Origin: a virus | DNA: 64,000 nt | Strand: one strand, 5' to 3' | Virus record (IMG/VR): IMGVR_UViG_3300023179_000031 | Location: 58,467 to 122,466 of that record | Part shown: piece after piece, positions 1 through 64,000 of the stretch | Layout of the letters: each line of letters begins with the position of its first letter | How positions within the stretch are numbered: position 1 is the first letter of the stretch | The notes under the pieces: generated by a model | The model's input: the letters and a program-made list of their open reading frames with translations, nothing else | Databases searched by the model: none | Told to the model about the DNA's origin: nothing | Translations under genes and position numbers: made by a program

Positions 1-399
1 AAGTTTTTATTGCACCCAAAAGGTTTTGACAAGAGGTATTTTTTCTATAATTACCATAGAGCTATAGAAAAAGCCAAAGAAACATCATGTTTATTTATAG
101 TTGAAGGTCAGGGAGATGTTTGGAGATTGTATGAGGCTGGAGTGATTAATGTTGTTAGCATTTTTGGGAAAACCATTAGTAAACAACAAGAAGAAAAGTT
201 ACAAAAGCTTCCAATTACACATCTTATAATATTGACAGATAATGATCAAGCTGGAAGAGAAGCTAAGGTTCAGATTAAAAGACAACTAAGCAGAATGTAT
301 AAATTAACATTTCCAAAAATGTCTACCAAAGATGTTGGCGACATGACAACAGAACAAATCAAAAGTAAGATACTGCAAAACTTGAAAGGAACATTTTAA
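1..399 (+). CDS. DNA primase, C-terminal TOPRIM part (5'-truncated by window edge)
   Basis: The reading frame is open from base 1, so the gene starts upstream. The first in-frame start-like codon (TTG at 10) lies inside conserved sequence and is probably not the start. The visible part holds a TOPRIM fold: a LFIVEGQGD strand-Glu motif (about residue 30 of the visible part) and an acidic DNDQAG motif (about residue 77). These are the metal-binding residues of DnaG-type primases, which make RNA primers for replication. The zinc-binding and catalytic N-terminal parts are not in the window. It overlaps the dNMP kinase start by one base (TAATG), and the polymerase and SSB lie downstream, which fits a replication operon. 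A TOPRIM fragment of another nuclease is possible but less likely. Confidence 0.75.
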   Translation, partial: KFLLHPKGFDKRYFFYNYHRAIEKAKETSCLFIVEGQGDVWRLYEAGVINVVSIFGKTISKQQEEKLQKLPITHLIILTDNDQAGREAKVQIKRQLSRMYKLTFPKMSTKDVGDMTTEQIKSKILQNLKGTF

Positions 400-1142
400 T
401 GGCTAAGATAATTGGTATTTCTGGTAAGAAGCAGTCTGGTAAAAATACTGCTGCAAACTACATCAATGGAACTATTTTAAAGTCAAAGGGGATGGTTGAA
501 AATTTTTACATTGATGATGAAGGAAATCTTGGTATTAAAACAACTGATCAACTTGGTCAAGCTGGTTATGGCATACTAGATGTAACTAGAAAAGATGCGG
601 AATTCGTTGAGTATGCTGAGAAGGAAATGTGGCCTTTTATTAAGGTGTACCATTTTGCAGACGCTCTTAAGGAAATATCGGCCTCTTTATTTGGTTTGAA
701 TTTACAGCAGTTATATGGCACGGACAAGCAGAAGAATATGAAAACAAATCTTCTGTGGGAAGACTTGCCAACACCAGAGGGTAAAACTGGAAAGATGACA
801 AATAGAGAATTTTTAGAATACTTTGGTACAAAGATTGTTCGTAAGATCAGATCAGACGCTTGGGTAAAGGCCACTATTAACAAAATAGTAGCTGAAAGTT
901 CTGAGATTGCTATTATACCAGATGTTAGGTTTCCAAATGAGGTGGAAGCAATTAAGGATAATGGTGGAATTGTTATCAGATTGCAAAGAGATATATTTAA
1001 GTCTACAATAGAGTGTGAAACTGCACTTGATGAAGATAAATTTGATTGGTCAGTTTTTGATCATGTAATTGATAACCGTGATATAAGTATGACCGATTTT
1101 TGCTCTAAGCTAGAGTCTATTAACACAGTTTGGAGCATATAA
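399..1142 (+). CDS. Deoxynucleoside monophosphate kinase
   Basis: This 247-aa protein begins with a P-loop (GKKQSGKNT, residues about 9-17) for ATP binding. The later DVRFPNEVEAI segment is typical of phage dNMP kinases, which phosphorylate dNMPs to dNDPs for phage DNA synthesis. The length matches the T4 gp1-type family. The ATG overlaps the primase stop codon (TAATG), and its own stop overlaps the next gene in the same way, so the three genes are probably translationally coupled. The enzyme should act in the cytoplasm. Substrate preference cannot be read from sequence. Confidence 0.85.
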   Translation: MAKIIGISGKKQSGKNTAANYINGTILKSKGMVENFYIDDEGNLGIKTTDQLGQAGYGILDVTRKDAEFVEYAEKEMWPFIKVYHFADALKEISASLFGLNLQQLYGTDKQKNMKTNLLWEDLPTPEGKTGKMTNREFLEYFGTKIVRKIRSDAWVKATINKIVAESSEIAIIPDVRFPNEVEAIKDNGGIVIRLQRDIFKSTIECETALDEDKFDWSVFDHVIDNRDISMTDFCSKLESINTVWSI

Positions 1143-2164
1143 TGCTAGTAACATATATAAGATCATCTAGTTACAACAATTATTCATATTGCCAAATGCA
1201 ATATTTTATTACGTATGTTCTTGGTCATCAACCAGCTAGTGGGAAAAAGGCTGAACTAGGAACTATAGTACATAAAGTAATGGAAGTTCTTGCCAAACTA
1301 AAAAAGGAGATGCAAGATAATCCTAAAAAACTAAAGCTTGTAGTTGAAGATGATGCCGTAGGGAAAATAGACATCAAAAAAACAGAGTTGTTTACAAAGG
1401 CATTAGTTGATGATTTAATCAAAAGAAGCTTTCATTTCTACACCAAAGACTCTGCACATTCATTTTCTAAAGCAGATAATGGCAACTGTGGCGAATTAGT
1501 TTGGAATACATTGAAATATAATGATGGACAGTTTGACCCTAGAAATAGAAAGATTATTGCAGCAGAGCCACATTTCGATATACCAATTGAAGAAGATTGG
1601 GCTAAGTATACTTATAAAATGCCAGATGGAAACATTGTAAACGGTCAGCTTGCTATCAAGGGAACAATAGACCTAGTAACTGAAACGCAAGAGGGTATTA
1701 TTGAAGTAATAGATTGGAAGACAGGTAAAAGACTAGATTGGGCCACCGGAGAAGAAAAAACGTATGAAAAGCTATGCTCAGACCCCCAGTTGCTACTATA
1801 TAACTATGCTATATCAAAGCTATTTCCACAGTATCACCAAACTATTATGTCTATATTTTTCATTAAGGATGGAGGACCATTCTCCATGTGTTTTGATAAA
1901 TCAGACCATACAAAGTTTCTTAACATGCTGAAAGAGAAATATCAACATATTAAGCAAAATGATACTCCAAAACCCATTTCTGTTGACAGAAGTAGCTGGA
2001 AATGCACCAAATTGTGCCACTATTGCAAAAATAAGTGGCCCGATACTGATACTAATATGTGTATGTACATAGAGGACCACCTTAAGAAGAATGGTATGGA
2101 AAAGACCATTGAGCATTGTACTAGGGATGGTTTTGATATCGGTTTTTATTCTGCTCCGGGTTAA
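1142..2164 (+). CDS. RecB/Cas4-like PD-(D/E)XK nuclease with probable Fe-S cysteines
   Basis: The core has GTIDLV followed by EVIDWKTGK (about residues 175-195), the D...ExK catalytic motif of the PDDEXK_1/RecB nuclease family. A cysteine near the N-terminus (SYCQMQYF) and a C-terminal CxxxCxxC (about residues 287-296) plus a further Cys resemble the four-cysteine [4Fe-4S] arrangement of Cas4 and AddB. A role in 5'-3' DNA end processing during replication or recombination is inferred. I chose ATG 1142, which overlaps the previous stop as TAATG, over an upstream TTG at 1130. No cas genes are nearby, so a CRISPR role is not implied. Confidence 0.75.
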   Translation: MLVTYIRSSSYNNYSYCQMQYFITYVLGHQPASGKKAELGTIVHKVMEVLAKLKKEMQDNPKKLKLVVEDDAVGKIDIKKTELFTKALVDDLIKRSFHFYTKDSAHSFSKADNGNCGELVWNTLKYNDGQFDPRNRKIIAAEPHFDIPIEEDWAKYTYKMPDGNIVNGQLAIKGTIDLVTETQEGIIEVIDWKTGKRLDWATGEEKTYEKLCSDPQLLLYNYAISKLFPQYHQTIMSIFFIKDGGPFSMCFDKSDHTKFLNMLKEKYQHIKQNDTPKPISVDRSSWKCTKLCHYCKNKWPDTDTNMCMYIEDHLKKNGMEKTIEHCTRDGFDIGFYSAPG

Positions 2165-2178
2165 AAAAGGACATTAAT

Positions 2179-3036
2179 ATGAACGACAAATTGTTAACTA
2201 TTGGCATGGCGACATATGACGATTATGATGGTGTTTATTTTACAACACAAGCATTAATGCTATATCATGATATTCTTAAAAATATAGATTACGAAATATT
2301 GATTATAGATAACAATCCACATGGTCAACACGCTTCTTTAGTTCGTGATTTGACCCATTGGATGAGCGGCAGAGGTAGATATATCCCATATGAAAACAAA
2401 ACAAGCACAGCAGTAAGAAATGAAATTTTTGTAAATGCGAATGGCAAATATACAATATCATTAGATTGCCACGTTCTTTTAGCTCCAAATAGCATAAATG
2501 CTCTATTGGATTATTATTCACAAAATCCAGACTGTAAGGATATAGTGCAGGGTCCAATGTTGTATGATGATCAAATTAATTATTCTACGCAGTTTGATCC
2601 CGTGTGGCGTGGAGATATGTATGGCATTTGGGGTTCTAATAAAGAGGCATACGAGTTAGGAAAACCATTTGAGATCCCAATGATGGGTCTTGGTACGTTT
2701 TCTTGTGAAACCAAGAACTGGAGAGGATTTAATAAGAGCTTCAAGGGTTTTGGTGGCGAAGAAGGATATATACATGAAAAATTCAGACTCAATGGTGGTA
2801 AAGCTATATGCTTGCCACAATTTAAGTGGACGCACAGATTTGGTAGACCAAATGGTGTAAAATATCCACTTGTGTTAGAAGATAGAATTTGGAACTATTT
2901 TGTTGGATGGCTAGAGCTAACACAAGATCCAGAACATAAAATGATTCGTGATACTTACGAACATTTTAAGAATAAGATACCACCAAATAGTATAGATAAT
3001 ATTTTACATCTAGCTATTAATGAGGTTTTGTCATGA
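2179..3036 (+). CDS. GT-A glycosyltransferase with DxH and GGE motifs (polypeptide GalNAc-transferase-like)
   Basis: The N-terminal fold is GT2-like (EILIIDNNPHG, residues 39-49). The metal motif is D96-C-H98 (DxH) instead of the usual DxD. Downstream are GFGGEEGYIHEKFRLNGG (190-207) and WTHRFGR (217-223). In GT27 polypeptide GalNAc-transferases, DxH, WGGEN and a later His in GHVFR form the Mn and donor-binding site, and all three elements have a counterpart here in the same order. GT7C-type galactosyltransferases also carry a GGE motif, so the sugar and acceptor are not settled. A good ribosome site (AAGGA) precedes the ATG. The stop overlaps the start of the radical SAM gene (ATGA), so the two are coupled. 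Confidence 0.75.
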   Translation: MNDKLLTIGMATYDDYDGVYFTTQALMLYHDILKNIDYEILIIDNNPHGQHASLVRDLTHWMSGRGRYIPYENKTSTAVRNEIFVNANGKYTISLDCHVLLAPNSINALLDYYSQNPDCKDIVQGPMLYDDQINYSTQFDPVWRGDMYGIWGSNKEAYELGKPFEIPMMGLGTFSCETKNWRGFNKSFKGFGGEEGYIHEKFRLNGGKAICLPQFKWTHRFGRPNGVKYPLVLEDRIWNYFVGWLELTQDPEHKMIRDTYEHFKNKIPPNSIDNILHLAINEVLS

Positions 3037-4019
3037 TTGATTTGTTGCCAATCATCAAAGATTCTTTTTCTAAATATAAGATCAGAGATATGCAACTAGA
3101 CCCCAATGGTCTATGTAATGCTGGATGCTGGTTTTGCCCAGTTAAATATTTAGGAAACCCAAAAGAATCTCAAGGGCAAATGCCAGTAGATCTTCTTGAG
3201 AAAATATTTGCAAATATTGTATCTGAAAGAAGACCAGACGGTTTAGTTGATATGGGTTTCAACGGATTCTATACAGCGCATTATAATGAAATACTTATGT
3301 ACAAGTATTTTGAGGATTTGCTAAAACTGTGTAGAAAATACAATTTTATTTTTATGGTATTATCCAATGGAACAACTCTAACACCAAAAAAAACAGATTT
3401 ATTAGTAGAATATCAAGATGTTCTTTCTGGCGTTTGTTTAAATGTTCCATGTTTTGAGCCTGAATTATGGTCAAAACGTGTTAACCTATCTGAAAAACTA
3501 TTTCCACAGTTAGTGACCAATATAAAATACTTTATAGATCATCATCCAATGAAACTATCTATTCAAGTAAATGGGTGGAATAAAGAAAATAATTGGCTTG
3601 ACAAAGGTCCAAATTTTCCAGAAGACTTAACAGATGAAGAAAATGATAGGCAAGTAGAAATAGCAAAGTCTATGTTTCCACAAGCAAATGTATTTAAAGT
3701 ATTCCATTTAATTGATCGTGCTGGATATATTGCAGACGTAATTACTAATAAAAATGCAATAGATCGATATAACGGAAATAAACAAGTTATTGGATGTATG
3801 AACTCATATGAAACTGGCGGAAGACCAGTTGGTTGGGTACATGTCAATGCTCACGGTGAATGTTTTCTGTGTTGCAATGACTACACTATGGAAATAAAGT
3901 TTGGAGATTTCAAAACACAAGAATTAAAAGATTTTTGGGGTAAAGAAGATCATATAAATAAAATCAAAGAGTCTTATGAGACTATTTGTAAAAAATGTGC
4001 GTCAGCAAAATACTTATAG
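3033..4019 (+). CDS. Radical SAM enzyme with SPASM-like C-terminal cysteines
   Basis: C28-x3-C32-x2-C35 is the [4Fe-4S] motif of radical SAM enzymes. The C-terminal region has further cysteines (GECFLCCNDYT, then CKKC near the end) and a GDFKTQELKDFWG segment, the layout of SPASM or twitch domains that bind auxiliary clusters. Such enzymes modify peptides, sugars or nucleotides through a 5'-deoxyadenosyl radical. The substrate is unknown. It overlaps the upstream glycosyltransferase by ATGA, so a joint role in glycan or glycopeptide modification is a reasonable inference. Length (328 aa) is normal. Confidence 0.8.
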   Translation: MIDLLPIIKDSFSKYKIRDMQLDPNGLCNAGCWFCPVKYLGNPKESQGQMPVDLLEKIFANIVSERRPDGLVDMGFNGFYTAHYNEILMYKYFEDLLKLCRKYNFIFMVLSNGTTLTPKKTDLLVEYQDVLSGVCLNVPCFEPELWSKRVNLSEKLFPQLVTNIKYFIDHHPMKLSIQVNGWNKENNWLDKGPNFPEDLTDEENDRQVEIAKSMFPQANVFKVFHLIDRAGYIADVITNKNAIDRYNGNKQVIGCMNSYETGGRPVGWVHVNAHGECFLCCNDYTMEIKFGDFKTQELKDFWGKEDHINKIKESYETICKKCASAKYL

Positions 4020-4028
4020 GAGAATATA

Positions 4029-4889
4029 ATGCCAATTCCATCAAGAGATAAAAATGAAGATAAAAACTCATTCATGAGTAGATGCATGAGTGACGCAAAA
4101 ATGCGTGATGAATATAAGAGTGAACAACAAAGAGCGGCTATTTGTATGCAGCAGGCAACATCAGAGTGCGATTGCGTAGAAGCTGCTGATTTCAAAATGC
4201 AAGTAGAAGTCTATGGATATGAAGAAGATATTAATGAGGATAATTTTTACATCCCAACACAAGCAGAATATGAAGATTTTGGCGAAGAAACGGAGGAATG
4301 GGATGTTGCTGGAGAGAAACCGGGGTTGTGGGAAAACATCAGAAAGAAGAAGGAACGAGAAGGCAAAAACTATAAGCCAGCAAAGCCGGGAGATCCAGAT
4401 AGACCAGATAAAGATGCATTTAAAAAAGCTCAGTCTGGTGATAGCGAAATGGCTATTGAACAAATAATGAAAATGCACGACCAGCTTATGGAAGTAGTTG
4501 CTAAAATGCAAACAATGCAAATACCTGTAGAATTTCAGGATTGGACAAAAGACATGATCTCCAAGGCTGAAATATATGTTCAGAATGTATACGACTTTGT
4601 TAAGTATTATGAGCCGGGTAAATATGAAGAAGATAGTGCAGATGCTTCTGAATATCAAGGTCGCAAAGTAACTTTGAATAAGCCATTTAGAACATCAAAT
4701 GGCCCAAAGAAGTTTGCAGTATATGTTAAGAATGAAAGCGGAAATGTTGTTATTGTTCGATTTGGTGATCCAAATATGAAGATCAAAAAGAACATTCCAG
4801 AGCGAAGAAAGAGCTTTAGAGCTAGGCATAACTGTGACAATCCCGGTCCAAAGTGGAAGGCTAGATATTGGGCCTGCAAGAGTTGGTAA
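4029..4889 (+). CDS. Phage head-type protein with conserved C-terminal GDPNM/RARHNCD module
   Basis: This 286-aa acidic protein starts with MPIPSRDKNEDKNSFMSRCM and ends with a strongly conserved-looking module (FGDPNMKIKK ... RARHNCDNPGPKWKARYW). From memory, both segments recur in phage structural or prohead-protease-linked proteins. The middle is charged (GLWENIRKKKEREGKNY) with a helical segment around residues 140-190. No catalytic protease motif was seen, so this is not called a maturation protease. It lies apart from the main virion module, on the other strand, next to a ferritin-like gene. The ribosome site (AGGAGA) is clear. Exact function is unknown. Confidence 0.55.
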   Translation: MPIPSRDKNEDKNSFMSRCMSDAKMRDEYKSEQQRAAICMQQATSECDCVEAADFKMQVEVYGYEEDINEDNFYIPTQAEYEDFGEETEEWDVAGEKPGLWENIRKKKEREGKNYKPAKPGDPDRPDKDAFKKAQSGDSEMAIEQIMKMHDQLMEVVAKMQTMQIPVEFQDWTKDMISKAEIYVQNVYDFVKYYEPGKYEEDSADASEYQGRKVTLNKPFRTSNGPKKFAVYVKNESGNVVIVRFGDPNMKIKKNIPERRKSFRARHNCDNPGPKWKARYWACKSW

Positions 4890-4916
4890 ACATAATTCAA
4901 ATAAGGAATAAATAAC

Positions 4917-5438
4917 ATGACAAAACAATCAATAGAAAGTTTATTACAATCGCAGTCTCAAGATGTTGCTGGATATTCTAGCGATACCGTAATTGAGCTA
5001 CTTAAAAAATCACTAAACATTCACTGGCAGCAAACAACCGTTATGTCTGCACAAGCTGTACATCTTGATCGCTGGGGCTATAAGAAGCTTGCGGCAATTT
5101 TTAAAGAAGATGCACTACAAGAGCATCAACATGCTATGATTAATCTTGGTAGATTAGAGTTTTTCGACGCTGACTATCAACCGCTAACAGTATCGCCGCC
5201 AGTATGGACTAGGCATGATATTTTAGCAATGATTAACTACAACCTTGATTCGGTTCGCCAAGCCTCTGCTGCTGAAAGAGCTACAATCGTGGCAGCTAGG
5301 AGCGTTGGCGATGAATTAACGGCTAACGTAATGATTACTTTGCTACAAGGCTCAGAGGATGGAATTGAGCTTTATGAAGGAATGTTGAAGCTTATTGAGC
5401 AAATGGGTCTTGACAACTTCCTAACGCTACAGGTATAA
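4917..5438 (+). CDS. Ferritin-like (bacterioferritin-type) protein with degenerate iron site
   Basis: The 173-aa protein aligns by eye over its whole length with bacterioferritin: helix A (LLKKSLNIHWQQTT), WGYKKL after it, EHQH in helix B, and a C-terminal MLKLIEQMGLDNFL close to the bacterioferritin end. The ferroxidase site is incomplete. The EMKH motif is EHQH, so Glu51 and His54 equivalents are kept and the haem Met52 position is His, but Glu18 aligns with Ser and His130 with Ile. Iron storage is therefore doubtful; a DNA-protection, scaffold or virion role is possible. The ribosome site AAGGA precedes ATG. A short GC hairpin with Ts follows the stop. Confidence 0.7.
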   Translation: MTKQSIESLLQSQSQDVAGYSSDTVIELLKKSLNIHWQQTTVMSAQAVHLDRWGYKKLAAIFKEDALQEHQHAMINLGRLEFFDADYQPLTVSPPVWTRHDILAMINYNLDSVRQASAAERATIVAARSVGDELTANVMITLLQGSEDGIELYEGMLKLIEQMGLDNFLTLQV

Positions 5439-5439
5439 T

Positions 5440-5456
5440 TGCCTGTCGGCATTTTT
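5440..5456 (+). terminator. Short terminator-like hairpin after the ferritin-like gene
   Basis: TGCC (5440-5443) and GGCA (5448-5451) can pair around a TGTC loop and are followed directly by five Ts. The stem is only 4 bp, so termination would be weak. It lies just past the ferritin-like stop codon. Confidence 0.35.
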
Positions 5457-5469
5457 GTTGGTTGGACGG

Positions 5470-5475
5470 TATAAT
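5470..5475 (+). promoter_or_regulatory. Possible -10 element upstream of the polymerase gene
   Basis: A perfect TATAAT lies in the 82-bp gap before the DNA polymerase gene, about 45 bp upstream of the ATG. No good -35 box is found at 16-18 bp spacing, so use by host sigma70 is uncertain. An activator-dependent or phage-modified polymerase promoter would also fit. Confidence 0.3.
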
Positions 5476-5520
5476 AGTTTGATAGCTACTGCATACACAT
5501 TGAATTGACAAGGAAAGTAT

Positions 5521-7125
5521 ATGTTGAACTGGTTTCCTCTGAATAACTATACTCATTATAGTTTGCTAAAAGGTTTTTCTAAGCCAGAAGAATTGGCTGA
5601 TAAATGCAAAGAAAACGGTTATCCAGCCTGTGGTATTTGTGACTATAAGACAATATCTGGCGCTATATCTTTTTACAAAGCCTGCAAAAGTGCTGGCATA
5701 AAGCCTATAATTGGCTGTTCTTTTGATAAGTTCAAAGTTTTTGCTAAGAACAAGTCTGGATGGCATGACCTAATTGAATTAGTGTCATCTATAGATGAGA
5801 GTGGTGATTTATCAGAAGATTTATTTAGTAAGATCTTTGATAGAAAAAATCTCATTAAAATATCAAATGTTGCAAGTAAGTCTATGCCAGATAGTTATTA
5901 TGCAAATAAAGAGGACGCAAAGCTGCATAGAATACTTCTATGTTCAGACATGAAAACAACCCTACCAAAAATTAATAAGGCTATTAAGCAAGAAAAAAAC
6001 GCCAGCTTACTCATGGATAATCATGCAGACAAGCTAGATTATTTCCTATTTGATAAGTTTTATCTACTAGATAAAGAAGAATCTAAGGGACTAGAAACAA
6101 CTAAGCTAGAAGAGATTTACAATCAGTGCGAAGACTATGATATTTTAAGTAAGCCAAATCTTCCAAAGTTTGCTTGCCCAAACAATCAGTCAGAAGAAGA
6201 CTATCTTAAGGAACTTTGTCGCATTGGATGGAAGAATCTATTAATCGATAATGATAAAGTTTCTAAGCCAGAAGACAAGCAGAAATATCTAGATAGATTT
6301 AAAGAAGAGTTTGACGTTATTAAGGGTGCTAACCTGTTCGGATATTTTCTAATCGTTCATGATATTATACATTATTGCGAAAGTCAAGGTTGGCTTTGTG
6401 GTCCCGGCAGAGGTTCTGCTGCTGGATGTTTAATATCTTATCTAATTGGAATTACAAAGATTGATCCACTAGAGTTTGATCTTCTGTTTGCACGTTTTTA
6501 TAATGCCGGTAGAAATAGTGAAGATCATATTTCTTTGCCAGATATTGATATGGACGTTCCCGGTAACAAGAGGGATGAAGTTATAGCTTATCTGAAGGAC
6601 AAGTATGGACACGACCACGTTAGCCAAATGATTACATTCGGCAGATTACGCGGCAGAAGCGCAATTAAAGAAGTGTTACGAGTTAATGAAGCTTGTTCTT
6701 TTAGTGAAATGAACGCTATAACCAAAAGCGTACCAAACGAAGCTGAAATCTCAGATCAGCTTGCAGATATGGATGACGAAGAAAGATCTATTATTAGGTG
6801 GGCATTAATTAATAGGTCAAGTGACTTGAGAGATTTTTGCTATATCAATGATGATGGAAAACTAGAAGGAAACTATGCCGAATATTTTGAGCAAGCCATA
6901 AAGATTGAGGGTACATTTAAAACGCAGGGAAAACATGCTGCCGGTGTTGTTATCTCTGCTAAAAGATTGAATACGGTTTGCCCAATGGTAAAGCAGCGTG
7001 GATCGACTGAAAAGATTGCAGGACTTGAAATGTCAGACCTTGAAAGTCTAGGTCATGTCAAATTTGATATTTTAGGAATTACGCTCTTGGATAAATTGAT
7101 GTATATCCAGAAAACTTGTGTATAG
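5521..7125 (+). CDS. dnaE: DNA polymerase III alpha, N-terminal half (PHP, palm; all three catalytic Asp)
   Basis: Residues 1-70 are a PHP domain whose metal motif is degenerate (CDYK at 40-43 where active PHP domains have TDHG), as in E. coli DnaE. GPGRGSAAG (294-302) and PDIDMD (340-345) supply catalytic Asp341 and Asp343. QGKHAAGVVIS (469-479) and VKFDILG with Asp516 follow. The frame then ends at residue 534, in the linker that in intact enzymes leads to the FQLES motif. That motif opens the separate C-terminal half at 8517. The two halves add up to about 1060 aa, close to a complete phage or bacterial alpha subunit, with almost nothing missing at the break. The stop is TAG. An AAGGA ribosome site precedes the ATG. 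Confidence 0.9.
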   Translation: MLNWFPLNNYTHYSLLKGFSKPEELADKCKENGYPACGICDYKTISGAISFYKACKSAGIKPIIGCSFDKFKVFAKNKSGWHDLIELVSSIDESGDLSEDLFSKIFDRKNLIKISNVASKSMPDSYYANKEDAKLHRILLCSDMKTTLPKINKAIKQEKNASLLMDNHADKLDYFLFDKFYLLDKEESKGLETTKLEEIYNQCEDYDILSKPNLPKFACPNNQSEEDYLKELCRIGWKNLLIDNDKVSKPEDKQKYLDRFKEEFDVIKGANLFGYFLIVHDIIHYCESQGWLCGPGRGSAAGCLISYLIGITKIDPLEFDLLFARFYNAGRNSEDHISLPDIDMDVPGNKRDEVIAYLKDKYGHDHVSQMITFGRLRGRSAIKEVLRVNEACSFSEMNAITKSVPNEAEISDQLADMDDEERSIIRWALINRSSDLRDFCYINDDGKLEGNYAEYFEQAIKIEGTFKTQGKHAAGVVISAKRLNTVCPMVKQRGSTEKIAGLEMSDLESLGHVKFDILGITLLDKLMYIQKTCV

Positions 7126-7161
7126 TATTACGTCAAACTTTACACCCACTGGAGATTAACC

Positions 7162-7857
7162 ATGATTACTCATGAAAAATTAAAGCAAATGCTTCATTTA
7201 GAAAATAAGAGCCAAAGAGAAATATCACAAGAACTGGGCATTAGCGAGGCTTGCGTTTCGCAGTACGCTAAAAAATATGGATTAAGGAGAAAGCCAGAAG
7301 AAAGATATATTGGTAAAAGATTTGGAATATTAACGGGTAAAAAGGTTGTTGGTCAGGACGATTATTCTCATAATATGATTGAATGTGTTTGTGATTGTGG
7401 TAATACAATTGTCATTGTGTGCCACTCTTTAACAAGTGGTAATACAAAAAGCTGCGGGTGTGAAGCAAGAAAGCGTGGAAAAGATCGTGCAAACTATCGC
7501 GGTTATGAAAATATCCAACAAAGTTATTGGAGTAGTATAATTAAAGGTGCCGATAAAAGAAATTTAGAAATGTCTATTTCAGTTGAATATGCTTGGAGTC
7601 TATATGAAAAGCAAGGTAAAAAATGCGCTGTAACTGGAGTGCCAATATTTTTTCCACAAACAAGAAAAACTGCAAATAAATCGACAGCATCACTAGATAG
7701 AATAGATAATACAAAGGGCTACATTGAAGGAAACGTGCAATGGGTACATAAGAAAATAAATCAAATTAAAATGGATTTGACAATTGAAGATTTTTTTGAA
7801 TTATGCAAAAGCGTAGTTAATTATAACAATTTATTGGAGAAACAGAATGGCAAATAG
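7162..7857 (+). CDS. HNH homing endonuclease inserted in the broken polymerase locus
   Basis: The protein has three parts: an N-terminal helix-turn-helix (residues about 15-40, REISQELGISEACVSQYAKK), a zinc-ribbon-like segment (CVCDCG at 75-80 and SCGC at 97-100), and a C-terminal HNH core (CAVTG at 155, SLDRIDNTKGY about 177-187, GNVQWVH about 190-196). This is the make-up of phage HNH homing endonucleases, which cut alleles lacking the element. It sits between the polymerase halves. Its start is in frame with the upstream half, separated by one TAG and 12 sense codons. Its end overlaps the exonuclease start by 11 bases. GGAG is the ribosome site. Confidence 0.85.
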   Translation: MITHEKLKQMLHLENKSQREISQELGISEACVSQYAKKYGLRRKPEERYIGKRFGILTGKKVVGQDDYSHNMIECVCDCGNTIVIVCHSLTSGNTKSCGCEARKRGKDRANYRGYENIQQSYWSSIIKGADKRNLEMSISVEYAWSLYEKQGKKCAVTGVPIFFPQTRKTANKSTASLDRIDNTKGYIEGNVQWVHKKINQIKMDLTIEDFFELCKSVVNYNNLLEKQNGK

Positions 7858-8527
7858 AGATTTTGTCGTGTTCGATTTTGAAACGGGAAGTAGGAATCCT
7901 CACAGAACTCAGCCAACACAAATTGCAGCATTAGCTATTGATGGTCGCAATCTATCTGTTAAGGGTCAATTTAATAGTGAGATTAAGCCCATATTTGAGG
8001 ATGAGTTAGCTATTGCCGCTGGGTTTGATCCACTAGAAGATGAGGCTTTAAAAATTACAGGAAAAACAAGAGAGGGTCTTGCTAATGCTCCATCTCTGAA
8101 GTCAGTGTGGTCTAAGTTTACAAAGTTTGTTGATCAGTATAACTGGAAGGGTGATTCTTTTTATGCTCCAATTCCAGTTGGATTTAACATTGTAGGTTTC
8201 GACTTAATTATTGTGAATAGGTTATGCAAGGAATTTGGCCCTTGGGATAAGGATAAAGAACATCAAAAGCTATTTAGCAAGGTGTACAAGGTGGATATAA
8301 TGGATAATGTCTTTCTATGGACAGAAGGTGATCCAAGTGTTAAGTCTATTAGCATGGATTCACTGAGGCAAAGAATGGGACTAAGTAAAGAAAATGCTCA
8401 CGACGCTTTGCAAGACGTTAAAGATGAGGCTAATATATTCATCAAGCTATTAAAAACACATAGGTCCGTGTATCAGAATATTACTTTTGAAAATGCGTTT
8501 GCCAACGGTGGATTATATGTCAAATAA
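7847..8527 (+). CDS. DnaQ-like DEDDh 3'-5' proofreading exonuclease
   Basis: DFETG (D10, E12), a central NIVGFD (D119) and AHDALQD (H185, D190) make a complete DEDDh exonuclease active site, as in the Pol III epsilon subunit DnaQ. Since the polymerase PHP domain lacks metal ligands, this separate enzyme is the likely proofreader. Its position inside the broken polymerase gene should give co-expression with both halves. The start (ATG 7847, GGAG upstream) overlaps the HNH stop. The end overlaps the start of the C-terminal polymerase half by 11 bases. At 226 aa it is a normal single-domain length. Confidence 0.85.
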   Translation: MANRDFVVFDFETGSRNPHRTQPTQIAALAIDGRNLSVKGQFNSEIKPIFEDELAIAAGFDPLEDEALKITGKTREGLANAPSLKSVWSKFTKFVDQYNWKGDSFYAPIPVGFNIVGFDLIIVNRLCKEFGPWDKDKEHQKLFSKVYKVDIMDNVFLWTEGDPSVKSISMDSLRQRMGLSKENAHDALQDVKDEANIFIKLLKTHRSVYQNITFENAFANGGLYVK

Positions 8528-10097
8528 TGTAAATATTGATTATAACTGCAAAAAGACTTGGGGATTGTTTGCTGAAGGCAAGACCAAAGGGATCTTTCAG
8601 CTAGAAAGTAACCTTGGGAAATCATGGTCTAAAAAACTAGCTCCGACAAATCTAGAAGAGCTATCAGCATTGATTGCTATCATTAGGCCGGGAACTCTTA
8701 AAGCATTTGTCGATGGCAAGAGCATGACGCAGCACTATGTTGATAGAAAGCATGGTAGAGAAGAAGTAACTTATTTGCATGAATCTCTAGAAGAAATATT
8801 AAAGCCAACATATGGTGTGCTTGTGTACCAAGAGCAGTCAATGCGTATTGCACAAAAAGTTGCTGGATTTAATCTTCAAGAGGCTGACGTTTTACGCAAG
8901 GCAATCGGTAAGAAAAAGGCCGACCTCATGAATGAAGTAAAGAAGTCATTTATAGAGGGTTCTCAAAAAGTTGGAATAGTTACTAAAGAAGAAGCAGAGC
9001 AAATCTTTGGATGGATCGAAAAGTCTGCACGATATGCTTTTAATAAATCTCATAGCGTTTCATATGCAATGTGTTCGTATTGGAGTGCATATTATAAAGC
9101 GCATTACACTCCTCAGTTTTTTCTATCGTATCTACACTATGCAAATGAAAAGCAAGATCCACATAGAGAAATATATGAGCTTATCTCAGAGGCAAAATTA
9201 TTTGACATTCAATTAAGAACTCCAAATATTACAAATTTTAGTAACAAGTTTGTTCTTAGGGAAAACAATAAGATTTATTTTGGTGTAAAGGATATAAAGT
9301 CATTAACTGGCAAAACCGGCGATGCTCTTGAAGAAGCTATAAAACTAGCAGAGCAAGCATCTGGAAAAAAAATATCATCTTTTTCTTGGTTAGATGTTCT
9401 TGTATTTTTTAGTCCATATGTTAATTCTACATCTTTTAAAGCTTTAGCGTCTGTTGGATTTTTTAGGGGCTTTAAGGAAAAAGTATCTCGCAATAAAGCA
9501 TTGTATGATTATGATATATTTAAGACTTTAACAAAGGCTGAACAGACTTGGATATCAAACAACTACGAAGCTAAAAAGTGGACATCATTCGTAGAGTGCC
9601 TTAAAGACTTGGCACCAACTAAAAAAGAGGGCGGTGGCACAAGCAAAGTTGACAGAAAACAGGCTATTACAAATGAGATACAGCTACTTATTGATCCACC
9701 ATACGATCTTGAAGATGATGCAGGCTGGATTATTGATCAAGAAACAAAGTTCTTAGGTTGTCCGGTAACATTGTCTAGAATTGAAACATCTGATAGCTCT
9801 GCCGCAAACACTACTTGCAAAGAAATTATCAATGGTAAAAAGGGTAAGGATTTGTGTGTTGTGGCAAATATACAAAGGTTATCAGATTATACGATAACCA
9901 AGGGCGAATCAAAGGGGCAAATCATGTCATTTCTAACCATAGAAGATGAATCATGTATGCTTGATAGCGTGATTGTGTTTCCTCAAGTAAAAGAGAAATA
10001 TAGATATGTATTATACGAAGGTAACAATCTAATTTTTTGTGGATCTGTAACAGGTCAAGACAATGCGTTTATTGTCAACAAGATTCATGAAATTTGA
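8517..10097 (+). CDS. dnaE: DNA polymerase III alpha, C-terminal half (fingers, beta-binding region, OB fold)
   Basis: The protein begins a few residues before FQLES (27-31) and continues with IRPGTL, RKHGREEVTY and the fingers segment GVLVYQEQSM ... EADVLRKAIGKKK, in the same order as intact DnaE. The last ~90 residues are an OB-fold (VVANIQRLSDYTITKGE ... FLTIEDE). No catalytic Asp is present, so it needs the N-terminal half at 5521-7125. I chose ATG 8517, with GGTGGA upstream and overlap with the exonuclease end, over an in-frame TTG at 8487. No intein residues are seen at the start, so the halves probably associate without splicing. Confidence 0.88.
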   Translation: MSNNVNIDYNCKKTWGLFAEGKTKGIFQLESNLGKSWSKKLAPTNLEELSALIAIIRPGTLKAFVDGKSMTQHYVDRKHGREEVTYLHESLEEILKPTYGVLVYQEQSMRIAQKVAGFNLQEADVLRKAIGKKKADLMNEVKKSFIEGSQKVGIVTKEEAEQIFGWIEKSARYAFNKSHSVSYAMCSYWSAYYKAHYTPQFFLSYLHYANEKQDPHREIYELISEAKLFDIQLRTPNITNFSNKFVLRENNKIYFGVKDIKSLTGKTGDALEEAIKLAEQASGKKISSFSWLDVLVFFSPYVNSTSFKALASVGFFRGFKEKVSRNKALYDYDIFKTLTKAEQTWISNNYEAKKWTSFVECLKDLAPTKKEGGGTSKVDRKQAITNEIQLLIDPPYDLEDDAGWIIDQETKFLGCPVTLSRIETSDSSAANTTCKEIINGKKGKDLCVVANIQRLSDYTITKGESKGQIMSFLTIEDESCMLDSVIVFPQVKEKYRYVLYEGNNLIFCGSVTGQDNAFIVNKIHEI

Positions 10098-10098
10098 G

Positions 10099-10127
10099 TT
10101 GTCTTTTTGGCTTGTATCAGCTAATAT
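10099..10127 (+). promoter_or_regulatory. Sigma70-like promoter before ssb
   Basis: TTGTCT (10099-10104) and TAATAT (10122-10127) are 17 bp apart, each matching four of six consensus bases. The predicted transcript would start near 10134, with a GGAG ribosome site at 10137-10140 and ATG at 10146, a very short leader. Confidence 0.4.
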
Positions 10128-10131
10128 ACAA
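10112..10131. promoter_or_regulatory. Inverted repeat over the ssb -10 region (possible operator)
   Basis: TTGTAT (10112-10117) and ATACAA (10126-10131) are perfect inverted 6-mers separated by 8 bp and overlap the putative -10 box. A dimeric regulator bound here would block the promoter. Six-base arms in AT-rich DNA can arise by chance. Confidence 0.3.
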
Positions 10132-10145
10132 AGATTGGAGAAGAT

Positions 10146-10460
10146 ATGAATATCTGTTCATTTACGGGTTATCTAGTAGAAAACCCAAAAATTTCTATAA
10201 TAGACAATGTGGTGTTGGCGGAATTTACGATAGTAGTCTATACTTATAGAAGAACCAAAAGCACTGGCGAGAAGAGTAGAACGCCAACTTTTTTAAGATG
10301 CGAAGCTTGGCATACTGGTGCTGAAACTTTAGAAAAATTTGCAACCAAAGGAACCAAGATTACAGTTATAGCATCTGCTAAAAATATTTCCAAAGAAAAT
10401 CGTGGAATAGTTTTTAGAATCAATGAATTCGATCTTTGCAACCAAGATTTTGAGGATTAA
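10146..10460 (+). CDS. ssb: Single-stranded DNA-binding protein
   Basis: This 104-aa OB-fold protein has the SSB pattern: an N-terminal FTGYLVENPKI strand pair, RTPTFLRCEAW (SSB strand with Trp) and a final RINEFDLC strand. It would coat single-stranded DNA during replication and recombination. It has only a very short acidic tail (NQDFED) after the OB fold, shorter than bacterial SSB tails, which bind partner proteins. It follows the polymerase gene behind a possible promoter, with a GGAG ribosome site. Confidence 0.8.
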   Translation: MNICSFTGYLVENPKISIIDNVVLAEFTIVVYTYRRTKSTGEKSRTPTFLRCEAWHTGAETLEKFATKGTKITVIASAKNISKENRGIVFRINEFDLCNQDFED

Positions 10461-10462
10461 TA

Positions 10463-12124
10463 ATGAGAAAGAAAAGGATTCTATTTTGCAGCGAAGCAAC
10501 GTTTCTCAATACTGGATATGCAACATATACTAGAGAAGTATTGAATTATTTGCATGGAACAGGTAAATATGAGTTGGCAGAGCTAGCTGCATATGGCGAA
10601 AGAAATGATCCAAGAGCTAGATCTATTCCTTGGCGTTTTTATGGTGTAACACCGCCAAAAGAAGCTAGCGACGAAGAAAAACAAAGATATGCCTCTATTC
10701 CAACAAATCAGTTTGGAGAATATGCTTTTGAAGGTGTATGTCTAGATTTTCGTCCAGATATAGTTTGTGATATTAGAGACTTCTGGATGTTAGATTTTGC
10801 TGAAAGATCTCCATATAGAAACTTTTTTAAGTGGGCTATTATGCCAACTGTTGATGCTGCACCGCAAGCAAGGCAGTGGATAGCAACATATCAATCTGCT
10901 GATGCATGTTTTACTTATTCAGATTGGGCTGGAGAAGTTCTCAAAAAACAATCTGGTGGATTAATTAATTACTTAGGAAGCGCACCACCTTCTGCTCATG
11001 CTGCTTATCAACCAATTCAAAATACAGATAGCCTAAGAGAATATTTTAATATAGATCCAGATACAAATATTATCGGAACAGTTATGCGTAATCAAAGACG
11101 CAAATTATATCCAGATTTATTTGCTGCATTTAGAATGCTATTAGATAAAGTTGAAGACAAGCATAAGTATATACTATATTGTCATACTAGTTATCCAGAC
11201 ATGGGCTGGGACTTTCCAGAATTACTACAACAATATGAGTTGTCTTCTCATGTTATGTTTACATATGTTTGTCCAGATACTGGAAAGCCATTTCCATCTA
11301 GATTTAGAGGAGCTATAGCACAGTCTCCATTTACTGGAAAGTATAACTGTGCAATGTCAAATGTAAAAACTGGACTTAGCTATGAAGATCTTTCAGTAAT
11401 TATAAATCTATTTGACATATATGTTCAGTATGCTAACTGTGAAGGTTTTGGATTGCCACAAGTTGAGGCTGCTGCCTGTGCAGTTCCAGTAATGGGTACT
11501 GATTATTCAGCGATGGAAAGTGTACTAAGGCAACTTGGCGGTATTCCAATTAAGCCAAAGGCTCTATACAAAGAGCTTGAAACAGGATGTTTTAGAGCAG
11601 TTCCAGACAATGAATTAGCTGCACAAAAGCTATTTGAGTTTTTCCAGCAACCAAAAAATCTAAGAAAAAGAATGGGATTTAATACAAGACAGGCATTTTT
11701 AGAACATTTCCAATGGGATAAAACTGGATCAATGTGGGAAAACTATTTTGATAGTGTTGAGATTCAGCCAGAAGAAAAAACTTGGAAGTCTTTTCCTCGT
11801 ATTAATTATCCAAAGCCAAAACCACGGCAGCTTCCAGAAGGTATTTCCCATGAAGAGTTATCCAAGTGGCTAATAACAGATGTTCTCTGTGAACCAGAAA
11901 AAGTTAATTCTTTTATGCACGCTAGATTAACAAGAGATTTAATGTATAGATGCTCTACCGCAACAACCGGTGGAATGTATTTCAATGAAAGTTCTGCAAA
12001 TTTTGATGCTAAAAACATAAGGAACCCATTTAATTTTGATATGGCGTATGAACATATGGCTGCTTTGTGTCATAGAAGAAATAATTGGGAACAAAAAAGA
12101 GCGGAGGCGTTTGGTCTATCATGA
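10463..12124 (+). CDS. GT-B glycosyltransferase (GT4-like), first gene of glycan block
   Basis: This 553-aa protein has a GT-B layout. The C-terminal nucleotide-sugar site shows the E-x7-E pattern (CEGFGLPQVEAAACAVPVMG, residues about 325-345). Around residue 210 is MRNQRRKLYPDLFAAF, the segment starting the second Rossmann domain. It should transfer a sugar from an activated donor. Donor and acceptor are unknown. The C-terminal ~110 residues after the GT core are an extra region without a recognised domain. It begins 3 bases after ssb and overlaps the next gene by ATGA, starting a run of eight coupled genes. Confidence 0.75.
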   Translation: MRKKRILFCSEATFLNTGYATYTREVLNYLHGTGKYELAELAAYGERNDPRARSIPWRFYGVTPPKEASDEEKQRYASIPTNQFGEYAFEGVCLDFRPDIVCDIRDFWMLDFAERSPYRNFFKWAIMPTVDAAPQARQWIATYQSADACFTYSDWAGEVLKKQSGGLINYLGSAPPSAHAAYQPIQNTDSLREYFNIDPDTNIIGTVMRNQRRKLYPDLFAAFRMLLDKVEDKHKYILYCHTSYPDMGWDFPELLQQYELSSHVMFTYVCPDTGKPFPSRFRGAIAQSPFTGKYNCAMSNVKTGLSYEDLSVIINLFDIYVQYANCEGFGLPQVEAAACAVPVMGTDYSAMESVLRQLGGIPIKPKALYKELETGCFRAVPDNELAAQKLFEFFQQPKNLRKRMGFNTRQAFLEHFQWDKTGSMWENYFDSVEIQPEEKTWKSFPRINYPKPKPRQLPEGISHEELSKWLITDVLCEPEKVNSFMHARLTRDLMYRCSTATTGGMYFNESSANFDAKNIRNPFNFDMAYEHMAALCHRRNNWEQKRAEAFGLS

Positions 12125-13233
12125 AAATATTGTATATAGCACATTACAAAGAGGGTAGTGGGTGGTCTAGGGCTGCTCTAGATTATATCTTAGCTTTAGA
12201 TCAAAATGGTTTTGATGTAGTTTGTAGGAATGTACAGTTAACATCTACTGAGCATCCCGTACCAGAGAGAATACATGAATTAGAATCTAAACCTTTAACT
12301 GGGGTTGATGTTTGCATACAGCATCTTCTTCCTCATCATATGATTGGGACTAAAAAATTCAAAAAAAATATCGGCGTTTTTGTTAGCGAGACAGATAGTA
12401 TAAAACACACATCTTGGTTTACATTTCTAGCAAACGTTGATCAAATTTGGGTTCCAAATTCTGATAATAAACTAAGGCTAACTACGGATGGTTTTAAAAA
12501 TGTTGAAGTTGTTCCATACGCTTTTGATCTATCAAATTATAAAGACAGGCCAAAAATAAATCTTTATAGTGCTAACAATAAGTTCAAGTTTTATTATATT
12601 GGCGATCTAAATGATAGAAAGAATTTAGCAGGAATTATAAGGGCATTTAATAGTGAGTTTTGTAATGGTGAGCCAGTAAGTCTAGTTATTAAAATAAGAA
12701 AGTATGGCGTACAACCAAAGCAATTGCATGATGCTTTCGTGAAGTTTTCTCAGCAGATAAAATCTCAGTTAAGAATTCATAAGAAGCTAGAACACTATCC
12801 ATCAGAGATAGTAATAACAGCAGATGCTGGAGATGATGTTATACATAGTTTACATAATACATGTGATTGTTTTGTTGGTCTTTCTCATGGCGAAGGCTGG
12901 TCTATACCAGCGTTTGAATCAATGTGCTATGGTAAAACTCCCATATGTAGCAATGAAGGTGGACCAAAAGAATTTATAGACGCTAATGATATTAATACCG
13001 GCTCTTTAATTGATGGGGTATACTCTGTCTGTTCTCAGAATGATCCAGCTTTTGGCGATATTTTTACAGGTAGAGAAAACTGGTTTCAACCAAGCGAACA
13101 ATTAGCCAAAAAAGCTATGAGGTTTTACTACGAAAATTCTCACAAGATAGATAGATCTATCGGATTAAAAACAGCAGAAAAGTTTAGTTATCAAAATATA
13201 GCTAAGAAAATAAAGGATGTTCTAGATGAGTAA
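12121..13233 (+). CDS. GT-B glycosyltransferase (GT4-like)
   Basis: The N-terminus MKILYIAHYKEGSGWSRAAL is a typical GT-B nucleotide-fold start with an acceptor-site Gly-rich turn. The C-terminal GEGWSIPAFESMCYGKTPIC (about residues 256-275) is the E-x7-E donor site. I chose ATG 12121, which overlaps the previous stop as ATGA, over an upstream in-frame codon at 12085. It probably adds a sugar to the same glycan as its neighbours. Donor specificity is not visible. Confidence 0.78.
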   Translation: MKILYIAHYKEGSGWSRAALDYILALDQNGFDVVCRNVQLTSTEHPVPERIHELESKPLTGVDVCIQHLLPHHMIGTKKFKKNIGVFVSETDSIKHTSWFTFLANVDQIWVPNSDNKLRLTTDGFKNVEVVPYAFDLSNYKDRPKINLYSANNKFKFYYIGDLNDRKNLAGIIRAFNSEFCNGEPVSLVIKIRKYGVQPKQLHDAFVKFSQQIKSQLRIHKKLEHYPSEIVITADAGDDVIHSLHNTCDCFVGLSHGEGWSIPAFESMCYGKTPICSNEGGPKEFIDANDINTGSLIDGVYSVCSQNDPAFGDIFTGRENWFQPSEQLAKKAMRFYYENSHKIDRSIGLKTAEKFSYQNIAKKIKDVLDE

Positions 13234-14212
13234 AGTAAAAAGAATTATAGATTTAGCTAATAGGGAAGTTGATAATAAGATATATAACATCTTAACATTC
13301 CCAACACATGAAAGATACGAAACACAGTTAGCAAAAACTGGACATAATTTTTATGCTCTAAATATTAAGGATGCAAAAAAGTGGAATGAGGGTCAGACCC
13401 CGATCCCTATAAACTATCATATGCTACCAGAAAACAAGATATGTGAATTTTTGAATTATGATTTCATCTTGGTGCAAAGTAGATATTGGCAGTATGAAAT
13501 TGCTTCTAATATTAATAGAAGTTTGCAGCTTCCAATGATCGTATTGGATCACACTTTGCCACCAGAACTTTCAGAAAATCAACTAGAAGTATTAAGAAGT
13601 ATGTACGGAAATGTTAATGTTTTTATATCTGAGTTTTCACAAAACTCTTGGAACATCAACGCCAACTCTTTAGTAATTCATCATGGGATTGATAGTAACT
13701 TATTTAGTCCAAAAAATATTAAAAAAAATAAGTATGTCTTGACGGTTGCAAACGATTTCATCAAAAGAAATTACTGTCTTCATTATGACCTATGGTGTGA
13801 ATTAACCGATGGACTTGATAGCAGAGTTGTTGGAGAGACAGAGGGTTTATCCAAATCAGCTTCATCTATCGATGAGCTAGTTGAAGAATATAACAAATGT
13901 CAAGTATATTTTAATACATCAACAACCCCAATTCCTATGTCATTACTTGAAGCAATGTCGTGTGGGTGTGCTGTAGTTACTGTCAACGCTAGCATGATGC
14001 CAGAGATCATTAAAAATGGCGTCAATGGATTTATTACCAACGATAAAGATGAGCTTAAGAAATATCTAGTTGAAATTTTGAATAATGATGATCTCAGGGA
14101 AACTCTAGGCAATAATGCTAGAAAAACAATACTAGAGAAATTTTCTGAACAAGCTTTTATCGACAAATGGAATTCAGTCTTTGATAATATTTATGAGGTA
14201 TCAACACTATGA
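13226..14212 (+). CDS. GT-B glycosyltransferase with altered E-x7-E motif
   Basis: GT4-like C-terminal features are present (SLLEAMSCGCAVVTVNASMMPEII, about residues 240-263, then NGVNGFI). The first Glu of the E-x7-E donor motif is replaced (TTPIPMSLLEAMSCG), so activity or donor choice may differ. HHGIDSNLFSP near residue 155 is the usual segment before the second Rossmann domain. It overlaps the preceding gene by 8 bases and the next by ATGA. Confidence 0.7.
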   Translation: MSKVKRIIDLANREVDNKIYNILTFPTHERYETQLAKTGHNFYALNIKDAKKWNEGQTPIPINYHMLPENKICEFLNYDFILVQSRYWQYEIASNINRSLQLPMIVLDHTLPPELSENQLEVLRSMYGNVNVFISEFSQNSWNINANSLVIHHGIDSNLFSPKNIKKNKYVLTVANDFIKRNYCLHYDLWCELTDGLDSRVVGETEGLSKSASSIDELVEEYNKCQVYFNTSTTPIPMSLLEAMSCGCAVVTVNASMMPEIIKNGVNGFITNDKDELKKYLVEILNNDDLRETLGNNARKTILEKFSEQAFIDKWNSVFDNIYEVSTL

Positions 14213-14640
14213 AAATACAGATTGTTAACAACGACAATGAGTCTATAGATGGGTTTATTGCTCTAAAAATTAGCGACAATATTAAGCAAGATCTTGGCAA
14301 GATTGTGGATAATTCTTGTACTGAGCTTTTGGTATTAGATGTCATTAATTCTTTCAAATATAATGAATCAATAGAATTTTTACTCACTCTACTAAAAAAG
14401 GTAAGAATAAATGGGAATATACTCTTAAAAGGAGTTAGCTCGCTATCACTATCTCATGCAATTCTTAATGAGTTAATAAACTCTGAAGAAGGTAGCAGTG
14501 TAATTGAGAATATCAAGTCTATTCATGATCATAGAGATATTGTCAATTTACTAGAGGCTAATAACTTCACTGTTAATACTATAATGCTTGGTGGCGTATC
14601 ATATGAATTAGGGGCAACAAGGTCTAAAAATGTATCATGA
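14209..14640 (+). CDS. Small protein of the glycan block, possibly a degenerate methyltransferase
   Basis: The 143-aa protein resembles the second half of a small SAM-dependent methyltransferase: a hydrophobic strand with Asp (ELLVLDVINSF), then LLKKVRINGNILLKGVS and a terminal IMLGGVSYELGA. The glycine-rich SAM-binding loop expected near the N-terminus is not seen, so it may be inactive or a different Rossmann-like protein. It lies between a glycosyltransferase and a nucleotidyltransferase, overlapping both by four bases (ATGA). Confidence 0.4.
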   Translation: MKIQIVNNDNESIDGFIALKISDNIKQDLGKIVDNSCTELLVLDVINSFKYNESIEFLLTLLKKVRINGNILLKGVSSLSLSHAILNELINSEEGSSVIENIKSIHDHRDIVNLLEANNFTVNTIMLGGVSYELGATRSKNVS

Positions 14641-15377
14641 TTTCGAAGAACAAATTTATTACATCACCAAAGGCTTCTAAAGTAGCTGATGCGAAACCTT
14701 TAGTTACAGTAATATTATTATGCGATAATCCCGGATATAGAATGAAATCTTATGGTCCAGCTTCATTAATTTCATTTAAGAATAAGAGATTAATAGATCT
14801 ACAAATAGATGCTATAAAAAAGGTGTTTAGCAATTATGAGATTATAGTATGTGCTGGATTTGATGCTGATAAAGTATGCAAATATATAAAGCAAAAGTAT
14901 AAAAACAGTAATATAAGGATAGTAGAAAATCAAATATTTTCTAGCTCAAATTCTTGTGAAAGCGCTAGATTATCGCTAAATAATACTAATAATGATCGTA
15001 TTCTTATTTGTGATGGCAGTTTGTATTTTACGCATCAAACACTAGAACAAATAAACCTAAATGAATCAAGCGTTTTTACTGAGATTTGTAAACAGGATAA
15101 TTTAGAGGTTGGCGTAAACGTAAATGAGCATGGTATCATTGAGCATTTTTCTTTTGGTGCAAATCATACTTGGTCTGAGATTTGTTTTTTACAAAACCAT
15201 GAGTCCATAGAATCATTAAGAAGAATACTAACATCTTTTGACAAAAGCAAATTTGTGTTTGAAGCATTGAATGACCTAATACAAACCAAGCATACACTAA
15301 AAAGAATTATTAATGAATACAGTCTACACAAGATAAATAATTTGAAGATTTATCATCAGCTAAAGGAAGAAATATGA
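14637..15377 (+). CDS. Nucleotidyltransferase-like protein (sugar-nucleotide type)
   Basis: VTVILLCDNPGYRMKSYGPASLISFKNKRLID near the N-terminus has the shape of the NTP-transferase signature (strand, Gly/Arg-Met turn, then a Pro/Lys-Leu loop) and is followed by AIKKVFSNYEIIVCAGFDADKV, the second strand of that fold. The canonical G-G-x-G-x-R-M loop is altered (CDNPGYRM), so activity is uncertain. If active, it would make an NDP-sugar donor for the adjacent transferases. It overlaps both neighbours by ATGA. Confidence 0.55.
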   Translation: MISKNKFITSPKASKVADAKPLVTVILLCDNPGYRMKSYGPASLISFKNKRLIDLQIDAIKKVFSNYEIIVCAGFDADKVCKYIKQKYKNSNIRIVENQIFSSSNSCESARLSLNNTNNDRILICDGSLYFTHQTLEQINLNESSVFTEICKQDNLEVGVNVNEHGIIEHFSFGANHTWSEICFLQNHESIESLRRILTSFDKSKFVFEALNDLIQTKHTLKRIINEYSLHKINNLKIYHQLKEEI

Positions 15378-16231
15378 AATTTTTAATAGAGAATTATGCC
15401 GGTTATGATTCAACGCAGGCATTGTATTTTCATCAACATATAAATAATTATGAAGAACATTCTGCATTAATTAGACAAAATAACATGAGTCTCTTCGACT
15501 CGTTTGACACTATTGAGCCAGATGTTTACTTATGTTCCGCCCAAAAACTTTCAAAAGACGCTTTATTATACATCAAGCAAAATCCAGATAAAGATATAAA
15601 GTTAATAGTTTGTGTGGATGGAATTTCTGATGATGATATTCAATCTATAGATGGGGCAATAAAAAAGAGTGGCGTTAATTGTCATTTCTTCTTTACTTCT
15701 TCAAACGTATCAAATAAAATAAGAACTAGGTTGGTTCAGATTAGAAATGGTGTCGATATTAATTTGCAGCCATCTCTTAAAATAGACTACAATATTCAAA
15801 AAGCCATTATTGTGAATAAGGTTACAAAGATTAGAAACTATGATGGCACATTTCATGTTATATCAAATAATCCACAGCTAAAAGATAGCGTAGACTTTTA
15901 TCTACCAATTACCATGTTGGCATCGATTTATTCAAAATATGATGAGATAATATTTACAGATATACAAGAAAATTTGTCTCAATGCTTTTTTGATGCTATT
16001 TATCATGGTAAAAAGGTTTATTACGATATAGTAGATGAAGATCAATCTAAAAAAGCTGATGAAATCATTGATTTAATTCTAAAGGTTGGCAATGGATTAA
16101 ATTACAATAATCCTAATAAATTGATAGATTTTACAGATTTAAAAAAATATGTAATAGATAAACATTCATCAATTAATAGAACAAAAACCTTATTATCTCA
16201 ATTGCCACAGAAAGTAAAACAAAATGCTTGA
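15374..16231 (+). CDS. Putative glycosyltransferase-like protein of the glycan block
   Basis: No strong motif is recognised. The 285-aa sequence alternates strands and helices (PDVYLCSAQKLSKDALLYIK, IKLIVCVDGISDDDI). Its C-terminal half (DEIIFTDIQENLSQCFFDAIYHGKKVYYDI) resembles the donor-binding end of GT-B proteins, where a small-residue-rich helix precedes a strand. The call rests mainly on context. It lies between the nucleotidyltransferase and the RgpF-like gene, overlapping upstream by ATGA and downstream by 8 bases. Confidence 0.4.
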   Translation: MKFLIENYAGYDSTQALYFHQHINNYEEHSALIRQNNMSLFDSFDTIEPDVYLCSAQKLSKDALLYIKQNPDKDIKLIVCVDGISDDDIQSIDGAIKKSGVNCHFFFTSSNVSNKIRTRLVQIRNGVDINLQPSLKIDYNIQKAIIVNKVTKIRNYDGTFHVISNNPQLKDSVDFYLPITMLASIYSKYDEIIFTDIQENLSQCFFDAIYHGKKVYYDIVDEDQSKKADEIIDLILKVGNGLNYNNPNKLIDFTDLKKYVIDKHSSINRTKTLLSQLPQKVKQNA

Positions 16232-17000
16232 TAGTAACCTTTTTTCGGTACACCTTCACCTGTATTATAAAGAGCCATCAATATCTCTTCTTAACGCAAT
16301 AAGAAAAGGATGGGATGGAAAAGTATACATATCTGTAGTAACGGGCAATGAGAATAATGATGATATAATAAAGGTGGCAAAAGAGCTTTTTAAAGAAGTT
16401 ATTGTTGTAGAAAATGAAAACAGAGGCAACGACCAATATGGATTTTATAAGTCTTTCAAGAAAAATAATGATGAAACAGACTGGATTTTTTATGCACATG
16501 ACAAACATGAAAGTAAAATGGATTGGATGCATGAGCTAATAGCCCCCATGGTAAAACACACAGAAGCTATTAATCATTTAGCTAGTCAAGAAAAAATTGG
16601 TTTAATAGCTACAAAAACTGAACAATATACGTTCATTCAAATGACTGAAGAACAATTAAATCACTTAGGTGATAGTTGTTCTCCAGAAGAAAGAATTAAA
16701 ATCATACAATCTAAACAAACGCTTGTGTGGCTTAGAGAGCTACAGAGAGCTTTAGTAAAACAAAATGATCTTCAAAATATACATGATCCAAATTCATTAG
16801 TTTTCGTTGCTGGAAATATATTTTTAATCAGAAGAAGCATATTGCAAAAATGTCACAATTGTTTGCATGAAAACTTTTTTGATAGATATTATAGACCAGA
16901 TGGTGATGTTGGTCATGGACTAGAAAGATTCTATTTCTATGCGCCGCTATGTTTAAATTTCAATGTACAACTGGTTGGAGAGGAAGAAAATAATGATTAA
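16224..17000 (+). CDS. Rhamnan synthesis F (RgpF)-like protein
   Basis: The N-terminus has VHLHLYYKE (9-17), followed by DGKVYISVVTG and IVVENENRGNDQYGF (60-74). This order (HLHLYY, a strand with ISV, then an E-N-x-G-N-D motif) is that of the RgpF family linked to rhamnose-rich polysaccharides. A WIFYAHDKHES segment (around 88-98) may be a metal or acceptor site. The protein likely takes part in building or attaching a surface-type glycan. It overlaps the preceding gene by 8 bases. The next gene's start lies inside its last codons. Confidence 0.6.
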   Translation: MLDSNLFSVHLHLYYKEPSISLLNAIRKGWDGKVYISVVTGNENNDDIIKVAKELFKEVIVVENENRGNDQYGFYKSFKKNNDETDWIFYAHDKHESKMDWMHELIAPMVKHTEAINHLASQEKIGLIATKTEQYTFIQMTEEQLNHLGDSCSPEERIKIIQSKQTLVWLRELQRALVKQNDLQNIHDPNSLVFVAGNIFLIRRSILQKCHNCLHENFFDRYYRPDGDVGHGLERFYFYAPLCLNFNVQLVGEEENND

Positions 17001-17436
17001 TTTAGGAATATATTTACCACATCTTGGCGACAAGGTTCTGCTAGAACAATGCGTTAAAGAGATCAACAGGGGCAAAGAAAATAATTTAATATCTGATGCT
17101 AGTATTTTTTTTGATAATATTGGCGTAATAGATACTCCGATAAGCTGTGGTATATTTAATTCTACAGACTTATGGAACTTTCGTGGAAAGCTTTTAATGT
17201 TATCGGTAGAATGCGCTATTAAAACACTAAATATCATTAATGATATAGACATGTACTTTGGGTATGGATGGGGGGATAAAAATGTTTTTGCCACACTGAG
17301 TATAGTAGAACACGAAAAAATTCAAGCAATATGCAGGGTAAAAGAGCTTGAAGATGATTTTTACAGGATTACTGGAAAACGTAGCATAGGTCATTCTGAA
17401 AACTTAGAGGGTGTCATTGAGCTAATGACAAAATAA
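16993..17436 (+). CDS. Unknown protein, last gene of the glycan block
   Basis: The 147-aa product is not recognised. It has a hydrophobic N-terminus (MINLGIYLPHLGDKVLLEQC) and a NDIDMYFGYGWGDKNVF segment. I chose ATG 16993, which has GGAGAGGAAGA upstream and overlaps the preceding stop, over an in-frame ATG at 16963 that lacks a ribosome site. Its end is 1 base before a homing endonuclease gene, so 3' truncation of a longer ancestral gene by that insertion is possible but unproven. Confidence 0.5.
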   Translation: MINLGIYLPHLGDKVLLEQCVKEINRGKENNLISDASIFFDNIGVIDTPISCGIFNSTDLWNFRGKLLMLSVECAIKTLNIINDIDMYFGYGWGDKNVFATLSIVEHEKIQAICRVKELEDDFYRITGKRSIGHSENLEGVIELMTK

Positions 17437-17437
17437 A

Positions 17438-18205
17438 ATGAATCAGAAACAGATTGTAGACTTATATACCAAAGAAAATAAAAGCACATATGAAATAGCA
17501 GAAATGCTACATACTTATCCAAATAAAATCCGTAGAATTCTAATTAAGAACGGGGTTGAAATTAAAGACAAGAGTCAAGCTCAAAAGAATGCTATTATTA
17601 AAGGTACAGCAAAAATACCAACACAAGGATTACACAGAACACAAGAAGAAAAACTAAAAATAAGCGAGAGCTTAAGAAAAAATTGGGAAAATATGGGAGA
17701 GTATGAGTACAATCAGAGGGTTGACAAAGCTAGAAGCAGATGGCATAATATGGAAGAGTCTGAGAAGGATCGTATCCTAGCATTGGCTATCAAGGGTGTT
17801 CAGATTGCTGGCAAAGAGGGATCAAAACTCGAAAAGTTTATTCAGCGAGAATTAACTAAAGAAGGATATAAAGTTGATTTTCATAAGAAGCAATTAATAG
17901 CAAATGAAAATCTAGAAATAGATATATCTTTACCAGAGATAAAAACGATTATTGAGATTGATGGTCCATCACACTTTTTGCCGATTTGGGGAGAAGAAAA
18001 GTTGCAAAAACAAATTCGTTCCGACTCGCACAAGACGGGGTTGATTTTGAGCAAGGGATGGGCTATAATCAGAGTGAAGAACCTGTCGGACACTGTTGCA
18101 TTGAGTGCTAAAGAGCATCTTAAAAATCAGTTGATTACGCTGTTGAATAATATCAAAACCAAGTTTCCAGATAAATCAGAAAGGTATATTGAGATAGAAA
18201 TATGA
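17438..18205 (+). CDS. Homing endonuclease of Vsr/EDxHD type with HTH and NUMOD3-like region
   Basis: Residues 1-40 are a helix-turn-helix (STYEIAEMLHTYPNKIRRIL). Residues about 66-110 look like a NUMOD3-type DNA-binding region (RTQEEKLKISESLRKNW). The C-terminal domain (KLEKFIQRELTKEGYKVDF ... IDISLPEIKTIIEIDGPSHF ... GWAIIRVKN) is a Vsr/DUF559-like PD-(D/E)XK nuclease, with ExDGxxH as the catalytic core. This matches the EDxHD homing endonucleases known from phages and fractured genes. It stands free between the glycan block and the annealing protein gene and probably cuts endonuclease-less relatives at this locus. Confidence 0.7.
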   Translation: MNQKQIVDLYTKENKSTYEIAEMLHTYPNKIRRILIKNGVEIKDKSQAQKNAIIKGTAKIPTQGLHRTQEEKLKISESLRKNWENMGEYEYNQRVDKARSRWHNMEESEKDRILALAIKGVQIAGKEGSKLEKFIQRELTKEGYKVDFHKKQLIANENLEIDISLPEIKTIIEIDGPSHFLPIWGEEKLQKQIRSDSHKTGLILSKGWAIIRVKNLSDTVALSAKEHLKNQLITLLNNIKTKFPDKSERYIEIEI

Positions 18206-18960
18206 ATACTACAGAAGAAGATCTTTTTATCGGAGTAGAGTTGCAAACACCATCAAATACAGACACTTCACCAAAGGATGTGATTATGAGTGATGTTCCA
18301 TCAATGTTGTCGGCAGAGTGGCATGATTACGCTATGACGCTGTTTCATGAATCAGAGCTTGTTGATGGTCATCCACTAGTGGCTGGCTTGAGGCGTGTAG
18401 CTGAGTTGGTCCTTGGAACAATTGTTTTTAGTGGACCAACGCAAGTATTTCCAGTACAGCGAGAAGATCATCATGGACGAGCAACCGTTGTGTTTTCAGT
18501 AGAATTCGCTAACGGGGTAAGATATTCTGAAGTAGCAGACTCTTGGGAAGGCAATACCGATGACATGTTCTGTGCGTTTGCTGTGGCTATTGCTAGCACA
18601 AGAGCAGAAGCTAGGGCTTTACGAAAGGCACTAAAGATTAAGGGTGTTGCTGCGGAAGAGCTTACAAAGAAAGATACGGCTAAGATTGTTCGTGAGATTT
18701 CTAGCCAAAAGCCAAGTAGCGATGGTGACTATAATGAGCAGAGCAGAATGAGTGATGCTCAAGGTAATTTTATTGATGTTAAGTGTAAGCAGCTTAATAT
18801 CAATGGGGTTTTGCTATTCAAGGAATTTAACGTGGATAGCGGAAAGAAAGTATCTAAGAAGGTAGCTAGCGATATTATCGATAGACTAAACGATTATCAG
18901 CGTGATAAGAGTTCAATTCCAGAATCTATTCAAGGGTATCAAGAGGAGTGGAGAAAATGA
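18202..18960 (+). CDS. Putative single-strand annealing/recombination protein (Rad52-like)
   Basis: The 252-aa protein has a central block (AFAVAIASTRAEARALRKALKIKGVAAEEL, about residues 132-161). Phage annealing proteins of the Rad52/Sak type carry a similar helix rich in Ala and Arg after a beta-sheet region (here TVVFSVEFANGVRYSEVADSW). The assignment is by resemblance only. A role in recombination or strand annealing fits its neighbour with a zinc ribbon. The C-terminal ~60 residues (SKKVASDIIDRLNDYQ) are charged and helical. It overlaps the endonuclease stop by ATGA. Confidence 0.45.
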   Translation: MNTTEEDLFIGVELQTPSNTDTSPKDVIMSDVPSMLSAEWHDYAMTLFHESELVDGHPLVAGLRRVAELVLGTIVFSGPTQVFPVQREDHHGRATVVFSVEFANGVRYSEVADSWEGNTDDMFCAFAVAIASTRAEARALRKALKIKGVAAEELTKKDTAKIVREISSQKPSSDGDYNEQSRMSDAQGNFIDVKCKQLNINGVLLFKEFNVDSGKKVSKKVASDIIDRLNDYQRDKSSIPESIQGYQEEWRK

Positions 18961-19292
18961 AGATTTCATATACAACATCAAACGGCAGAATTACAGCAGA
19001 ATTTGACGCAGATTCACACAGGGACTTATTCAATGAGATTAATAAGTTCCAAGAAGTCTTCGAAGAAGATACCTGTGGAAAGTGCAAGGGTCAGGATATT
19101 AAGTATATCGTAAGGACTGTTGATGATAATCAGTATTACGAGCTAAAGTGTAACTCTTGTGGTTCTAAGCTTGCTTTTGGAGTAAACAAGAAGGGCGGCG
19201 GGTTATTCCCAAAGCGTAAAGATAACGAAGGCAAGTGGCTAGCAGATAATGGCTGGGTTAAGTGGAACCCGAAGACTGAACAGGCTAACTAA
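18957..19292 (+). CDS. Small zinc-ribbon protein
   Basis: The 111-aa protein contains CGKC (about residues 39-42) and CNSC (about 64-67), a four-cysteine zinc ribbon with a beta strand between (IKYIVRTVDDNQYYELKC). A Lys/Gly-rich C-terminus (NKKGGGLFPKRKDNEGKW) may bind nucleic acid. I chose ATG 18957, which has AGGAGTGGAG upstream and overlaps the previous stop (ATGA), over GTG at 18948. It is probably a partner of the putative annealing protein. Confidence 0.6.
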   Translation: MKISYTTSNGRITAEFDADSHRDLFNEINKFQEVFEEDTCGKCKGQDIKYIVRTVDDNQYYELKCNSCGSKLAFGVNKKGGGLFPKRKDNEGKWLADNGWVKWNPKTEQAN

Positions 19293-19301
19293 GGAGTATA
19301 T

Positions 19302-19595
19302 ATGAAGTATATTTTAGCGGCTATTCTAGCTATTTTTGCAACAACTGGATATGGTTATGAAACCTTGATTCCAGTAAATTATGGTCATGTATTTGTGCAG
19401 CAACCTGTGCTAGTTCAAACGTATGTATATAATACGCCATATTTTGTGGTGACTGTGCCAGTGCCGGTACAAGCACCTGTTTATGTTGCTCAACCTGTGC
19501 GACAAACGGTATATTGGGGCTATCCATACCAACCAGTATTAAATACCTCATACTGGCAACACTATAGGTGTAGACTGTTTAATTTCAATTACTAG
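19302..19595 (+). CDS. Small exported protein, Val/Pro/Tyr-rich
   Basis: The N-terminus MKYILAAILAIFATTGYG is a signal peptide (positive start, hydrophobic core, small residues before the likely cut after GYG). The mature part is short and rich in Val, Pro, Gln and Tyr (PVPVQAPVYVAQPV). It should leave the cytoplasm, either into the periplasm or onto the host surface. It might modify the host envelope or exclude other phages, but nothing proves this. A strong AAGGAG site precedes the ATG. It is the last gene of the plus-strand half. Confidence 0.6.
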   Translation: MKYILAAILAIFATTGYGYETLIPVNYGHVFVQQPVLVQTYVYNTPYFVVTVPVPVQAPVYVAQPVRQTVYWGYPYQPVLNTSYWQHYRCRLFNFNY

Positions 19596-19628
19596 GCTAC
19601 TGGCTTGGCCTATAGATTAAAAAGAAAT

Positions 19629-19650
19629 GGGGGTGGCTAAAACCACCCCC
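19629..19650. terminator. Bidirectional terminator between the two gene halves
   Basis: A perfect 8-bp stem, GGGGGTGG (19629-19636) with CCACCCCC (19643-19650), closes a 6-nt loop. On the plus strand TAACTTTTT follows; on the minus strand ATTTCTTTTT follows. It lies between the last plus-strand gene and the last minus-strand gene, where convergent transcription must stop. Confidence 0.88.
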
Positions 19651-19678
19651 TAACTTTTTGATAATTTAAAACAGCGTA

Positions 19679-20431
19679 TTATAGATATTCTACAGAGAAA
19701 TATAGACCGTACTGGGTCTTGCTTCCAATAGTAATGGGTTCAGAACTTAGGGCTACATACCAATCATGCCTTAAAGAGCGATGGGCAGCACCAAGCTTAT
19801 AATTAGTTGAATTAACGCCGTTATCGGCATAATAAGCGTCTAGTGAAGTGTCTGTAGATAAAGTATTTAAGCCGCTTGTGCCGGGAGAATTAGTAAAAGC
19901 CATATCCGCCATAGCTAGAGTTGGATCAAAAACAACCCATGTGTCAGATGTTCTTCCGGGAGCTTTATGTGCCAAATTCGAAACTGTATGACTTGTTAGT
20001 GGGTGTCGAGCCTCATAAACGTAGGTTACAACTCCAGAAGCATGGTTATTGATATCATTTCTATCAAATATTCTAAGCTTGCAGTTTTGAACACGTACTG
20101 ATTCAGTATGTGTAAATCTTACATTTAGTGGGCATAGATGATTTGGGAGATTGTTGAGATTAATTGGGCTAGAACCAATTGTGTCTGCTACAGCTTTGCC
20201 GGGAGCTTGATTTCTATTGTCATTATCATTGGCATACTGCGTGTTATTTAAAGCAAGACCTTGTGCTGTTCCATTGGCATTTGTAACATATGTTGTGCTT
20301 TGGACCTGTCCAATTGGCACAGAAACGCCAAATGAACTACCATAAAAACCAATACCGCTATTTTGCGTATGGTCTATTAGAGTCTGCGAATTGCCACCGG
20401 GAAGGTTGGCGTAAAATTTGATTTCTGCCAT
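19679..20431 (-). CDS. Virion structural protein, last gene of the tail module
   Basis: The 250-aa product is not assigned to a family. It is rich in Asn, Thr and Ser with alternating strands (GIGFYGSSFGVSVP, RVQNCKLRIFDRNDI), a composition typical of beta-rich tail decoration or adhesin proteins. The end (KTQYGLYFSVEYL) looks like a closing beta strand. It is the final gene of the minus-strand virion operon, just before the shared terminator. TTAGGGAGATATT precedes the ATG. A baseplate or fibre-tip role is inferred from position. Confidence 0.5.
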   Translation of the reverse strand: MAEIKFYANLPGGNSQTLIDHTQNSGIGFYGSSFGVSVPIGQVQSTTYVTNANGTAQGLALNNTQYANDNDNRNQAPGKAVADTIGSSPINLNNLPNHLCPLNVRFTHTESVRVQNCKLRIFDRNDINNHASGVVTYVYEARHPLTSHTVSNLAHKAPGRTSDTWVVFDPTLAMADMAFTNSPGTSGLNTLSTDTSLDAYYADNGVNSTNYKLGAAHRSLRHDWYVALSSEPITIGSKTQYGLYFSVEYL

Positions 20432-20476
20432 CTAATATCTCCCTAAAGTATGGTTACATAGTAATATACACGAAAA

Positions 20477-23400
20477 TTAACTGATTGTCATGGTCATATA
20501 CTGGGTAAAATTTGGATTGGAGTCAACTTCTGCCATATTAAAAGTATGACTAATATCGTTGTGGAAAAAGTAAAAAGCCTCATATTTATTAGGATATTTA
20601 GATCCTGTATTGTCTTCAATATTCAAAGTTGTATTTTTAGTTTCTTCTACTCTAGCTGTACCTTCGCCGCTTGAGCTAGATAATCTAGTGATTGGTGTTC
20701 TCATTTTTGGCCCTACATCTTGCTTTATTTGTTTGTATGCTTTTCCGCTAGTAAATTCAATAATTGCTGACTGTTTGTTGGTTGGACTTTTGATAGTAAG
20801 TTTATATGGATTTTGAAAATCAGTGTGTTTGAATCCTTCACCCTGCTTTCTGGGTAGTGATACATTTGCTTTAATTTTACCTTCTAAGGAAGTATCTATA
20901 GCAAAATTAAATCCAGAAATTCCACCATTACTATCAACAGCAGTTACCTCAATAACAACTCCTTTTGCCGCATCTATTTTATCGCCAACACTAAAACCTT
21001 GTCCAGCAGTATTTATGGTGGCGGAATCTTTGTTAAGACCTATTACTAATTTGTAGTAAAAAAATCCCTCATTGGTAACTAATTGCCCCCTTCTAACTGT
21101 GTTTATTCTCCAGTCTGATTCTGGAGCAAGTTTATTAGAAAAAGTTATCACAGCGCCGTCACTTACTGGAACATAGCCACCATCGCCCCATTTTGCATTA
21201 TATGATGGAATTCTAAAATCTACATCATAATCCGCAATATCTATGTTTATAGGGGGTGGCGTAGTTGTTGATGCATCTGGCGCAGACGTAGTTGTTGTGC
21301 CTGTTGTTTCTGGCCTAAATACACTAACTCTTGTTCTAGGATAGCTGAAAAGTACTCCCGGATTAAAATGTAAAACTGAAAAATATTGAGGTATAAATAT
21401 TGTTTGCTGCTCTGGCCAATAATCCCAAACCATACAGTGAAGCGCTGTAGTTCCAAAGCTATCTATACTATCACTATTAGTAGAACCCCAAATCGGTGAA
21501 TATCTAGCTTTAAAAGATGAAGTATTGTCTGTTGTCCATGCTCCAATTGAACCTAATATGGTAACAGCTATGCTGCCTCCAGCACCATTTCCAAGAAAAT
21601 TACCATACATACCAAACATTTGCTTTAAGCTTACATTAAACGTGCCACCTTTGTTCTTGGTGAAAGAATTACGAGCCGCAATAATTCCAACCAAATTTGC
21701 TCCATCTTCTGACGCTGTAACTGGTGAACGAAATACAGTAGTTGAAGCTTTTGGTTTATTTAATGGGGTTTTACTTATATAACAATCATATGGTATACCT
21801 TGAAATTGGCCAATTAGAGCATTTTCATAAACCCCACCACATTTAACTGGAGTAATAGTTGTAAGATTATTTAGTCCAAAAGATGCTAGTCTAGTATACA
21901 GATTTCCAAAAAGAGATGTTGTAGCTGGAATCGCCTCACCGGCAACGGCGTCATATCTTGTTTCATTTTTAAGAGCATCTCTTGCATTTTTCTGAAAATT
22001 TCTATCAAAAAGATATGCAGACGATAAATTTGGGCTATTAGCATCATCAGAACCAGCTAGTTCTGCGCAAAGTGGAGAAAATTGTAATTTTAATGGATTT
22101 ACTGGTTTCAATGCATACATATCTGCCGGTGAATTTATTTGTCCTAAGTAATAAGCAAAACCTTGATTATTAATTAAGTTATTGATTGATTGTGCAAAAC
22201 CCGCGTCTGAGTTGTTAATAGCTTGTATTATTTTATGAGTATCTTCAATTGGAAATCCATCTCCACCATATTTTCCATTAGTCGCTATATCTGCTGGAAG
22301 CTGTAAGAAATTAGAGTCGTTAACATTTAAGTTTGGAACCTCTTGAATTGTATGTATTGTGTTATTAGCAAAAAAATAATTTCCAGAATTAGCTTCTGGT
22401 GTGCCGCTAGAAGCTGTTGATATTCCAGTGTGTTTCCATCCAGAAAAAAAATTCGCATTAGCTTTCATTCTAGCATAACCATTAGATGAATATCCGTCTG
22501 GAAAAACTGGACCCCAAAAAATTGGAGTTTGATAATAACTAATTGTATCATTAAATGCTGGCTGCTCAACATTAATCCTTGAATAAAAATCTTGAGTTCC
22601 TGTGCCACCCTTTGTTGGTCCACTATTATCAAAGCTTGTGGTTTGAATGTAATAATTTAGTTTTCTACCTACTCCAGTAAATGTTCCTACAGAATTTAAT
22701 GTAGATATTTCTTGCTTACTGAAAAAAGTTACCTCCATTGCGCTATTAACATCAAGAAGAGAAGCATAAAACTTCGCTTTAAGCAGGTCTTGACATGTCG
22801 CTGGTAATGTGAGTGCGCCATCGGTATCACGAAAATACCAATCTGAATTAGCAATTAATTTTGTAAAACCCCATCTACCAATAGATGTTGGCTGCGGTTT
22901 AGTTTCTAAAGAGCCAAATTTTTGTACTATCCACTCACCGCTAATAAATGAGCATAAAACTATATCTCCAGCTTTAAAGCTGTCATTAGATCTATTTACC
23001 ACACTTATTTCTTCTACTCTTTTAGAACCATCACACCTTATGAGATTTGGTCCAAACATATCTGGATTGCTGCTTTGTACAGATAACGGCATAGCTTTTC
23101 CAGTTTTTCTTTGCCCTAAATATTTTTCGCTACTTGGATCAAAATACGTGGTATTTGCCGCGTTATTTAAATCTTCGTCAGTCAAATTTACTCCGACTAT
23201 ATTAGCTGGTTCTAAATCAGTAAGTAATCTAGCTATTTGTTGATTTGCAGATTCCCAAGAGCCAGTGACTTCATTCCAACTTAATCTAAGTGGTCCAGTT
23301 ACAACATTGTCAATATCATTATCTCCACCCTTTGTTGCATCAACAAAAGTTCCAACGCTTGGAAAACCATTAACCACCTCTAGCCTAGCGTTTTGACTAT

Positions 23401-24001
23401 TTCTATATGAAACTTTTCTTCCGCTAGGAAGTCTAGGTGTTGCAGTAATGAGCGGAGAACCCTTTTGTGTTACAACTCTATCATTTTTTCCTTTTCCAAC
23501 TCCATTAAAATAACATTTTAATACAAGTTTATCATCGCTATTTTTAAATCCAACATATCCCTCAAGGCTATTTTTAATATCTTTGATTTGTTGATCTTTT
23601 GAAGGATCTTTATTAGTATCAATTTGAGCATTTCCACTTTCATGATAATCTATTAATGACATTAATTCTGTTTGATATATAGAAGTTTCTGTATATTTAC
23701 TTCCATCATATTTATGATATTTCCCAATAATATCTGTTAAATCTAGAGCGTCCATTATAGTGGCCGGTATAGTTGGAGAACCGCCGCCACCGCCGCCGCC
23801 TCCGGGAGAAGCTGTGGTTGTGGTGGTTGTTGAAGATGTTCTACTTAATACAACCTGTTTTCCAAAACTTGTTTTGACAAACTCTTCATAGCCACTTTTA
23901 GTTAATGAGCCAACACCATAATCTTGAAAATGCTTATCTAGAATGATAAATACATGATTATTATGATATGCATTTGCTATATTACCTTGAAAAAATCCCA
24001 T
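20477..24001 (-). CDS. Large tail protein with Thr and Gly tracts
   Basis: The 1174-aa protein has two low-complexity linkers: TTTTTTAS followed by a run of eight glycines near residues 60-80, and TTGTTTTSAPDASTTTPPP near residue 915. Between them is a long beta-rich region with many short Asn/Thr/Gly turns. The C-terminal ~230 residues (FRIPSYNAKWGDGGYVPV onward) look like a separate domain. I chose ATG 24001, which has GGAG six bases upstream, rather than the in-frame ATG at 24013 without a ribosome site. It is one of three adjacent proteins with mucin-like Thr tracts. Function is unknown. Confidence 0.6.
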   Translation of the reverse strand: MGFFQGNIANAYHNNHVFIILDKHFQDYGVGSLTKSGYEEFVKTSFGKQVVLSRTSSTTTTTTASPGGGGGGGGSPTIPATIMDALDLTDIIGKYHKYDGSKYTETSIYQTELMSLIDYHESGNAQIDTNKDPSKDQQIKDIKNSLEGYVGFKNSDDKLVLKCYFNGVGKGKNDRVVTQKGSPLITATPRLPSGRKVSYRNSQNARLEVVNGFPSVGTFVDATKGGDNDIDNVVTGPLRLSWNEVTGSWESANQQIARLLTDLEPANIVGVNLTDEDLNNAANTTYFDPSSEKYLGQRKTGKAMPLSVQSSNPDMFGPNLIRCDGSKRVEEISVVNRSNDSFKAGDIVLCSFISGEWIVQKFGSLETKPQPTSIGRWGFTKLIANSDWYFRDTDGALTLPATCQDLLKAKFYASLLDVNSAMEVTFFSKQEISTLNSVGTFTGVGRKLNYYIQTTSFDNSGPTKGGTGTQDFYSRINVEQPAFNDTISYYQTPIFWGPVFPDGYSSNGYARMKANANFFSGWKHTGISTASSGTPEANSGNYFFANNTIHTIQEVPNLNVNDSNFLQLPADIATNGKYGGDGFPIEDTHKIIQAINNSDAGFAQSINNLINNQGFAYYLGQINSPADMYALKPVNPLKLQFSPLCAELAGSDDANSPNLSSAYLFDRNFQKNARDALKNETRYDAVAGEAIPATTSLFGNLYTRLASFGLNNLTTITPVKCGGVYENALIGQFQGIPYDCYISKTPLNKPKASTTVFRSPVTASEDGANLVGIIAARNSFTKNKGGTFNVSLKQMFGMYGNFLGNGAGGSIAVTILGSIGAWTTDNTSSFKARYSPIWGSTNSDSIDSFGTTALHCMVWDYWPEQQTIFIPQYFSVLHFNPGVLFSYPRTRVSVFRPETTGTTTTSAPDASTTTPPPINIDIADYDVDFRIPSYNAKWGDGGYVPVSDGAVITFSNKLAPESDWRINTVRRGQLVTNEGFFYYKLVIGLNKDSATINTAGQGFSVGDKIDAAKGVVIEVTAVDSNGGISGFNFAIDTSLEGKIKANVSLPRKQGEGFKHTDFQNPYKLTIKSPTNKQSAIIEFTSGKAYKQIKQDVGPKMRTPITRLSSSSGEGTARVEETKNTTLNIEDNTGSKYPNKYEAFYFFHNDISHTFNMAEVDSNPNFTQYMTMTIS

Positions 24002-24003
24002 AG

Positions 24004-27000
24004 TTAACTCCATGAACTAAGTTTGTCTGATCCTTCGATTCCCTGAGAATTCATTTCTTGTATCATGTCTACATTATTTCTAGCTACAACAGACATATTT
24101 GGATGATCTTCAAAAGAAGCTGGTGATTTGTCTTCGATTAAATTTGTTGATGCAGAATTGTAAAATTTAAAACCAAAAATTTTAGCATTATGATTAAGAA
24201 ATTCAATGCCTTGTATAAGTAGATTTGAAGACATCATTGATGCTTCTATGTGGCGTTCGCTTAGTTGCGTATTAACGCCGCCCTGTAAGTTTGTTCCATC
24301 ATCAACTAAGAACGAGTTGACATTTTGTGGAAGAACAGAAATAACAGAAGTATCTACGGGTTGTGATGCTAAACCTCCAGTAACTAGATCTGTATTCATG
24401 CTATCATATCTCATAGAATTTTCAATATTTTTGTAAAGTTGTTGATAATTAATATTTGATTGATTTTTACCAATACCTTTTCTAATTAAAGCATTTTTTT
24501 CGTCTCTTTGTTTTTGTCTATTTCTACTTATATTAGAAATATTATCTAATTTTTGTTTTTGCATTTTTCCAAAACTGGCTGTATACAAGTCCATTTTATA
24601 TGTAGTTTTTATTCCAGCTTGAGATACATCTACAGATATATTAGTTACTAATGGGCCTGCATTACCAAGAGATCTTGCCAAGGCTACTCCACTTGGAGCC
24701 GCTGGAACAACAAAGCCACCCCTTTCAGAAACAAGCATAGCGCTAGTACCAAACGCTGAATGCATTTGTCCAACAGCGTTCATTAAATCAAATCCATTAT
24801 AATTCCAAGGTGCCAAATTCTCATCTTTAACAAATTCTAATTTTCCACCAACTTGGTCTGTAGATACATAAGATGATAACCAAGGACCATAGCATCTTTC
24901 AGATGATCTCAATGGTATAGCCACTAAATCTGGATAAACTGGCGACGGAGATGCGGCAGTAATTTTATTCGGTAAAGAAAATGTAAGACCCTCAAAAGTT
25001 TTGTCAATTGCGGCTTCAGCGTCTGGGCCAAGACCTTCAGAAGACAATGTGCTATGAATATCTCTTTGTGTTCCGCTTGGTAATGCTGGAACATCAAAAC
25101 CATCCACACCTTGGACTGTATCTAAAAGTAAAAAGTGTTTTAAATTTGCTGGAAATACTTTTTCTTTAAGGCTATCTCTATATCTTGAAGTTACTGTTGG
25201 AAATATTCTATTTGGCAGCGTGATCAAAGCGTAAACATTGTCTGTGTCTAATTCAAAGTTTGGATTAACAACGGTAATGCTCGAATTTGTTATTGGTGCC
25301 GCCGTTGTTGTAACATAATTCGGTGGATTTGTAGTCGAGGTTGTTGTAGTTGTTGCTTCAACGGCTTGACTTATAATATCAAAAATTCTTACATTTGATG
25401 AATAATCTGACTCTCCGGGGATTGGACTATATAATCTCTGAATATATCTAAAACTATCTTTATTAGTACATTTTATTGGATCAAATATTTTATTTGGAAT
25501 AGAAAGAGTGGTAGTATATTGAACTTCTCTTCCATGCACTTTTATTGATCGAACAGAGCTTTTTGGTGGCATGTATAATGTTTCACTAACATCACATTTT
25601 ACGAAAGCAACACATCCAGAAGGCGCTAAATCTGCCGAAGATGGATCAAACTTGTCTCCGGTGCGTGAAGAATTTTCTAATTGATAAGATATATCTGGAA
25701 TAAAATATCCAGCCTTTATAACCTGTTGAGTAAAACTATCTTTGCTTATACCATCAAATGATAGTTGTTCACTATTGTCAAATCTTACATAAGCAGAAAT
25801 TCTAGAATTTTCATTTACAAAATTTGTTGCGTCCAGTGGTATAAGTCCAGCATTTATACCATAATTAGATCCAGCACTTGAAGCTAATAAGTCGAATGGA
25901 TAATATCCACCTTGATTATCTGGAGTATAATTAGATTCATATTGTTCTGTTATTGGATTATAATTTATTTTTAATGCTCCATAATATGGATCTAAACCGC
26001 CAGACAATTGATAGTTGTTCATTCCACTGCTATCTGGCAAATCGTCAAGATTGTCACGATGCAATGGATCATTATTAATAGATCTTCTCATGAATCCAAA
26101 TGGGCCTTTTCGGATTTCCATAGATGAGCCAACACCAACGGTAGACACTGTTGTGCTATAATTAGGATTAACCCTCTTAGGAATTTTTACTAAGAATTTT
26201 TTGCCTAAACATTCATCTGCTATATTTTTTAAGAAGTTGTAAACACGGTGCGCATTTTGATTATTTCTTTGGGCGGTTCTTTGAGATCCAGCAACTATGG
26301 GTCCAAGTTGGTTAAGCATTTTTTCTATCAAAGCAATGTTTCTAGTTCCACTATTTAATGAAGTTTTGATAAATTGATAGAATTCTTTTTCTGCCTCGCT
26401 TTTTCCAGCGACATTATTATCTAATTCTTTAGATATTGAATTTAATACTCCAACAAATTCTTTATCATTTGTTGTATTTCTGAGTGCTGTAAGTTGAGTA
26501 AATAACTTAGTGCCAATAGATGTTAAATTTGCCAAACCGGCTTGAGGTATGCCAATTTGAGTAGCTCTTTTATAATACAACGGATAACCATAAGGTGGAT
26601 TGCATGGGCTTTTTGGTATACCATTTGCGTCATATCCGTTTTGGTCGGATGTCCAAACCGATCTAGGAACTGTAACCGCATAATTACTGGATACTTCTAT
26701 TGGAATATTAATACCAATGGCTGCAAACTCATTTACAGTATTGTTTATACTAGCAATATCTCTTATATCATTACTTTCAACAGACTCCATATACAATTCA
26801 TTATACATCATTAAAAATTCTGACCATCTTTCAAAGGATATTGCAGCCGCCCTCAATTCCATTTCTGTGGCAACGTAATAGTTTCCAACACCATTAGCAT
26901 TAAGAGTGCTTGAATCTAGTAATATTTGCTGATATGATCCAAAACCCTTTGGTATTGTTACAGCTTTATTTCCAAGCATACCATAATATGGTAATACTTG

Positions 27001-28539
27001 TTGTGCAAATGAAGCTTCTAATGACCACTGTGGGTATCCGCTTGTGCGCGATGTTTTGTCTCTATCTGTATTAGTTGTAAAATAATGCATATCAACTTCT
27101 TGCGCACCAACCAAGAACTTGTCTGTAACAGTGTTTGCAAGCTCGTATCCAACATCTCTATTTTCAATAGGAAGTGTTAATGAGTCTAAATATGTCTTAA
27201 TAGCAGTTAATGACGGTGGTGACGATTTATCTATAGCGATTACTTTGATAATGCCAGCAATTATTTCTTGTGGTTTGTTTCCTGCAATTTTACCATTATT
27301 GTAGTTGTATAATGCTTGACAAGCTGGATGATTTATTACCGGAAGCAAAGTTACAAATAATTCCCAATTTAATATTTCACAAATTTCTAAACATAGATCT
27401 AAAACATTTATCTGATCATAATCTAAAAAGTAAAACTGTGGTAAAACAGGAAGACCAGTTAAATCAACAACATAATTCATCCCTCTAAAATTAATATATC
27501 CTCCAAAACCAGCATCTTTATATTCTTGAGGCATTTGACCGTCAAAACCAGACATGGCATTTATAGCTTGCACTATTCTGTAATACGGTATACCCTGTTG
27601 ACATCTCCTAGATCTACCAGTTCCTGTGATTGGGAATTTTGTTGGAAAAGTACCAATTGCTGATTGATTAAATTCAAATTTTACAGAATCTTGATATAAA
27701 GTATTTGAAGATGGAATTCCTCGCGGATAATACATGTCTGTTCCAACAAAACCGTATGATCCATCACTATTTTTGATTTTTTTTAACACAGACGCATTTG
27801 ATCCACCGTAATAACTTTCATATTGTGATGAATTAAATTCTAAGAATCCAAAAATATTAAGTATATTTTGTCCACCATATGTTGAGCCTGCGTAATTATT
27901 AAGAATAAGCTGAACATTTGATAAAACTTCTCTTGGATCAACAATTTGCGCTGAATATATTGGTGTTCCCGCTGAACTTTTATTTTGAGTGAATGTTTGT
28001 AATATCCCACCAAAAGTAAAATGATCTCTAGCATAATTACCTTGAGATGAAGTAAAATCATATAAATCATCAAATGGTTTTAAGAATGCATCTTGAACAG
28101 AAGCTCTTTTTGCCCCAAAACTAAAAAATACCGGACTGCCAACTGGCGGTGGCATGAATTGATCTTTAACGCCATTATGGTATACATCTTGACCTCTACC
28201 AAGGCCAGATCCATCAGACTTATTATATTCATCTTCAACAAGCTGTATTCCAAGAGTTGAACTACTATCACCAAATCCAGCGTTTACACTAAAACTAGAT
28301 ATAGATGCGCCAAGAAATGTTTGTTGTTCATATGTTGGATACGTACCGCCAGCAACACTAAGATCTGTTAAAGATAATGAATTTGGATCAACTGTCGTGG
28401 TTGTAGTTGTTGTAGTTGTTGATGTAGTTGTTGTAGTAGTAGTTGTTGTAGTAGTAGTTGTGGTGGTTGTAGAAGTTGTAGCACCATTTGGATCTGGAGT
28501 CGTGTTTATTGGTGGGTATGGTGGAATAAATAATGTCAT
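24004..28539 (-). CDS. Large tail protein with N-terminal poly-Thr tract
   Basis: The 1511-aa protein opens with a Pro-rich start (MTLFIPPYPPINTTPDP) and then a stretch of about 30 threonines (residues about 20-50) broken only by Ser. A second Thr tract (ATTTTTSTTNPPNYVTTTAAP) lies near residue 1060. The rest is a long region without a recognised domain. Residues about 1360-1400 are charged and helical (KMQKQKLDNISNISRNRQKQRDEKN). An AAGGATATATT site precedes the ATG. By position it belongs to the tail tip or adhesion device. Confidence 0.6.
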   Translation of the reverse strand: MTLFIPPYPPINTTPDPNGATTSTTTTTTTTTTTTTTTTSTTTTTTTTTVDPNSLSLTDLSVAGGTYPTYEQQTFLGASISSFSVNAGFGDSSSTLGIQLVEDEYNKSDGSGLGRGQDVYHNGVKDQFMPPPVGSPVFFSFGAKRASVQDAFLKPFDDLYDFTSSQGNYARDHFTFGGILQTFTQNKSSAGTPIYSAQIVDPREVLSNVQLILNNYAGSTYGGQNILNIFGFLEFNSSQYESYYGGSNASVLKKIKNSDGSYGFVGTDMYYPRGIPSSNTLYQDSVKFEFNQSAIGTFPTKFPITGTGRSRRCQQGIPYYRIVQAINAMSGFDGQMPQEYKDAGFGGYINFRGMNYVVDLTGLPVLPQFYFLDYDQINVLDLCLEICEILNWELFVTLLPVINHPACQALYNYNNGKIAGNKPQEIIAGIIKVIAIDKSSPPSLTAIKTYLDSLTLPIENRDVGYELANTVTDKFLVGAQEVDMHYFTTNTDRDKTSRTSGYPQWSLEASFAQQVLPYYGMLGNKAVTIPKGFGSYQQILLDSSTLNANGVGNYYVATEMELRAAAISFERWSEFLMMYNELYMESVESNDIRDIASINNTVNEFAAIGINIPIEVSSNYAVTVPRSVWTSDQNGYDANGIPKSPCNPPYGYPLYYKRATQIGIPQAGLANLTSIGTKLFTQLTALRNTTNDKEFVGVLNSISKELDNNVAGKSEAEKEFYQFIKTSLNSGTRNIALIEKMLNQLGPIVAGSQRTAQRNNQNAHRVYNFLKNIADECLGKKFLVKIPKRVNPNYSTTVSTVGVGSSMEIRKGPFGFMRRSINNDPLHRDNLDDLPDSSGMNNYQLSGGLDPYYGALKINYNPITEQYESNYTPDNQGGYYPFDLLASSAGSNYGINAGLIPLDATNFVNENSRISAYVRFDNSEQLSFDGISKDSFTQQVIKAGYFIPDISYQLENSSRTGDKFDPSSADLAPSGCVAFVKCDVSETLYMPPKSSVRSIKVHGREVQYTTTLSIPNKIFDPIKCTNKDSFRYIQRLYSPIPGESDYSSNVRIFDIISQAVEATTTTTSTTNPPNYVTTTAAPITNSSITVVNPNFELDTDNVYALITLPNRIFPTVTSRYRDSLKEKVFPANLKHFLLLDTVQGVDGFDVPALPSGTQRDIHSTLSSEGLGPDAEAAIDKTFEGLTFSLPNKITAASPSPVYPDLVAIPLRSSERCYGPWLSSYVSTDQVGGKLEFVKDENLAPWNYNGFDLMNAVGQMHSAFGTSAMLVSERGGFVVPAAPSGVALARSLGNAGPLVTNISVDVSQAGIKTTYKMDLYTASFGKMQKQKLDNISNISRNRQKQRDEKNALIRKGIGKNQSNINYQQLYKNIENSMRYDSMNTDLVTGGLASQPVDTSVISVLPQNVNSFLVDDGTNLQGGVNTQLSERHIEASMMSSNLLIQGIEFLNHNAKIFGFKFYNSASTNLIEDKSPASFEDHPNMSVVARNNVDMIQEMNSQGIEGSDKLSSWS
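28394..28480. repeat. Low-complexity (GTT/GTA)n tract encoding poly-Thr
   Basis: Imperfect trinucleotide repeats on the plus strand read as Thr codons (ACA, ACT, ACC) on the minus strand. Codon types are mixed, so the tract is not a simple homogeneous repeat. Slippage would change length in whole codons only. Confidence 0.85.
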
Positions 28540-28548
28540 AATATATCC

Positions 28549-28869
28549 TTAATATGGACTGTATGTAGCTACAACAAGATTTCGTGAAATTGTAATACTG
28601 GTTTTTACTTCATATGGAGATGTGTCTACAAGACCTTGGCCGCCGTTTTGATTTGGAAGATAGTGTATGTATTCTCCAAATATTAAAGCATTATATGATA
28701 CTTGAGATGAATTAGATAATATATTTTGGCCATTTGAGTTATTTGGTACGCGCTTATAAACATGGGTTTTTAAAGTGCCATCATACGCCGGTCTTAAGAA
28801 TGATATAGTGCCACTAGGGCCAGCTACCACATTTCCCAATTCATCTACTTGATTTATTATGTCTTCCAT
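28549..28869 (-). CDS. Small virion protein of unknown function
   Basis: The 106-aa product starts MEDIINQVDELGNVVAGPSG and ends in a strand-like ITISRNLVVATYSPY. No domain is recognised. It lies between two Thr-tract tail proteins, starting 3 bases after the end of the upstream gene without a clear ribosome site, so translation is probably coupled. A chaperone or small structural role is possible. Confidence 0.5.
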   Translation of the reverse strand: MEDIINQVDELGNVVAGPSGTISFLRPAYDGTLKTHVYKRVPNNSNGQNILSNSSQVSYNALIFGEYIHYLPNQNGGQGLVDTSPYEVKTSITISRNLVVATYSPY

Positions 28870-28872
28870 AGT

Positions 28873-31800
28873 TTATTTTTTTGGTGGCGTAAGACTGTTT
28901 TTACTAACATTTGTTTTATTATCTTCTCGTACTTTAAAATTAGGATCTTCAAAATTTGCTACGATTGTTGGTAATAAATTGGATTTTACAATACCCGGAG
29001 TTTTAGTGTCATTATTTACTGGAAGTTGATATGTTCCTACTGGTGGTTTTGGTATCCTTGTTGTTGTTGAAGTTGTTGTAATCGTTGTAATACCAGTTGG
29101 AATAATTGGTGCTAAAGTTGTTGTTGTTGTTCTTGTAAAGATGTTATTTTGTGGTTTTATTGTGGTTGTAGTGATGATGGTTGGCATTGATGTGGTATAT
29201 ATTGGCTGAAATATTGTCGTGGTAATATAGGGGTTCAGTGGGTTTCGTGTTGTGGTTGTGGTGGGAGCTTTAGTAGTTGTCGTACTTGTGGTTGTCGTTG
29301 GAATGGCTGTACCAATGAAAGAAACTGTCTGAATATTAATTTCATTTTTTGGCGGAATTGTCACATATATGATATAACTATAAGTTAAAGTTCCATTTAT
29401 TATTGTTTTGTTAAGTACAGCCTCGACTGGAAAAGAACAATGAACACTTGGTATAATATCAAAACCATATCCATTATCTGGCCTTAAAAATATTTCACCA
29501 AGTCTAGCTCGCTTACCAACAGATAATTCGCTTTCTAATGTTAGCGATTCCGTGTTTAATTTACAGTTTTGAATAATATTTGTAAGACGAACAGAAAAAG
29601 TGTTTTTTTCTGGAGGAATTGTTGTTGTCGTTGTTGTTGTAATAGTAGTTGTAGTAGGTATAGGTATTGCTTTGCCACGTATAGTTAATTTTTGATAGTT
29701 ATTGTCTCCGATTTTTGGGATTGTTCCATATACATAAACATAATAGTAACATTTTCCACCAAAACATTCTGTTTGAAGGCTTGCATTCAGCGGTGCAAAC
29801 GCATTGAGAATTGATAGATTTTCTAGTCTAATTTCATATCCATCGTCTGGATATATAGAAACTAATGCAAGTTGAAAACCGGCTCCAATTGGTAACAAAG
29901 AAGACGCTAACGTTGTATGACTTAGCGTTGCGTTTTCAATCTCGTCAATAAATTCTACAGAAAAAATATTTGATGGTGGTCTGGTTGTTGTGGTTGTGGT
30001 AACAGTAGTTGTTGTGGATGTAGTTGTTGTGGTAGATGTTGCGGGAGCGACAGTGGTGGTTGTAGTAGATACTACGGGAGCATTGGTAGTTGTTGTAACA
30101 ATTGGGGTTGCTTTCCCGCGTATAGTTAATTTTTGATAGTTTTTATCTCCAATATTTGGAATTATACCATCCATGTTAATGTCATAATAATATTTGCCAT
30201 TTACATACGATATATTAATTGACGCATTCAGGGGTGGAGATCTATTAAGAATAGATACATTTTCTGCTTTAATTTCATATCCTTTATCTGGATATATGGA
30301 AACAGATGGAATTGTAAAAGCTTGACCGGGACTTAAAAGCGGTGACGATACATTTGTCTTGCTTAGTGTTGCATTTGCAATTTCATTTACAAGCTCTACA
30401 GAAAACGAGTTGTTTGGCGGTTGAGTTGTAGTCGTTGTTGTAGTAATGGTTGTAGTTATAGCCCCATCGCCCTTTACAACTAAATTAATAGGTATGTTCA
30501 AAGTAACATCTTGATCTAAAAATTTACTCAAGTATGGGTATGTATTATAATTATCATAATCATATTGGACAAGATATAACCGCGTGTAACCTGTTGCCAG
30601 TTTTGCACTTAAAAGTCGAATTCTACCAATAATAAGATTGTTTGCATTTCGAATATACAAAATTAACCCCGCTGGGGATGAAAATATTTCGTATGGGCTA
30701 GATGGGTTAAATTGAACAAAATATTGAATTTCTGCTACAATTGATCCAGGTTCCACAGATGCAGAAGAAAATGTTTGAGTTTTATTGCCAAAAAAATAAA
30801 CAATATCGCTTGCATCAGCGCCATTTTGAAATTTAGCAGATGGATAAAAATTAACTGTAATATTCTTTGGTGGAGAAATTTGTTTAAATATTATCTTTAT
30901 GGCAACGTTGAAAGATCTAGCAACGTCTAATCGCGGAGTAGATGTGGATGCGTCGGCGGAACCTTCTACAACAAAAGAGCGATCTACTGGATCAAATTTA
31001 ACTATACCAGTATCAACAATTTGTCCAGCAGAATTTGTTAAATAAAAATTTTGTCCATTTGGATATCGCACTTCTTTAATTTGTAATAATGAATTTTGTA
31101 TTGAATAGTATATCTTTTGAGTACTAAAAAATTTATTTCTATTTCCACATGCTGATAGGGCGTTATTAACTATTGTAAAAGGTACTGTAGTATCACTTAT
31201 CTGTGTTCCATCTTCAAATTCAGCAGAAGTAATATAATTTAATGTAACGCACGGTGTCTCTCCGGGTTTTGAAGTTGTTGTAGTTGTTGTAGTTGTTGTA
31301 GTTGTGGTTGTTGATGTAGTGGTAGTAGTTATGGTAGTTGTTGCTGCCGGTATAGTGGTTGTAGTAATAGCGCAAGTGGATCCATTAATTTCTATAGTAA
31401 TGTCGCCGTCACCATCAAACCAAGGTAATTCATAGAAAGTACTAGTTAAAATATACCTAGTTCCTAGCGCTGTGTCTGTATCAAAATTAAATGTAGGAGT
31501 ATTATTATATGAAAAAGTTAGTGCTTGTGATGGATTTCTTTTTCCAAAACTATAAAATCTTGCAGATAAACTTGACCTCATTTCTCCGCTAGTAGAATTA
31601 TATCTACAATCAAAAGTATAGCCATTATTTGCAGTAATTGTTATTGAAACAGATGATCTTGGTATTGTCCAAGGCGGTCCAGAAGATGAATCTGCAACAA
31701 TTTTAGATCTAGACACTCTAATGGTAGAGTTTGGAACATTATTAACATATTCAATGTTTAGTGTACGCAATTTAGGTGCGGCGGTTGTTGTAGTGGTTGT

Positions 31801-32655
31801 TGTCGTGGTGGTTGTTGGTCCTTTATATTTTAGGATCAATTTTATTGGTACAGTGTAAGATCTATTTATATCTAGATTAGCTGGCCAATTAATCCCATTT
31901 ATTGTGCTGATTATAAATCCACGAAATCCATAATCTATTTTAAGTGTACCTATGTCGTTTAAGCGTGAATCACGAATAGTAACAGTCTGTGAATTAGGAT
32001 AATTTATGTATAATACTTCGTAGTTGGTGTCCGCTAACGTGTATTCAGCAATATTATTTAAGGAGCTAGTATCGCCACAAAGTGTTATTGAATTATTACC
32101 CTTCCAAGATATTGCGCCCCGTATTGGTGTTCCATTTTCTAATTCTGATGATGGAGTCAGGTCTATGGTTACGCATTTAGGTTTTACAGTTGTGGTTGTT
32201 GTGGTGCTAGTAGTAGAATTAATAATTATATCATAATAGCTTGCGCTGTTTAATATACCTTCATAATAACTATATGGTAATAATATTGAATTACAAGTTG
32301 ATGGTGATGGGTAGCCTATAGTCTTAATGGTTACACTTGCCCCAACAGCATAGCGAATATAAACTCTTCCATCTTGATCTTGCGCAAAATAAGTTTCATC
32401 GGCTATAATTGGATCAGTAGTAACAGTAAATTTATTAGATGCATAATAATCTGTAGACAAAGATGGCAAATTTGAAAAATTATATCTAAGATTAATGTTT
32501 CTAGATGAAGATATGTAAACTACAACATTAAATTCCCAATTTTTTGTTAAACATATTGATGGTATATCTCCTGTAATTTTAAACGAAATTACACCAGTGG
32601 CGCTATTTCCTTTTCTTTGAACATTTTTGGTTATAAGTCGAACTGAATACGCCAT
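28873..32655 (-). CDS. Mucin-like tail protein: repeated beta domains joined by seven Thr tracts
   Basis: The 1260-aa protein is a chain of beta-rich domains separated by poly-Thr linkers. Three related modules near the C-terminal side begin (S)FSVEL/FSVEF/FSVRL and end with a TIRGKA- or FIGTAI-like strand. Modules earlier in the chain share a pattern of PSSELENGT, TSAEFEDGT and PSAKFQNGA. The C-terminal ~150 residues are Thr/Pro/Ile-rich. No lectin or enzyme motif is recognised. I chose ATG 32655, one base after the preceding stop, over GTG 32664. Such Thr tracts are typical O-glycosylation targets in other systems. Confidence 0.65.
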   Translation of the reverse strand: MAYSVRLITKNVQRKGNSATGVISFKITGDIPSICLTKNWEFNVVVYISSSRNINLRYNFSNLPSLSTDYYASNKFTVTTDPIIADETYFAQDQDGRVYIRYAVGASVTIKTIGYPSPSTCNSILLPYSYYEGILNSASYYDIIINSTTSTTTTTTVKPKCVTIDLTPSSELENGTPIRGAISWKGNNSITLCGDTSSLNNIAEYTLADTNYEVLYINYPNSQTVTIRDSRLNDIGTLKIDYGFRGFIISTINGINWPANLDINRSYTVPIKLILKYKGPTTTTTTTTTTTAAPKLRTLNIEYVNNVPNSTIRVSRSKIVADSSSGPPWTIPRSSVSITITANNGYTFDCRYNSTSGEMRSSLSARFYSFGKRNPSQALTFSYNNTPTFNFDTDTALGTRYILTSTFYELPWFDGDGDITIEINGSTCAITTTTIPAATTTITTTTTSTTTTTTTTTTTTTSKPGETPCVTLNYITSAEFEDGTQISDTTVPFTIVNNALSACGNRNKFFSTQKIYYSIQNSLLQIKEVRYPNGQNFYLTNSAGQIVDTGIVKFDPVDRSFVVEGSADASTSTPRLDVARSFNVAIKIIFKQISPPKNITVNFYPSAKFQNGADASDIVYFFGNKTQTFSSASVEPGSIVAEIQYFVQFNPSSPYEIFSSPAGLILYIRNANNLIIGRIRLLSAKLATGYTRLYLVQYDYDNYNTYPYLSKFLDQDVTLNIPINLVVKGDGAITTTITTTTTTTQPPNNSFSVELVNEIANATLSKTNVSSPLLSPGQAFTIPSVSIYPDKGYEIKAENVSILNRSPPLNASINISYVNGKYYYDINMDGIIPNIGDKNYQKLTIRGKATPIVTTTTNAPVVSTTTTTVAPATSTTTTTSTTTTVTTTTTTRPPSNIFSVEFIDEIENATLSHTTLASSLLPIGAGFQLALVSIYPDDGYEIRLENLSILNAFAPLNASLQTECFGGKCYYYVYVYGTIPKIGDNNYQKLTIRGKAIPIPTTTTITTTTTTTIPPEKNTFSVRLTNIIQNCKLNTESLTLESELSVGKRARLGEIFLRPDNGYGFDIIPSVHCSFPVEAVLNKTIINGTLTYSYIIYVTIPPKNEINIQTVSFIGTAIPTTTTSTTTTKAPTTTTTRNPLNPYITTTIFQPIYTTSMPTIITTTTIKPQNNIFTRTTTTTLAPIIPTGITTITTTSTTTRIPKPPVGTYQLPVNNDTKTPGIVKSNLLPTIVANFEDPNFKVREDNKTNVSKNSLTPPKK
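29055..29305. repeat. Thr/Pro/Ile-rich C-terminal low-complexity region
   Basis: Several (GTT/GTA/GTG)n stretches encode the Thr-rich tail of the 28873-32655 protein, interrupted by short Pro/Ile/Gln segments. Confidence 0.7.
29678..29700. repeat. 23-bp direct repeat, copy A
   Basis: The same 23 bases occur at 30119-30141. Both encode the end strand (QKLTIRGKA) of neighbouring duplicated modules, showing a duplication recent enough to keep DNA identity. Confidence 0.85.
29982..30098. repeat. Low-complexity tract encoding a Thr-rich linker
   Basis: Mixed Thr codons with a few Ala, Pro and Val codons separate two duplicated modules of the mucin-like tail protein. Confidence 0.75.
30119..30141. 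repeat. 23-bp direct repeat, copy B
   Basis: Identical to 29678-29700; see that entry. Confidence 0.85.
31273..31369. repeat. Low-complexity tract encoding the longest Thr run of the mucin-like protein
   Basis: GTT/GTA/GTG repeats on the plus strand encode an almost pure Thr run with Ile, Ser and Ala interruptions, between two beta domains. Confidence 0.8.
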
Positions 32656-32656
32656 A

Positions 32657-34216
32657 TCATTCACTCAATTCGTAAGTCCACCCAAGATTTAAAGTATATC
32701 TACCTTCTTTTGGGTTCCAAGATTCTTGTGGTGGTGAAAGAAAATATTTTCTAATTCCCGGCTCATTTGCTGGACTAAAAATACCGATTAAAGTTTTTAA
32801 CTGATTGGCTATTGGATCATTGATGCTTGGTTTTTTTAGTAATAAAGAGCCTCTATCTGTACCATAGCCTAGGTGTGTGCTATCAACAATAATTTCAACA
32901 CTCATATCTCTTCTGTACTCTGTTCTTCCAAATGTAAATTGTAATATTGGACCTGTTGGTCTTCCAAGAACTGGTATGGTAGCAAAAACATCTCCGGGAT
33001 AAGTGTCATTTATGCTAAAACTTTCATATAAAACACCACTAAAAAAATTGCTTGGACGATTATCAAATTCTATATTATATGAAATTTCTCCAGCTTGTTC
33101 ATTTGCTCCAATAGAAACTGATAACGGTTGACTATTTAATGTTTCAGCAACAGCATTATCTGCTCTTTTATAGATTAAAGACCCTACACCAAAAGATCCA
33201 CTAGAGCTAATATTATAATAATGTAATTTAGCTTGCCCATATGGCGATGAAGTTAGTGTATTTGAAGCGAATTGTGCATCCGTAAATCCCGAGGGAGCTA
33301 AACCTTTGATAGTACCTTGTATAGAAGTTTTAACATATGGATTATCCAAACTTGTTGAAACAGATAGCTCATAGTGTTCTAATGCGGTTGTTCCAGATGG
33401 AGCTAAAACCCAAGTATCAGTTTGAGTAACTGTGCCAGCGCCTTTGTCGATATTAACCGTTTTTCCATGATTAAATCCATCAAACGAACCAACATTCATG
33501 CTAGATTTAGCTAACATAGTATACATAGTATTATAATTATCACTATTATCAATAAATGACTTAGCTTGCAGCCAAGCCGGTTTATCATTTGGGTTAGTAA
33601 TAATTGTTGCATTAGCATCAGATGCGGATTGTAATACCGATCTTGTTGGCAAATTTCTCCCTGTTGCAGTTAATGTTCTACTTGCTATAAATGATCTTGA
33701 TGAAAGAGGGTTAGTATTACCAGAAGTAACATCAGCATATGCTAAATTATTTTCAATTTCAAAAGACCAAGTTTCATTAAAATCTTCTAATAGATTTTCT
33801 TGTTCTGTAGCGTTAGTAAGTTCTTGCTCTGAAACAAGGTTGATAGTATACTTGCAAGTCTGTGTGTAGGTTCCTTCTTCAAAATTTATAGACTCAAATC
33901 TTGTTTTAAAAGTAATAGCTGGATTATTACCGCCGGGAGTAATTTCTAATTTTTGAACACCTGTTCCACTAACATTAAAGAAATCTACTAGATTCTTTTG
34001 CGTACTCATTATATCCTGTAGAGCAACTTGGGAAGCGGTATACCCATTTTTTGGCGGGCTAGAAGAAACTATGGTGCCATTCAGGGTAATATTATATCTA
34101 TTACCAAAATGCGCATTTTTATTTCTAAGAGAAGAAGAGGATATAGAAATAAATGGTGCTGGAACTAAATTATAGCTTGTGCCAGCGGCGTTTATTACAG
34201 TAACGTTTGCGCTCAT
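32657..34216 (-). CDS. Tail protein, possibly distal tail or baseplate component
   Basis: The 519-aa protein lies directly after the giant tail protein gene, overlapping it by ATGA. It is beta-rich, with repeated aromatic and Thr-rich strands (FGNRYNITLNGTIVSS, TQTCKYTINLVSEQEL, GRYTLNLGWTYELSE at the end). No enzymatic motif is seen. Genes in this place of siphophage tail modules often encode baseplate-hub or distal tail proteins. That is inferred from order only. Confidence 0.45.
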   Translation of the reverse strand: MSANVTVINAAGTSYNLVPAPFISISSSSLRNKNAHFGNRYNITLNGTIVSSSPPKNGYTASQVALQDIMSTQKNLVDFFNVSGTGVQKLEITPGGNNPAITFKTRFESINFEEGTYTQTCKYTINLVSEQELTNATEQENLLEDFNETWSFEIENNLAYADVTSGNTNPLSSRSFIASRTLTATGRNLPTRSVLQSASDANATIITNPNDKPAWLQAKSFIDNSDNYNTMYTMLAKSSMNVGSFDGFNHGKTVNIDKGAGTVTQTDTWVLAPSGTTALEHYELSVSTSLDNPYVKTSIQGTIKGLAPSGFTDAQFASNTLTSSPYGQAKLHYYNISSSGSFGVGSLIYKRADNAVAETLNSQPLSVSIGANEQAGEISYNIEFDNRPSNFFSGVLYESFSINDTYPGDVFATIPVLGRPTGPILQFTFGRTEYRRDMSVEIIVDSTHLGYGTDRGSLLLKKPSINDPIANQLKTLIGIFSPANEPGIRKYFLSPPQESWNPKEGRYTLNLGWTYELSE

Positions 34217-37200
34217 TGTTTTCCTCTGATATTAAGTGCTAGCATACCAGAACCAACTTCCGCTCCACTATTAAACAGGTTTAGGCCGGAACTTTCAACA
34301 AAATCTACTAATTTTCCATTAGCATATAAACTAAATGGAGTTCCAGAAGATGTGCCTAGCACCGCATTTTCGTACAATCCCAAAGTATTATACACATTAT
34401 CATGTCCTGTACCTTGATTAAATAAAGGTAATATTGAACTATTTTCTGATGGTTTTCCGTGTGTAAATAACCTTGCGTAATTTACGTTTTGAATTCCATA
34501 AAAGTAACTTCCTTTCAATTGTTCAACGAATGGCCTGTGGACAATAAAGCCTTTTTCTATCATGTCGTGACCAAATGCATCAATGAATATTTCACCTTTG
34601 TTATTGGCAAAGATAATACTATTAAAGTAAACTCTATTATCTTGTAAATTACCATTTTTAAACTGGAAATAAGTATATGGTTGCTCTACAGACATGTCGC
34701 CAAATATTCTGCCAGTAATAAATGAGTCTGGGTGTGCAAATGAAGGTTTTAATTTACGCAACATGCCATCATAAACATATACAGATCCAGCATTAGACAA
34801 TTGATCATCATTTATACTGCTACCAAATTGGTGTTGCGGAGATCCTACTGCTAACGTATAATCTCCATCTTTTCTTCTTGATCTATCTAAAGATATAGAT
34901 TTACTAAAGAAATCGTTTTCTCCCCTTGCATTGTATCCTTGTGGCACTAACTTGTGAATAGAAACCCAGTTTTGAGTTTTTGCTCCCCAATTATCTATTT
35001 TATTTTCATATGTAAATATAGCACCATTGTTTTGAGATACTATGCCGCTTCCAAATTGATTTCTATTTTGCTGCGATCCTAAATCATACACGGCTCTTGT
35101 TTGTATATCAAATTGTTCATTAAATTCTTTTCTGATAAATGGAGATGATGAATCTACAGCATAGTTATCATAGTCATGACCCGGAGCGCCAATAGCTAAT
35201 ATATCACCATCGATTGAGATACTATATCCAAATTGGTCTGTTGTAATAGAATTTACATTTCCAACATTTATTTCTTTTGGTCTAAATTTCTTAACGCATT
35301 CCCAAGGAACTGTTTTGCCACCAATGCCAGACGCTTTATAAGTTTTTTCAAACACATAAACTGATCCAGCGCCACCATTAAATCCAACCTCCGTACCGAA
35401 AATTTGTCCGCTCGGCGTGTTTGTTTTAACTGTATTCCAAGATATGGGACTTTCTCCAGAAAATGCCGCGAATGGAGCGCCAACATAAATCTTATTATTT
35501 TTAATTGCCAATGAGTATCCAAATAAATCACCCGGATAACCAGATGGCAACTTGTCAAAGTCTAGATAATCATATCCAGTATCTTTCATTATTTCTGGCA
35601 TACCACCGTATACGCTAGCGTCAGCGTACATTTTTCCATTAATTACGCCACTGAATTTTGTTGTTGCCCCATATTCATATTGATATTCATTAAATGTAGA
35701 TATCAAATTTGCTCTTAATTGTCTGATTGCAATTTGATCAGTTAATGGAATTTCTCGGGCTGTCATATATGTTGGACCTTGACCAAGCTCTGGTAGCATT
35801 GGTGAGCCATATCCACCAACACTAGTATCAATTAGATAATCTTGATCAGAAAATAGTGATGAAGCTAATCCGTTATTTGTAGAACTATTAAATCTTAAAT
35901 TTAATCCAGAATTGTTATATGCATTAACATATTTTTGTGGACTACCTCTTTCGGGAGCAACAAGCTTTGTCATGTAATCATATTGTCTACCAGAATTTGC
36001 GCTTGGGAAAGATGTTCTTGGGTATAGGCTACCCAGAAAATTAACTAAAGCTTGATTGATATTATCGCCATTAGCTATAGTTCTTCCCTGAATAAGACTT
36101 GCGTCACTGATAAGGGTAATTCTAGACTTAGCAACGCCAGCATTAAATGGTCTTTGATGATATATTTCTTGAGCAACAACAACTGGGCCGTCTGCAATTT
36201 CTGGATCATCAAAATATGACGCACAAAGATCTGTTGGGCAATACTTTGAACTACTAGTACTAATTTCTCTAGTATACTCGTTTGAAACTGTTCTTTCTGG
36301 AACTTCTGGTATAATTATTGTTGATGATTTATTTTCATATACTGTTTCAAATGTAACAATTTCTTCTATTGGTAATAAAACTCCAGATATAGACAATAAT
36401 CTTTGAGTTCTAATTGTGTTTGGTTTTGAAATTGCTGGGTAATTAAGTTTAGTTCCATCAATATAAATAGATATAAAATTAGAGCCACTTGGAACTTGTA
36501 TGTCAACATAATGACTATCTGGCTCTCCATAGTAATTACTCGGAACAAAAAAGTTTGTGCGATCTTTACTAATATTTATTCCAACAAACACCTGTTCTAA
36601 AATGCTTTGCTGATCATTTAAATCATAATCATAAATATTGGCAATAGAACCGTAGTTGGTTGGATTTAAGCTAGCCGATGAAGAACAATTACTAATCTGA
36701 AATCCTAATAAGGAATTTTCTAATGGGCTTTCGCTTACTGTATTAAAATATACTCTATAGCCAGACCCACCAAGCACTGGAAATGTAACCTTTGCTATAC
36801 CAGTTTTTATTTGCGGGATACCATATTCAACAAAAGAATCATCAGTAATACCAGTATCAAAATAAGCTAGAGGAATTGCTGAATTTACTTGAATTGGTAT
36901 AATATCTTCAGGATAACCATTTACAAGAGAGTAAATACTAATTTTACTATCTGGATTATAACCAATCCTTTTTCCTCTATAAATTGGATCATAATCTGTA
37001 TTAATAACAATATCAGTGTTTGTTAGGCTGTATTTGTTTATAGCATCATTTTTAGTGGCATATTTGTTTTTACCAGATAAAAATAATGGCCTCATTGATA
37101 ATTCAAGTTTCTGGCATAATAGTTCTACAACTCTAGCAGCAGATGTTGTGTATTGTTCTGCAAATGGTTCATCTATAGATTTTGAAGAAGTGCTAGATGG

Positions 37201-40200
37201 ATTTTGCCCATAAGTTATAACAAGTTTCTTATTGCCTTGATTTAACCAATCAATGATTCTAGCAAAATCTTCTTCAGATGGGATTTCTGTCGTATTTGCA
37301 ATCCATGCAACATCATATCCATTGCTAGGTACACTAAGATTATAGGATGAAACATTCTCATCAATTAAATTACCAAGACTTGTTAATCTATTAAGTAGGT
37401 CAGATTGATTATCTCCCTGCTTAAAACTGGTAATGTTTGTCCATCCGCCAAGTTGAGCGATTCTTGCATTACCATCAGCATCTTTAGCTACTATATTTCC
37501 ATAAAAATTAAGATTTTTATCTGCTGTAGATGATAATAAAGCTTCTCTAGATTCTGTAAATGTGCCAGCTATAATAACAACGCTAGAAGATGTATTTTTG
37601 TAATTTTCTTCTGCCGCATAGTAAAACTTGTCAGATACAACTGGTTTTGTATTCACGGTAGAAGATTTTACTTCTGCCGTAGCCATCAAGAGGGCGTCTT
37701 TCCCATTGTATTCTGGTGGATCAAAGAATGCACTCTTATTTACATTTAAGCCAATATTCCTATTTAAATCAATATAATTGCCGCTGTTTGATGACCATAT
37801 AAATGCTACGCCACTATCTGGATTATTTCCAAATATAGCATATTTACCATTGGGGCTTTGTCCAACAGCTTCTTTGTAATTATAAACTTCTGTTCTGGGT
37901 GGTATTGCTGGGTATGTAGTGTATTTAAGAATTTTTTCAGCGGCAGACATAATAGGAATGGGTTCATATTGATAAGTTTGAGAATTTACATATGAACCTC
38001 CGTCGCACCCATATGCCGCCGGTGTAACTGTCCCAAAATACATAGCCAAATTCATTTCATAGAAAATTGGTTGTCCTCGCATATTTGTGCATGGTAGATT
38101 GAATTTAGCTCTTATGTCTCCATTGTGCTGTAATGGCATTTCGCATTTATTATTAAGATCTGTATAATTTGTTCCGGCTTTGCCGTCATGAGTGCAAGAA
38201 TATCCATATGAAACATTTGGGTCATATAATCTAATATCAGCAACGCCAGACGATTTTAAGTTAGATGGTAAAATATAAGATGACGTTGTGTGCGAAGGCA
38301 CAAATGATGGAATGACATTAATATCTAAATTGCTATCTACTAATGATTCATATCTATTTCTAGCTGGGTGTAACCTCATGCGAGAATCTAATCTTTCTAG
38401 TAGGTAGTTTATCACTAAATTAGAATCTGCGTATGCACCATTTTCTTCCCAAATTGGATCATTACCCACAAGAACTAAATTTCTGTCACCTAAAGCTAAC
38501 CAATCTTGTATCTTATCTACTATTTCATTACTAGCAGCATTAACTGCTGGTGTAATAATAAATAGAGTTCCGGCATCTTGTGGTATTTCTGTTTCTGCAA
38601 AACTTGTTTTTTCAAACTGAACACCAAAATTATTAGCATATATTGCTGACATATGATTAAAAAATGGAGCGTCTTCTTCTGGACTAAGAATAGAATGTAA
38701 GTTTCCGAATTTGCCATACTCTACTACCTTGTTGTGTGGGTAGTAATCGCGCCCTTCAAGAACTCTAATAGCTCCAGCATTAACATAAGATTGCCACTGA
38801 GTGTCTCTAGTGAATCCCGGCTTCCACCAAATATTTGCATTATCTTGCGCACCCATACTATCAGTTGGAGCGCCAATGGCAACCAAAGATCCATCTTCAT
38901 TACACGCTACGCTATAGCCAAGCCGTGAAGTTGGTGCGAATTTTTCAATCAAAAAGTCCCACGATCCATTGGTTGGATTTATATCAGAATATGTTACGGT
39001 TTTAATTAATTGATATTCTTGTAAATTAAGATCTTTACGGAATTCAAACTTGCCGCTTGGAGACAATTCTGAATAAAATTCTTTGATGATTTGTTTTTCA
39101 GATGATGGTGTTGATAAATAAAGTGCAGATTGCAGTCTTCTATTTAGTTCATAAATTTCTCCACCAAGCGGAGAGTTAGAAGCGGCTTGATTAAGCCAAT
39201 GTGGGAATAAGTCATATTTTTGCTCTTTTACTTGTGGTCTATATTCATAAATTGAAACCGCCTGCTCTATGTATGGAGAACCAACTACAATAATATTTCC
39301 ACTTTCGCTAATTGTTACTGCGTGACCAAACCTATCTGGAGCAACAGAGCTTAATGTAGTTGGTGACTTAATTTCTTGAATTAATTCCCAATCATTATTG
39401 CTCTTTTCATATACATAAACGCTTCCACCACTTGCTGGTGGCACATTAAAATCAGACGCGGAGAGATTAAATTGTCCTAAGTTATTAGCAAATAGTGTGA
39501 AAGTATTATTTACTATCATTCTTCCAGTATCTAAAGTATCTGCGATTAAAGTTTCAGATTGAGCAATCCAATTCTCATCTATAGCTACTGTTACATTGCA
39601 ATATCCACTGGTTGGATTATTGTTGAAATCTCTAAGCCCACTAGCATATGAAAAAGATTTATAATACGATATAAATTGATCTAATGCTGGTTGTAAAGCT
39701 CTAGAACCTAAAGATGCAGAATTATCTATATAAAAACCAAGCACTGGTGGAATATTATTATGGATTTTTGTTGTGTCTATTGGGAATACTTCGTGAAAAA
39801 TAGACTTTATATCATCAAAAATTTGATTGTTTTTAGTAGCAAACTGAGTTGTGTTTCTATTGTAGTATGTATGTCTATGAATTTGATACTTGGTAACAAA
39901 ATCTGGTTTTGGATCTGAGAAATCTGGAGATGGAGAACTATTAGTACCTAATATTGGTTCACAAATAATAATTTGAACATTAAATGATACTGCTGGATCG
40001 CAGAAGTATTTAAATAATGCATCTTTTTCCTTTATAAATGGGAGTATATCTTTGTATGTAACACATTCATTTGGCTTGATGCATGGATATGGAAATGTTG
40101 GAGTGAATTCATCTGTAAAAATAAACAAACCAATATTTATAGGTTCAGTTTGTATACTATTAAATGTTCTAGTCCATTTGCAACTTGGTCCTCCAGCAAC

Positions 40201-43200
40201 AATTACTTCTCTATCTTTGGTCTTAGACAAACTAACTGAATGGCCTAGCTGTCTTCCTTCTTGACCAACATGCCATTGTGTTTCTAATCCTCTGAATGGT
40301 AATAGCGAACCATTAGAATCATAGAAAAGTTTGGAATATCTATCAAAGTAATCTCGTTTAAATCCATCTGGTAATGATAGTTTTGCTTCAAGCGACCAAG
40401 GTGATTTATCTAACTGGTTTGACCAATCAAAACCGCTTGGTTCTGGATTTCTTCTGTAAACAAAAACAGCGCCAGCATCTGATAACTCATATCCATCAAC
40501 ATCTTGTATATCGTGGAATGGAGCGCCAATTACCATCAAATCATCTTTGATAGCTATAGACTTACCGAATTGATCATCAACATTCCTATCGCTTTCTAAA
40601 GGAACGATCTTAAGACCAGAATATCCAACATCTTCATTGTAGCCATATTCCCATTCTGACATTTCTCTTGGAACGTCAATAATACCACTTGTTCCCGTTT
40701 TACCAACAAGAGTAATATTATAAGGAGCTTGAGGAATAAGTTTATCAAATTTGCGAATACCATAAAAATTACCACTATATCCAACATCTAAATTGGTATA
40801 TGTAGTTAATGCTCTTAATACACCACCATCGACACAGGTTGAATCGTACCATTTTGTGTCGTGTGTTACTACTGAAAGCTCTTGGCACGTTCCTCCGTTA
40901 TCACACTCTCCGTAGCATATTGTTTGAACGCCTCGTATTTCATTATTAGCATCAAAAAATGCTAGATAATTATCTTGTACTGTAATATCTTTTCCAACAT
41001 TATCTTTGTTCCATAAGAAACTTTCTAATTGATTTGCTCCAGTGTTGACTGTAGATTTATTGAATACCATTAAAGGCATCAATGCATTTGAATTGACAAT
41101 GTTATTAATTGCATCAATGACAAATGGTAAAGATTCACTAACAATTGGGTCTGGAATGGGACCACTTACATATAGTGGAGCAGACACATTTAGATAATCT
41201 GATAATGGTGGAAATCCGCCACGAACAAATAGGTCAAAAGAGTTAGTATTGGTTATTGGTGGATTACAAGTGAATAATACTAATGTTGCATTTGCTGAAG
41301 GATTAGTTTGATTATTTTGAATGTACAAACCTAAAGTTGTATCATCATATTTATCTGTTCTGCCAGCTACGAATAGGGTTGGGCCATATACTGGTCCAGC
41401 ACCAAATAATTCATCATCTGGCGATGCTCCAAAATTATTTTCTGTAAATGTTGGTGCGCCAATATACCCAACGGTTACGGAGTGTAATGGCATACTATCA
41501 TTTAAGAAATATGTACCAGATGTAAATAATGACATAGAATCTGTTTGTGGTATTAACAGATATCCAGAAGCATACATTGTTAATCCGTTGCCAGATGTAT
41601 CAACAGTTCCAAATGTATTTGGGAGAGATAGAGGCATAACCTCTCTTTCTCTAGCTTCGCCACTAATAGCTAAGTTGAAATTTAAAGATTCTACTGTCTC
41701 AGCTTTGAGTAAAGCGTTTTCTAATTTGACATGTGCAGAATGAATTTTAATCTTAGATTCATAATGTCCAGATGGATAAACCAAATCGTACTGTAGAAAC
41801 ATTTCATCAACATCTTTAGAAAAGAATTTATGGTTAAGTTCTGTGACATTCTTAGATGTCACAAAGTTAGACCAAGGTTCTGTTGATTTATCAGTAAGAC
41901 TATTAATAGTGAATTTACTGCTTATTTTTGACCAGCAGGCTTTTGGATCTATATGATGAATACTTCTATTGATTAATCCCCAATTTGTTGTATCAAACAA
42001 ATCTGAATCTTTTGACTTAGTATAAAGGCTGACAATTAATCTAGGACCAATTGTGCCGTCTTCCCATACTATATCATTAGTTGTTTCATGTTGCAGTATC
42101 GTGTCAACGACAAACCCATTTTCATTAAATGAATATCCGCGTGGTAAAGCTTTAGTTATTCTTGGTGCAACAGAGAACAATCTGCTAGTATTACCACCAA
42201 GATTAAATCGAAGCATATCATTTTCTAGCTGTGAGTGGTAGGCTAGATTAGATGCCAATACATTAGATGGAAGAGGTATATTGGTTAAATTGCTATATGT
42301 TGATCCATCTGTTTTGAAATTGTGAACAATGAAATCTTTGCCAATTCTTGTTTTAAGAATGTCATAGGATGAGAAGAAATCGCAATATTTGAATGCTCCC
42401 AAATGCCACTCATCTGTATTTTCATCAACATATTGCCATAATTTATATCTATCATTATCTGTAGATTCATTATCATTCCAGAACTTAACGCGATGACTAG
42501 CCAAAAAGTTTTCTGCCGTGATCTGTTGTAATCTTGAATTAGTATTATTTTCTGTTATATTTGTTCCAGAAGCATTATATTGAGAAATGCCAATTTCGCT
42601 GATGAATCCATTAATTCCTATTCCAGAGCCATCAGAGTAACCAAAGACTAAGTTACTATTACCACTAATAATATCAAATGGCTCAGAACTTGCTCTTAAA
42701 ACATTAAATTCTCCATTAACTATTTCATTATCTATATAAAGCTTTAATTTTCTTGAGTTGTTATCATTATATGTAAGTAATATTGATAGCGGATATTGAT
42801 AATCTACATATGTTAATGAATCTTCAATGGTAATAACGTTGCCGCTGATATCCTTTGCGTTTGCGCATAGATGTCCATTATTATATCCAAGTGTAAATTC
42901 AAGGTTGGAATCACCGTCCCATTTAGAAACAATAACTCCAGAATTGAATAGATTAAAATCTACTCCACTTATAGTAGAATCTGGACAGAATCTGGTAAAT
43001 ATGGAGAACCCACCAGAAATACTGATATTGCCAAAATTAATATTTGAAGTAGATCCAGATACTCTAACTGCATTATCAAATGAATCTAGAATATGACCAT
43101 ATAGATCATGACTGGAATTTGTCCAATCTAGAGTTTTATATGATCTCTCTTGGTTTTGGAAAAGCCCAGAAGCATTGAATCTCAAACCAACATTTCTTAT

Positions 43201-45840
43201 TAATGTATTTTCATTTTTACCGATTAATAATCCACTAATATGATTAGTGTCTTCAGATGTAGATAGTATAACATCGTCATTTATCTTATTGAAATCGAAG
43301 TATCCATTAAGGAATGGCTCTTCTAACTGTGGATTATAGAATGAAAAACTGAAATCTAATGGATCGAATGGGCCAGCAAAAATAGATCCATCAACACCTC
43401 TCCACCTACGTGAATAATTAGTTTTAAGAGTTGATGGAGATTTATATGCTTGTGGAATATCTTCAATTAATGATAATGGTGCTTCTGTCCAAACAGCATT
43501 GAGTGGTTTATCTTTAGTTTTCCTTGGAGAAGGATAGATATGAATTTCTCTTTGAGCTAATTCTTTTTCTTGATATCCAAATGTATATAATGGTAATGCA
43601 TTAGAGGGTTTATATTTAATAACTAGATTTGCTTTGGCAAAAGATGCTCCGCTTGGTAGAGGATAAATATCAATATATAGATTCTCAAAGAAAGAACTCA
43701 TTGAGTAATCTTTGGCAAAACCAAGCTCAACTGGATCTTGATATATCTTTAGAGGTATGATATAATTTTGGAAAGATGTTCCACTAACAACTGGGGTAGA
43801 CGAAATAACATAATGATCTTTAGCTGGATTAAGAGTTATTTGTTTTTCAAAGTATTGATCTTTATCCGAAAGAGTTTCTGCGCCAAGGGATAATTCATTG
43901 GTTTCATGTTGACCAGAAACTAATGGAACTAAAGAGTTATTTATTGGATCATATACTTCATCGTTTTGTAGAAATCCACCAATTGCTGGAGTTATGTTAA
44001 TTACACCATCATCACTATATCCAACAACGTCTATTGTATAATCTGGCGAACCTTCAGCCTTTTTAGCACTAATATGAAGCTCTATAGAATCAATAGTGAA
44101 AAAAATATCATTACTATATACTAGTTCTTTATTGGAACTACTTAGTGATTTATTTCTGCTCTTACCACCAAAATTGAAAGACCCGCCCGTTTGTTGCTTG
44201 ATTCCAAACGGTGGTTCATGTTTATATTGTAATTGCAGTTTGCCAGAATTAGTTACGCTTGAAGTAGAATCTAGAGTAATATTTCCAACTGTAAAAATAT
44301 TGCGTAATCTGTCTGTAAGTACGGCTTGCCCGCTATTACTTGTATTTGTAGAGATATTTCCATCTATATCTGGAGATGATTCCCATATTGTGTTTGCAAC
44401 CGGATAAATTCCAGTATCAAAATCAGAAGATAATACATTAAAAGGATATATAATTCTTTCTAGTCTATTGCCGGTAGGCTGAACTTCTGTGTGGAATCCT
44501 AGATAATTGTCATTGATTAAGCCATATACCGCTCCACTATTAGCAATTTCTATGCAAGATATTCTAAGAGAATTATTAGGATTTAATCCATATCCTTGAG
44601 TTCTTGTTGATAGTGGAGATCCATCAATAGCTAGATAATTATTTTGACTATCTTCAACAAAATCCAGCTTGCATTCATCTTCATAGCCGCCACTAAATGC
44701 GCGAGAGAATGGGTTATGTAAACAGTCAACTGTAAAATCAAGATTTAAAGTATATCCACTAGCTTCACCTAGAATTGGAAACTTTGGCTCCCAAGTGTGC
44801 AATGATGCATAATTTACTTCTGGTTCTGTTACATATGTTGTAAAGTTGTGTTGATCTTCTTTTAGATAGTTACCGTCACCACGGAAAGTAATATCTTTAT
44901 ATTTAACAATGAGATTTCCAGATGGGTCTTCTAGTTTTATATTGTGAATCTTGTAAATTGCTGGAACATCTGACTCATAAGAAATTAGTGGCGCTGCTGC
45001 TCTTATAAATAAGAAGCTTTCTTTGGGCGTAATTGATGGTGGTAACACTTCGCATTTGTATGTAAAATCGCCCTGAGAGTAGATTGACGAAGGGTGAATG
45101 AACGTAGACGCATCATCAGAAATTCTAGTACTTTTATCTCCATTATCCGTATAATTACCAATGAATAGCCCGTCATCAACACTTTGGTATATATTGCCAG
45201 ATGAGAGATCTTTATTAACAAAGTAAACATCGTTAGATGCTGTTACTATATCTCTAATTGGATAGAGTTTTTGTGTTGCTCTAAATCGTAGCAAAGACTT
45301 GATTTTGCCAAGAGTGCCGCCTATCTTATCAGTATAGATATTTCTAAATTGACCAATGGCACGAATCTTGGACTCTAGATTGTTACTTGATAATGTAAGA
45401 AAGCCAGAAAATCCAGAGTTATCTTGGCTTGTGTCAATTGCTGGATTAATATCGCTATATGGATTAATAACATTAAGAACTCTAGCATTATTAACTTTAA
45501 TAGCTAGAATATCACTTTCATCATCAACTACGTATGTCTGGTCGTTTACGCGATATTGTCTAGAATTCAGAATTCTAAAAGAACCAATGCAAGATAACCT
45601 ATTTTCTGACCTTGTGATAACAACTGGTTGAGATGGAGCAGCGCCGAATAAAAGTTCTTCAGATTGACCAAATAGTCGTTGATTATTACTAAAACCAATA
45701 TTGATATTTATACCACAGTTTGCTTTTATTGAGCCACTACCCTCTACTATTTTAGACGGCCTGTGAATAACTGTAGCATTGGCTTTGAGTGCGCCGCTAG
45801 CAAGATTTTTAGCACTTGTCTGCTGTAATATACAATCCAT
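34213..45840 (-). CDS. Giant 3875-aa tail protein: LamG-like domain, FG-GAP blades, VWA-like segment
   Basis: From N to C: a beta-rich region; a concanavalin/LamG-like domain (about 913-1080, GFSIFTRFCPD ... KLKLYIDNEIVNG); FG-GAP-type blades at about 1755, 1857, 2167 and 2303 (FGKSIAI...VIGAP, LGHSVSL...VAGGP, FGHAVTI...VVGSP, LGYSVAC...AIGAP); a degenerate blade near 2660; and three more at about 3435, 3532 and 3642. Between blades two and three (about 1895-2090) lie LFIFTDE and FYIDNSAS, which resemble VWA-domain metal motifs. Two related alpha/beta segments lie at about 2393-2503 and 2800-2950. It follows the tape measure gene and likely forms a tail-tip receptor-binding structure. Confidence 0.7.
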   Translation of the reverse strand: MDCILQQTSAKNLASGALKANATVIHRPSKIVEGSGSIKANCGININIGFSNNQRLFGQSEELLFGAAPSQPVVITRSENRLSCIGSFRILNSRQYRVNDQTYVVDDESDILAIKVNNARVLNVINPYSDINPAIDTSQDNSGFSGFLTLSSNNLESKIRAIGQFRNIYTDKIGGTLGKIKSLLRFRATQKLYPIRDIVTASNDVYFVNKDLSSGNIYQSVDDGLFIGNYTDNGDKSTRISDDASTFIHPSSIYSQGDFTYKCEVLPPSITPKESFLFIRAAAPLISYESDVPAIYKIHNIKLEDPSGNLIVKYKDITFRGDGNYLKEDQHNFTTYVTEPEVNYASLHTWEPKFPILGEASGYTLNLDFTVDCLHNPFSRAFSGGYEDECKLDFVEDSQNNYLAIDGSPLSTRTQGYGLNPNNSLRISCIEIANSGAVYGLINDNYLGFHTEVQPTGNRLERIIYPFNVLSSDFDTGIYPVANTIWESSPDIDGNISTNTSNSGQAVLTDRLRNIFTVGNITLDSTSSVTNSGKLQLQYKHEPPFGIKQQTGGSFNFGGKSRNKSLSSSNKELVYSNDIFFTIDSIELHISAKKAEGSPDYTIDVVGYSDDGVINITPAIGGFLQNDEVYDPINNSLVPLVSGQHETNELSLGAETLSDKDQYFEKQITLNPAKDHYVISSTPVVSGTSFQNYIIPLKIYQDPVELGFAKDYSMSSFFENLYIDIYPLPSGASFAKANLVIKYKPSNALPLYTFGYQEKELAQREIHIYPSPRKTKDKPLNAVWTEAPLSLIEDIPQAYKSPSTLKTNYSRRWRGVDGSIFAGPFDPLDFSFSFYNPQLEEPFLNGYFDFNKINDDVILSTSEDTNHISGLLIGKNENTLIRNVGLRFNASGLFQNQERSYKTLDWTNSSHDLYGHILDSFDNAVRVSGSTSNINFGNISISGGFSIFTRFCPDSTISGVDFNLFNSGVIVSKWDGDSNLEFTLGYNNGHLCANAKDISGNVITIEDSLTYVDYQYPLSILLTYNDNNSRKLKLYIDNEIVNGEFNVLRASSEPFDIISGNSNLVFGYSDGSGIGINGFISEIGISQYNASGTNITENNTNSRLQQITAENFLASHRVKFWNDNESTDNDRYKLWQYVDENTDEWHLGAFKYCDFFSSYDILKTRIGKDFIVHNFKTDGSTYSNLTNIPLPSNVLASNLAYHSQLENDMLRFNLGGNTSRLFSVAPRITKALPRGYSFNENGFVVDTILQHETTNDIVWEDGTIGPRLIVSLYTKSKDSDLFDTTNWGLINRSIHHIDPKACWSKISSKFTINSLTDKSTEPWSNFVTSKNVTELNHKFFSKDVDEMFLQYDLVYPSGHYESKIKIHSAHVKLENALLKAETVESLNFNLAISGEAREREVMPLSLPNTFGTVDTSGNGLTMYASGYLLIPQTDSMSLFTSGTYFLNDSMPLHSVTVGYIGAPTFTENNFGASPDDELFGAGPVYGPTLFVAGRTDKYDDTTLGLYIQNNQTNPSANATLVLFTCNPPITNTNSFDLFVRGGFPPLSDYLNVSAPLYVSGPIPDPIVSESLPFVIDAINNIVNSNALMPLMVFNKSTVNTGANQLESFLWNKDNVGKDITVQDNYLAFFDANNEIRGVQTICYGECDNGGTCQELSVVTHDTKWYDSTCVDGGVLRALTTYTNLDVGYSGNFYGIRKFDKLIPQAPYNITLVGKTGTSGIIDVPREMSEWEYGYNEDVGYSGLKIVPLESDRNVDDQFGKSIAIKDDLMVIGAPFHDIQDVDGYELSDAGAVFVYRRNPEPSGFDWSNQLDKSPWSLEAKLSLPDGFKRDYFDRYSKLFYDSNGSLLPFRGLETQWHVGQEGRQLGHSVSLSKTKDREVIVAGGPSCKWTRTFNSIQTEPINIGLFIFTDEFTPTFPYPCIKPNECVTYKDILPFIKEKDALFKYFCDPAVSFNVQIIICEPILGTNSSPSPDFSDPKPDFVTKYQIHRHTYYNRNTTQFATKNNQIFDDIKSIFHEVFPIDTTKIHNNIPPVLGFYIDNSASLGSRALQPALDQFISYYKSFSYASGLRDFNNNPTSGYCNVTVAIDENWIAQSETLIADTLDTGRMIVNNTFTLFANNLGQFNLSASDFNVPPASGGSVYVYEKSNNDWELIQEIKSPTTLSSVAPDRFGHAVTISESGNIIVVGSPYIEQAVSIYEYRPQVKEQKYDLFPHWLNQAASNSPLGGEIYELNRRLQSALYLSTPSSEKQIIKEFYSELSPSGKFEFRKDLNLQEYQLIKTVTYSDINPTNGSWDFLIEKFAPTSRLGYSVACNEDGSLVAIGAPTDSMGAQDNANIWWKPGFTRDTQWQSYVNAGAIRVLEGRDYYPHNKVVEYGKFGNLHSILSPEEDAPFFNHMSAIYANNFGVQFEKTSFAETEIPQDAGTLFIITPAVNAASNEIVDKIQDWLALGDRNLVLVGNDPIWEENGAYADSNLVINYLLERLDSRMRLHPARNRYESLVDSNLDINVIPSFVPSHTTSSYILPSNLKSSGVADIRLYDPNVSYGYSCTHDGKAGTNYTDLNNKCEMPLQHNGDIRAKFNLPCTNMRGQPIFYEMNLAMYFGTVTPAAYGCDGGSYVNSQTYQYEPIPIMSAAEKILKYTTYPAIPPRTEVYNYKEAVGQSPNGKYAIFGNNPDSGVAFIWSSNSGNYIDLNRNIGLNVNKSAFFDPPEYNGKDALLMATAEVKSSTVNTKPVVSDKFYYAAEENYKNTSSSVVIIAGTFTESREALLSSTADKNLNFYGNIVAKDADGNARIAQLGGWTNITSFKQGDNQSDLLNRLTSLGNLIDENVSSYNLSVPSNGYDVAWIANTTEIPSEEDFARIIDWLNQGNKKLVITYGQNPSSTSSKSIDEPFAEQYTTSAARVVELLCQKLELSMRPLFLSGKNKYATKNDAINKYSLTNTDIVINTDYDPIYRGKRIGYNPDSKISIYSLVNGYPEDIIPIQVNSAIPLAYFDTGITDDSFVEYGIPQIKTGIAKVTFPVLGGSGYRVYFNTVSESPLENSLLGFQISNCSSSASLNPTNYGSIANIYDYDLNDQQSILEQVFVGINISKDRTNFFVPSNYYGEPDSHYVDIQVPSGSNFISIYIDGTKLNYPAISKPNTIRTQRLLSISGVLLPIEEIVTFETVYENKSSTIIIPEVPERTVSNEYTREISTSSSKYCPTDLCASYFDDPEIADGPVVVAQEIYHQRPFNAGVAKSRITLISDASLIQGRTIANGDNINQALVNFLGSLYPRTSFPSANSGRQYDYMTKLVAPERGSPQKYVNAYNNSGLNLRFNSSTNNGLASSLFSDQDYLIDTSVGGYGSPMLPELGQGPTYMTAREIPLTDQIAIRQLRANLISTFNEYQYEYGATTKFSGVINGKMYADASVYGGMPEIMKDTGYDYLDFDKLPSGYPGDLFGYSLAIKNNKIYVGAPFAAFSGESPISWNTVKTNTPSGQIFGTEVGFNGGAGSVYVFEKTYKASGIGGKTVPWECVKKFRPKEINVGNVNSITTDQFGYSISIDGDILAIGAPGHDYDNYAVDSSSPFIRKEFNEQFDIQTRAVYDLGSQQNRNQFGSGIVSQNNGAIFTYENKIDNWGAKTQNWVSIHKLVPQGYNARGENDFFSKSISLDRSRRKDGDYTLAVGSPQHQFGSSINDDQLSNAGSVYVYDGMLRKLKPSFAHPDSFITGRIFGDMSVEQPYTYFQFKNGNLQDNRVYFNSIIFANNKGEIFIDAFGHDMIEKGFIVHRPFVEQLKGSYFYGIQNVNYARLFTHGKPSENSSILPLFNQGTGHDNVYNTLGLYENAVLGTSSGTPFSLYANGKLVDFVESSGLNLFNSGAEVGSGMLALNIRGKQ

Positions 45841-45861
45841 AAATATCCTATATTTTACAAT

Positions 45862-48800
45862 TTATTTTTGAGGCGGTAATACTGATCCGCTTCTTACGAG
45901 TTTCCCATCATTACCTACACTATAATTCTTAATTTCTTCGCCAAGATAATGAAATAATTTACTTTGTACCGTATCTGTAAGATCTTTGAGAAAAGATGTG
46001 CCGTTGAGATTTACGTTAACATTTGTTGTATCTAGTGTAATTTTGAATTTAGTATTAGCTAAATTTGTAATATTTGTTGCTAAACTAGTATTAAAATTAG
46101 TCAAATATTTTGCTAATTGACCTAAAGATTCTAGATTAAAACCAAATCCACCGCCACCTCTTTCTGCTTGTGTGGAACCGCCATCTCTATATCTTACTAT
46201 TCCACCTGTCGCCATCGTGACAGCTTCGCCAGATTGCGAAGAAGATGGTGAGCTACCCCTGTTCATGGCTTGTAAAATAGATAGATTATTATTTCTTTGA
46301 ACAGCTTCTCTTCTCACAACGAACTCTCCGGGGGTTAGCATAGCTGGAATAGTATCTGTACCGCGAGGCACAAATATACCACGGCTAGCATATACCATAC
46401 CGCCGGTAGCCATTAGTTCAGCACCTAAAGCTCTTCCTTTTTCTACAGCGTTTTGTAATATAATTTCGGCTTTATCTACATTCATTTGAGCGGTCTGCAC
46501 ATCTATTTGTGATAAATCTTGTCCTAGCTGTCCAGTTTCTCCAAGAGCGCCACCAAGTTCTCTTAATCTAGCTTTAGACGCTTCTTCTTGACCAGTAGTG
46601 CCAGCGGCAACTTGAGCCATAGCTAATGGATTTTGAATACCAGCAGTAGAAAGAGCAGCACCATATGTTCTTTCAGTTAAACCTCTGGGACCAGCAAGAT
46701 TTTGTCCATATATAGATGTAACTCCAGCCTCTTGTTGTCTTTTTGTTTCTTTTGCTGCGTCTCCAAGAGCGCTCATTCCAAATTGTCGAATCATTCTTTG
46801 GTCGCCAGTAGCAACGGCGGCTTGCGCCCCAATGGCGGCTTGTTGGTCAAAGAATTTTTCTATGTCACCAGAAACTAATGAATCTACTGAGTCTCTTTCT
46901 AATTTATTTTTCTCAGAGATCAATTTTAAGTTTTCTTCTTCAAGTTTAACTAACTCTCTAATAGTTTGTATTTGATCTTTTTGAGCTTGTTTTAAATCTT
47001 GCTGCTGTTGTCTTAATTCCTGCCCGCCTTTAGTCCCAGAACCTTCTCCAGCATCTATCCTTTTTTGATTACTAGCAAATCTTTTCTGAATTTCTTGAGA
47101 TCTTGCTGTAAAATCTGCACCACTGGCCGATTTTAATGCTGGTAAGCCCGTTAAATTATTACTTGCATTAGCTTTTGTTAATACTGAAGCTCTTTTTTCT
47201 TCTATTGTTAATTTTGGACCGCCATATTTTGATTGAATTTCTCTACCTTCCATCATCAAATCTTGAGCTTCTTTAACAGATTGGATATAGCTTCTTTCTG
47301 TGTCAATTCTCTCTTTGGTTAATTTTACTAAAACGTCTTGAGCTTTTTGGTAATCTTGTAATACTTTTTGTACTGGCTCAAAAAATTTCTTCCCTTGTTC
47401 TCCTAAAGCATCAGCAATGCCACTATAATCACCTCTTGCAATTTGATCCGTTATTGCGTCTGTAAGCTCTATGCCGTTAACAATATTTTTAAATTCTTCT
47501 GGCGCTCCTTCACCGAGTTTTTCAGCAAATTTTTTCCTTATTTCTTCTGGAGTAAATGATTTTCCAGAAGCGCTTTGTTCATCTTTTATTTGTTGTGATA
47601 CATCTTTATACTTTACTTGTGCTGAATTAAAAGCTCCAGACATGCCTTGGAATTTTTCTACTTGCGCAAGAGAAGCTCCTAAATCTGTTAATGTAGAACT
47701 AACTTGGGCTGTTGCTTTATCTAATGATGCTTGATCCATAGCTGCACCAGCGGATGTTGCAGATGCTTCTAATAGACCGATAGCATTAACTGCTGGTAAT
47801 GCAGTTCCTTCTATTTGGGCAGCAAAATTTTGTAATTCTGCCGCAGCAGCGCCAGCGCCAGCCGCTGGACCACGAAGACCAAGATTAAGAGCTTGAAGAG
47901 ACTTCTCTAGTCTTTCCTGTTCTTTAATTAAATTACTAATACTTTTTTCATATTCTTCAGCTTGTTTTCTAAGCGCTGCACCTTGTTCTGCGTAGGCGGT
48001 TCCAGTTTCTGTATCTCCACGTTTATTAGCAGCGAAAGCTTTGGAAAAAGCTTCTGAAGCCTGTTTTCTAATGGCTTGCGGTCCACTGTCTCCAAGTGTG
48101 CTGTCTAGACCTGTGGAAATTTCCTCTTTAGTTTTACCAGCTTTAATACTAGACAATATAGAGGTTCTTGCAGTTGCAAGACCAACCTGCTTGTTGATAT
48201 CATTAGCCTGTAATACTGAAGCTTTTTGTCCTTCTATAGTTTTAGAATTCTCGCTATCTATTCTTTTATTTCTTGTGTCTGCCGTTTCCATTCCGAATAA
48301 ACCGCCGCCTAAATAAGCACCAAGATTTCTAGCTATAGCGCCGCTTCCAATTTCTGATTTATTTTCATTATTTTTTGTAACAGCTTTTTCATTTTTTTGT
48401 TGAAGATTATTTACTTCTTGTGTTGCATATTGAACTTTTCTTAGTGCCTCTGCCGCAGTCATAGTTCCAGCTTGAAAATCTTTAATACTTGTTTCAGCAG
48501 AGGTCTGAGCTTCAGCAAGAGCTTGGCTTGTTTTTACAGCTTGAGCTTGAGCTTCTGCTAAAGCTATTGCGCTAGCCTTGGTATTTCCACCAAAAAGAAT
48601 ATTGAGACTTTCAGTAAGTCCCGGCGCTGCATTTGCAAACAGTGTTCCTATTCCAGCACCTATTGTGGCACCAATAGCTGAACCTATTGGCCCACCTAGG
48701 AAAAATCCAATTCCAGCACCAGCCGTCGCACCAGCAGTCCTAGCTGTATTAGCAGTTTCTAATTCATATTTTTGTCCAGCAACTTTACCAGCTTTTGATA

Positions 48801-51800
48801 CATCTCCTTTACTGATGGCTTTTTTGAGTTGATTATCATAATCATACATAGAACTTATTAATGTATTAAATACTGAAGAAACAACTAATGCTGAACCTCC
48901 AATTGCTATAAGTGGGCCAGCTAATGAAACTAAATTGGTAATTAGTGGACCGGCGGCTTGAGTGATGCCTGTCATTGCGCCACTAAGTTTAGTTCCTACC
49001 GAACTAGCTACATTTCCTAGGCCAACTTTGCTTGCTGCTAATTGTACCCCAGAGCCTATTCCAGACATGGCATAACCACCAACATTTTGAAAACTTTTTC
49101 CAACAAAATTAGCGCTATTCATGGCGGCGTTAGTGGCATTACCAGCCGCTCCACTTTGACTTGATGCTTTTCCAATGTTTTGAGCAAATTTTCCAGTAAC
49201 TGATGTTGGAGTAGATGATCGCTGTGTTCTTAGTTCTCTAATTTGATCTGCTCTCGTTTGTCTAGATAATTGCTGCATCGGAGTATCATTTCTAACAAAT
49301 CGTCCGCTTGCAGTATCATAAGCCCCACGACTATCGCCCTGTCTATTAGGGGCAGAATCTCTTAAGTTTTTAATTTTACCATCTATTTTGCCAGTTTGAA
49401 ATGCTTCTTTAAAACTTTCTCCAGCGCGCTGCTTGCCAGAAGTAACACCTCCGATAATATCTCCAAGGCTACCAGATCCAGTGCCAAGTAAAGTTTTTAA
49501 TTTGTCAACATTTAAACTAACACCAAAAGATTGTAAAGCAAAAATAACACCACCAACAGTTGTAGCCATAGACAAAAGAGAATTAGTCATTCTAGTAATA
49601 GCAGATGAGTTTTCATCTATCGGTGGAATCATGCTTTGAATGATAGATGGCAATAAAGTTAGAGCAATTAATCCACCCTGTGCATCTTGTGAGCTTCCTA
49701 CTCCAGAACTGTTAGCTTTACTTTTTCCCGAACTAACAACTGCCACACCGCTAGAAGGTGTGGCTTTTCCCGGAGTTGTATTTGGTAGAACGGTACTCGC
49801 CGTTGCGGAAGCGTTAATCACTGACGCTTGTGCAGTTTTTATTTTAGAAATTGTATTGGCATTTAATTGTTGTACTTGTTGTTTATATTGATTGGTAATA
49901 TTAGCAATTTCTTGCTGACTCTTTCCAGATGCTTGAGCAGACTTAACTTCTTGATCGTGAGCATTTTTAATTTGCTGAAAGCTTTCTTTGTAGTCGGCTT
50001 TAATAGCGTCCAAATATACTTTTTGTACATTAATGCCTTGCTTGGGGGTGGGAGAAGCACCAACTGTCGATGTGGTGGCAGTTGGCTGTGCTGCGCTTGT
50101 CGCCGCCGTGGTCACGCTAGATGTTGCTCCAGCCAGTGTCATTGCGGCAGTAGCTTTAGCAGATGCTAATTTTGCATTGGTGTCTGCTTGTAATGCGCCC
50201 ACGTATGGTTGCATACTTGTAACTATTTGATCATTTGTTTTTCCTTGTAGTAACATCGTGTTAACTAATTTACCATACGCAGCCGCTAATTGTCCTTCTT
50301 GCGTAGTTGATAAATTTGCAACATTAGCATACTCCTTTAGAGATTTAGCTAAAGTAGGCGTTATTGTTTGTAGTAATTTTATATCTTTTGAGCTTTTCTG
50401 CCAAGTTATATCAGCAATAGAAAATGTTCCTATTAGCTGTGCAACAATTTTATTAAGCAGCGTTGGAGCTTTAGTGTCAAATCCGGGAACTGGAAAATTA
50501 CTAACAACCGATTTTGTACCACCGGATGCTGTACCACCAGTAGCAAAATTTTGTACTACTCCACCCTTTGCATATTTACCAACCGTATTCATACGGTGTA
50601 AATTGCCATAACCAATTCTTTGTGCTGATGATTTATTAACAACGAACTCGCCGGGAGTTAATAGTGCTGGAACGGTATCTGTACCAACACCGCCGCCTGT
50701 AGCAAATTTTTGTATTCTAGTAGCTCCAGCACCTAAAGATAAACCTTTAGCAATAGATGAGGCAATGTTTCTTCTATTTGGTTCATTTTTAAATTCATTT
50801 GGTAAAATAAATTCATTTACACCAAATAATTTATTGGCTTGTTTACCATTTATAGAAGTAAAGTCAAATATTGCATCTGATTTGCCATCATCTGCAATAA
50901 CGTTACCAGTTACACTTCTAACAAAAGCTTCAAAAAATTGCCCTTCTATAGAATTTATGGCAGACTTAGATAGTAATTGATTGATAGTCTTTGGTGGGCT
51001 TGATACATCTAACTCGCCATTAAAATTTTTAGCGGCTTTATCAAAAGCTTTCGGAAGAATACTTGTAATATCATCTTCAAATATTTTATATCCTTGTGGA
51101 TCTAAAAATGTGGTTGTGGCTTGAGTTGCCGAAATTTTAGCGCCAGCGGGAACAGCTTCAGAAATACTTTTTTTGCCAGTAGACTTTAGTATGGCTTCTC
51201 TTAAGACTTTGGTTCCACTAGCATTACCATACTTAAATACATCATTAATAGTTGATGACATGTCAACATTACTGCCAAAACCTTTCAAAAAAGACACTCC
51301 GAATGGTTGACTCAGTGTGATATTTTTTACTTGACCTTTAGAACCTTCTTTGCCTTTTGGTCTATCTTTTGACGGTGGCGTTGTTTTAGCAGAGAATTCA
51401 GCCGCTTTAGCATCTCTTTCTTCCTTAGTCATTCTAGACCATTGACTAGAAGTAAAAGACGCTTTTGCTTTTTTATATATGCTTGCTGGAATATCATTGC
51501 CATAAGCATGTCTATTATTATTTACTATACCGCCAGCAGCAAATTTTTGTACCAATCCACCAGAATTCATTTGTGCTAGATTTTCAGCACCAAGTTTTGC
51601 TACGCTACTTTTTCTTATGACAAACTCTCCCGGCGTAAGCATAGCAGGAACAGTATCGCTATTTCCAGTGCCGGGAACTAAACCTCCAGTTGCAAAAGCG
51701 TGTACTCTACCGCCAGAATGAAATGTTCTACCAGAAGTTAATCCCGCGCCAACTCCACCTAAAAATCCACCAATACCTTTTACAGCTTTAAATGCAGCAA

Positions 51801-53067
51801 CAGCGCCAAGAAGAGGAAGCAAAGGCTTAATAGAATCAGCAATCTTAATCAATGCAGAAGCTAAAGCCAAAGCTGTATTAGCCATAACTTGAAACGTTGT
51901 TGTTTCTGTCATGGATCTAACTAAAGCTAAGAATTCTTCTTTAACTTTAATGATTCTAATTGCTAGAGAAGCTTGTGCGGTTTCTGCGTTTTTAGTTAAA
52001 CCATTACCAGCATTTTGAGCAACATTAAGAGCGGCCTGCGCCGTACTAAACTGTTGTAACAATGGAAGAACCTTACCAATTTGTCGGAATCCACCCAGCT
52101 CTTCAGCAATTTTGATAAATGTTAAATCACCTTCGCCAAGCCCACTAATAGCTTCGCTCAATCTTTTAATAGCCTCATATGGGCCAACGAACTTTCCATT
52201 TAAATCTACAAGTTCAACACCAAACCGTTTTAAGAATTCAATTGTTTCTGGTCGCTGGATACGTGTAAAAATAGTTCTTAAGCCCGTACCAATACTTTCA
52301 GCACTTTCACGGGTTGTGGCTCGTACTGATGTGAATAGAGCTAGTAATTCGTTAAGACTACCACCAGACGCCTTAAACACACCACCAGAGCGACGAATAA
52401 CGTCGATTAAGTCACCAGCTTCTACGGCGAATGCGCCAGCAACAGCATCAATAGAACTAAGCTGACCTTCTAATGCTCCAACACCTTGTTTAAACTGTGC
52501 AAGAATAGCAATAGCACCCTCTGCCGTTTCTTGAATGCTATCAAAGTTAGGAGCAAGTGCAGCTTTAGCTAAAGATTCTAAAGCAATTTTAGTATCATCA
52601 CTAGACAAACCGGCCTGTGTTAAAACAGTGGTTACTTCTAACAATGATTCAGATGTTACGCCTAATCCAGTAGACAAATTCGTAACAGAGTCAGTTAAGT
52701 CTCTTAAACTACTAACACTTCTGCCAGTAACCTGAGAAATTTTAATCAATTCTCGCTCAAAATCAATAGCAGTTTTTACAGCATCAGACAGTGTGCTAGT
52801 AAATAATCCTACCGCTCTAGTGGCGATAGAAAAAGCCGCAAAGCGACGAATAGAAACAGCAAAGGCATTACCCATTCTACCAGCCGCAGTAGTTGCGGCT
52901 TGGGTAGATTGAGTTATTTGCTGTAGTTGCTGATTAGCTTGGGCCGAACCGCGAACTTGAACGTTTACGCTAACGTTATTTAGCTGATTTTGAATCTGGC
53001 TAACAACTTGCGCTACGTTATTGGGGGCTTGAAGCTGTAGCTGTGCAGTCAGTACGAATCTAGACAT
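45862..53067 (-). CDS. Tape measure protein (2401 aa)
   Basis: The N-terminus (coiled segments, then RRFAAFSIATRAVGLFTSTLSDAVKTAIDFE) matches TP901-type tape measure proteins, with the conserved ITQVTG-like and GVTSESLLEV regions following. Glycine-rich hydrophobic segments (such as GIGFFLGGPIGSAIGATIGAGIG) suit passage through a membrane during DNA injection. A TVPAMLTPGEFV motif recurs three times (about residues 469, 795 and 2240). Between the first two copies is a domain with EGQFFEAFVRSVTG and DAIFDF that could be a nuclease remnant. It precedes the giant tail protein, as expected. At about 0.15 nm per residue the tail would be near 360 nm. Confidence 0.92.
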   Translation of the reverse strand: MSRFVLTAQLQLQAPNNVAQVVSQIQNQLNNVSVNVQVRGSAQANQQLQQITQSTQAATTAAGRMGNAFAVSIRRFAAFSIATRAVGLFTSTLSDAVKTAIDFERELIKISQVTGRSVSSLRDLTDSVTNLSTGLGVTSESLLEVTTVLTQAGLSSDDTKIALESLAKAALAPNFDSIQETAEGAIAILAQFKQGVGALEGQLSSIDAVAGAFAVEAGDLIDVIRRSGGVFKASGGSLNELLALFTSVRATTRESAESIGTGLRTIFTRIQRPETIEFLKRFGVELVDLNGKFVGPYEAIKRLSEAISGLGEGDLTFIKIAEELGGFRQIGKVLPLLQQFSTAQAALNVAQNAGNGLTKNAETAQASLAIRIIKVKEEFLALVRSMTETTTFQVMANTALALASALIKIADSIKPLLPLLGAVAAFKAVKGIGGFLGGVGAGLTSGRTFHSGGRVHAFATGGLVPGTGNSDTVPAMLTPGEFVIRKSSVAKLGAENLAQMNSGGLVQKFAAGGIVNNNRHAYGNDIPASIYKKAKASFTSSQWSRMTKEERDAKAAEFSAKTTPPSKDRPKGKEGSKGQVKNITLSQPFGVSFLKGFGSNVDMSSTINDVFKYGNASGTKVLREAILKSTGKKSISEAVPAGAKISATQATTTFLDPQGYKIFEDDITSILPKAFDKAAKNFNGELDVSSPPKTINQLLSKSAINSIEGQFFEAFVRSVTGNVIADDGKSDAIFDFTSINGKQANKLFGVNEFILPNEFKNEPNRRNIASSIAKGLSLGAGATRIQKFATGGGVGTDTVPALLTPGEFVVNKSSAQRIGYGNLHRMNTVGKYAKGGVVQNFATGGTASGGTKSVVSNFPVPGFDTKAPTLLNKIVAQLIGTFSIADITWQKSSKDIKLLQTITPTLAKSLKEYANVANLSTTQEGQLAAAYGKLVNTMLLQGKTNDQIVTSMQPYVGALQADTNAKLASAKATAAMTLAGATSSVTTAATSAAQPTATTSTVGASPTPKQGINVQKVYLDAIKADYKESFQQIKNAHDQEVKSAQASGKSQQEIANITNQYKQQVQQLNANTISKIKTAQASVINASATASTVLPNTTPGKATPSSGVAVVSSGKSKANSSGVGSSQDAQGGLIALTLLPSIIQSMIPPIDENSSAITRMTNSLLSMATTVGGVIFALQSFGVSLNVDKLKTLLGTGSGSLGDIIGGVTSGKQRAGESFKEAFQTGKIDGKIKNLRDSAPNRQGDSRGAYDTASGRFVRNDTPMQQLSRQTRADQIRELRTQRSSTPTSVTGKFAQNIGKASSQSGAAGNATNAAMNSANFVGKSFQNVGGYAMSGIGSGVQLAASKVGLGNVASSVGTKLSGAMTGITQAAGPLITNLVSLAGPLIAIGGSALVVSSVFNTLISSMYDYDNQLKKAISKGDVSKAGKVAGQKYELETANTARTAGATAGAGIGFFLGGPIGSAIGATIGAGIGTLFANAAPGLTESLNILFGGNTKASAIALAEAQAQAVKTSQALAEAQTSAETSIKDFQAGTMTAAEALRKVQYATQEVNNLQQKNEKAVTKNNENKSEIGSGAIARNLGAYLGGGLFGMETADTRNKRIDSENSKTIEGQKASVLQANDINKQVGLATARTSILSSIKAGKTKEEISTGLDSTLGDSGPQAIRKQASEAFSKAFAANKRGDTETGTAYAEQGAALRKQAEEYEKSISNLIKEQERLEKSLQALNLGLRGPAAGAGAAAAELQNFAAQIEGTALPAVNAIGLLEASATSAGAAMDQASLDKATAQVSSTLTDLGASLAQVEKFQGMSGAFNSAQVKYKDVSQQIKDEQSASGKSFTPEEIRKKFAEKLGEGAPEEFKNIVNGIELTDAITDQIARGDYSGIADALGEQGKKFFEPVQKVLQDYQKAQDVLVKLTKERIDTERSYIQSVKEAQDLMMEGREIQSKYGGPKLTIEEKRASVLTKANASNNLTGLPALKSASGADFTARSQEIQKRFASNQKRIDAGEGSGTKGGQELRQQQQDLKQAQKDQIQTIRELVKLEEENLKLISEKNKLERDSVDSLVSGDIEKFFDQQAAIGAQAAVATGDQRMIRQFGMSALGDAAKETKRQQEAGVTSIYGQNLAGPRGLTERTYGAALSTAGIQNPLAMAQVAAGTTGQEEASKARLRELGGALGETGQLGQDLSQIDVQTAQMNVDKAEIILQNAVEKGRALGAELMATGGMVYASRGIFVPRGTDTIPAMLTPGEFVVRREAVQRNNNLSILQAMNRGSSPSSSQSGEAVTMATGGIVRYRDGGSTQAERGGGGFGFNLESLGQLAKYLTNFNTSLATNITNLANTKFKITLDTTNVNVNLNGTSFLKDLTDTVQSKLFHYLGEEIKNYSVGNDGKLVRSGSVLPPQK

Positions 53068-53111
53068 AACGCCCTATACTGTTAAAGACCACACTATCCA
53101 CTTCCTACAAA

Positions 53112-53942
53112 CTATCCTTCAGGATTCACTTTCTTGCCTTTATCATCAACATACACGACCGATGGCACATAATTACCATTCTCATCTAGTACGTTTCCGT
53201 CTTTATCAGTTCGCTGACCCTCATCATTGATGTACTGTCCTAGGTTATTGATTCTGCGACCTTCTAGATCAACCGTTTCGCCCTTCTCGTTAACTAGGGA
53301 GAGATCGTCATTAACGAAATGGTACTGTTTAAGAAACTTGTTTTCTGGAAGGTTAGCTTCGAAGTCTTTGTCGATAGAATACATCATTTGAGCTAGGGCT
53401 GTAGCTGCCGCAAATGCAACTTCGCTATCTGACTTTTCGAGGTATTCGTCTACTGAATTATACACTTTATTGCCATTTTCATAGAAAGCACAGTTGGCAA
53501 CTAAAAACTCAAATCTGGCATTGTCAGAAATGGCTTCTGCGGTATTTTGCTCAAGAGCCATTTTTTCAGCAATTAGCTCTCTTAGCTCATTTCGCTTCTT
53601 TCTCATTTCAATAGCTATATTTTTAGCTTCAGAAGCCTTTACTTTGGCATTCTTGCTTTCACCAACATATAACTGCTTTTCTAAGGCTATTATTTCTGCG
53701 CTAATCTTGTCCTGTTCTACGTCCTTGCCCTTGTCCCAAATACCCTGTTCTTTCATGAACTTGGATAGTTCCTTTTTTGTCATAATTCCATCTCTCACGC
53801 AATCTGTCCAAGCCTTGGCAGAAACTCTTTGAGCTTGAGACATTACTGCGCTTTGTGGTCTTTTTACAACAATCTTGACTGTCTTTTCGCCTTCGCCGTC
53901 TTTAACCTTGACTTCAATAGCTTTATCCTTTTCCTTTGACAT
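53112..53942 (-). CDS. Tail assembly chaperone-like protein
   Basis: The 276-aa charged protein is encoded directly before the tape measure gene, where tail chaperones usually lie. It shares a motif (DGIMTKKELSKFMKEQGIW, about residues 51-69) with the protein at 54310-55347 (DGLMTEDEMFSWMKEQYLW), which suggests paralogy. A coiled-coil stretch (EIIALEKQLY ... EMRKKRNELRELIAEKMAL) follows. The C-terminus has repeated short Gly/Asn/Asp elements (EGRRINNLGQYINDEGQRTDKDG). No slippery sequence was found that would join it to its upstream neighbour. AGGAG precedes the ATG. Confidence 0.5.
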   Translation of the reverse strand: MSKEKDKAIEVKVKDGEGEKTVKIVVKRPQSAVMSQAQRVSAKAWTDCVRDGIMTKKELSKFMKEQGIWDKGKDVEQDKISAEIIALEKQLYVGESKNAKVKASEAKNIAIEMRKKRNELRELIAEKMALEQNTAEAISDNARFEFLVANCAFYENGNKVYNSVDEYLEKSDSEVAFAAATALAQMMYSIDKDFEANLPENKFLKQYHFVNDDLSLVNEKGETVDLEGRRINNLGQYINDEGQRTDKDGNVLDENGNYVPSVVYVDDKGKKVNPEG

Positions 53943-53951
53943 AATAATCTC

Positions 53952-54299
53952 CTATTTCTTTTCTGGTTGAATAACTGGAATCTTAATCGAATATCTTAGC
54001 CACTCTACATCATACTGGGCCAATTCTGCATCAATATTACGTGCTTGATTATTTCCCTTATCTAGTATTTCTGAACGCACCTTTTGAAAAACATCTTTAA
54101 TAATTTGCTGATCTTTTGTTAGTTTGCCATCTGGAGTTTCCCATAAAAAACTAAAATTGTCTTCAATGCTACTTAGAGCGCCAATCATAGTAGTCTGAAT
54201 TTTCTTTTTAAGAATCTTGGATAGTCTTTCTTTGGACTCTTGCTTGTATTTTTCCTCTCTGGCCTTTTTATAGTCAGATCTATTATTCAAATTATCCAT
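53952..54299 (-). CDS. Small protein in tail-chaperone position
   Basis: The 115-aa product is highly charged and helical at its start (YKKAREEKYKQESKERLSKILKKKIQ). No family is recognised. It lies between two chaperone-like genes with an AAGGAG site before its ATG and an AGGAG-led gene after it, so it is part of the same operon. A role in tail assembly is inferred from position only. Confidence 0.5.
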   Translation of the reverse strand: MDNLNNRSDYKKAREEKYKQESKERLSKILKKKIQTTMIGALSSIEDNFSFLWETPDGKLTKDQQIIKDVFQKVRSEILDKGNNQARNIDAELAQYDVEWLRYSIKIPVIQPEKK

Positions 54300-54309
54300 T
54301 ATAAACTCC

Positions 54310-55347
54310 TTACTTTGATTTAGCTTGTCTTGAGGCCATTTCCATCTTTTGCGTATGTATTTTCATTTTTTCGTCGGCAAATTCTTCTTGATTAACAGTT
54401 CCTTTAGATTCGATAATTTTAGTACGTTGATTAATAATTGCTTTTGATGTAGAGCTATTCATATTTTGAATATTTTTAGCTTTTTCTGGATTTTTAGCCA
54501 TTATGAATACTTCTGATGCTCCCTTGATTTTTTCATTTTTAGTAGAGTTTTCAAAGTCCTTTTCTAGTTTTTCTTTTTCGCGTTTCCTATTTTGAGTTAT
54601 AAACCAGCCATCCAGCATGTCATCATCTTCTATAACTTCTTTACTTGGGCAGTCTAGCGACTCTTGTATGTTATCATACATCTGCGACCAAACTATTAGA
54701 TTTTTCTGATTGTGATTAAGCTCCGTGAGTCCTGCATTGGCAAATAGTTGTAATTGAGATTTTTCTCTAATAATCCATAGTGATTTCCACGGTTCATTTC
54801 GTGCCAAATCCCTGCATTTACTATCTGGTAGAAAAGACATATACCATTGTTCAATAACTGTTTGCAAAGGCGTGTCAGAGAAGTCATAAGGTTGATTATT
54901 TTTAAATGTGAGATTTTGTATAAGCCAAGATGTTTTTTCTGATGAAGCAAATCCTTCACACGTATTTTGGTAATTGTAATTTTTTTGTAGTAATTCTGCT
55001 GATAAAATATCTTCAGTTTCTCTTATTGCAGATCTAATTCTTTTAGCTAGCTTTGGATCTTGTCTAGCCTCATAGATGTCTACTTTAAGATTTTCAACTT
55101 TCTTTTTTATTTCCTCTAACTTGTTTTCGTGAAAGCTTGTCCAAAGATACTGCTCTTTCATCCAAGAAAACATTTCATCTTCTGTCATTAATCCGTCATT
55201 AATTGCTTGTTCGTATGCCTCGTTATATTTCTGACAAGATTCTACTAGTTGATCAATTGTTGGAGAGTGTACAACTAAGCCATCTTGTAAAAATATCTTT
55301 CCAGATCTTATCGTTGAAATAAAAAACTCCCGCTCATGCTGTTTCAT
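54310..55347 (-). CDS. Tail assembly chaperone-like protein (paralogue of 53112-53942)
   Basis: The 345-aa protein shares the DGLMTEDEMFSWMKEQYLW motif (about residues 51-69) with the protein at 53112, followed by a coiled coil (KLEEIKKKVENLKVDIYEARQD). The C-terminal third is charged (NRKREKEKLEKDFENSTKNEKIK). It is the first gene after the probable tail tube. Its ribosome site and ATG lie in the apical part of a strong hairpin, so expression is probably regulated at this point. A chaperone that binds the tape measure during tail assembly is the likely role. Confidence 0.5.
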   Translation of the reverse strand: MKQHEREFFISTIRSGKIFLQDGLVVHSPTIDQLVESCQKYNEAYEQAINDGLMTEDEMFSWMKEQYLWTSFHENKLEEIKKKVENLKVDIYEARQDPKLAKRIRSAIRETEDILSAELLQKNYNYQNTCEGFASSEKTSWLIQNLTFKNNQPYDFSDTPLQTVIEQWYMSFLPDSKCRDLARNEPWKSLWIIREKSQLQLFANAGLTELNHNQKNLIVWSQMYDNIQESLDCPSKEVIEDDDMLDGWFITQNRKREKEKLEKDFENSTKNEKIKGASEVFIMAKNPEKAKNIQNMNSSTSKAIINQRTKIIESKGTVNQEEFADEKMKIHTQKMEMASRQAKSK

Positions 55348-55369
55348 TACAAAACCTCATTGCGGGAGT
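55326..55369 (-). promoter_or_regulatory. Hairpin enclosing the start codon of 54310-55347 (attenuator-like)
   Basis: On the minus strand ACTCCCGC (55369-55362) pairs with GCGGGAGT (55333-55326), an 8-bp stem. Inside, ATG pairs with CAT and GTTT with AAAC, leaving a 7-nt apical loop that ends in the start codon (55347). TTTTTTATTT follows the stem, as at an intrinsic terminator. The plus strand also has a T-rich stretch after the stem. Confidence 0.6.
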
Positions 55370-55395
55370 CTTTATTTTTGTTTCCTTTTAAGTCC

Positions 55396-55409
55396 TAGAG
55401 TTTTATAGA
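55396..55409. repeat. Inverted repeat, copy 1, downstream of the tail tube gene
   Basis: TAGAGTTTTATAGA on the plus strand. Its exact reverse complement lies at 56418-56431, on the other side of the tail tube gene. Confidence 0.8.
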
Positions 55410-55416
55410 TTAACTA

Positions 55417-56397
55417 TCAGTCTGGGTTGCTATAATCAACAGCAAAGGTATTGTATGTTGAGTAACTATACTTTACTGTAGCATTGCCACCGCTGGCATC
55501 ACCGCCACCGTATGTTACAGACTTTAGATAGCATTTACTACCTAAATCTACATTATACCAACCGGCACCAACGGCGATAGAAACATCTTGTTCTGGAAGA
55601 TCATTAGTATTCTGATCAAAAGCTGTAGTTTCCATATTATTTTCATCAACAAGATATTCTATTTCAGCAGTAACTTCTACTGGATAATTTGGAATGCGAG
55701 CGTATGGAACCTTTTGACCAAGCTGTAGTAAATCTTCACGATTTAAATCCACACCAAGGGTAATAGATTGAACTTTCGAAGTGCCGTGTGGGAGAACCAT
55801 ACTTGTAACATCTCTTCTTGTTAAAACATGTCCATCAATTGGCTCATCAATTGTTGAAGGATCACCATCTATAATATTTGCAACATTAGTAGCAATATCT
55901 ACTAGCTGATCTGTAGACCACGCTTTGTGATTTCCTACAAGCGTGACAGATTCTGTAAGCTGACCATCAACGGGAAACTTATAAGAAACATTGTTTACGT
56001 ACATTCCGGTGCATTTTACTGTATGTAGCGGTGTGCTAACACCAGCATTTTCTGTGTCTTTGTAGATAGCAAACTGTACACATATTCTATTTTTACTATC
56101 AACAAGTAAATCACCACTAGGGGCGGCTATTGTATATGGGGTTGGGTGATTATCTAAAACTTTTTCTAAAGTGATCTCAATTTGTGGAATCTTGAGAACG
56201 CTATCGTAAATTTCAAGTTGACCCAATTCGAAAATATTGTCGAAATCAAAGGTAGTGTTTAAACCAATACTCTGAACACCATGAATAAATTGATAATCTG
56301 AAGCTTGCGGTTCAGCATATGCACCTTGGCTATCTGGTTTTTGTACGGCTATTGCCACGGCCTGACAAGCATAAAATGTACGATCATTTGTTGCCAT
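55417..56397 (-). CDS. Probable tail tube (major tail) protein
   Basis: The 326-aa protein has the length, position (before chaperone-like genes and the tape measure) and beta-rich pattern of tube proteins. It starts MATNDRTFYACQAVAIAVQ and then HGVQSIGLNTTFDFDNIFELGQLEIYD, a strand-and-loop segment common in tail tube folds, followed by VKCTGMYVNNVSYKFPVDG. It has its own probable promoter and is followed by an attenuator-like hairpin, which fits a protein needed in many copies. AGGAGA precedes the ATG. A sheath protein was not seen, so the tail is probably non-contractile. Confidence 0.6.
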   Translation of the reverse strand: MATNDRTFYACQAVAIAVQKPDSQGAYAEPQASDYQFIHGVQSIGLNTTFDFDNIFELGQLEIYDSVLKIPQIEITLEKVLDNHPTPYTIAAPSGDLLVDSKNRICVQFAIYKDTENAGVSTPLHTVKCTGMYVNNVSYKFPVDGQLTESVTLVGNHKAWSTDQLVDIATNVANIIDGDPSTIDEPIDGHVLTRRDVTSMVLPHGTSKVQSITLGVDLNREDLLQLGQKVPYARIPNYPVEVTAEIEYLVDENNMETTAFDQNTNDLPEQDVSIAVGAGWYNVDLGSKCYLKSVTYGGGDASGGNATVKYSYSTYNTFAVDYSNPD

Positions 56398-56417
56398 TAT
56401 ATCTCTCCTATGAAAGT

Positions 56418-56431
56418 TCTATAAAACTCTA
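56418..56431. repeat. Inverted repeat, copy 2, upstream of the tail tube gene
   Basis: TCTATAAAACTCTA on the plus strand, the exact reverse complement of 55396-55409. It overlaps the putative -10 box of the tube promoter. Confidence 0.8.
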
Positions 56432-56446
56432 ATTATTAATACACAA
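56418..56446 (-). promoter_or_regulatory. Putative promoter of the tail tube gene
   Basis: On the minus strand TTGTGT (56446-56441) and TATAGA (56423-56418) are 17 bp apart. The expected transcript start is near 56411, just before the AGGAGA site of the tail tube gene. Match to consensus is moderate. Confidence 0.35.
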
Positions 56447-56449
56447 AAA

Positions 56450-57424
56450 CTATATATTCGTTTGAATTACTTCTGTGGTGGTTCTAACAATACCTGCATA
56501 AAAATTAGTATTTATTAGGTCCATTCCTTGAACGGTAGAATTCTGTAGCCTAATCTTTTTAGACTTATATTTATCGATTAAATCTGGATATCTTAAAGCT
56601 CCAGAAACCGGGAAACCCCTATAATCTAGGGGCATATCTCCACTGTTTATTACTCTATTGCTATCAAACATGTATATAGTTTTATCATTTTGATATGATA
56701 CAATATCTACTAATTTATTTCTTGTTATTTCGTCTTCAGCTATGCAGTGAAATAGAACATCTGTACAAACCCACTGACCACCTCCAAGCTGAAAACCGCG
56801 CATTGTGCGCCTTGGAACAACCTCAACAGCTATAGCTGGAAGCTGTACTCTCATTTCTGCTGGTAAATCAAACTCGCCCTTGTTTATATTAATAAAACTA
56901 GGGTTTGGCTCTAAAGTTCTGTACTGTATTTCTCGTAGCCAAGGTAAATTATTGGCATATATAATATTAATATATTTATAACTGTATTCTGCCTGAACTT
57001 TACTTCCGGTTGGAATTGGGTTATCAAATACAACTCGACCATTATAATAATCTATTTTGTATGAATATTCACCAGTTGTGCTTACTGGATAAAAATCATC
57101 ATTAATATAGATTCCAGAGATTCCGGGATATGCTGGATCGTTTCCAACAATAGGTGCTGGATCATATGTAATTCCACTTTGCCAAACCCAGTTTTTCCTA
57201 AAACCTTCCCAAGCTACACCTTCTGTAAAATTAGTATTTCCAGACTTTCTTAGTGTACTATAATCTAAATTATCAGAAGATATCTCATTAAGAGAAACAT
57301 TGAAATAGTTGCCCTTTTGTAGCAATCCCCAATCTAAAAATTCTACAATATTATCCTGTAACTCATTATTTAGAGTTGTGTCAAAAATACTATTAATGCC
57401 GTCAATATTTAAATGATTTGCCAT
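56450..57424 (-). CDS. Virion structural protein in the connector/tail region
   Basis: The 324-aa protein is beta-rich and includes an Ig-like-looking middle (ISGIYINDDFYPVSTTGEYSYKIDYYNGRVVFDNPIPTGSKVQAEYSYKY, about residues 103-152). The later part (EVVPRRTMRGFQLGGGQWVCTDVLFHCIAEDEITRNKL) is conserved-looking. No family is named with certainty. It overlaps the preceding gene by one base and lies upstream of the tail tube, which suggests a neck, tail-terminator or tail component. Confidence 0.5.
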   Translation of the reverse strand: MANHLNIDGINSIFDTTLNNELQDNIVEFLDWGLLQKGNYFNVSLNEISSDNLDYSTLRKSGNTNFTEGVAWEGFRKNWVWQSGITYDPAPIVGNDPAYPGISGIYINDDFYPVSTTGEYSYKIDYYNGRVVFDNPIPTGSKVQAEYSYKYINIIYANNLPWLREIQYRTLEPNPSFININKGEFDLPAEMRVQLPAIAVEVVPRRTMRGFQLGGGQWVCTDVLFHCIAEDEITRNKLVDIVSYQNDKTIYMFDSNRVINSGDMPLDYRGFPVSGALRYPDLIDKYKSKKIRLQNSTVQGMDLINTNFYAGIVRTTTEVIQTNI

Positions 57425-58059
57425 TATGCCCCTATGGCGCTTTTGAGAATTGCTGCTATTTCAGCTTCTTGCGTTGGACCAATTAAAGCTCTGGTTATGA
57501 AGTTGTTTTTTTCTGTTCCAGCAAATTGAGGAGGGACTCTAAAAGCTCCACCACTAATCATATGACCAAGACCAGACCTTCCTACTCCAGACTTTGGATC
57601 ATATTGATAATTTACGATAATAATATTGTCACCGCGCTTTAATAACCAATCCATCCAGTGTAAATCTCCACCAGTGATTGATGTGTGTCCTTGTGGTATA
57701 TTGAGAATATTAAGAAAATTTGATGGTTGAAATTCTACAGTTATGCCACCTTGGAGTTTGCTGTTGAATTTAGTAATTTTTACCGTAATTGAATCTTGAA
57801 CTGCGTTTATTATGCTGCTAGTAACAGAAATTGCTTGACCGGGAAGTAAACCAAATTGTCCAGCCAAGGAATCTGGAGATGAGCTATTAAGCGAAATAAT
57901 TTCTGGTTGTGATAAAATCCATCCATTGATAAGATTTTTGCATTTTTGTAATATCTCTGTTTTTTTGTTGGATAACTCTTGATTTGCTAGATTAGCTATA
58001 GCTTCATTTACTTTTTTCTCTATTTCGGCTACTGAATCTAACAATTTAAGTGTTATCAT
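57424..58059 (-). CDS. Putative tail completion/connector protein
   Basis: The 211-aa protein starts with a helix (SVAEIEKKVNEAIANLANQEL) and has a C-terminal GVGRSGLGHMISGGAFRVPPQFAGTEKNNFITRAL segment. It lies among connector-like genes between the fibre-like genes and the tail tube. I chose ATG 58059, which overlaps the upstream stop (ATGA), over TTG 58071. Neck or tail completion is inferred from position and size. Confidence 0.45.
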   Translation of the reverse strand: MITLKLLDSVAEIEKKVNEAIANLANQELSNKKTEILQKCKNLINGWILSQPEIISLNSSSPDSLAGQFGLLPGQAISVTSSIINAVQDSITVKITKFNSKLQGGITVEFQPSNFLNILNIPQGHTSITGGDLHWMDWLLKRGDNIIIVNYQYDPKSGVGRSGLGHMISGGAFRVPPQFAGTEKNNFITRALIGPTQEAEIAAILKSAIGA

Positions 58060-58541
58060 ACTCTTTTCCAAAAACAGGCGAAATATCTGTCTTGTTTGAT
58101 GCCCATTGGTATAAATTCGCCAACTCTTTCAAATCTCATTTCTTTGTAATCTTTAATGTTTTTATGGGCTATTAGCTGTTTTGCTTTAAGCACATTTGGT
58201 AAATCAGACATTAAGCCAATGGTTTGAATAGATCCATCTGGTATTTTAATATCACTAGTTACTCCAATCCACTGTTTAGAATCCCAATATACTTTTAATT
58301 TAATATCAGTTAGAGTCTCTACTTCTTTAAATGTTTTGTGTCCAACATCATAAACTGAATTACCGCCAGTTCGGTGTGCATTAATTGAGTTTTTATTAGG
58401 AACATTGTTATTTGGATTGTATACAACTTCTTCTATTTTGTTAATGGAAACAAGTTGACATGTTACTCCAAAAATATCAAACGTAGAGTCTATTAACTCA
58501 TAGTATTTATCGAATACAGATTGTGAAATATTAAGTGGCAT
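58056..58541 (-). CDS. Putative head-tail connector or neck protein
   Basis: The 161-aa protein (MPLNISQSVFDKYYELIDSTFDIFGVTCQLVSINKIEEVVYNP) ends with RYFACFWKRV. Small basic beta-rich proteins in this place are often head-tail joining or tail-terminator proteins. No specific motif is visible. It overlaps the gene upstream by one base and the gene downstream by ATGA, so it is part of a tightly coupled set. Confidence 0.45.
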   Translation of the reverse strand: MPLNISQSVFDKYYELIDSTFDIFGVTCQLVSINKIEEVVYNPNNNVPNKNSINAHRTGGNSVYDVGHKTFKEVETLTDIKLKVYWDSKQWIGVTSDIKIPDGSIQTIGLMSDLPNVLKAKQLIAHKNIKDYKEMRFERVGEFIPMGIKQDRYFACFWKRV

Positions 58542-59905
58542 TATACTATTTTGTGCGCTGTAATGTAAAAATCTAATGTTTGACTAGTAGATGAAGAACT
58601 TCCACAGTTATAAAATACTGATGATATTGTGTTTGTGCCACTTGGGAATGAATAAGTAAGTAGAACGTTATTATTAAGCATTACGCTTGGGCTTACATTA
58701 ACAGAATATGGTTGACCAGATATAATTCCAGAAACCGTAAACGAAGTTGCGTATGTGCTATTTGCGGAAATAACTGGTATTGTTTTATTAACTACTTTAT
58801 AAATTGGAGTGATGTTGTTAATATTACCAGATGTTGTAGTTATAAAATCTTCTAATCTACCACTAGCTGCCGTAACATAATCATCAAATCTGCTTTCACC
58901 GCTAGCAATTGAAGCATTGAGCATAACAATGCCGCTATTGTGTTGTTGCTGTAATGATCCAGAAACAGCGGTGATTCTGTCTGTGAAGTTAGTATTTAGT
59001 GCGCCAGATGCGCTAGTAAGTTGTGTAAATGTGGCATATATGCTTGTAAGATCTGGAATATCTTCTAGTACTAAATTTCTAAAACTTGGATATCCCGGTT
59101 GACAAGGTGGTGCGCATGATGCTGGCGGGCCAGCAAAAACACTGCCAGCATTTTGTTTCTTAAGTAGAATATACTGATTAACAACACCGCTAAGTTCTAG
59201 AACAGCATCGCTACCAGTGAGTTGACCAATAAGGCTTTGAGAATATGCGTACCCATCAAGTCTATTCTTTTCGAAGTGCTGAAATTGAGTACCCCCGGGG
59301 TAGTTTGACTCATTGCCATTTGCTGGTTGAAAATATACACCAGTTGATCCAACATAATATCCAGAAGCGCGAATAGCTGAACTAACGCCACCATCTCCAC
59401 CAATATCTATGCCATATGTTGGATATGTCTTCTGTAGTCCGAGAGAATTAAATGTAGCATCCCAAATAATATTTGAGTCATAGTTTAGGATATTTTCCGA
59501 ATCCCAGATTGCTAGCCCTTTACGTTGTGGAACTTGTAATCCACCTAAACCAGAACCCATCATAACTGCATGAGTGGCTGGATATGTAACATATACCTCT
59601 TTAGTGCCGGGAGGAAAACTTACTAAGCCATTACTATTGCTACTTCTAATTGGGGTTCTATTAGAGAGTGTATCATATGTAATTGCATCTCCATTATCGT
59701 AATCGGCTCTTAGCAAAATACCAGAACCTATCTCATAATTTGTGCCATCTGTAACAGCATAAATTACTGGAGAATTATGACTATACACTGATGCAAAAGA
59801 ACTAAAACCAACGGCGGCTCCAGCTAAACCAAGATTGCCAGTGCCTACAGTGTAGCTTACTTCTTTAATGCGATCATATAAATTAACTAGATTTTGATTA
59901 GGCAC
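58541..59905 (-). CDS. Fibre-like virion protein
   Basis: The 454-aa protein has an N-terminal beta-rich region with many Gly/Ser/Asn turns, a cysteine cluster (CAPPCQPGYPSFRNLVLEDIPDL, about residues 258-280), then a helical coiled-coil-like segment with SGALNTNF and SGRLEDF repeats (about 290-365). The C-terminal strands look like a closing beta domain. The layout (globular, coiled stalk, small domain) resembles tail fibres or head decoration proteins. Partner proteins are not known. Confidence 0.5.
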   Translation of the reverse strand: MPNQNLVNLYDRIKEVSYTVGTGNLGLAGAAVGFSSFASVYSHNSPVIYAVTDGTNYEIGSGILLRADYDNGDAITYDTLSNRTPIRSSNSNGLVSFPPGTKEVYVTYPATHAVMMGSGLGGLQVPQRKGLAIWDSENILNYDSNIIWDATFNSLGLQKTYPTYGIDIGGDGGVSSAIRASGYYVGSTGVYFQPANGNESNYPGGTQFQHFEKNRLDGYAYSQSLIGQLTGSDAVLELSGVVNQYILLKKQNAGSVFAGPPASCAPPCQPGYPSFRNLVLEDIPDLTSIYATFTQLTSASGALNTNFTDRITAVSGSLQQQHNSGIVMLNASIASGESRFDDYVTAASGRLEDFITTTSGNINNITPIYKVVNKTIPVISANSTYATSFTVSGIISGQPYSVNVSPSVMLNNNVLLTYSFPSGTNTISSVFYNCGSSSSTSQTLDFYITAHKIV

Positions 59906-59921
59906 TTGTTATCTCCATTTA

Positions 59922-60872
59922 TTATGGATTGTTTTCGATGGTTACGCCGGTTGATGGAATGACTCCACTAGCATTGCCAAATATCACAAGATCATTTACT
60001 GCGGCGTCAACGAATGAGCCAGCAGCATTTAAAACTTGGAAAGTGATGTAGTCTTTATTTCTTTCTACAATACCGACAGTATTATTTGAAAAGTCTTCAC
60101 CACTATCGTTATCATTTCTTGCATTGCTATTTGCTACAGCTACATAATTTGCATCAGAAAAAGTATTAGGCTTGAAAAAGATCTTAAACTTGCCGGGGCT
60201 TGTTGGGCCAAGCGGGCGTTGTAGCTTAACAATATTATATGAAGAAAGAACTTCCATATTTCCAGAACCATTAAATCTAATCCAAGCTTGTGCTGCACCC
60301 TTTGCTGTTGGCATCATACTGTTATCAACATCAAATTTTACAGTTGTGCCACTACCAATATGCATAACTTCCTCGTCAGCATCTACATACTGAAAAGAAA
60401 TTCCATGCATTCTATTAGTCATGGTTACGCCGCTAGCATTAATCCAATTATTTGGACCACCCATTCCCAAATTACCATTCATATTTCTATTACCGGTCAA
60501 TTTAAGATACTGTGTGTGTGGATCGCCAAGAGTCAAGCCGGCTAGTCCATTATGCTGGATACCAGTAGAACCGGGGTAAGGCTCTATTTGAATACCATTA
60601 TTTCCAACAACATTAGCAAATTGAACTCCAGATTCAACAATAAGAATACCACCATCGATATTTTGTGGATCTGAGTCATTTACCTTGACTCTAACATCTT
60701 TTACGAAGGGATGAGTTGCATCAAAATCACCACTAGCCACAATGTACTTTAATGACTCAATAATATCTAACATATTCTGTCTAACATCTCTAGCAGAGAT
60801 AAGACCGGCATTATTGTCGGCTAGATCTGTTTGAATATTTGTGCGAATAATTTGATCACTTAAAACTGTCAT
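59922..60872 (-). CDS. Tail fibre or fibre-base protein
   Basis: The 316-aa protein contains LTLGDPHTQYLKLTGNRNMNGNLGMGG (about residues 113-139). The GDPHTQYL element is common in phage tail fibre shafts. The N-terminal helix-rich start (SDQIIRTNIQTDLADNN) may anchor it to the tail or to another fibre protein. The C-terminal part is beta-rich (FKIFFKPNTFSDANYVAVANS). It lies among other fibre-like genes. Confidence 0.55.
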   Translation of the reverse strand: MTVLSDQIIRTNIQTDLADNNAGLISARDVRQNMLDIIESLKYIVASGDFDATHPFVKDVRVKVNDSDPQNIDGGILIVESGVQFANVVGNNGIQIEPYPGSTGIQHNGLAGLTLGDPHTQYLKLTGNRNMNGNLGMGGPNNWINASGVTMTNRMHGISFQYVDADEEVMHIGSGTTVKFDVDNSMMPTAKGAAQAWIRFNGSGNMEVLSSYNIVKLQRPLGPTSPGKFKIFFKPNTFSDANYVAVANSNARNDNDSGEDFSNNTVGIVERNKDYITFQVLNAAGSFVDAAVNDLVIFGNASGVIPSTGVTIENNP

Positions 60873-60883
60873 TTTCTTCTCCT

Positions 60884-61405
60884 TTAGTATCTAAAATATC
60901 CACCCCTAAGATCGCTATCGCTATAATTTCTAGTAACAAAATCGCTTGCTGGACTGTATGGACCAAGAATTGCCTTGCCAGCTATACTGTTACCAGCGCG
61001 ATAGTTCATCAAGGCTTGACTATATTTATCGTTTAAATCTTTGTATAATGTTAATAGAGTGCTAGAAACGCCACGTAAATCTATTGCTGATGGACCATCT
61101 TTAATAGATATTGCATTACCAGACTCTGTTCTTACTTCGCTTCCAATTATAAGACATGCTGATTTTAATGTCACAAGTGTGATAAAAGCATCATCTTTTG
61201 TATCTGTATCTGTTGGATCTGGAGATAAAGAACATTGCTCAATATTAATTGAGTATGTATTACCAAAATCGGTGTCCAACGTAATTAATTGTGCGGAAAC
61301 AAGCACGGTTGTTTCTATACGTTTTAAGCTATATTTATAATTTGCTGGATCTAGATCATTGACTAGATACCTGACCATCGTTGATATTTGGCCTTGCCAT
61401 GACAT
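60884..61405 (-). CDS. Small connector-like virion protein
   Basis: The 173-aa protein (MSWQGQISTMVRYLVNDLDP) starts with a helix-rich segment and ends GPYSPASDFVTRNYSDSDLRG. This pattern resembles head-tail connector proteins of siphophages, but the identity is not certain. It is 11 bases from its neighbours on each side. Confidence 0.45.
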   Translation of the reverse strand: MSWQGQISTMVRYLVNDLDPANYKYSLKRIETTVLVSAQLITLDTDFGNTYSINIEQCSLSPDPTDTDTKDDAFITLVTLKSACLIIGSEVRTESGNAISIKDGPSAIDLRGVSSTLLTLYKDLNDKYSQALMNYRAGNSIAGKAILGPYSPASDFVTRNYSDSDLRGGYFRY

Positions 61406-61416
61406 AGTTTTCTCTT

Positions 61417-61722
61417 TTATAGGTTACAGGACACTTGGAATGAATAAATATCCGTATAATACGTTCCACTTGGTAAAGATACTCTACCTTGTAGTTTGTA
61501 CAACCCCGGTTCATCAAGGTCGCCAGCAACTGTATCATAGTATACTTTTCCATCGGTGCCATTGGTCAATAAAGTTCCAGATCTATAAATAACTGTATCG
61601 CTGGGCTTTTTAAATGTCATCGAAATAACAGAAGCATTAGAAATATTAACTATATCACCGCAATCTTTGATTGTAGCTAAAAATCTTGTTCCAATATCAT
61701 TTACGTGTATTTCGCTGCACAT
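61417..61722 (-). CDS. BppU-N-like small virion protein
   Basis: The 101-aa protein matches the shape of the BppU N-terminal domain: IHVNDIGTRFLATIKDCG, a strand pair (VISMTFKKPSDTVIYRSG), then DEPGLYKLQGRVSLPSGTYYTDIYSFQV. In baseplate upper proteins this domain attaches adhesion parts to the tail. The protein is small, so it may be a stand-alone attachment module. The start follows one base after a small 20-codon frame, which suggests translational coupling. Confidence 0.5.
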   Translation of the reverse strand: MCSEIHVNDIGTRFLATIKDCGDIVNISNASVISMTFKKPSDTVIYRSGTLLTNGTDGKVYYDTVAGDLDEPGLYKLQGRVSLPSGTYYTDIYSFQVSCNL

Positions 61723-61782
61723 GTTATCTCTTAAAGGTTATTTGAACTGTTTTTAGTATTGATAGAGTGCATTCTATTATTG

Positions 61783-61953
61783 TCATAATATTACAGTTTT
61801 GTTTTGTTCTATATTTAATGTGAATTCTATCTTTTTTAATATTGATGCTAAAATAGTTGAATTTCTGCTTATATTTAAGGTTATTTCAAAAACTTCTCCA
61901 TTTCGATATATTATGTCAGAAGTACAGAATGGTAGTAGGCTGAAAATAAACAT
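61783..61953 (-). CDS. Small 56-aa protein
   Basis: ATG at 61953 follows an AGGG-containing leader. The product (MFIFSLLPFC ... FEITLNISRN ... FTLNIEQNKTVIL) shows two similar strand segments (ITLNIS and FTLNIE). Its stop overlaps, as ATGA, the start of a 20-codon frame (61786-61724) that continues the same strand theme and ends one base before the next gene. It occupies most of a stretch (61723-61991) that otherwise holds no gene. Confidence 0.45.
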   Translation of the reverse strand: MFIFSLLPFCTSDIIYRNGEVFEITLNISRNSTILASILKKIEFTLNIEQNKTVIL

Positions 61954-61991
61954 ATTTTGCCCTGTAATCTCTATTTAGTTATACACCATAA

Positions 61992-62312
61992 CTATAATGT
62001 TGATGATTCTATCCAAGTGCCTGTATTTTCGTCTATAACATAATTATCTCCGGGACAAGGTGGTATGAAAGCCCCTTCTGGAGAGTTAATATCATCTCTA
62101 AAAACAAAGCCTATACCAGCATAATTCATACGATATGGAGTTCCTCCACTAGTATGTTTTCCGTTAATGGTATTATAACTTGTTCGTTTACATTTTTGGC
62201 TCCGAAAATTTCCATAATATTCTTCCCAGTCAATATTATCTTCATTTTCGTTTTTACCAACTATAACTTCAGTAACAACATTGTTTTCATCTAAAAATGC
62301 GTAATGTGCCAT
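61992..62312 (-). CDS. Small conserved virion-associated protein (MAHYAFL type)
   Basis: The 106-aa protein begins MAHYAFLDENNVVTEVIVG and has DWEEYYGNF, CKRTSYNT, GGTPYRMNYAGIGF and FIPPCP, in the order I recall from a small protein family common in aquatic phages, often near tail genes. Function is unknown. I chose ATG 62312 with AAGGA upstream rather than a TTG at 62330. Confidence 0.65.
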   Translation of the reverse strand: MAHYAFLDENNVVTEVIVGKNENEDNIDWEEYYGNFRSQKCKRTSYNTINGKHTSGGTPYRMNYAGIGFVFRDDINSPEGAFIPPCPGDNYVIDENTGTWIESSTL

Positions 62313-62326
62313 ATGGTTTTTCCTTA

Positions 62327-63208
62327 TCAATTAAAAGTAACTGTTCCAGTTCCCGCTGTAATACTAATGACACGATCTGTTCCAGACATTGTAGAGGTGT
62401 ATGTAAGACCAGCACTTATGGTAATTTGTGCTAATGACGCATTCCAACGAAGAACTACAATTCCGCTACCACCACTACCGCTACCTAGAAGTCCGGTAAA
62501 ACCACCGCTTCCGCCACCCCCACCCCCAGTATTTGCTGTGCCATTCGTTGCAGCAGCAGTTGAGCCGCCACCAGTACCGCCTCCACCGCTTCCACCATTG
62601 CCACCAACTCCACTCGCCGTTTGCGTACCACCACCGCCGCCGCCAGCAAGCGTAGTAGCAGTTGCCATAATATTAGTGACTTTACCAGCGCCTCCATCTC
62701 CTCCATTTGTCGTACCACTAGCAACTCCTGCGGAACCCGCTCCTCCACCACCGCCGCCTCTTAGATTACCATTCCCAAGAGCGCCATTATTACCCTGTGT
62801 GCTAGAAAGAGTCAAGCCTTGATTTTGGCTTGCTACAAGAACTGTACCGGGACCACTTCCACCATATCTACCAGCGCCGTTTACATCTTGCCACCCACCA
62901 CCAACGGCAACAATTGAATCAAATCGTGAAGGACTTCCTTGACTGCCAGTAGAGCTTGTTGCCCCACCAGCGCCAATGCTAACTGTGTATACAGATCCTA
63001 GCGAGATACCAAGTGTCTGTTCAAGCATACCACCAGCGCCGCCACCTCCGCGAGCAACGCCTGAAGCTGAAACTGTAGCAGGCGATCCACCTCCAGCAAC
63101 AACAACTACTTGTAAAGGAAGTAATTTTCTTGCGTCAGCTACACCAGAAAATGGACCTTGTATTGGAGTTACAATTTGTCCACCTAACCCATAGATTCCC
63201 GGATTCAT
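62327..63208 (-). CDS. Glycine-rich tail adhesin-like protein
   Basis: After an N-terminal region (MNPGIYGLGGQIVTPIQG ... QVVVVAGGGSPATVSASGVARGGGGAGG) most of the protein (about residues 45-250) is repeated Gly-rich sequence with short GGGG/GSG/NGG runs. A final beta-rich segment (GIVVLRWNASLAQITISAGLTYTSTMSG) follows. Phage adhesins with polyglycine-rich domains bind host surface proteins and vary in these loops. It lies between two fibre-related genes and overlaps the upstream gene by one base. The DNA here is richer in G and C than its surroundings because of Gly codons. Confidence 0.6.
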   Translation of the reverse strand: MNPGIYGLGGQIVTPIQGPFSGVADARKLLPLQVVVVAGGGSPATVSASGVARGGGGAGGMLEQTLGISLGSVYTVSIGAGGATSSTGSQGSPSRFDSIVAVGGGWQDVNGAGRYGGSGPGTVLVASQNQGLTLSSTQGNNGALGNGNLRGGGGGGAGSAGVASGTTNGGDGGAGKVTNIMATATTLAGGGGGGTQTASGVGGNGGSGGGGTGGGSTAAATNGTANTGGGGGGSGGFTGLLGSGSGGSGIVVLRWNASLAQITISAGLTYTSTMSGTDRVISITAGTGTVTFN

Positions 63209-63591
63209 TATAAATCTGCTCCCAAAGCTGTAACATGAGTAGCTTGAGATACTGATGTTGTTACTCTAATTGACCATGACGCATTAGGAAGGATTAAATT
63301 ATTGTAGGTTATAGAAACACGATTCTGTGCTAATGTGCTAGAACCCGTTACGGCTGTTACTGTTACTTCATCAAATAACCAATAATTTGATCCATCATAT
63401 AAAAATATTCTAACAATAGCAGCACTACTTGTTGCTGCATTTTTAACTACTATTTCTGCTATTCTGGTTCCTGTGCTAGCTCCTGTAATCAATGATCCTA
63501 CGTTCGTTGGTGACGTATAACTAGAATCGGCAGTAGCAATAGAAACTGCTCCTATTCTTGGTGTAACAGCAAATTGTGGACTAGTTGCCAT
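63208..63591 (-). CDS. Small beta-rich virion protein
   Basis: The 127-aa protein (MATSPQFAVTPRIGAVSIATADSSYTSPTNVGSLITGASTGTRI) is a compact beta-sandwich-like sequence with VRIFLYDGSNYWLFDEVTV (about residues 60-78) and a terminal SIRVTTSVSQATHVTALG. Such small proteins are frequent beside tail fibre genes. It may decorate the fibre or form part of its knob. AGGAGAATATT precedes the ATG. Confidence 0.55.
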   Translation of the reverse strand: MATSPQFAVTPRIGAVSIATADSSYTSPTNVGSLITGASTGTRIAEIVVKNAATSSAAIVRIFLYDGSNYWLFDEVTVTAVTGSSTLAQNRVSITYNNLILPNASWSIRVTTSVSQATHVTALGADL

Positions 63592-63607
63592 AATATTCTC
63601 CTATATT

Positions 63608-64000
63608 CTATCTAAAGTTCGCCCATAAATAAAGATTAATTGTTGCTTGCGCATTGCCAGATAATTTATTATTAGAAATTGTGCCATCAATAATATCATT
63701 ACCAGAATGAGTATGTGAACTTGGTGCATAGCTACCAGATGGTTGCTTCCCATCCAAGGCTGTTTGCAGCCCGCTTACATCTGCTATCAAGTGGTTGTGA
63801 CTAAGGGCAGCGTAGCTACCAGATGGTTGCTTCCCATCCAAGGCTGTTTGCAGCCCGCTTACATCTGCTATCAAGTGGTTGTGACTAAGGGCAGCGTAGC
63901 TACCAGATGGTTGCTTCCCATCCAAGGCTGTTTGCAGCCCGCTTACATCTGCTATCAAGTGGTTGTGACTAAGGGCAGCGTAGCTACCAGATGGTTGCTT
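63608..64000 (-). CDS. Tail fibre with 28-aa tandem repeats (5'-truncated by window edge)
   Basis: The visible part is made of 28-residue repeats (LIADVSGLQTALDGKQPSGS then YAALSHNH), a shaft repeat typical of trimeric tail fibres. The last repeat varies (YAPSSHTH) and is followed by a short tip (SGNDIIDGTISNNKLSGNAQATINLYLWANFR). The frame is open through base 64000, so the gene starts outside the window. Only the C-terminal end is here. The DNA repeats are perfect, which suggests recent expansion. Confidence 0.75.
   Translation of the reverse strand, partial: KQPSGSYAALSHNHLIADVSGLQTALDGKQPSGSYAALSHNHLIADVSGLQTALDGKQPSGSYAALSHNHLIADVSGLQTALDGKQPSGSYAPSSHTHSGNDIIDGTISNNKLSGNAQATINLYLWANFR
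63731..64000. repeat. 84-bp perfect tandem repeats in the tail fibre gene
   Basis: Three identical 84-bp units (63731-63814, 63815-63898, 63899-63982) and the start of a fourth (63983-64000) continue past the edge. Each encodes one 28-aa fibre repeat. There are no spacers, so it is not a CRISPR array. Confidence 0.92.

Follow-up and report, generated by a model that had tools for sequence, protein, structure and literature searches.

Mucin-type O-glycosylation initiated by an enzyme of the GT27 fold is generally regarded as a eukaryotic trait. In phages, virion glycosylation has been reported for mycobacteriophages, where capsid and tail tube subunits carry it at their C-termini (Freeman et al. 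2023, cited in PMC12619734), and the same source also cites phage DNA glycosyltransferases. No description of a GT27-like system of phages or bacteria together with mucin-like partner proteins was found in the open-access literature that we searched, the coverage of which is incomplete.

Here, we analyze a glycosyltransferase (GT) gene on a 64,000-nucleotide stretch of viral DNA, hereafter referred to as the window, which corresponds to positions 58,467 to 122,466 of the 122,466-base IMG/VR record IMGVR_UViG_3300023179_000031 (G000). The analysis establishes a catalytic motif and its invariance, the fold to which the enzyme belongs, and a genomic association of its family with genes encoding Thr-tract proteins. 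The recurrent pairing of such a GT with mucin-like genes, in phages as well as in bacteria, is new here. The explanation that we favor, and consider reasonably probable, is that the enzyme represents a previously unnamed prokaryotic and viral family of GT-A enzymes with a role in O-glycosylation of Thr tracts.

The enzyme gene and its structural relatives

The features of the window are collected in Table 1. The earlier note had read three elements from the sequence, D96-C-H98, GGEE at residues 192–195, and H219 within WTHRFGR (codon 2833–2835), and all are present as described. Across 85 aligned homologues, drawn from two clades of phages and from bacteria, with identities down to ~40%, D96, H98, G190-F-G192, E194, E195, Y197, W217, H219, and F221 are invariant in every sequence, and position 193 is G or A and rarely V. 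Likewise, 56 distinct close relatives retain D96, H98, G192, E194, E195, W217, H219, R220, and F221. Judged from these alignments, the DxH/GGEE/His signature is real and under selection rather than a product of chance.

Table 1. Features of the window discussed in the text, in window coordinates
Feature	Position	Strand	Basis
GT-A glycosyltransferase, GT27-like, 285 aa, ATG start	2179..3036	+	ORF, Pfam, model, structure match, conservation
DxH motif D96-C97-H98, D and H invariant	2464..2472	+	homologue alignment; aligned with DSH of GalNAc-T10
G192-G-E-E195, counterpart of GGE in WGGEN	2752..2763	+	phmmer and homologue alignments
W217-T-H219-R-F-G-R223, corresponding to the GT27 segment with the later metal-binding His	2827..2847	+	phmmer and homologue alignments
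Conserved upstream neighbors in the window lineage: dNMP-kinase-like gene (by inspection) and PD-(D/E)XK nuclease PF12705	399..2164	+	
Three GT4-type glycosyltransferases (10463-12124, 12085-13233, 13226-14212), candidate glycan-extending enzymes (inferred)	10463..14212	+	
RgpF-like (rhamnan synthesis F) glycosyltransferase, candidate glycan-extending enzyme (inferred)	16224..17000	+	
Large neighboring protein, its Thr tract weaker (9 of 20 residues), possible acceptor	20477..24013	-	
Large protein of the tail/structural region with Thr tracts reaching 19 Thr in 20 aa, candidate acceptor (inferred)	24004..28539	-	
Thr-rich protein, 17% Thr, 11 tracts of at least 5 Thr, candidate acceptor (inferred)	28873..32664	-	

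Pfam assigns the protein to PF00535 (Glycos_transf_2) only, which represents the nucleotide-binding half of GT2 enzymes (residues 10–118; 32.3 bits against a gathering threshold of 23.3), and over the N-terminal half (residues 1–118) the profiles of TarP, TarS, and chondroitin synthase match better than GT27. Similarity to GT27 was not significant, either by profile (E 0.19–0.58) or by phmmer against PDB sequences (E 0.24 for GalNAc-T10). The GalNAc-T10 alignment, insignificant on its own, pairs DCH with DSH, GGEE with GGEQ, and H219 with the His of VGHIYR. No PHROGs family matched the GT. Because the sequence profiles fall short of significance for GT27, we file the enzyme as GT27-like rather than as a member of GT27. 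The earlier note had proposed a profile search against GT27, GT7, and GT2: GT7 is rejected, there being no match to Pfam Glyco_transf_7C at E ≤ 1, GT27 remains below significance, and GT2 exceeds its threshold through PF00535.

Structure comparison places the enzyme more clearly. The AlphaFold model of the window GT has a pLDDT of 94.3 and a pTM of 0.91, and its best 50 Foldseek matches among solved structures in the PDB are all polypeptide GalNAc-transferases (best E 3.7e-15). A second aligner superimposed residues 3–285 of the model on residues 135–413 of GalNAc-T2 with a Z score of 24.1 over 257 residues at 2.8 Å, the next family being chondroitin polymerase at 18.4; the structural Z scores separate the polypeptide GalNAc-transferases from chondroitin polymerase, RmlT, GlfT2, TarS, and B4GALNT1. 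The top Foldseek and VIA matches satisfy the GT27 catalytic-domain fold. The GT domain of a bacterial homologue (L087), modeled separately, gave the same ranking with GT27 first. As far as it went, the structural comparison supports the interpretation of the earlier note for the window GT. In these models, the catalytic domain is built like those of the animal polypeptide GalNAc-transferases, with the geometry of the metal site being inferred.

The N-terminal profiles favor GT2, and the whole-domain fold is clearly nearest to GT27. An ordinary GT2 enzyme of the polysaccharide or teichoic-acid type, which remodels host surface glycans and in which DxH is merely a local variant, would explain the PF00535, TarP, TarS, and chondroitin synthase matches. 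However, these profiles cover the nucleotide-binding half only, two independent models agree on GT27 for the domain as a whole, and the DxH motif is invariant, which makes such an enzyme very unlikely in our judgment.

Threonine-rich genes beside the glycosyltransferase in phages and bacteria

A first GT query matched 339 stretches in IMG/VR, and bacterial relatives with ~36–58% identity are spread over many phyla. The INPHARED phages contained no match to the window GT, to a GT of a second phage clade, or to the nuclease neighboring the window GT, and hence yielded no cultured phage. In a quick tree, the window lineage forms one clade (support 99) and a second phage group another (support 97, L505 excepted). 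The nuclease of the window lineage found no match in 25 second-clade records either, and the second clade therefore probably represents phages of another kind.

When viral records with Thr tracts were used as seeds, a window-type GT was present in 5 of 50 (three of them strong matches) and absent from the remaining 45, compared to none in 50 records with poly-Gly; this enrichment is marginal, and without the weak matches it falls to 3 of 50. Contigs of uncultivated phages often contain long Thr runs (L155–L274), and most of these contigs lack this GT in the sequence covered. In two of the five GT-bearing records, a gene for a Thr/Pro/Ser-rich protein lies immediately 5' of the GT, and the GT relatives of these two define the second phage clade (35 clusters at 80% identity, 33 of them informative). 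Here, a Thr-rich gene is found directly upstream of the GT in 23 of the 33 clusters, compared to 11 of 945 background ORFs (p ~1e-30; background frequencies of such ORFs range from 0 to 1.2%), usually with a gap of 11–16 bp. The upstream protein ends in C-x-C-[NK]-x-L-x-[FY] in 20 of the 23 cases. This tail is shared by phage mucin-like proteins that otherwise look unrelated (L477, L499, L516, L552, and others), and it is possible that it serves as a recognition tag.

Since this set had been seeded from Thr-tract records, the search was repeated with a bacterial GT (L126) that has no Thr tract nearby. Among the 46 clusters of viral loci obtained in this way, 20 have a Thr-rich gene directly upstream and six more have one within 4 kb, against a background of ~1%; about half of the remaining clusters belong to the window's own replication-module lineage. 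The relatives of L116 form a real exception, with a Thr gene nearby in only two of seven clusters.

The association extends to bacteria, whose loci were retrieved by GT sequence alone. A Thr-rich ORF lies within the locus in 28 of 62 cases, and none was found at the threshold used in the other 34. A whole-genome search of 32 bacterial genomes for runs of at least eight Thr codons gave matches in 17. In six of these (L084, L087, L089, L114, L128, and L144; genome sizes 2.4–10.8 Mb), every such run falls inside the ~10-kb GT locus, an arrangement with a probability of ~1e-10 under uniform placement, and in L140 this is true of 14 of 17 runs. Genomes rich in Thr runs (L117, L119) have no concentration at the locus, and several others have runs elsewhere only. 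The bacterial partners are mostly small proteins in which a twin-arginine N-terminus is followed by a hydrophobic stretch, by a conserved W[ST]KPVV..PAHA segment, and finally by a Thr/Pro tail. Partners of this PAHA type stand beside a GT fusion in L084, L087, L089, L090, L101, L114, L138, and others. Locus L103, which belongs to the isolate Desulfofustis glycolicus DSM 9705, likewise combines the GT with a Tat-like, Thr-tailed protein. The TAT_signal_seq model TIGR01409 scores above its cut-off in four of eight partners (L084, L087, L089, L121) and below it in the rest (L083, L101, L114, L138).

The bacterial GTs are often fused to further domains. Among 56 relatives, 26 carry an HprK-like domain (E ≤ 1e-4), nine a GT25 domain, and four a PqqD domain, and one is fused to a domain resembling nucleotide-sugar epimerases. 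The phage members have neither HprK-like nor PqqD domains. Because HprK-less phage GTs and HprK-bearing bacterial GTs adjoin genes of a similar kind, the GT itself is indicated as the enzyme that acts on the Thr-rich neighbor.

It could also be that the GT modifies a different protein, some peptide, or a glycan already in place, and that the Thr-rich neighbors are surface adhesins traveling with glycan genes. GTs acting on glycans are numerous, several of the fusions carry a second GT (GT25 or GT2), and both the Thr-tract viral records without a GT and the GT loci without a Thr gene would be accommodated. This is difficult to reconcile with the tight upstream spacing in one phage clade, with the recurrence of the pairing in bacteria, where the Tat-like partner is unrelated and the GT is thus the common element, and with a closest fold that is that of a polypeptide transferase. 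We therefore regard another acceptor as unlikely, though not negligibly so. The genomic context of the family supports a polypeptide acceptor with Thr/Ser as the modified residues.

The window lineage and its candidate acceptors

In the window lineage, the GT is embedded in a replication module, with the PD-(D/E)XK nuclease on one side and more replication genes on the other. Directly after it lies a Radical SAM/SPASM gene (3033-4019) with weak likeness to viperin-like proteins and RiPP maturases. Few relatives have this gene (L062, L278, L285, L286), and since it is rarely found next to the GT, it was rejected as a partner. Further downstream, DNA polymerase III alpha is apparently split into two ORFs (5521-7125 and 8487-10097; names by inspection), between which lie an HNH-like ORF (7162-7857), seen in the window phage, and an exonuclease-like ORF (7847-8527); the split and the exonuclease are conserved in relatives. 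Five loci (L057–L061) have genes for a dihydrodipicolinate-synthase-like aldolase and a KdsA-like synthase 3–5 kb after the GT (by inspection), which hint at phage-encoded sugar-acid synthesis. Elsewhere, the virus record encodes a ThyX-type thymidylate synthase and a UvdE-like UV endonuclease (L586:436-1080, L585:5574-6494; G000 19436, 5574).

The conserved replication and nucleotide neighbors, including the kinase, the presence of ThyX and other nucleotide enzymes in the record, and the precedent of phage DNA glycosyltransferases (cited in PMC12619734) would all be in keeping with an enzyme that glycosylates DNA bases and thereby shields the phage DNA. However, the thymidylate synthase/dCMP-hydroxymethylase family PF00303, present in 9 of 14 control genomes, is absent from 21 large records including that of the window, albeit with the reservation that these may be incomplete. 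Moreover, close relatives (43–56% identity) with HprK-like or PqqD fusions are encoded on bacterial chromosomes, and relatives in other phages adjoin Thr-tract genes. Hypermodification of the 5hmC/5hmU type is weakened by the missing hydroxymethylase family together with the chromosomal relatives, and we consider a DNA-modifying role in general to be quite unlikely.

If Thr tracts are the acceptors, as we prefer to think, they must be sought at a distance in the window phage, where the GT is not adjacent to any Thr-tract gene. The G000 genome encodes six proteins with at least 10 Thr in 20 residues, two within the window and four in the part of the record that precedes it. Where family matches exist, they are to tail, baseplate, or virion-structural families. 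Neither of those within the window (24004-28539 and 28873-32664) matches a PHROG, and tail-like is a description based on their size and position. Thr codons in these tracts are mixed (ACA 55, ACT 26, ACC 20, ACG 4), and selection is consequently inferred to act at the protein level. Runs of eight Thr codons were matched in 14 of 26 large GT-bearing records of the window lineage, 12 of them above a reversed-pattern control (G015 barely); about half of these records, many of which are fragments, have no run of at least eight. Within the lineage, mixed-codon Thr runs occur in 14 of 31 records with the GT vs none of six without it (Fisher p 0.04), a co-occurrence that is suggestive only, given that the GT-less records are fewer and shorter.

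Proposed function and comparison with known systems

We propose that the window enzyme glycosylates Thr tracts, a conclusion that we hold with some confidence, although activity and linkage are untested and the sugar is open. The suggestion of the earlier note that the enzyme starts O-glycans on protein Thr/Ser is probably right, as it agrees with the genomic context of the family and with the GalNAc-transferase fold; the acceptor chemistry is inferred. Counting against the proposal are the location of the window-lineage GT in a replication module and the unpaired Thr-tract viral records and bacterial loci (45 of 50 and 34 of 62, respectively).

According to the proposed mechanism, a metal-dependent GT-A enzyme would take a sugar from a nucleotide sugar, which we infer to be probably a UDP-hexose or UDP-HexNAc. 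Going by the inferred geometry, D96, H98, and H219 would hold the metal and the diphosphate, with E194 near the sugar. The first sugar would be placed on the hydroxyls of Thr, and also of Ser, in disordered Thr/Pro-rich mucin-like segments, after which other phage GTs may extend the glycan. The likely acceptors in the window phage are presumed to be the Thr tracts of large tail-like structural proteins, whereas in other phages the acceptor would be encoded directly upstream of the GT, and in bacteria it would be the small Tat-like, Thr-tailed protein beside the HprK-like/PqqD/GT fusion. The phage might benefit from a protective or adhesive glycan coat on its tail proteins.

Mucin-style protein glycosylation thus probably exists in bacteria and their viruses. 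A more far-reaching model, to which we give even chances, is that bacteria and tailed phages possess a dedicated mucin-type O-glycosylation machinery, in which a GT27-like initiator is paired with its own Thr/Pro substrate. This substrate would be a C-terminal mucin tract ending in the conserved C..C[NK]xLx[FY] tail in phages and a Tat-like, Thr-tailed PAHA protein recognized via HprK-like or PqqD domains in bacteria. The tails of virions and the surfaces of bacteria would be decorated by this machinery, which may have an ancestor in common with the animal enzymes. For phages, a widespread family of this kind, shared with bacteria, GT27-like in catalytic signature and fold, and located beside Thr/Pro-rich genes, would offer a means of building mucin-like tails, and it would hint at what a set of HprK-like/PqqD gene fusions, unmentioned in the literature searched, act on and what they are for. 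It also makes the origin of the animal GalNAc-transferases testable, and may supply soluble single-domain enzymes for the production of mucin-like glycoproteins in laboratory E. coli.

Among known systems, that of the mycobacteriophages shares phage-encoded glycosylation of virion proteins, but no mucin-like Thr tracts are described there. The HprK-like domain of the bacterial relatives resembles HprK-related kinase A (NCBIfam TIGR04352), which matches the N-terminal domain of the 26 fusions with E values down to 5e-29; the printed scores of 29–100 bits (82–100 for L084 and L087) lie below the curated cut-off of 200, and no description of this kinase was found in the open-access literature searched, again with incomplete coverage. 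With GT2 enzymes (PF00535; TarP, TarS, the chondroitin polymerase K4CP, and RmlT), the window GT has in common the GT-A nucleotide-binding half and the Pfam family, but it differs in having DxH rather than DxD and in its structural distance (Z 18–19 or less, rmsd often >4 Å), and GT2 enzymes have no known link with Thr-tract proteins. Compared to GT27, the window GT has F instead of W before GGE and GGEE instead of GGEN, shows no significant sequence similarity, is not in a secretory pathway, and ends with the catalytic domain, lacking the C-terminal ricin-type lectin domain typical of that family. What it shares with GT27 (GalNAc-T1, T2, T10, and Toxoplasma GalNAc-T3) is the fold of nearly the whole protein (Z 22–24), the DxH, with counterparts of the GGE and later His following in identical order as judged from sequence alignment alone, and the association with Thr/Pro-rich mucin-like proteins.

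Follow-up and report, generated by a model that had tools for sequence, protein, structure and literature searches.

Does a phage that encodes glycosyltransferases alongside threonine-tract tail proteins glycosylate its own virion? Phages are seldom regarded as glycoprotein viruses, and the question is raised here by a 64,000-nucleotide stretch (the window) of a 122,466 bp viral contig from an aquatic phage (IMG/VR record IMGVR_UViG_3300023179_000031). A first-pass annotation had picked out a GT-A glycosyltransferase, a radical SAM gene, a block of glycosyltransferase genes and Thr-tract proteins, and all of these were found where it had placed them. We consider it likely that the phage glycosylates its virion, with a GT27-like enzyme adding sugar to threonine/serine (T/S) tracts.

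The candidate enzyme is encoded on the plus strand at positions 2179–3036 and comprises 285 amino acids. It matches Pfam Glycos_transf_2 (E 1.2e-7), and the best structural match to its AlphaFold model is to the eukaryotic polypeptide GalNAc-transferases (ppGalNAc-Ts), with a VIA Z of 24.3 and an rmsd of 2.7 Å over 256 of the 285 residues, whereas the highest-ranked enzyme outside GT27 reached Z 20.2 and rmsd 4.7. The best 29 entries of the VIA ranking and the best 50 Foldseek matches were ppGalNAc-Ts without exception. D96xH98, G192-x-E194-E195 and H219 are invariant in 24 relatives and were aligned to GalNAc-T10, giving a DxH metal site, a further histidine and a Gal/GalNAc-T motif (WGGEN-like, here GGEE). 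Structure comparison thus identifies a ppGalNAc-T-type GT-A catalytic domain. In a single-sequence phmmer comparison the E value against GalNAc-T10 was 0.24, and the best PDB match to a profile was TarP, a GT2 enzyme (E 5e-6). The ricin-type C-terminal lectin domain is absent, as the protein ends at residue 285 and only the catalytic domain aligns. Such a domain is usual in GT27 and is not needed for catalysis; because it is lacking here we name the enzyme GT27-like and do not file it as a GT27 member. We take it to be a putative polypeptide O-glycosyltransferase that would act on Thr/Ser, with GalNAc a possible sugar. A search for GT27-like enzymes in cultured phages found none.

The predicted acceptors are virion-type proteins, at least seven of which carry T/S tracts (at least eight residues) in this phage, four of them outside the window. 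Those in the window lie on the minus strand, confirming the Thr-tract tail proteins of the first pass: a putative tail protein of 1178 aa with the tract TSSTTTTTT (20477–24013; tract at about 23813–23839), one of 1511 aa with an N-terminal 29-residue T/S tract (24004–28539; tract at about 28393–28479), and a Thr-rich putative tail protein of 1263 aa (28873–32664), which is 17% Thr and has five T/S tracts of up to 20 residues. A tail tape-measure gene on the same strand (45862–53067; phrog_4211, E 8e-20) assigns them to the tail module. All four Thr codons are used in the tracts (ACA 102, ACT 55, ACC 54, ACG 13), as are Ser codons of either kind, so the tracts do not derive from one slipped trinucleotide. 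The protein at 24004–28539 is kept in relatives, and its 29-residue tract is missing from the orthologues compared. T-runs are swapped for (TS)n in some relatives; a search restricted to pure-Thr tracts, under which 26 of 41 GT-A contigs seemed tract-free, was abandoned when several of the large ones proved to hold (TS)n tracts.

In the window the GT-A gene lies in the replication module, with at least ~17 kb between it and the tract genes, and in other phages the enzyme and tract genes sit together inside tail clusters. Across a divergent set of GT-A loci, a T/S-tract ORF adjoins the enzyme gene in 62 of 80 loci (30 of 43 clusters), against 3 of 544 more distant genes examined as a control. 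The two genes are usually separated by 7–14 bp or overlap slightly, and the adjacent partners are small PTS-rich proteins (on average 45% T+S and 15% P), most of which carry a C-terminal C..C[NK]xLx[FY]. A PTS protein of 164 aa is encoded at L561:3495–3989. Among contigs of at least 40 kb from the clade of the window, tracts occur on 18 of 28 with the GT-A gene and on none of 14 that lack it, a pattern that amounts to few changes on the tree (four for GT-A), so that the contrast alone is not phylogenetically strong. A subset of these contigs chosen blind to tracts gave 14/24 against 0/14. The ten GT-A-bearing clade contigs without a tract may be incomplete, or the enzyme may have other acceptors there. 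Relatives of the enzyme were also present on 4 of 41 random Thr-tract contigs and on none of 42 Gly-tract contigs, and in three of those four the tract and enzyme genes are directly adjacent. The other 37 Thr-tract contigs lack the enzyme, showing that tracts do not depend on this particular GT-A. The tie between the phage-encoded enzyme and the phage's own virion proteins is thus one of genetic linkage (adjacency and co-occurrence), for which the relatives provide strong support. The proposal that O-glycans are initiated on the Thr tracts by a single GT-A enzyme is backed by co-occurrence in the clade and gene adjacency elsewhere; it had been framed with independent distribution of the two genes in relatives as its test, and since the distribution is not independent it survives.

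We turn now to the eight-gene block (10463–17436, plus strand), which was supposed to make or extend the tract glycans. It holds three GT-B genes (Glycos_transf_1) that are core genes of the clade, GT1 (10463–12124), GT2 (12085–13233) and the GT4-type GT3 (13226–14212), followed by a 143-aa protein with no family match (14209–14640), a GlmU-like sugar-nucleotidyltransferase-like protein (14637–15377; a weak match to TIGR03992, E 1.5e-8, below its cut-off), u285 (15374–16231; 285 aa, 29–35% conserved in the clade), an RgpF-domain protein (16224–17000; E 6.5e-11) and u157 (16963–17436; 157 aa, 32–40% conserved in the clade). Three of the eight are therefore without a family, and the 'methyltransferase-like' label given to 14209–14640 is unsupported, as no methyltransferase match was obtained in Pfam or NCBIfam. 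The RgpF-domain gene was not found in seven relatives compared. The block is grouped with the SSB and recombination genes and is not adjacent to the GT-A gene. A single pathway, in which GT-A initiates and the whole block extends, would fit the presence of all the genes in one genome, the capacity of three GT-Bs and a sugar-nucleotidyltransferase-like protein to build an oligosaccharide, and the blast comparison, in which every GT-A-bearing genome has most of the block. However, one relative (G084) with neither GT-A nor tracts keeps GT1–GT3, the nucleotidyltransferase, u285 and u157, and the enzyme–tract pair of other phages is embedded in a tail cluster. We therefore regard a single pathway as rather unlikely, and the retention in G084 led us to reject the block as a dedicated elongation pathway, since it is not tied to the GT-A/tract system. 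The block's probable role lies in a different or later step: the block appears to be a separate core function of the clade that could extend the glycan, neither required for that purpose nor limited to it. Of the first-pass interpretation, the half that joined GT-A to the tracts is thus supported and the half that assigned glycan synthesis to the block is not.

Two other targets for the enzyme were weighed. Surface polysaccharide pathways typically include genes of the GT-B, RgpF and nucleotidyltransferase kinds, and the bacterial homologues of GT-A are mostly longer proteins seldom encoded near tracts, as might be expected if GT-A and the block altered the host surface polysaccharide (in serotype-type conversion or superinfection exclusion) and the T/S tracts were only flexible linkers. 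This would leave unexplained the tight coupling of enzyme and tract genes, seen also for two other glycosyltransferase families, and a flexible linker needs no Thr/Ser purity maintained with mixed codons; we judge this reading very improbable. Alternatively, the place of the gene in the replication module, where in this clade a RecB-like nuclease gene lies on one side of it and polymerase genes on the other, could reflect glycosylation of hydroxymethyl-pyrimidines in the phage DNA, as in T4-like and other phages; phage DNA glycosylation has precedents (Pyle et al. 2024, cited in PMC12619734). However, no thymidylate-synthase-type hydroxymethylase (PF00303) was found in 10 related genomes, while control genomes matched, which makes a DNA target less likely, and a Tet/JBP search (PF12851), in which no control matched, was empty. 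Moreover, the gene lies beside tract genes in the tail clusters of other phages and the closest fold acts on peptide. A DNA target is accordingly very improbable.

Under glycosylation of the virion, the GT27-like enzyme would take sugar from a nucleotide donor and attach it to Thr/Ser hydroxyls wherever tail and receptor-binding proteins carry long T/S tracts. The outcome would be stiff, mucin-like, sugar-coated segments that might act as a shield, protect against proteases, add stiffness or change binding. One of the nearest known parallels is eukaryotic mucin-type O-glycosylation, which shares with the phage enzyme the whole-enzyme fold, the DxH and second His and the GGEE-type motif, and has T/S(/P)-rich acceptors like those predicted here. 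The phage enzyme differs in being only 12–18% identical to eukaryotic GT27 enzymes, in lacking the ricin-type lectin domain, and in being phage-encoded and cytosolic in the bacterium. In Trypanosoma cruzi, a Mn2+-dependent UDP-GlcNAc:polypeptide alpha-GlcNAc-transferase acts on Thr-run acceptors such as the test peptide KPPTTTTTTTTKPP (PMC3769586). Near-identical TTTTTTTKPTTTTTT stretches occur in cultured phages, and PF11397 enzymes are paired with tracts in some phages; the trypanosome system, however, belongs to the eukaryotic Golgi, and the enzyme in the window is GT27-like, not PF11397. The PF11397 homologues of XacN1 and RAS14 were set aside as distant (24% identity) and without a nearby tract. 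Virion glycosylation has been described for mycobacteriophages Che8, Corndog and Myrna (Freeman et al. 2023, via PMC12363180 and PMC12619734), where capsid and tail-tube proteins are modified at their C-termini by a glycosyltransferase that the same phage encodes. The passages on these phages in those two articles describe no T/S acceptor tract and no GT27-like enzyme, and we found no Thr tract in the capsid and tail proteins of Che8.

The pairing extends beyond this enzyme. Thr-tract genes are likewise coupled to GT8-like and GT60-like glycosyltransferases, both unrelated to the GT-A enzyme. The GT8-like enzyme, which resembles glycogenin/GT8, LARGE, UGGT and GlyE in fold (Z about 13–15) at 7–14% identity and is not the enzyme of the window, adjoins tract genes in metagenomes as well as in cultured phages. 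In Lactococcus, Lactobacillus, Enterococcus and Staphylococcus phages its gene neighbours that of a major tail protein with a Thr run at its end, and a T-tract virion protein was present in all 11 cultured-phage genomes with this enzyme that were inspected. For one cultured-phage tail protein, three relatives lacking the glycosyltransferase all lack the tail tract. Cultured phages with both the pair and T-tract virion proteins include Lactococcus 1706, Lactobacillus PLE3 and Bacchae, Enterococcus phiFL1A, and Chryseobacterium MA9V-3. In 1706 the major tail protein, with a C-terminal T10, is orf13 and the glycosyltransferase is orf14; the corresponding genes are gp50/gp51 in phiFL1A and gp08/gp09 in PLE3. 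Known Pfam glycosyltransferase families are by themselves weakly enriched beside random Thr tracts; the strong signal comes from a family for which Pfam has no model.

The location of the GT-A gene beside a tail or capsid protein gene with T/S runs in many unrelated phages suggests that these make mucin-like, sugar-coated particles. We lean towards the broader view that phages have repeatedly evolved mucin-type O-glycosylation, joining pure T/S tracts, often Pro-spaced, to dedicated co-transcribed glycosyltransferases of at least three unrelated families (GT27-, GT8- and GT60-like), sometimes with a radical SAM enzyme, and that such systems are widespread, including in cultured dairy and enterococcal phages. 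If so, mucin-type O-glycosylation exists in bacterial viruses, having arisen several times with different enzymes, as a counterpart of animal and trypanosome mucins. It would account for the long puzzling Thr runs of many aquatic phage tail proteins, bear on phage resistance to proteases, antibodies or grazers and on surface sticking, and supply compact, soluble enzymes of bacterial type with which mucin-like polymers could be made.

The radical SAM/SPASM gene (3033–4019, plus strand) shares 4 bp with the GT-A gene, in keeping with its description as coupled to it. An obligate partnership was rejected, as the gene is missing from most close relatives and adjoined GT-A at only one locus (L066) of the 80 in a first scan. 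Radical SAM genes nevertheless turn up repeatedly in other phages as neighbours of GT-A or Thr-tract genes, together with tract–glycosyltransferase pairs, and a facultative link is therefore likely, with the enzyme probably an optional helper.

The window covers bases 58467-122466 of a viral contig (122,466 bp) that derives from an uncultured tailed phage; the tape-measure gene lies at 45862-53067 of the window. Close relatives of this phage were present in environmental viral contigs, and none was found among the 50,697 phage records searched. All of the genes listed in the first-pass annotation were located, although its methyltransferase label for one gene was unsupported. The genes for the GT-A enzyme (2179-3036) and a radical SAM/SPASM protein (3033-4019) overlap, and the eight-gene block at 10463-17436 encodes three GT-B enzymes (GT1-GT3), a GlmU-like nucleotidyltransferase, an RgpF-domain protein and three unknowns. 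Between these, a DnaE-type polymerase is apparently split into two ORFs (5521-10097) separated by genes for an exonuclease and an HNH protein, a split that is kept throughout the clade.

AlphaFold gave a confident model of GT-A (mean pLDDT 93.5) with 24 relatives as input, and its best 50 Foldseek matches were polypeptide GalNAc-transferases in 50/50 cases. VIA-align superposed it on GalNAc-T2 over 256 residues (Z 24.3, rmsd 2.7 Å), the top match outside this group being RmlT (Z 20.2, rmsd 4.7 Å). Residues D96-x-H98, G192-x-E194-E195 and H219 are invariant in the relatives and correspond to the DSH, WGGE and GH elements in an alignment with GalNAc-T10. GT-A has no lectin domain. Since profile support for GT27 from sequence is not decisive, GT27-like is the safe name. 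In a separate GC-rich contig (L547:14135-16072) a single protein joins a GT27-like domain to a Methyltransf_24 domain, its gene lying 11 bp past a Thr-tract ORF.

Thr/Ser tracts of at least 8 residues occur in three large proteins inside the window and four outside it, the latter carrying adhesin-type domains (major tropism determinant N-terminus, concanavalin-like lectin, RCC1 and fn3). The tracts draw on each of the four Thr codons and on both boxes of Ser codons, indicating that residue identity is conserved rather than a DNA repeat. Further GT-like genes (DUF5672, GT4, GT92) lie near the Thr-tract adhesins outside the window (L003:7926-9709, L004:5638-6390); the GT4 is also present in relatives lacking GT-A.

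Within the clade, GT-A occupies a single position, preceded by a RecB-like nuclease gene and followed by a conserved unknown. A survey with the RecB protein as query, and hence blind to tracts, identified 72 relatives with GT-A and 8 with clean absence; a second scan, with one relative from the first as query, gave many more GT-A-lacking relatives. The enzyme profile matched none of 28 GT-A-lacking records, while the positive control was detected. A codon-pattern search for Thr/Ser runs was positive in 13/30 GT-A-bearing contigs, including nearly all of the largest, and in 2/28 GT-A-lacking contigs, both poly-Ser without Thr. Some GT-A-bearing phages without pure Thr runs have (TS)n instead, up to TSTSTSTSTSTSTSTSTSTS. 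Among contigs of at least 40 kb, Thr-containing tracts were found in 18/28 with GT-A versus 0/14 without (Fisher 4e-5), or 14/24 versus 0/14 when only tract-blind contigs were counted. Because the clade tree requires only four changes in GT-A distribution, this contrast is suggestive of a tract-enzyme link and not decisive alone. One GT-A-lacking relative has a poly-Ser tract of more than 100 codons, with mixed Ser codons and no Thr (G167 64814-65148, L540).

We also examined 80 further viral loci, retrieved with the divergent profile A2. A tract ORF directly adjoins GT-A in 62/80 loci, or 30/43 clusters at 90% identity; it nearly always precedes GT-A, separated from it by 7-14 bp or overlapping it slightly. 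Of the more distant genes in these loci, only 3/544 carry tracts. Independent distribution of glycan genes and tract genes, named in the first-pass annotation as refuting self-glycosylation, was thus not seen for GT-A in the clade or in these loci. The partners are frequently small Pro/Thr/Ser-rich proteins within tail-fibre clusters (mean 45% T+S, 15% P), as in the mucin-like proteins of L561:3495-3989 and relatives (L560-L639). Their tracts differ in repeat pattern (T18, (TS)n, (TTS)n, (TTTSSS)n), the common feature being the hydroxyl. Most of these partners end in the signature C..C[NK]xLx[FY], a possible anchor in the virion or tag by which the enzyme docks. Among 84,980 species represented by one genome each, 84 matches to bacterial homologues were found, mostly longer proteins and seldom near tracts, indicating that the pairing is specific to the phage form.

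In the reverse search, starting from Thr-tract DNA, GT-A relatives were recovered in 4/41 Thr-tract contigs, directly adjoining the tract in three, and in 0/42 Gly-tract control contigs. A 300-residue family without a Pfam model appeared in 12/95 Thr-tract loci; in nearly all 12 the tract gene is followed by the family's gene after 0-31 bp. Its model (pLDDT 95) shows a GT-A fold, with glycogenin, LgtC, UGGT and LARGE as the nearest structures (Z 13-15), and profile comparison showed no relation to the window enzyme; we term it GT8-like. Two further Thr-tract loci encode PF11397 (GT60-type) enzymes together with a homologue of the window radical SAM protein. The contrast of 18/95 versus 2/70 (p 0.001) is only indicative, because the family was found post hoc. 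The metagenomic loci with GT8-like genes beside Thr-tract virion proteins fall within L085-L204.

The GT8-like family is present in about 75 cultured phage records, and in 11/11 genomes inspected a virion-module protein at the locus bears a Thr tract, often at the C-terminus of the major tail protein. Family members include Lactococcus 1706 orf14, Enterococcus phiFL1A gp51 and Lactobacillus PLE3 gp09. In Lactococcus 1706, P1046 and CHPC971 the major tail protein, encoded immediately upstream, ends in TTTTTTTTTT followed by HHD or RHD; that of phiFL1A has a 21-residue Thr/Ser tract and the genes overlap, and Lactobacillus PLE3 and Bacchae have TTTTTTTVKPTTTTTTT-type tails. Tract proteins likewise occur at the locus in a Mammaliicoccus phage, an Arcanobacterium phage and Chryseobacterium MA9V-3, and in Enterococcus VPE25 and Lactococcus bIL285 the tract-bearing major tail protein is a few genes away. 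Proteins related to the bIL285 tail protein, from phages of Ruminococcus, Streptococcus and Geobacillus, have no tail tract, and GT8-like scans gave no record for those groups among the matches listed. The Thr runs resemble KPPTTTTTTTTKPP, which the polypeptide GlcNAc-transferase of Trypanosoma cruzi uses as acceptor (PMC3769586). These cultured phages provide an available test system.

For the proposed tract glycosylation we infer the enzyme activity, the sugar and the benefit. The first-pass annotation had also allowed for other targets. Glycosylation of DNA by GT-A is unlikely, and modification of the host surface would leave unexplained why three enzyme types are coupled to tract genes. 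Tract glycosylation would join the virion glycosylation known from mycobacteriophages (PMC12363180, PMC12619734); unlike the tract phages here, glycosylated Che8 has no Thr tract in its capsid and tail proteins. The literature searched contained no description of Thr/Ser-tract acceptors paired with dedicated transferases. We regard the putative mucin-type form, in which convergently recruited, dedicated enzymes would act on tracts of pure hydroxyl residues, as new within virion self-glycosylation.

The block had been proposed to make or extend the tract glycans. However, a clade relative without GT-A or tracts (G084) retains GT1-GT3, the nucleotidyltransferase and the unknowns of 285 and 157 residues, and the block is therefore core to the clade and not a dedicated elongation pathway, although the tract glycans may still be its substrate. 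The proposed coupling of radical SAM to GT-A held in part: the gene is absent from most close relatives, yet it recurs beside GT-A (L066, L338, L339, L610, L626) and beside tract genes (L090, L153, L168), and so looks like an optional modifier. In the last three loci (L090:1865-5979, L153:6244-8153, L168:2-1839) the Thr-tract genes adjoin radical SAM and PF11397 or GT8-like enzymes, and L090 also encodes 2OG-Fe(II) and TauD oxygenases, as if the tracts carried several modifications.

Follow-up and report, generated by a model that had tools for sequence, protein, structure and literature searches.

The window analysed here, a stretch of 64,000 nucleotides, makes up the right-hand portion of a viral record of 122,466 bases (IMGVR_UViG_3300023179_000031), and the locus under study, at positions 5521-10097, carries a family-C DNA polymerase gene (DnaE) that is broken at the boundary between the palm and finger domains. 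The two resulting genes are labelled dnaE-N (the N-half) and dnaE-C (the C-half), and between them lie an HNH endonuclease gene followed by a DEDDh exonuclease gene (Table 1). Loci of relatives are referred to by L-numbers (L004 etc.).

Table 1. Features of the split polymerase locus; positions are those of the window.
Feature	Position	Strand	Basis
dnaE-N: PHP (degenerate metal site) and complete palm/thumb, three catalytic Asp	5521..7125	+	Pfam, NCBIfam and PHROG models; motifs; dN/dS
Tract brought with the HNH gene: last dnaE-N codons and HNH leader	7070..7161	+	Identity to L004
HNH homing-type endonuclease (putative), free-standing, HTH-like N-terminus, recent insertion	7162..7857	+	PHROG; identity to L004; sporadic presence
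HNH stop/exonuclease start overlap, 11 nt	7847..7857	+	End-sequence comparison with insert-free N-halves
DEDDh 3'-5' exonuclease, putative proofreader between the halves	7847..8527	+	RNase_T (E=1.7e-13); motifs; 170 loci
Exonuclease stop/dnaE-C start overlap, 11 nt	8517..8527	+	45/46 insert-free loci overlap here
dnaE-C: finger domain, HHH, C-terminal region	8517..10097	+	Pfam; PHROG and NCBIfam DnaE models; dN/dS

The N-half (534 aa) comprises a PHP domain and the full DNA_pol3_alpha region (profile positions 2-260 of 260), and holds all three catalytic Asp residues, in PDIDMD (residues 340-345) and VKFDILG (513-519, Asp516). The C-half (526 aa, with an ATG start) matches DNA_pol3_finger (E=1.4e-47) from profile position 24, contains FQLES at residue 27 and gives a weak match to HHH_6; in E. 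coli DnaE structures, its profile starts at residue 592. The TIGR00594 model is covered by the N-half up to position 566 and by the C-half from position 584, so that a variable linker is the sole part of DnaE that is absent. The coordinates and frames given for the split in a preliminary description of this DNA are correct, as is its statement that no conserved block is missing. The palm with its three catalytic Asp residues, the finger, the PHP domain and the C-terminal modules are those of a bacterial-type DnaE; the single chain of such an enzyme is replaced by two chains here and in every related locus surveyed (170/170). Metal ligands of the HxH type are gone from the PHP domain of the window dnaE-N (LNNYTHYS, ICDYKT) and from that of its clade, and are retained in L075 (LHLHTHYS and LTDHGT), a loss that fits proofreading by a separate exonuclease. 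AlphaFold models of each half, made from 11-12 sequences, were poor, with mean pLDDT values of 51-52. The exonuclease (226 aa) carries the motifs FDFET, GFNIVGFD and NAHDALQDV, which provide the D-E, D and H-x4-D exo motifs of a DEDDh (DnaQ-like) enzyme of the RNase_T fold family.

Broader scans, in which each part was represented by an alignment, yielded 170 loci with distinct exonuclease genes and all three parts, and the order N-half, exonuclease, C-half was found in each of these metagenomic viral loci, down to ~44% identity. In all of them the N frame meets a stop ahead of the C-half, and the C frame is closed upstream, after the N-half. The preliminary description had proposed a search of related phages for an unsplit gene or for the split without the HNH gene; the latter was found, and no member of the clade was unsplit (0/170). 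Close relatives (60-92% identity) have the same break without the HNH gene of the window, and the three-part order is retained in divergent clades at 44-55% identity; the 170 loci include an L075-type clade with an added 78-aa ORF and the L359-L375 clade, which is 44-48% identical to L075. The nearest unsplit phage DnaE, from isolated phages, is ~30% identical. In a 20-row tree (13 split polymerases, 7 unsplit) one branch, supported at 100/100, separates the split forms from the others. This agrees with a single origin of the split but, given so few rows and no known root, does not prove one. These comparisons indicate that the split is old and conserved across a large uncultured phage clade. 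A scan of genome contigs turned up a single member of the clade, on a contig of a SAR202 MAG (L393), and, in a Flavobacteriales MAG (L394), a distant exonuclease-DnaE fusion that is unsplit. As a possible cultured example, Bacteroides phage SJC03 (exonuclease 30% identical) was considered and rejected: the gene that follows the exonuclease is a terminase, so the phage is unrelated.

The HNH gene encodes 231 aa and matches HNH/endonuclease families of PHROG at E 1e-24; none of the Pfam HNH models gave a passing match. Its position inside the break, together with the known splitting of phage genes by homing genes (PMC2988022), makes it natural to suppose that its insertion broke a previously whole dnaE in the window phage, as in Aeh1 nrdA, and the preliminary description had looked to the HNH gene as the cause. 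This explanation is now very improbable, since the window's HNH is absent from most relatives, all of which have the break in the same position, including those 60-92% identical, and an intact gene in close relatives lacking the endonuclease, the signature of a split by homing, was seen in none of the 170 loci. The gene is moreover a recent arrival that brought with it just the end of dnaE-N: the window and L004 are 97.7% identical over 7074-7161 and 74.8% identical over 5521-7073, the last upstream mismatch lying at 7069, and their HNH genes are identical at 179/180 nt (99.4%). Near-identity of the HNH gene and a short dnaE-N flank is the pattern expected of a homing gene copied with its flank. 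A second HNH gene occupies the same boundary in L013, which is empty in L011, their surroundings being 97% identical. Sporadic presence and a higher similarity between phages than that of the flanking DNA are the marks of free-standing homing genes, and on this evidence the HNH gene is a recent mobile element, a putative homing endonuclease, and not the cause of the split.

Its junctions are informative in a further respect. The HNH protein of the window ends in NGK before its stop, and insert-free N-halves end in NG or NGK before theirs, over matching ATGGCAAATAG-type sequence; the stop-start overlap made by the N-half in insert-free relatives is here made by the HNH gene instead. The HNH ATG does share the reading frame of the N-half, whose TAG it follows by 12 codons, as had been described. 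The further suggestion that leaky reading could fuse the N-half to the HNH protein is not supported by the relatives: the frame match occurs in the element shared by the window and L004, in L013 and in L219, and is missing from L036, L088 and L090.

A detailed survey of inserts was made on a nearer set of 92 distinct loci. Inserts are absent from the N-half/exonuclease boundary in 61 of these, from the exonuclease/C-half boundary in 46, and from both in 31. At the first boundary were found a 160-aa ORF of no recognised family (12 loci), HNH genes (7), FkbM-type methyltransferases (5) and others (7), and at the second endonuclease VII-like genes (32) and others (14). L033 and L042 hold mere fragments of HNH genes at the first boundary, as after decay. 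The endonuclease VII-like gene is gone from the window and L002; in both the C-half starts with MSN, and the endonuclease VII-like ORFs of L011 and L015 start with MSNK at the same place, so that we read the MSN start as a probable deletion scar of such a gene. Taken as a whole, the inserts are, on the comparative evidence, later than the split. An older endonuclease could nonetheless lie behind the original break, given the endonuclease VII-like genes at the exonuclease/C-half boundary.

The three polymerase-associated genes are closely packed. Where no insert is present, the exonuclease ATG in most cases overlaps the stop of the N-half by 8-14 nt, usually by 8 or 11 nt, some loci having no overlap, and a Shine-Dalgarno sequence of at least 4 nt precedes it in 97% of the 61 loci without an insert at this boundary, as against 27% for internal ATGs. 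At the C-half start the corresponding figure is 37%, with no excess comparable to that at the exonuclease start. The C-half start overlaps the preceding stop in 45/46 insert-free loci and in 27/32 loci bearing an endonuclease VII-like gene, indicating that it is set against whichever stop precedes it and that inserts preserve this relation. We infer termination-restart coupling as the simplest reading of the overlaps. Frameshifting at both overlaps, giving an N-exonuclease-C polyprotein or partial fusions, would draw on the same arrangement, as the exonuclease lies in the +1 frame relative to the N-half in most insert-free loci and the C-half in the +1 frame relative to the exonuclease in all of them. 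However, the overlap sequences vary and hold no conserved slippery motif, foreign genes stand at the N-half/exonuclease boundary in about one third of loci and at the exonuclease/C-half boundary in about one half, and the exonuclease has its own Shine-Dalgarno sequence, which together leave frameshifting improbable.

Rejoining of the halves after transcription or translation is less probable still. Phage introns commonly carry HNH genes, and the stretch between the halves might on that ground be regarded as an intron removed from the RNA, but no Rfam intron, of group I or II, was found in the window or 8 relatives, and the inserts vary in both kind and length. In insert-free loci the exonuclease ORF also spans the entire gap and runs into both halves, so that a ribozyme would have no room and RNA-level joining carries very little weight. 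The preliminary description had named such an intron, another polymerase in the same genome and an assembly artefact as findings that would speak against it, and none of the three was encountered: the 122-kb record (linear, possibly a fragment) contains no second family A, B or C polymerase that we could find, and an artefact is excluded because the same break recurs in 170 distinct loci.

Protein trans-splicing by a split intein is suggested by relatives with split-intein-like insertions elsewhere in the same genes, at GPGRG|SAAG in L079, L081 and L219 and at FNK|S in L081 and L368, in each case with endonuclease genes between; breaks of this type at two other sites imply that these replicases are often hit. 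At the palm/finger break itself, however, the N-half tail after KFD(I/V)LG is too short to make up half an intein (13-31 residues across 120 loci), the C-half opens directly at a conserved xYNDKKTW block, and neither a Cys/Ser intein start nor an HN|S/C/T end was found there. We consequently attach almost no probability to trans-splicing, and the earlier view, that the halves are two distinct chains and that the break lacks an intein, is supported. The accompanying parallel with cyanobacterial DnaE, described as split near this region, was misplaced: its intein site, which we take to be YCFNKSHS, the equivalent of RYAFNKSHS at residue 172 of the C-half, lies ~170 residues downstream.

A split replicase might simply be in decay, its replication having passed to the host polymerase, and both the loss of the PHP metal ligands and an in-frame stop in the N-half of L004 could be taken in that sense. 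Against this, dN/dS between the window and its relatives is 0.02-0.10 across the N-half, exonuclease and C-half (0.04-0.10 for the N-half, 0.03-0.08 for the C-half) in pairs with estimable dS, figures that are rough, several pairs being close to synonymous saturation, but clear in direction. Values are higher for the HNH and endonuclease VII-like genes than for these three. The catalytic motifs are intact and invariant, and the genes persist in 170 loci. Decay is accordingly highly improbable, and the substitution pattern points to strong purifying selection on the N-half, exonuclease and C-half. The idea that the polymerase halves and the proofreader may be made as a matched set, raised in the preliminary description, is supported by this selection, from the invariant gene order and from the stop-start overlaps.

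We propose that the locus encodes an ancestrally split family-C replicase, made from three overlapping genes as coupled chains that assemble non-covalently, with the HNH gene a latecomer; we assign this reading, drawn from sequence comparison, a probability of roughly 0.8. Translation of the exonuclease would start from the Shine-Dalgarno sequence within the 3' end of dnaE-N, and initiation at the C-half would come chiefly from ribosomes that restart after completing the exonuclease, which would link the output of all three genes. The palm/thumb half and the finger half would fold together non-covalently into one active polymerase, as suggested by their conservation and by known cases of split enzymes, with the exonuclease as the probable proofreader. 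The HNH gene, a mobile element, settled at the N-half/exonuclease boundary while retaining the stop-start overlap. A bolder version, in which the replicase is an obligate three-chain enzyme assembled during translation, and in which the exonuclease, produced between the palm and finger halves, gates the output of the C-half and helps to bring or hold the halves together, is tentative and rather unlikely.

Family-C polymerases are proofread by DEDDh exonucleases in two known arrangements, the exonuclease lying within the PHP domain in PolC and acting in trans as epsilon with DnaE. The locus resembles both in pairing such a polymerase with a DEDDh proofreader, and differs from both in giving the exonuclease a gene of its own, situated between those for the palm and finger halves. 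Among split enzymes, one close parallel is gp43 of the T4-like Aeromonas phages 25 and 44RR, a phage replicative polymerase encoded by two adjacent genes (43A/43B) with homing-type genes or spacer between them, the pieces of which co-purify and are active as a polymerase (PMC2988022). That enzyme, however, is of family B, has its own proofreading domain and has no exonuclease gene in the gap, and its split is confined to some Aeromonas phages (PMC2988022), whereas here a family-C polymerase is split across a whole clade with an exonuclease between. Aeh1 NrdA, an essential enzyme in pieces following the insertion of mobE, is active after non-covalent assembly and likewise carries an HNH gene where it is broken; in that case the endonuclease caused the split, as judged against intact relatives (PMC2988022), whereas here the split predates the HNH gene. 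Group 2.2 jumbo phages also divide a family-C catalytic core between two proteins, a minimal Pol III alpha that is predicted to reconstitute (PMC7824862). In those phages the genes are distant, lack other Pol III domains and occur beside a family B polymerase (PMC7824862), whereas here everything from PHP to the C-terminal region is kept in adjacent genes, with the exonuclease between and no second polymerase found. Fractured genes such as that of PolB in phage MIJ3, which carries a split intein (PMC6892783), and that of cyanobacterial DnaE are likewise polymerase genes split around an endonuclease gene, but the present break, unlike theirs, has no intein. In the open-access literature searched, no description was found of a full family-C replicase split at the palm/finger boundary with an exonuclease gene in the gap.

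Together these findings describe a replicative polymerase, hardly a protein in which one would expect such a break, that is cut through its catalytic core, with a putative proofreader placed in the cut, and that has yet been kept by a whole clade. The split appears stable over long divergence and not merely the passing injury of a homing gene, which cautions that an endonuclease found inside a split gene need not be its cause. The locus also supplies natural split sites for DnaE and natural tests of coupled translation as a means of balancing subunits. If the bolder, three-chain version is correct, it would represent a third route to proofreading by family-C polymerases, beside the embedded domain of PolC and the separate epsilon subunit of DnaE.

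At the boundary between the first half-gene of the split family-C polymerase (dnaE-N) and the exonuclease gene, an ORF of 160 aa was found in 12 of the 92 loci surveyed, while in L004 and L074/L075 it lies at a different place, upstream. Searches of Pfam, NCBIfam and PHROG with the L002 copy gave no match; by eye, its YDII..YDVKTK stretch looks like a PD-(D/E)XK nuclease core. The FkbM-type methyltransferase genes inserted here in L012 and L014 are closely spaced to both neighbors, and a 78-aa ORF is conserved at this boundary across the L075-type clade. Between the exonuclease gene and the second half-gene (dnaE-C), two genes were observed in L360, one encoding a non-specific DNA/RNA endonuclease (PF01223, E=6e-42) and the other appearing SET-domain-like on our own inspection of its sequence.

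Polymerase genes were also found to be interrupted elsewhere. Two loci carry an additional break in the N-half in the vicinity of the PDIDVD motif, and split-intein-like breaks at GPGRG|SAAG and FNK|S were observed in four relatives (L079, L081, L219 and L368), an arrangement similar to published fractured genes. Endonuclease genes lie inside these latter breaks in all but L219, that of L368 having weak matches to DUF559 and NUMOD3. Near the intein site of other relatives, the catalytic N-half of L004 contains an in-frame stop (GRGSAAG*LISY), which may reflect either a sequencing error or decay.

Coordinates of inserts, breaks and other features in the window and compared loci
Feature	Location	Remark
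160-aa ORF	L002:9616-10101	no database match
FkbM-type methyltransferase gene	L012:9571-10254	between dnaE-N and exonuclease gene
FkbM-type methyltransferase gene	L014:9563-10162	between dnaE-N and exonuclease gene
78-aa ORF	L075:9898-10134	between dnaE-N and exonuclease gene
Two-gene insert	L360:8596-9716	
N-half break near PDIDVD	L380:7254-8250	LAGLIDADG-type gene inside
N-half break near PDIDVD	L384:6560-7820	
Split-intein-like break	L079:6760-8030	
Split-intein-like breaks	L081:1660-2960 and L081:5400-6760	
Split-intein-like break	L219:5140-5630	
Split-intein-like break	L368:10150-11320	
HTH + DUF559-like (Vsr-type) gene	window 17438-18205	weak match
Tandem repeats of short HNHLIADVSGLQTALDGKQPSGSYA unit	window 63608-63958	inside tail-type protein
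Two-gene DNA polymerase	L392:3132-7494	Alicyclobacillus phage MMB025

Within the window itself, the HTH and DUF559-like gene is probably a second free-standing endonuclease. The HNHLIADVSGLQTALDGKQPSGSYA repeats lie at the extreme end of the record and may be the reason that the assembly ends there.

In Alicyclobacillus phage MMB025, the annotated DNA polymerase is spread over two genes that flank an endonuclease gene; its break falls deeper in the C-terminal part than the palm/finger break of the window, and it is a separate case of split DnaE.
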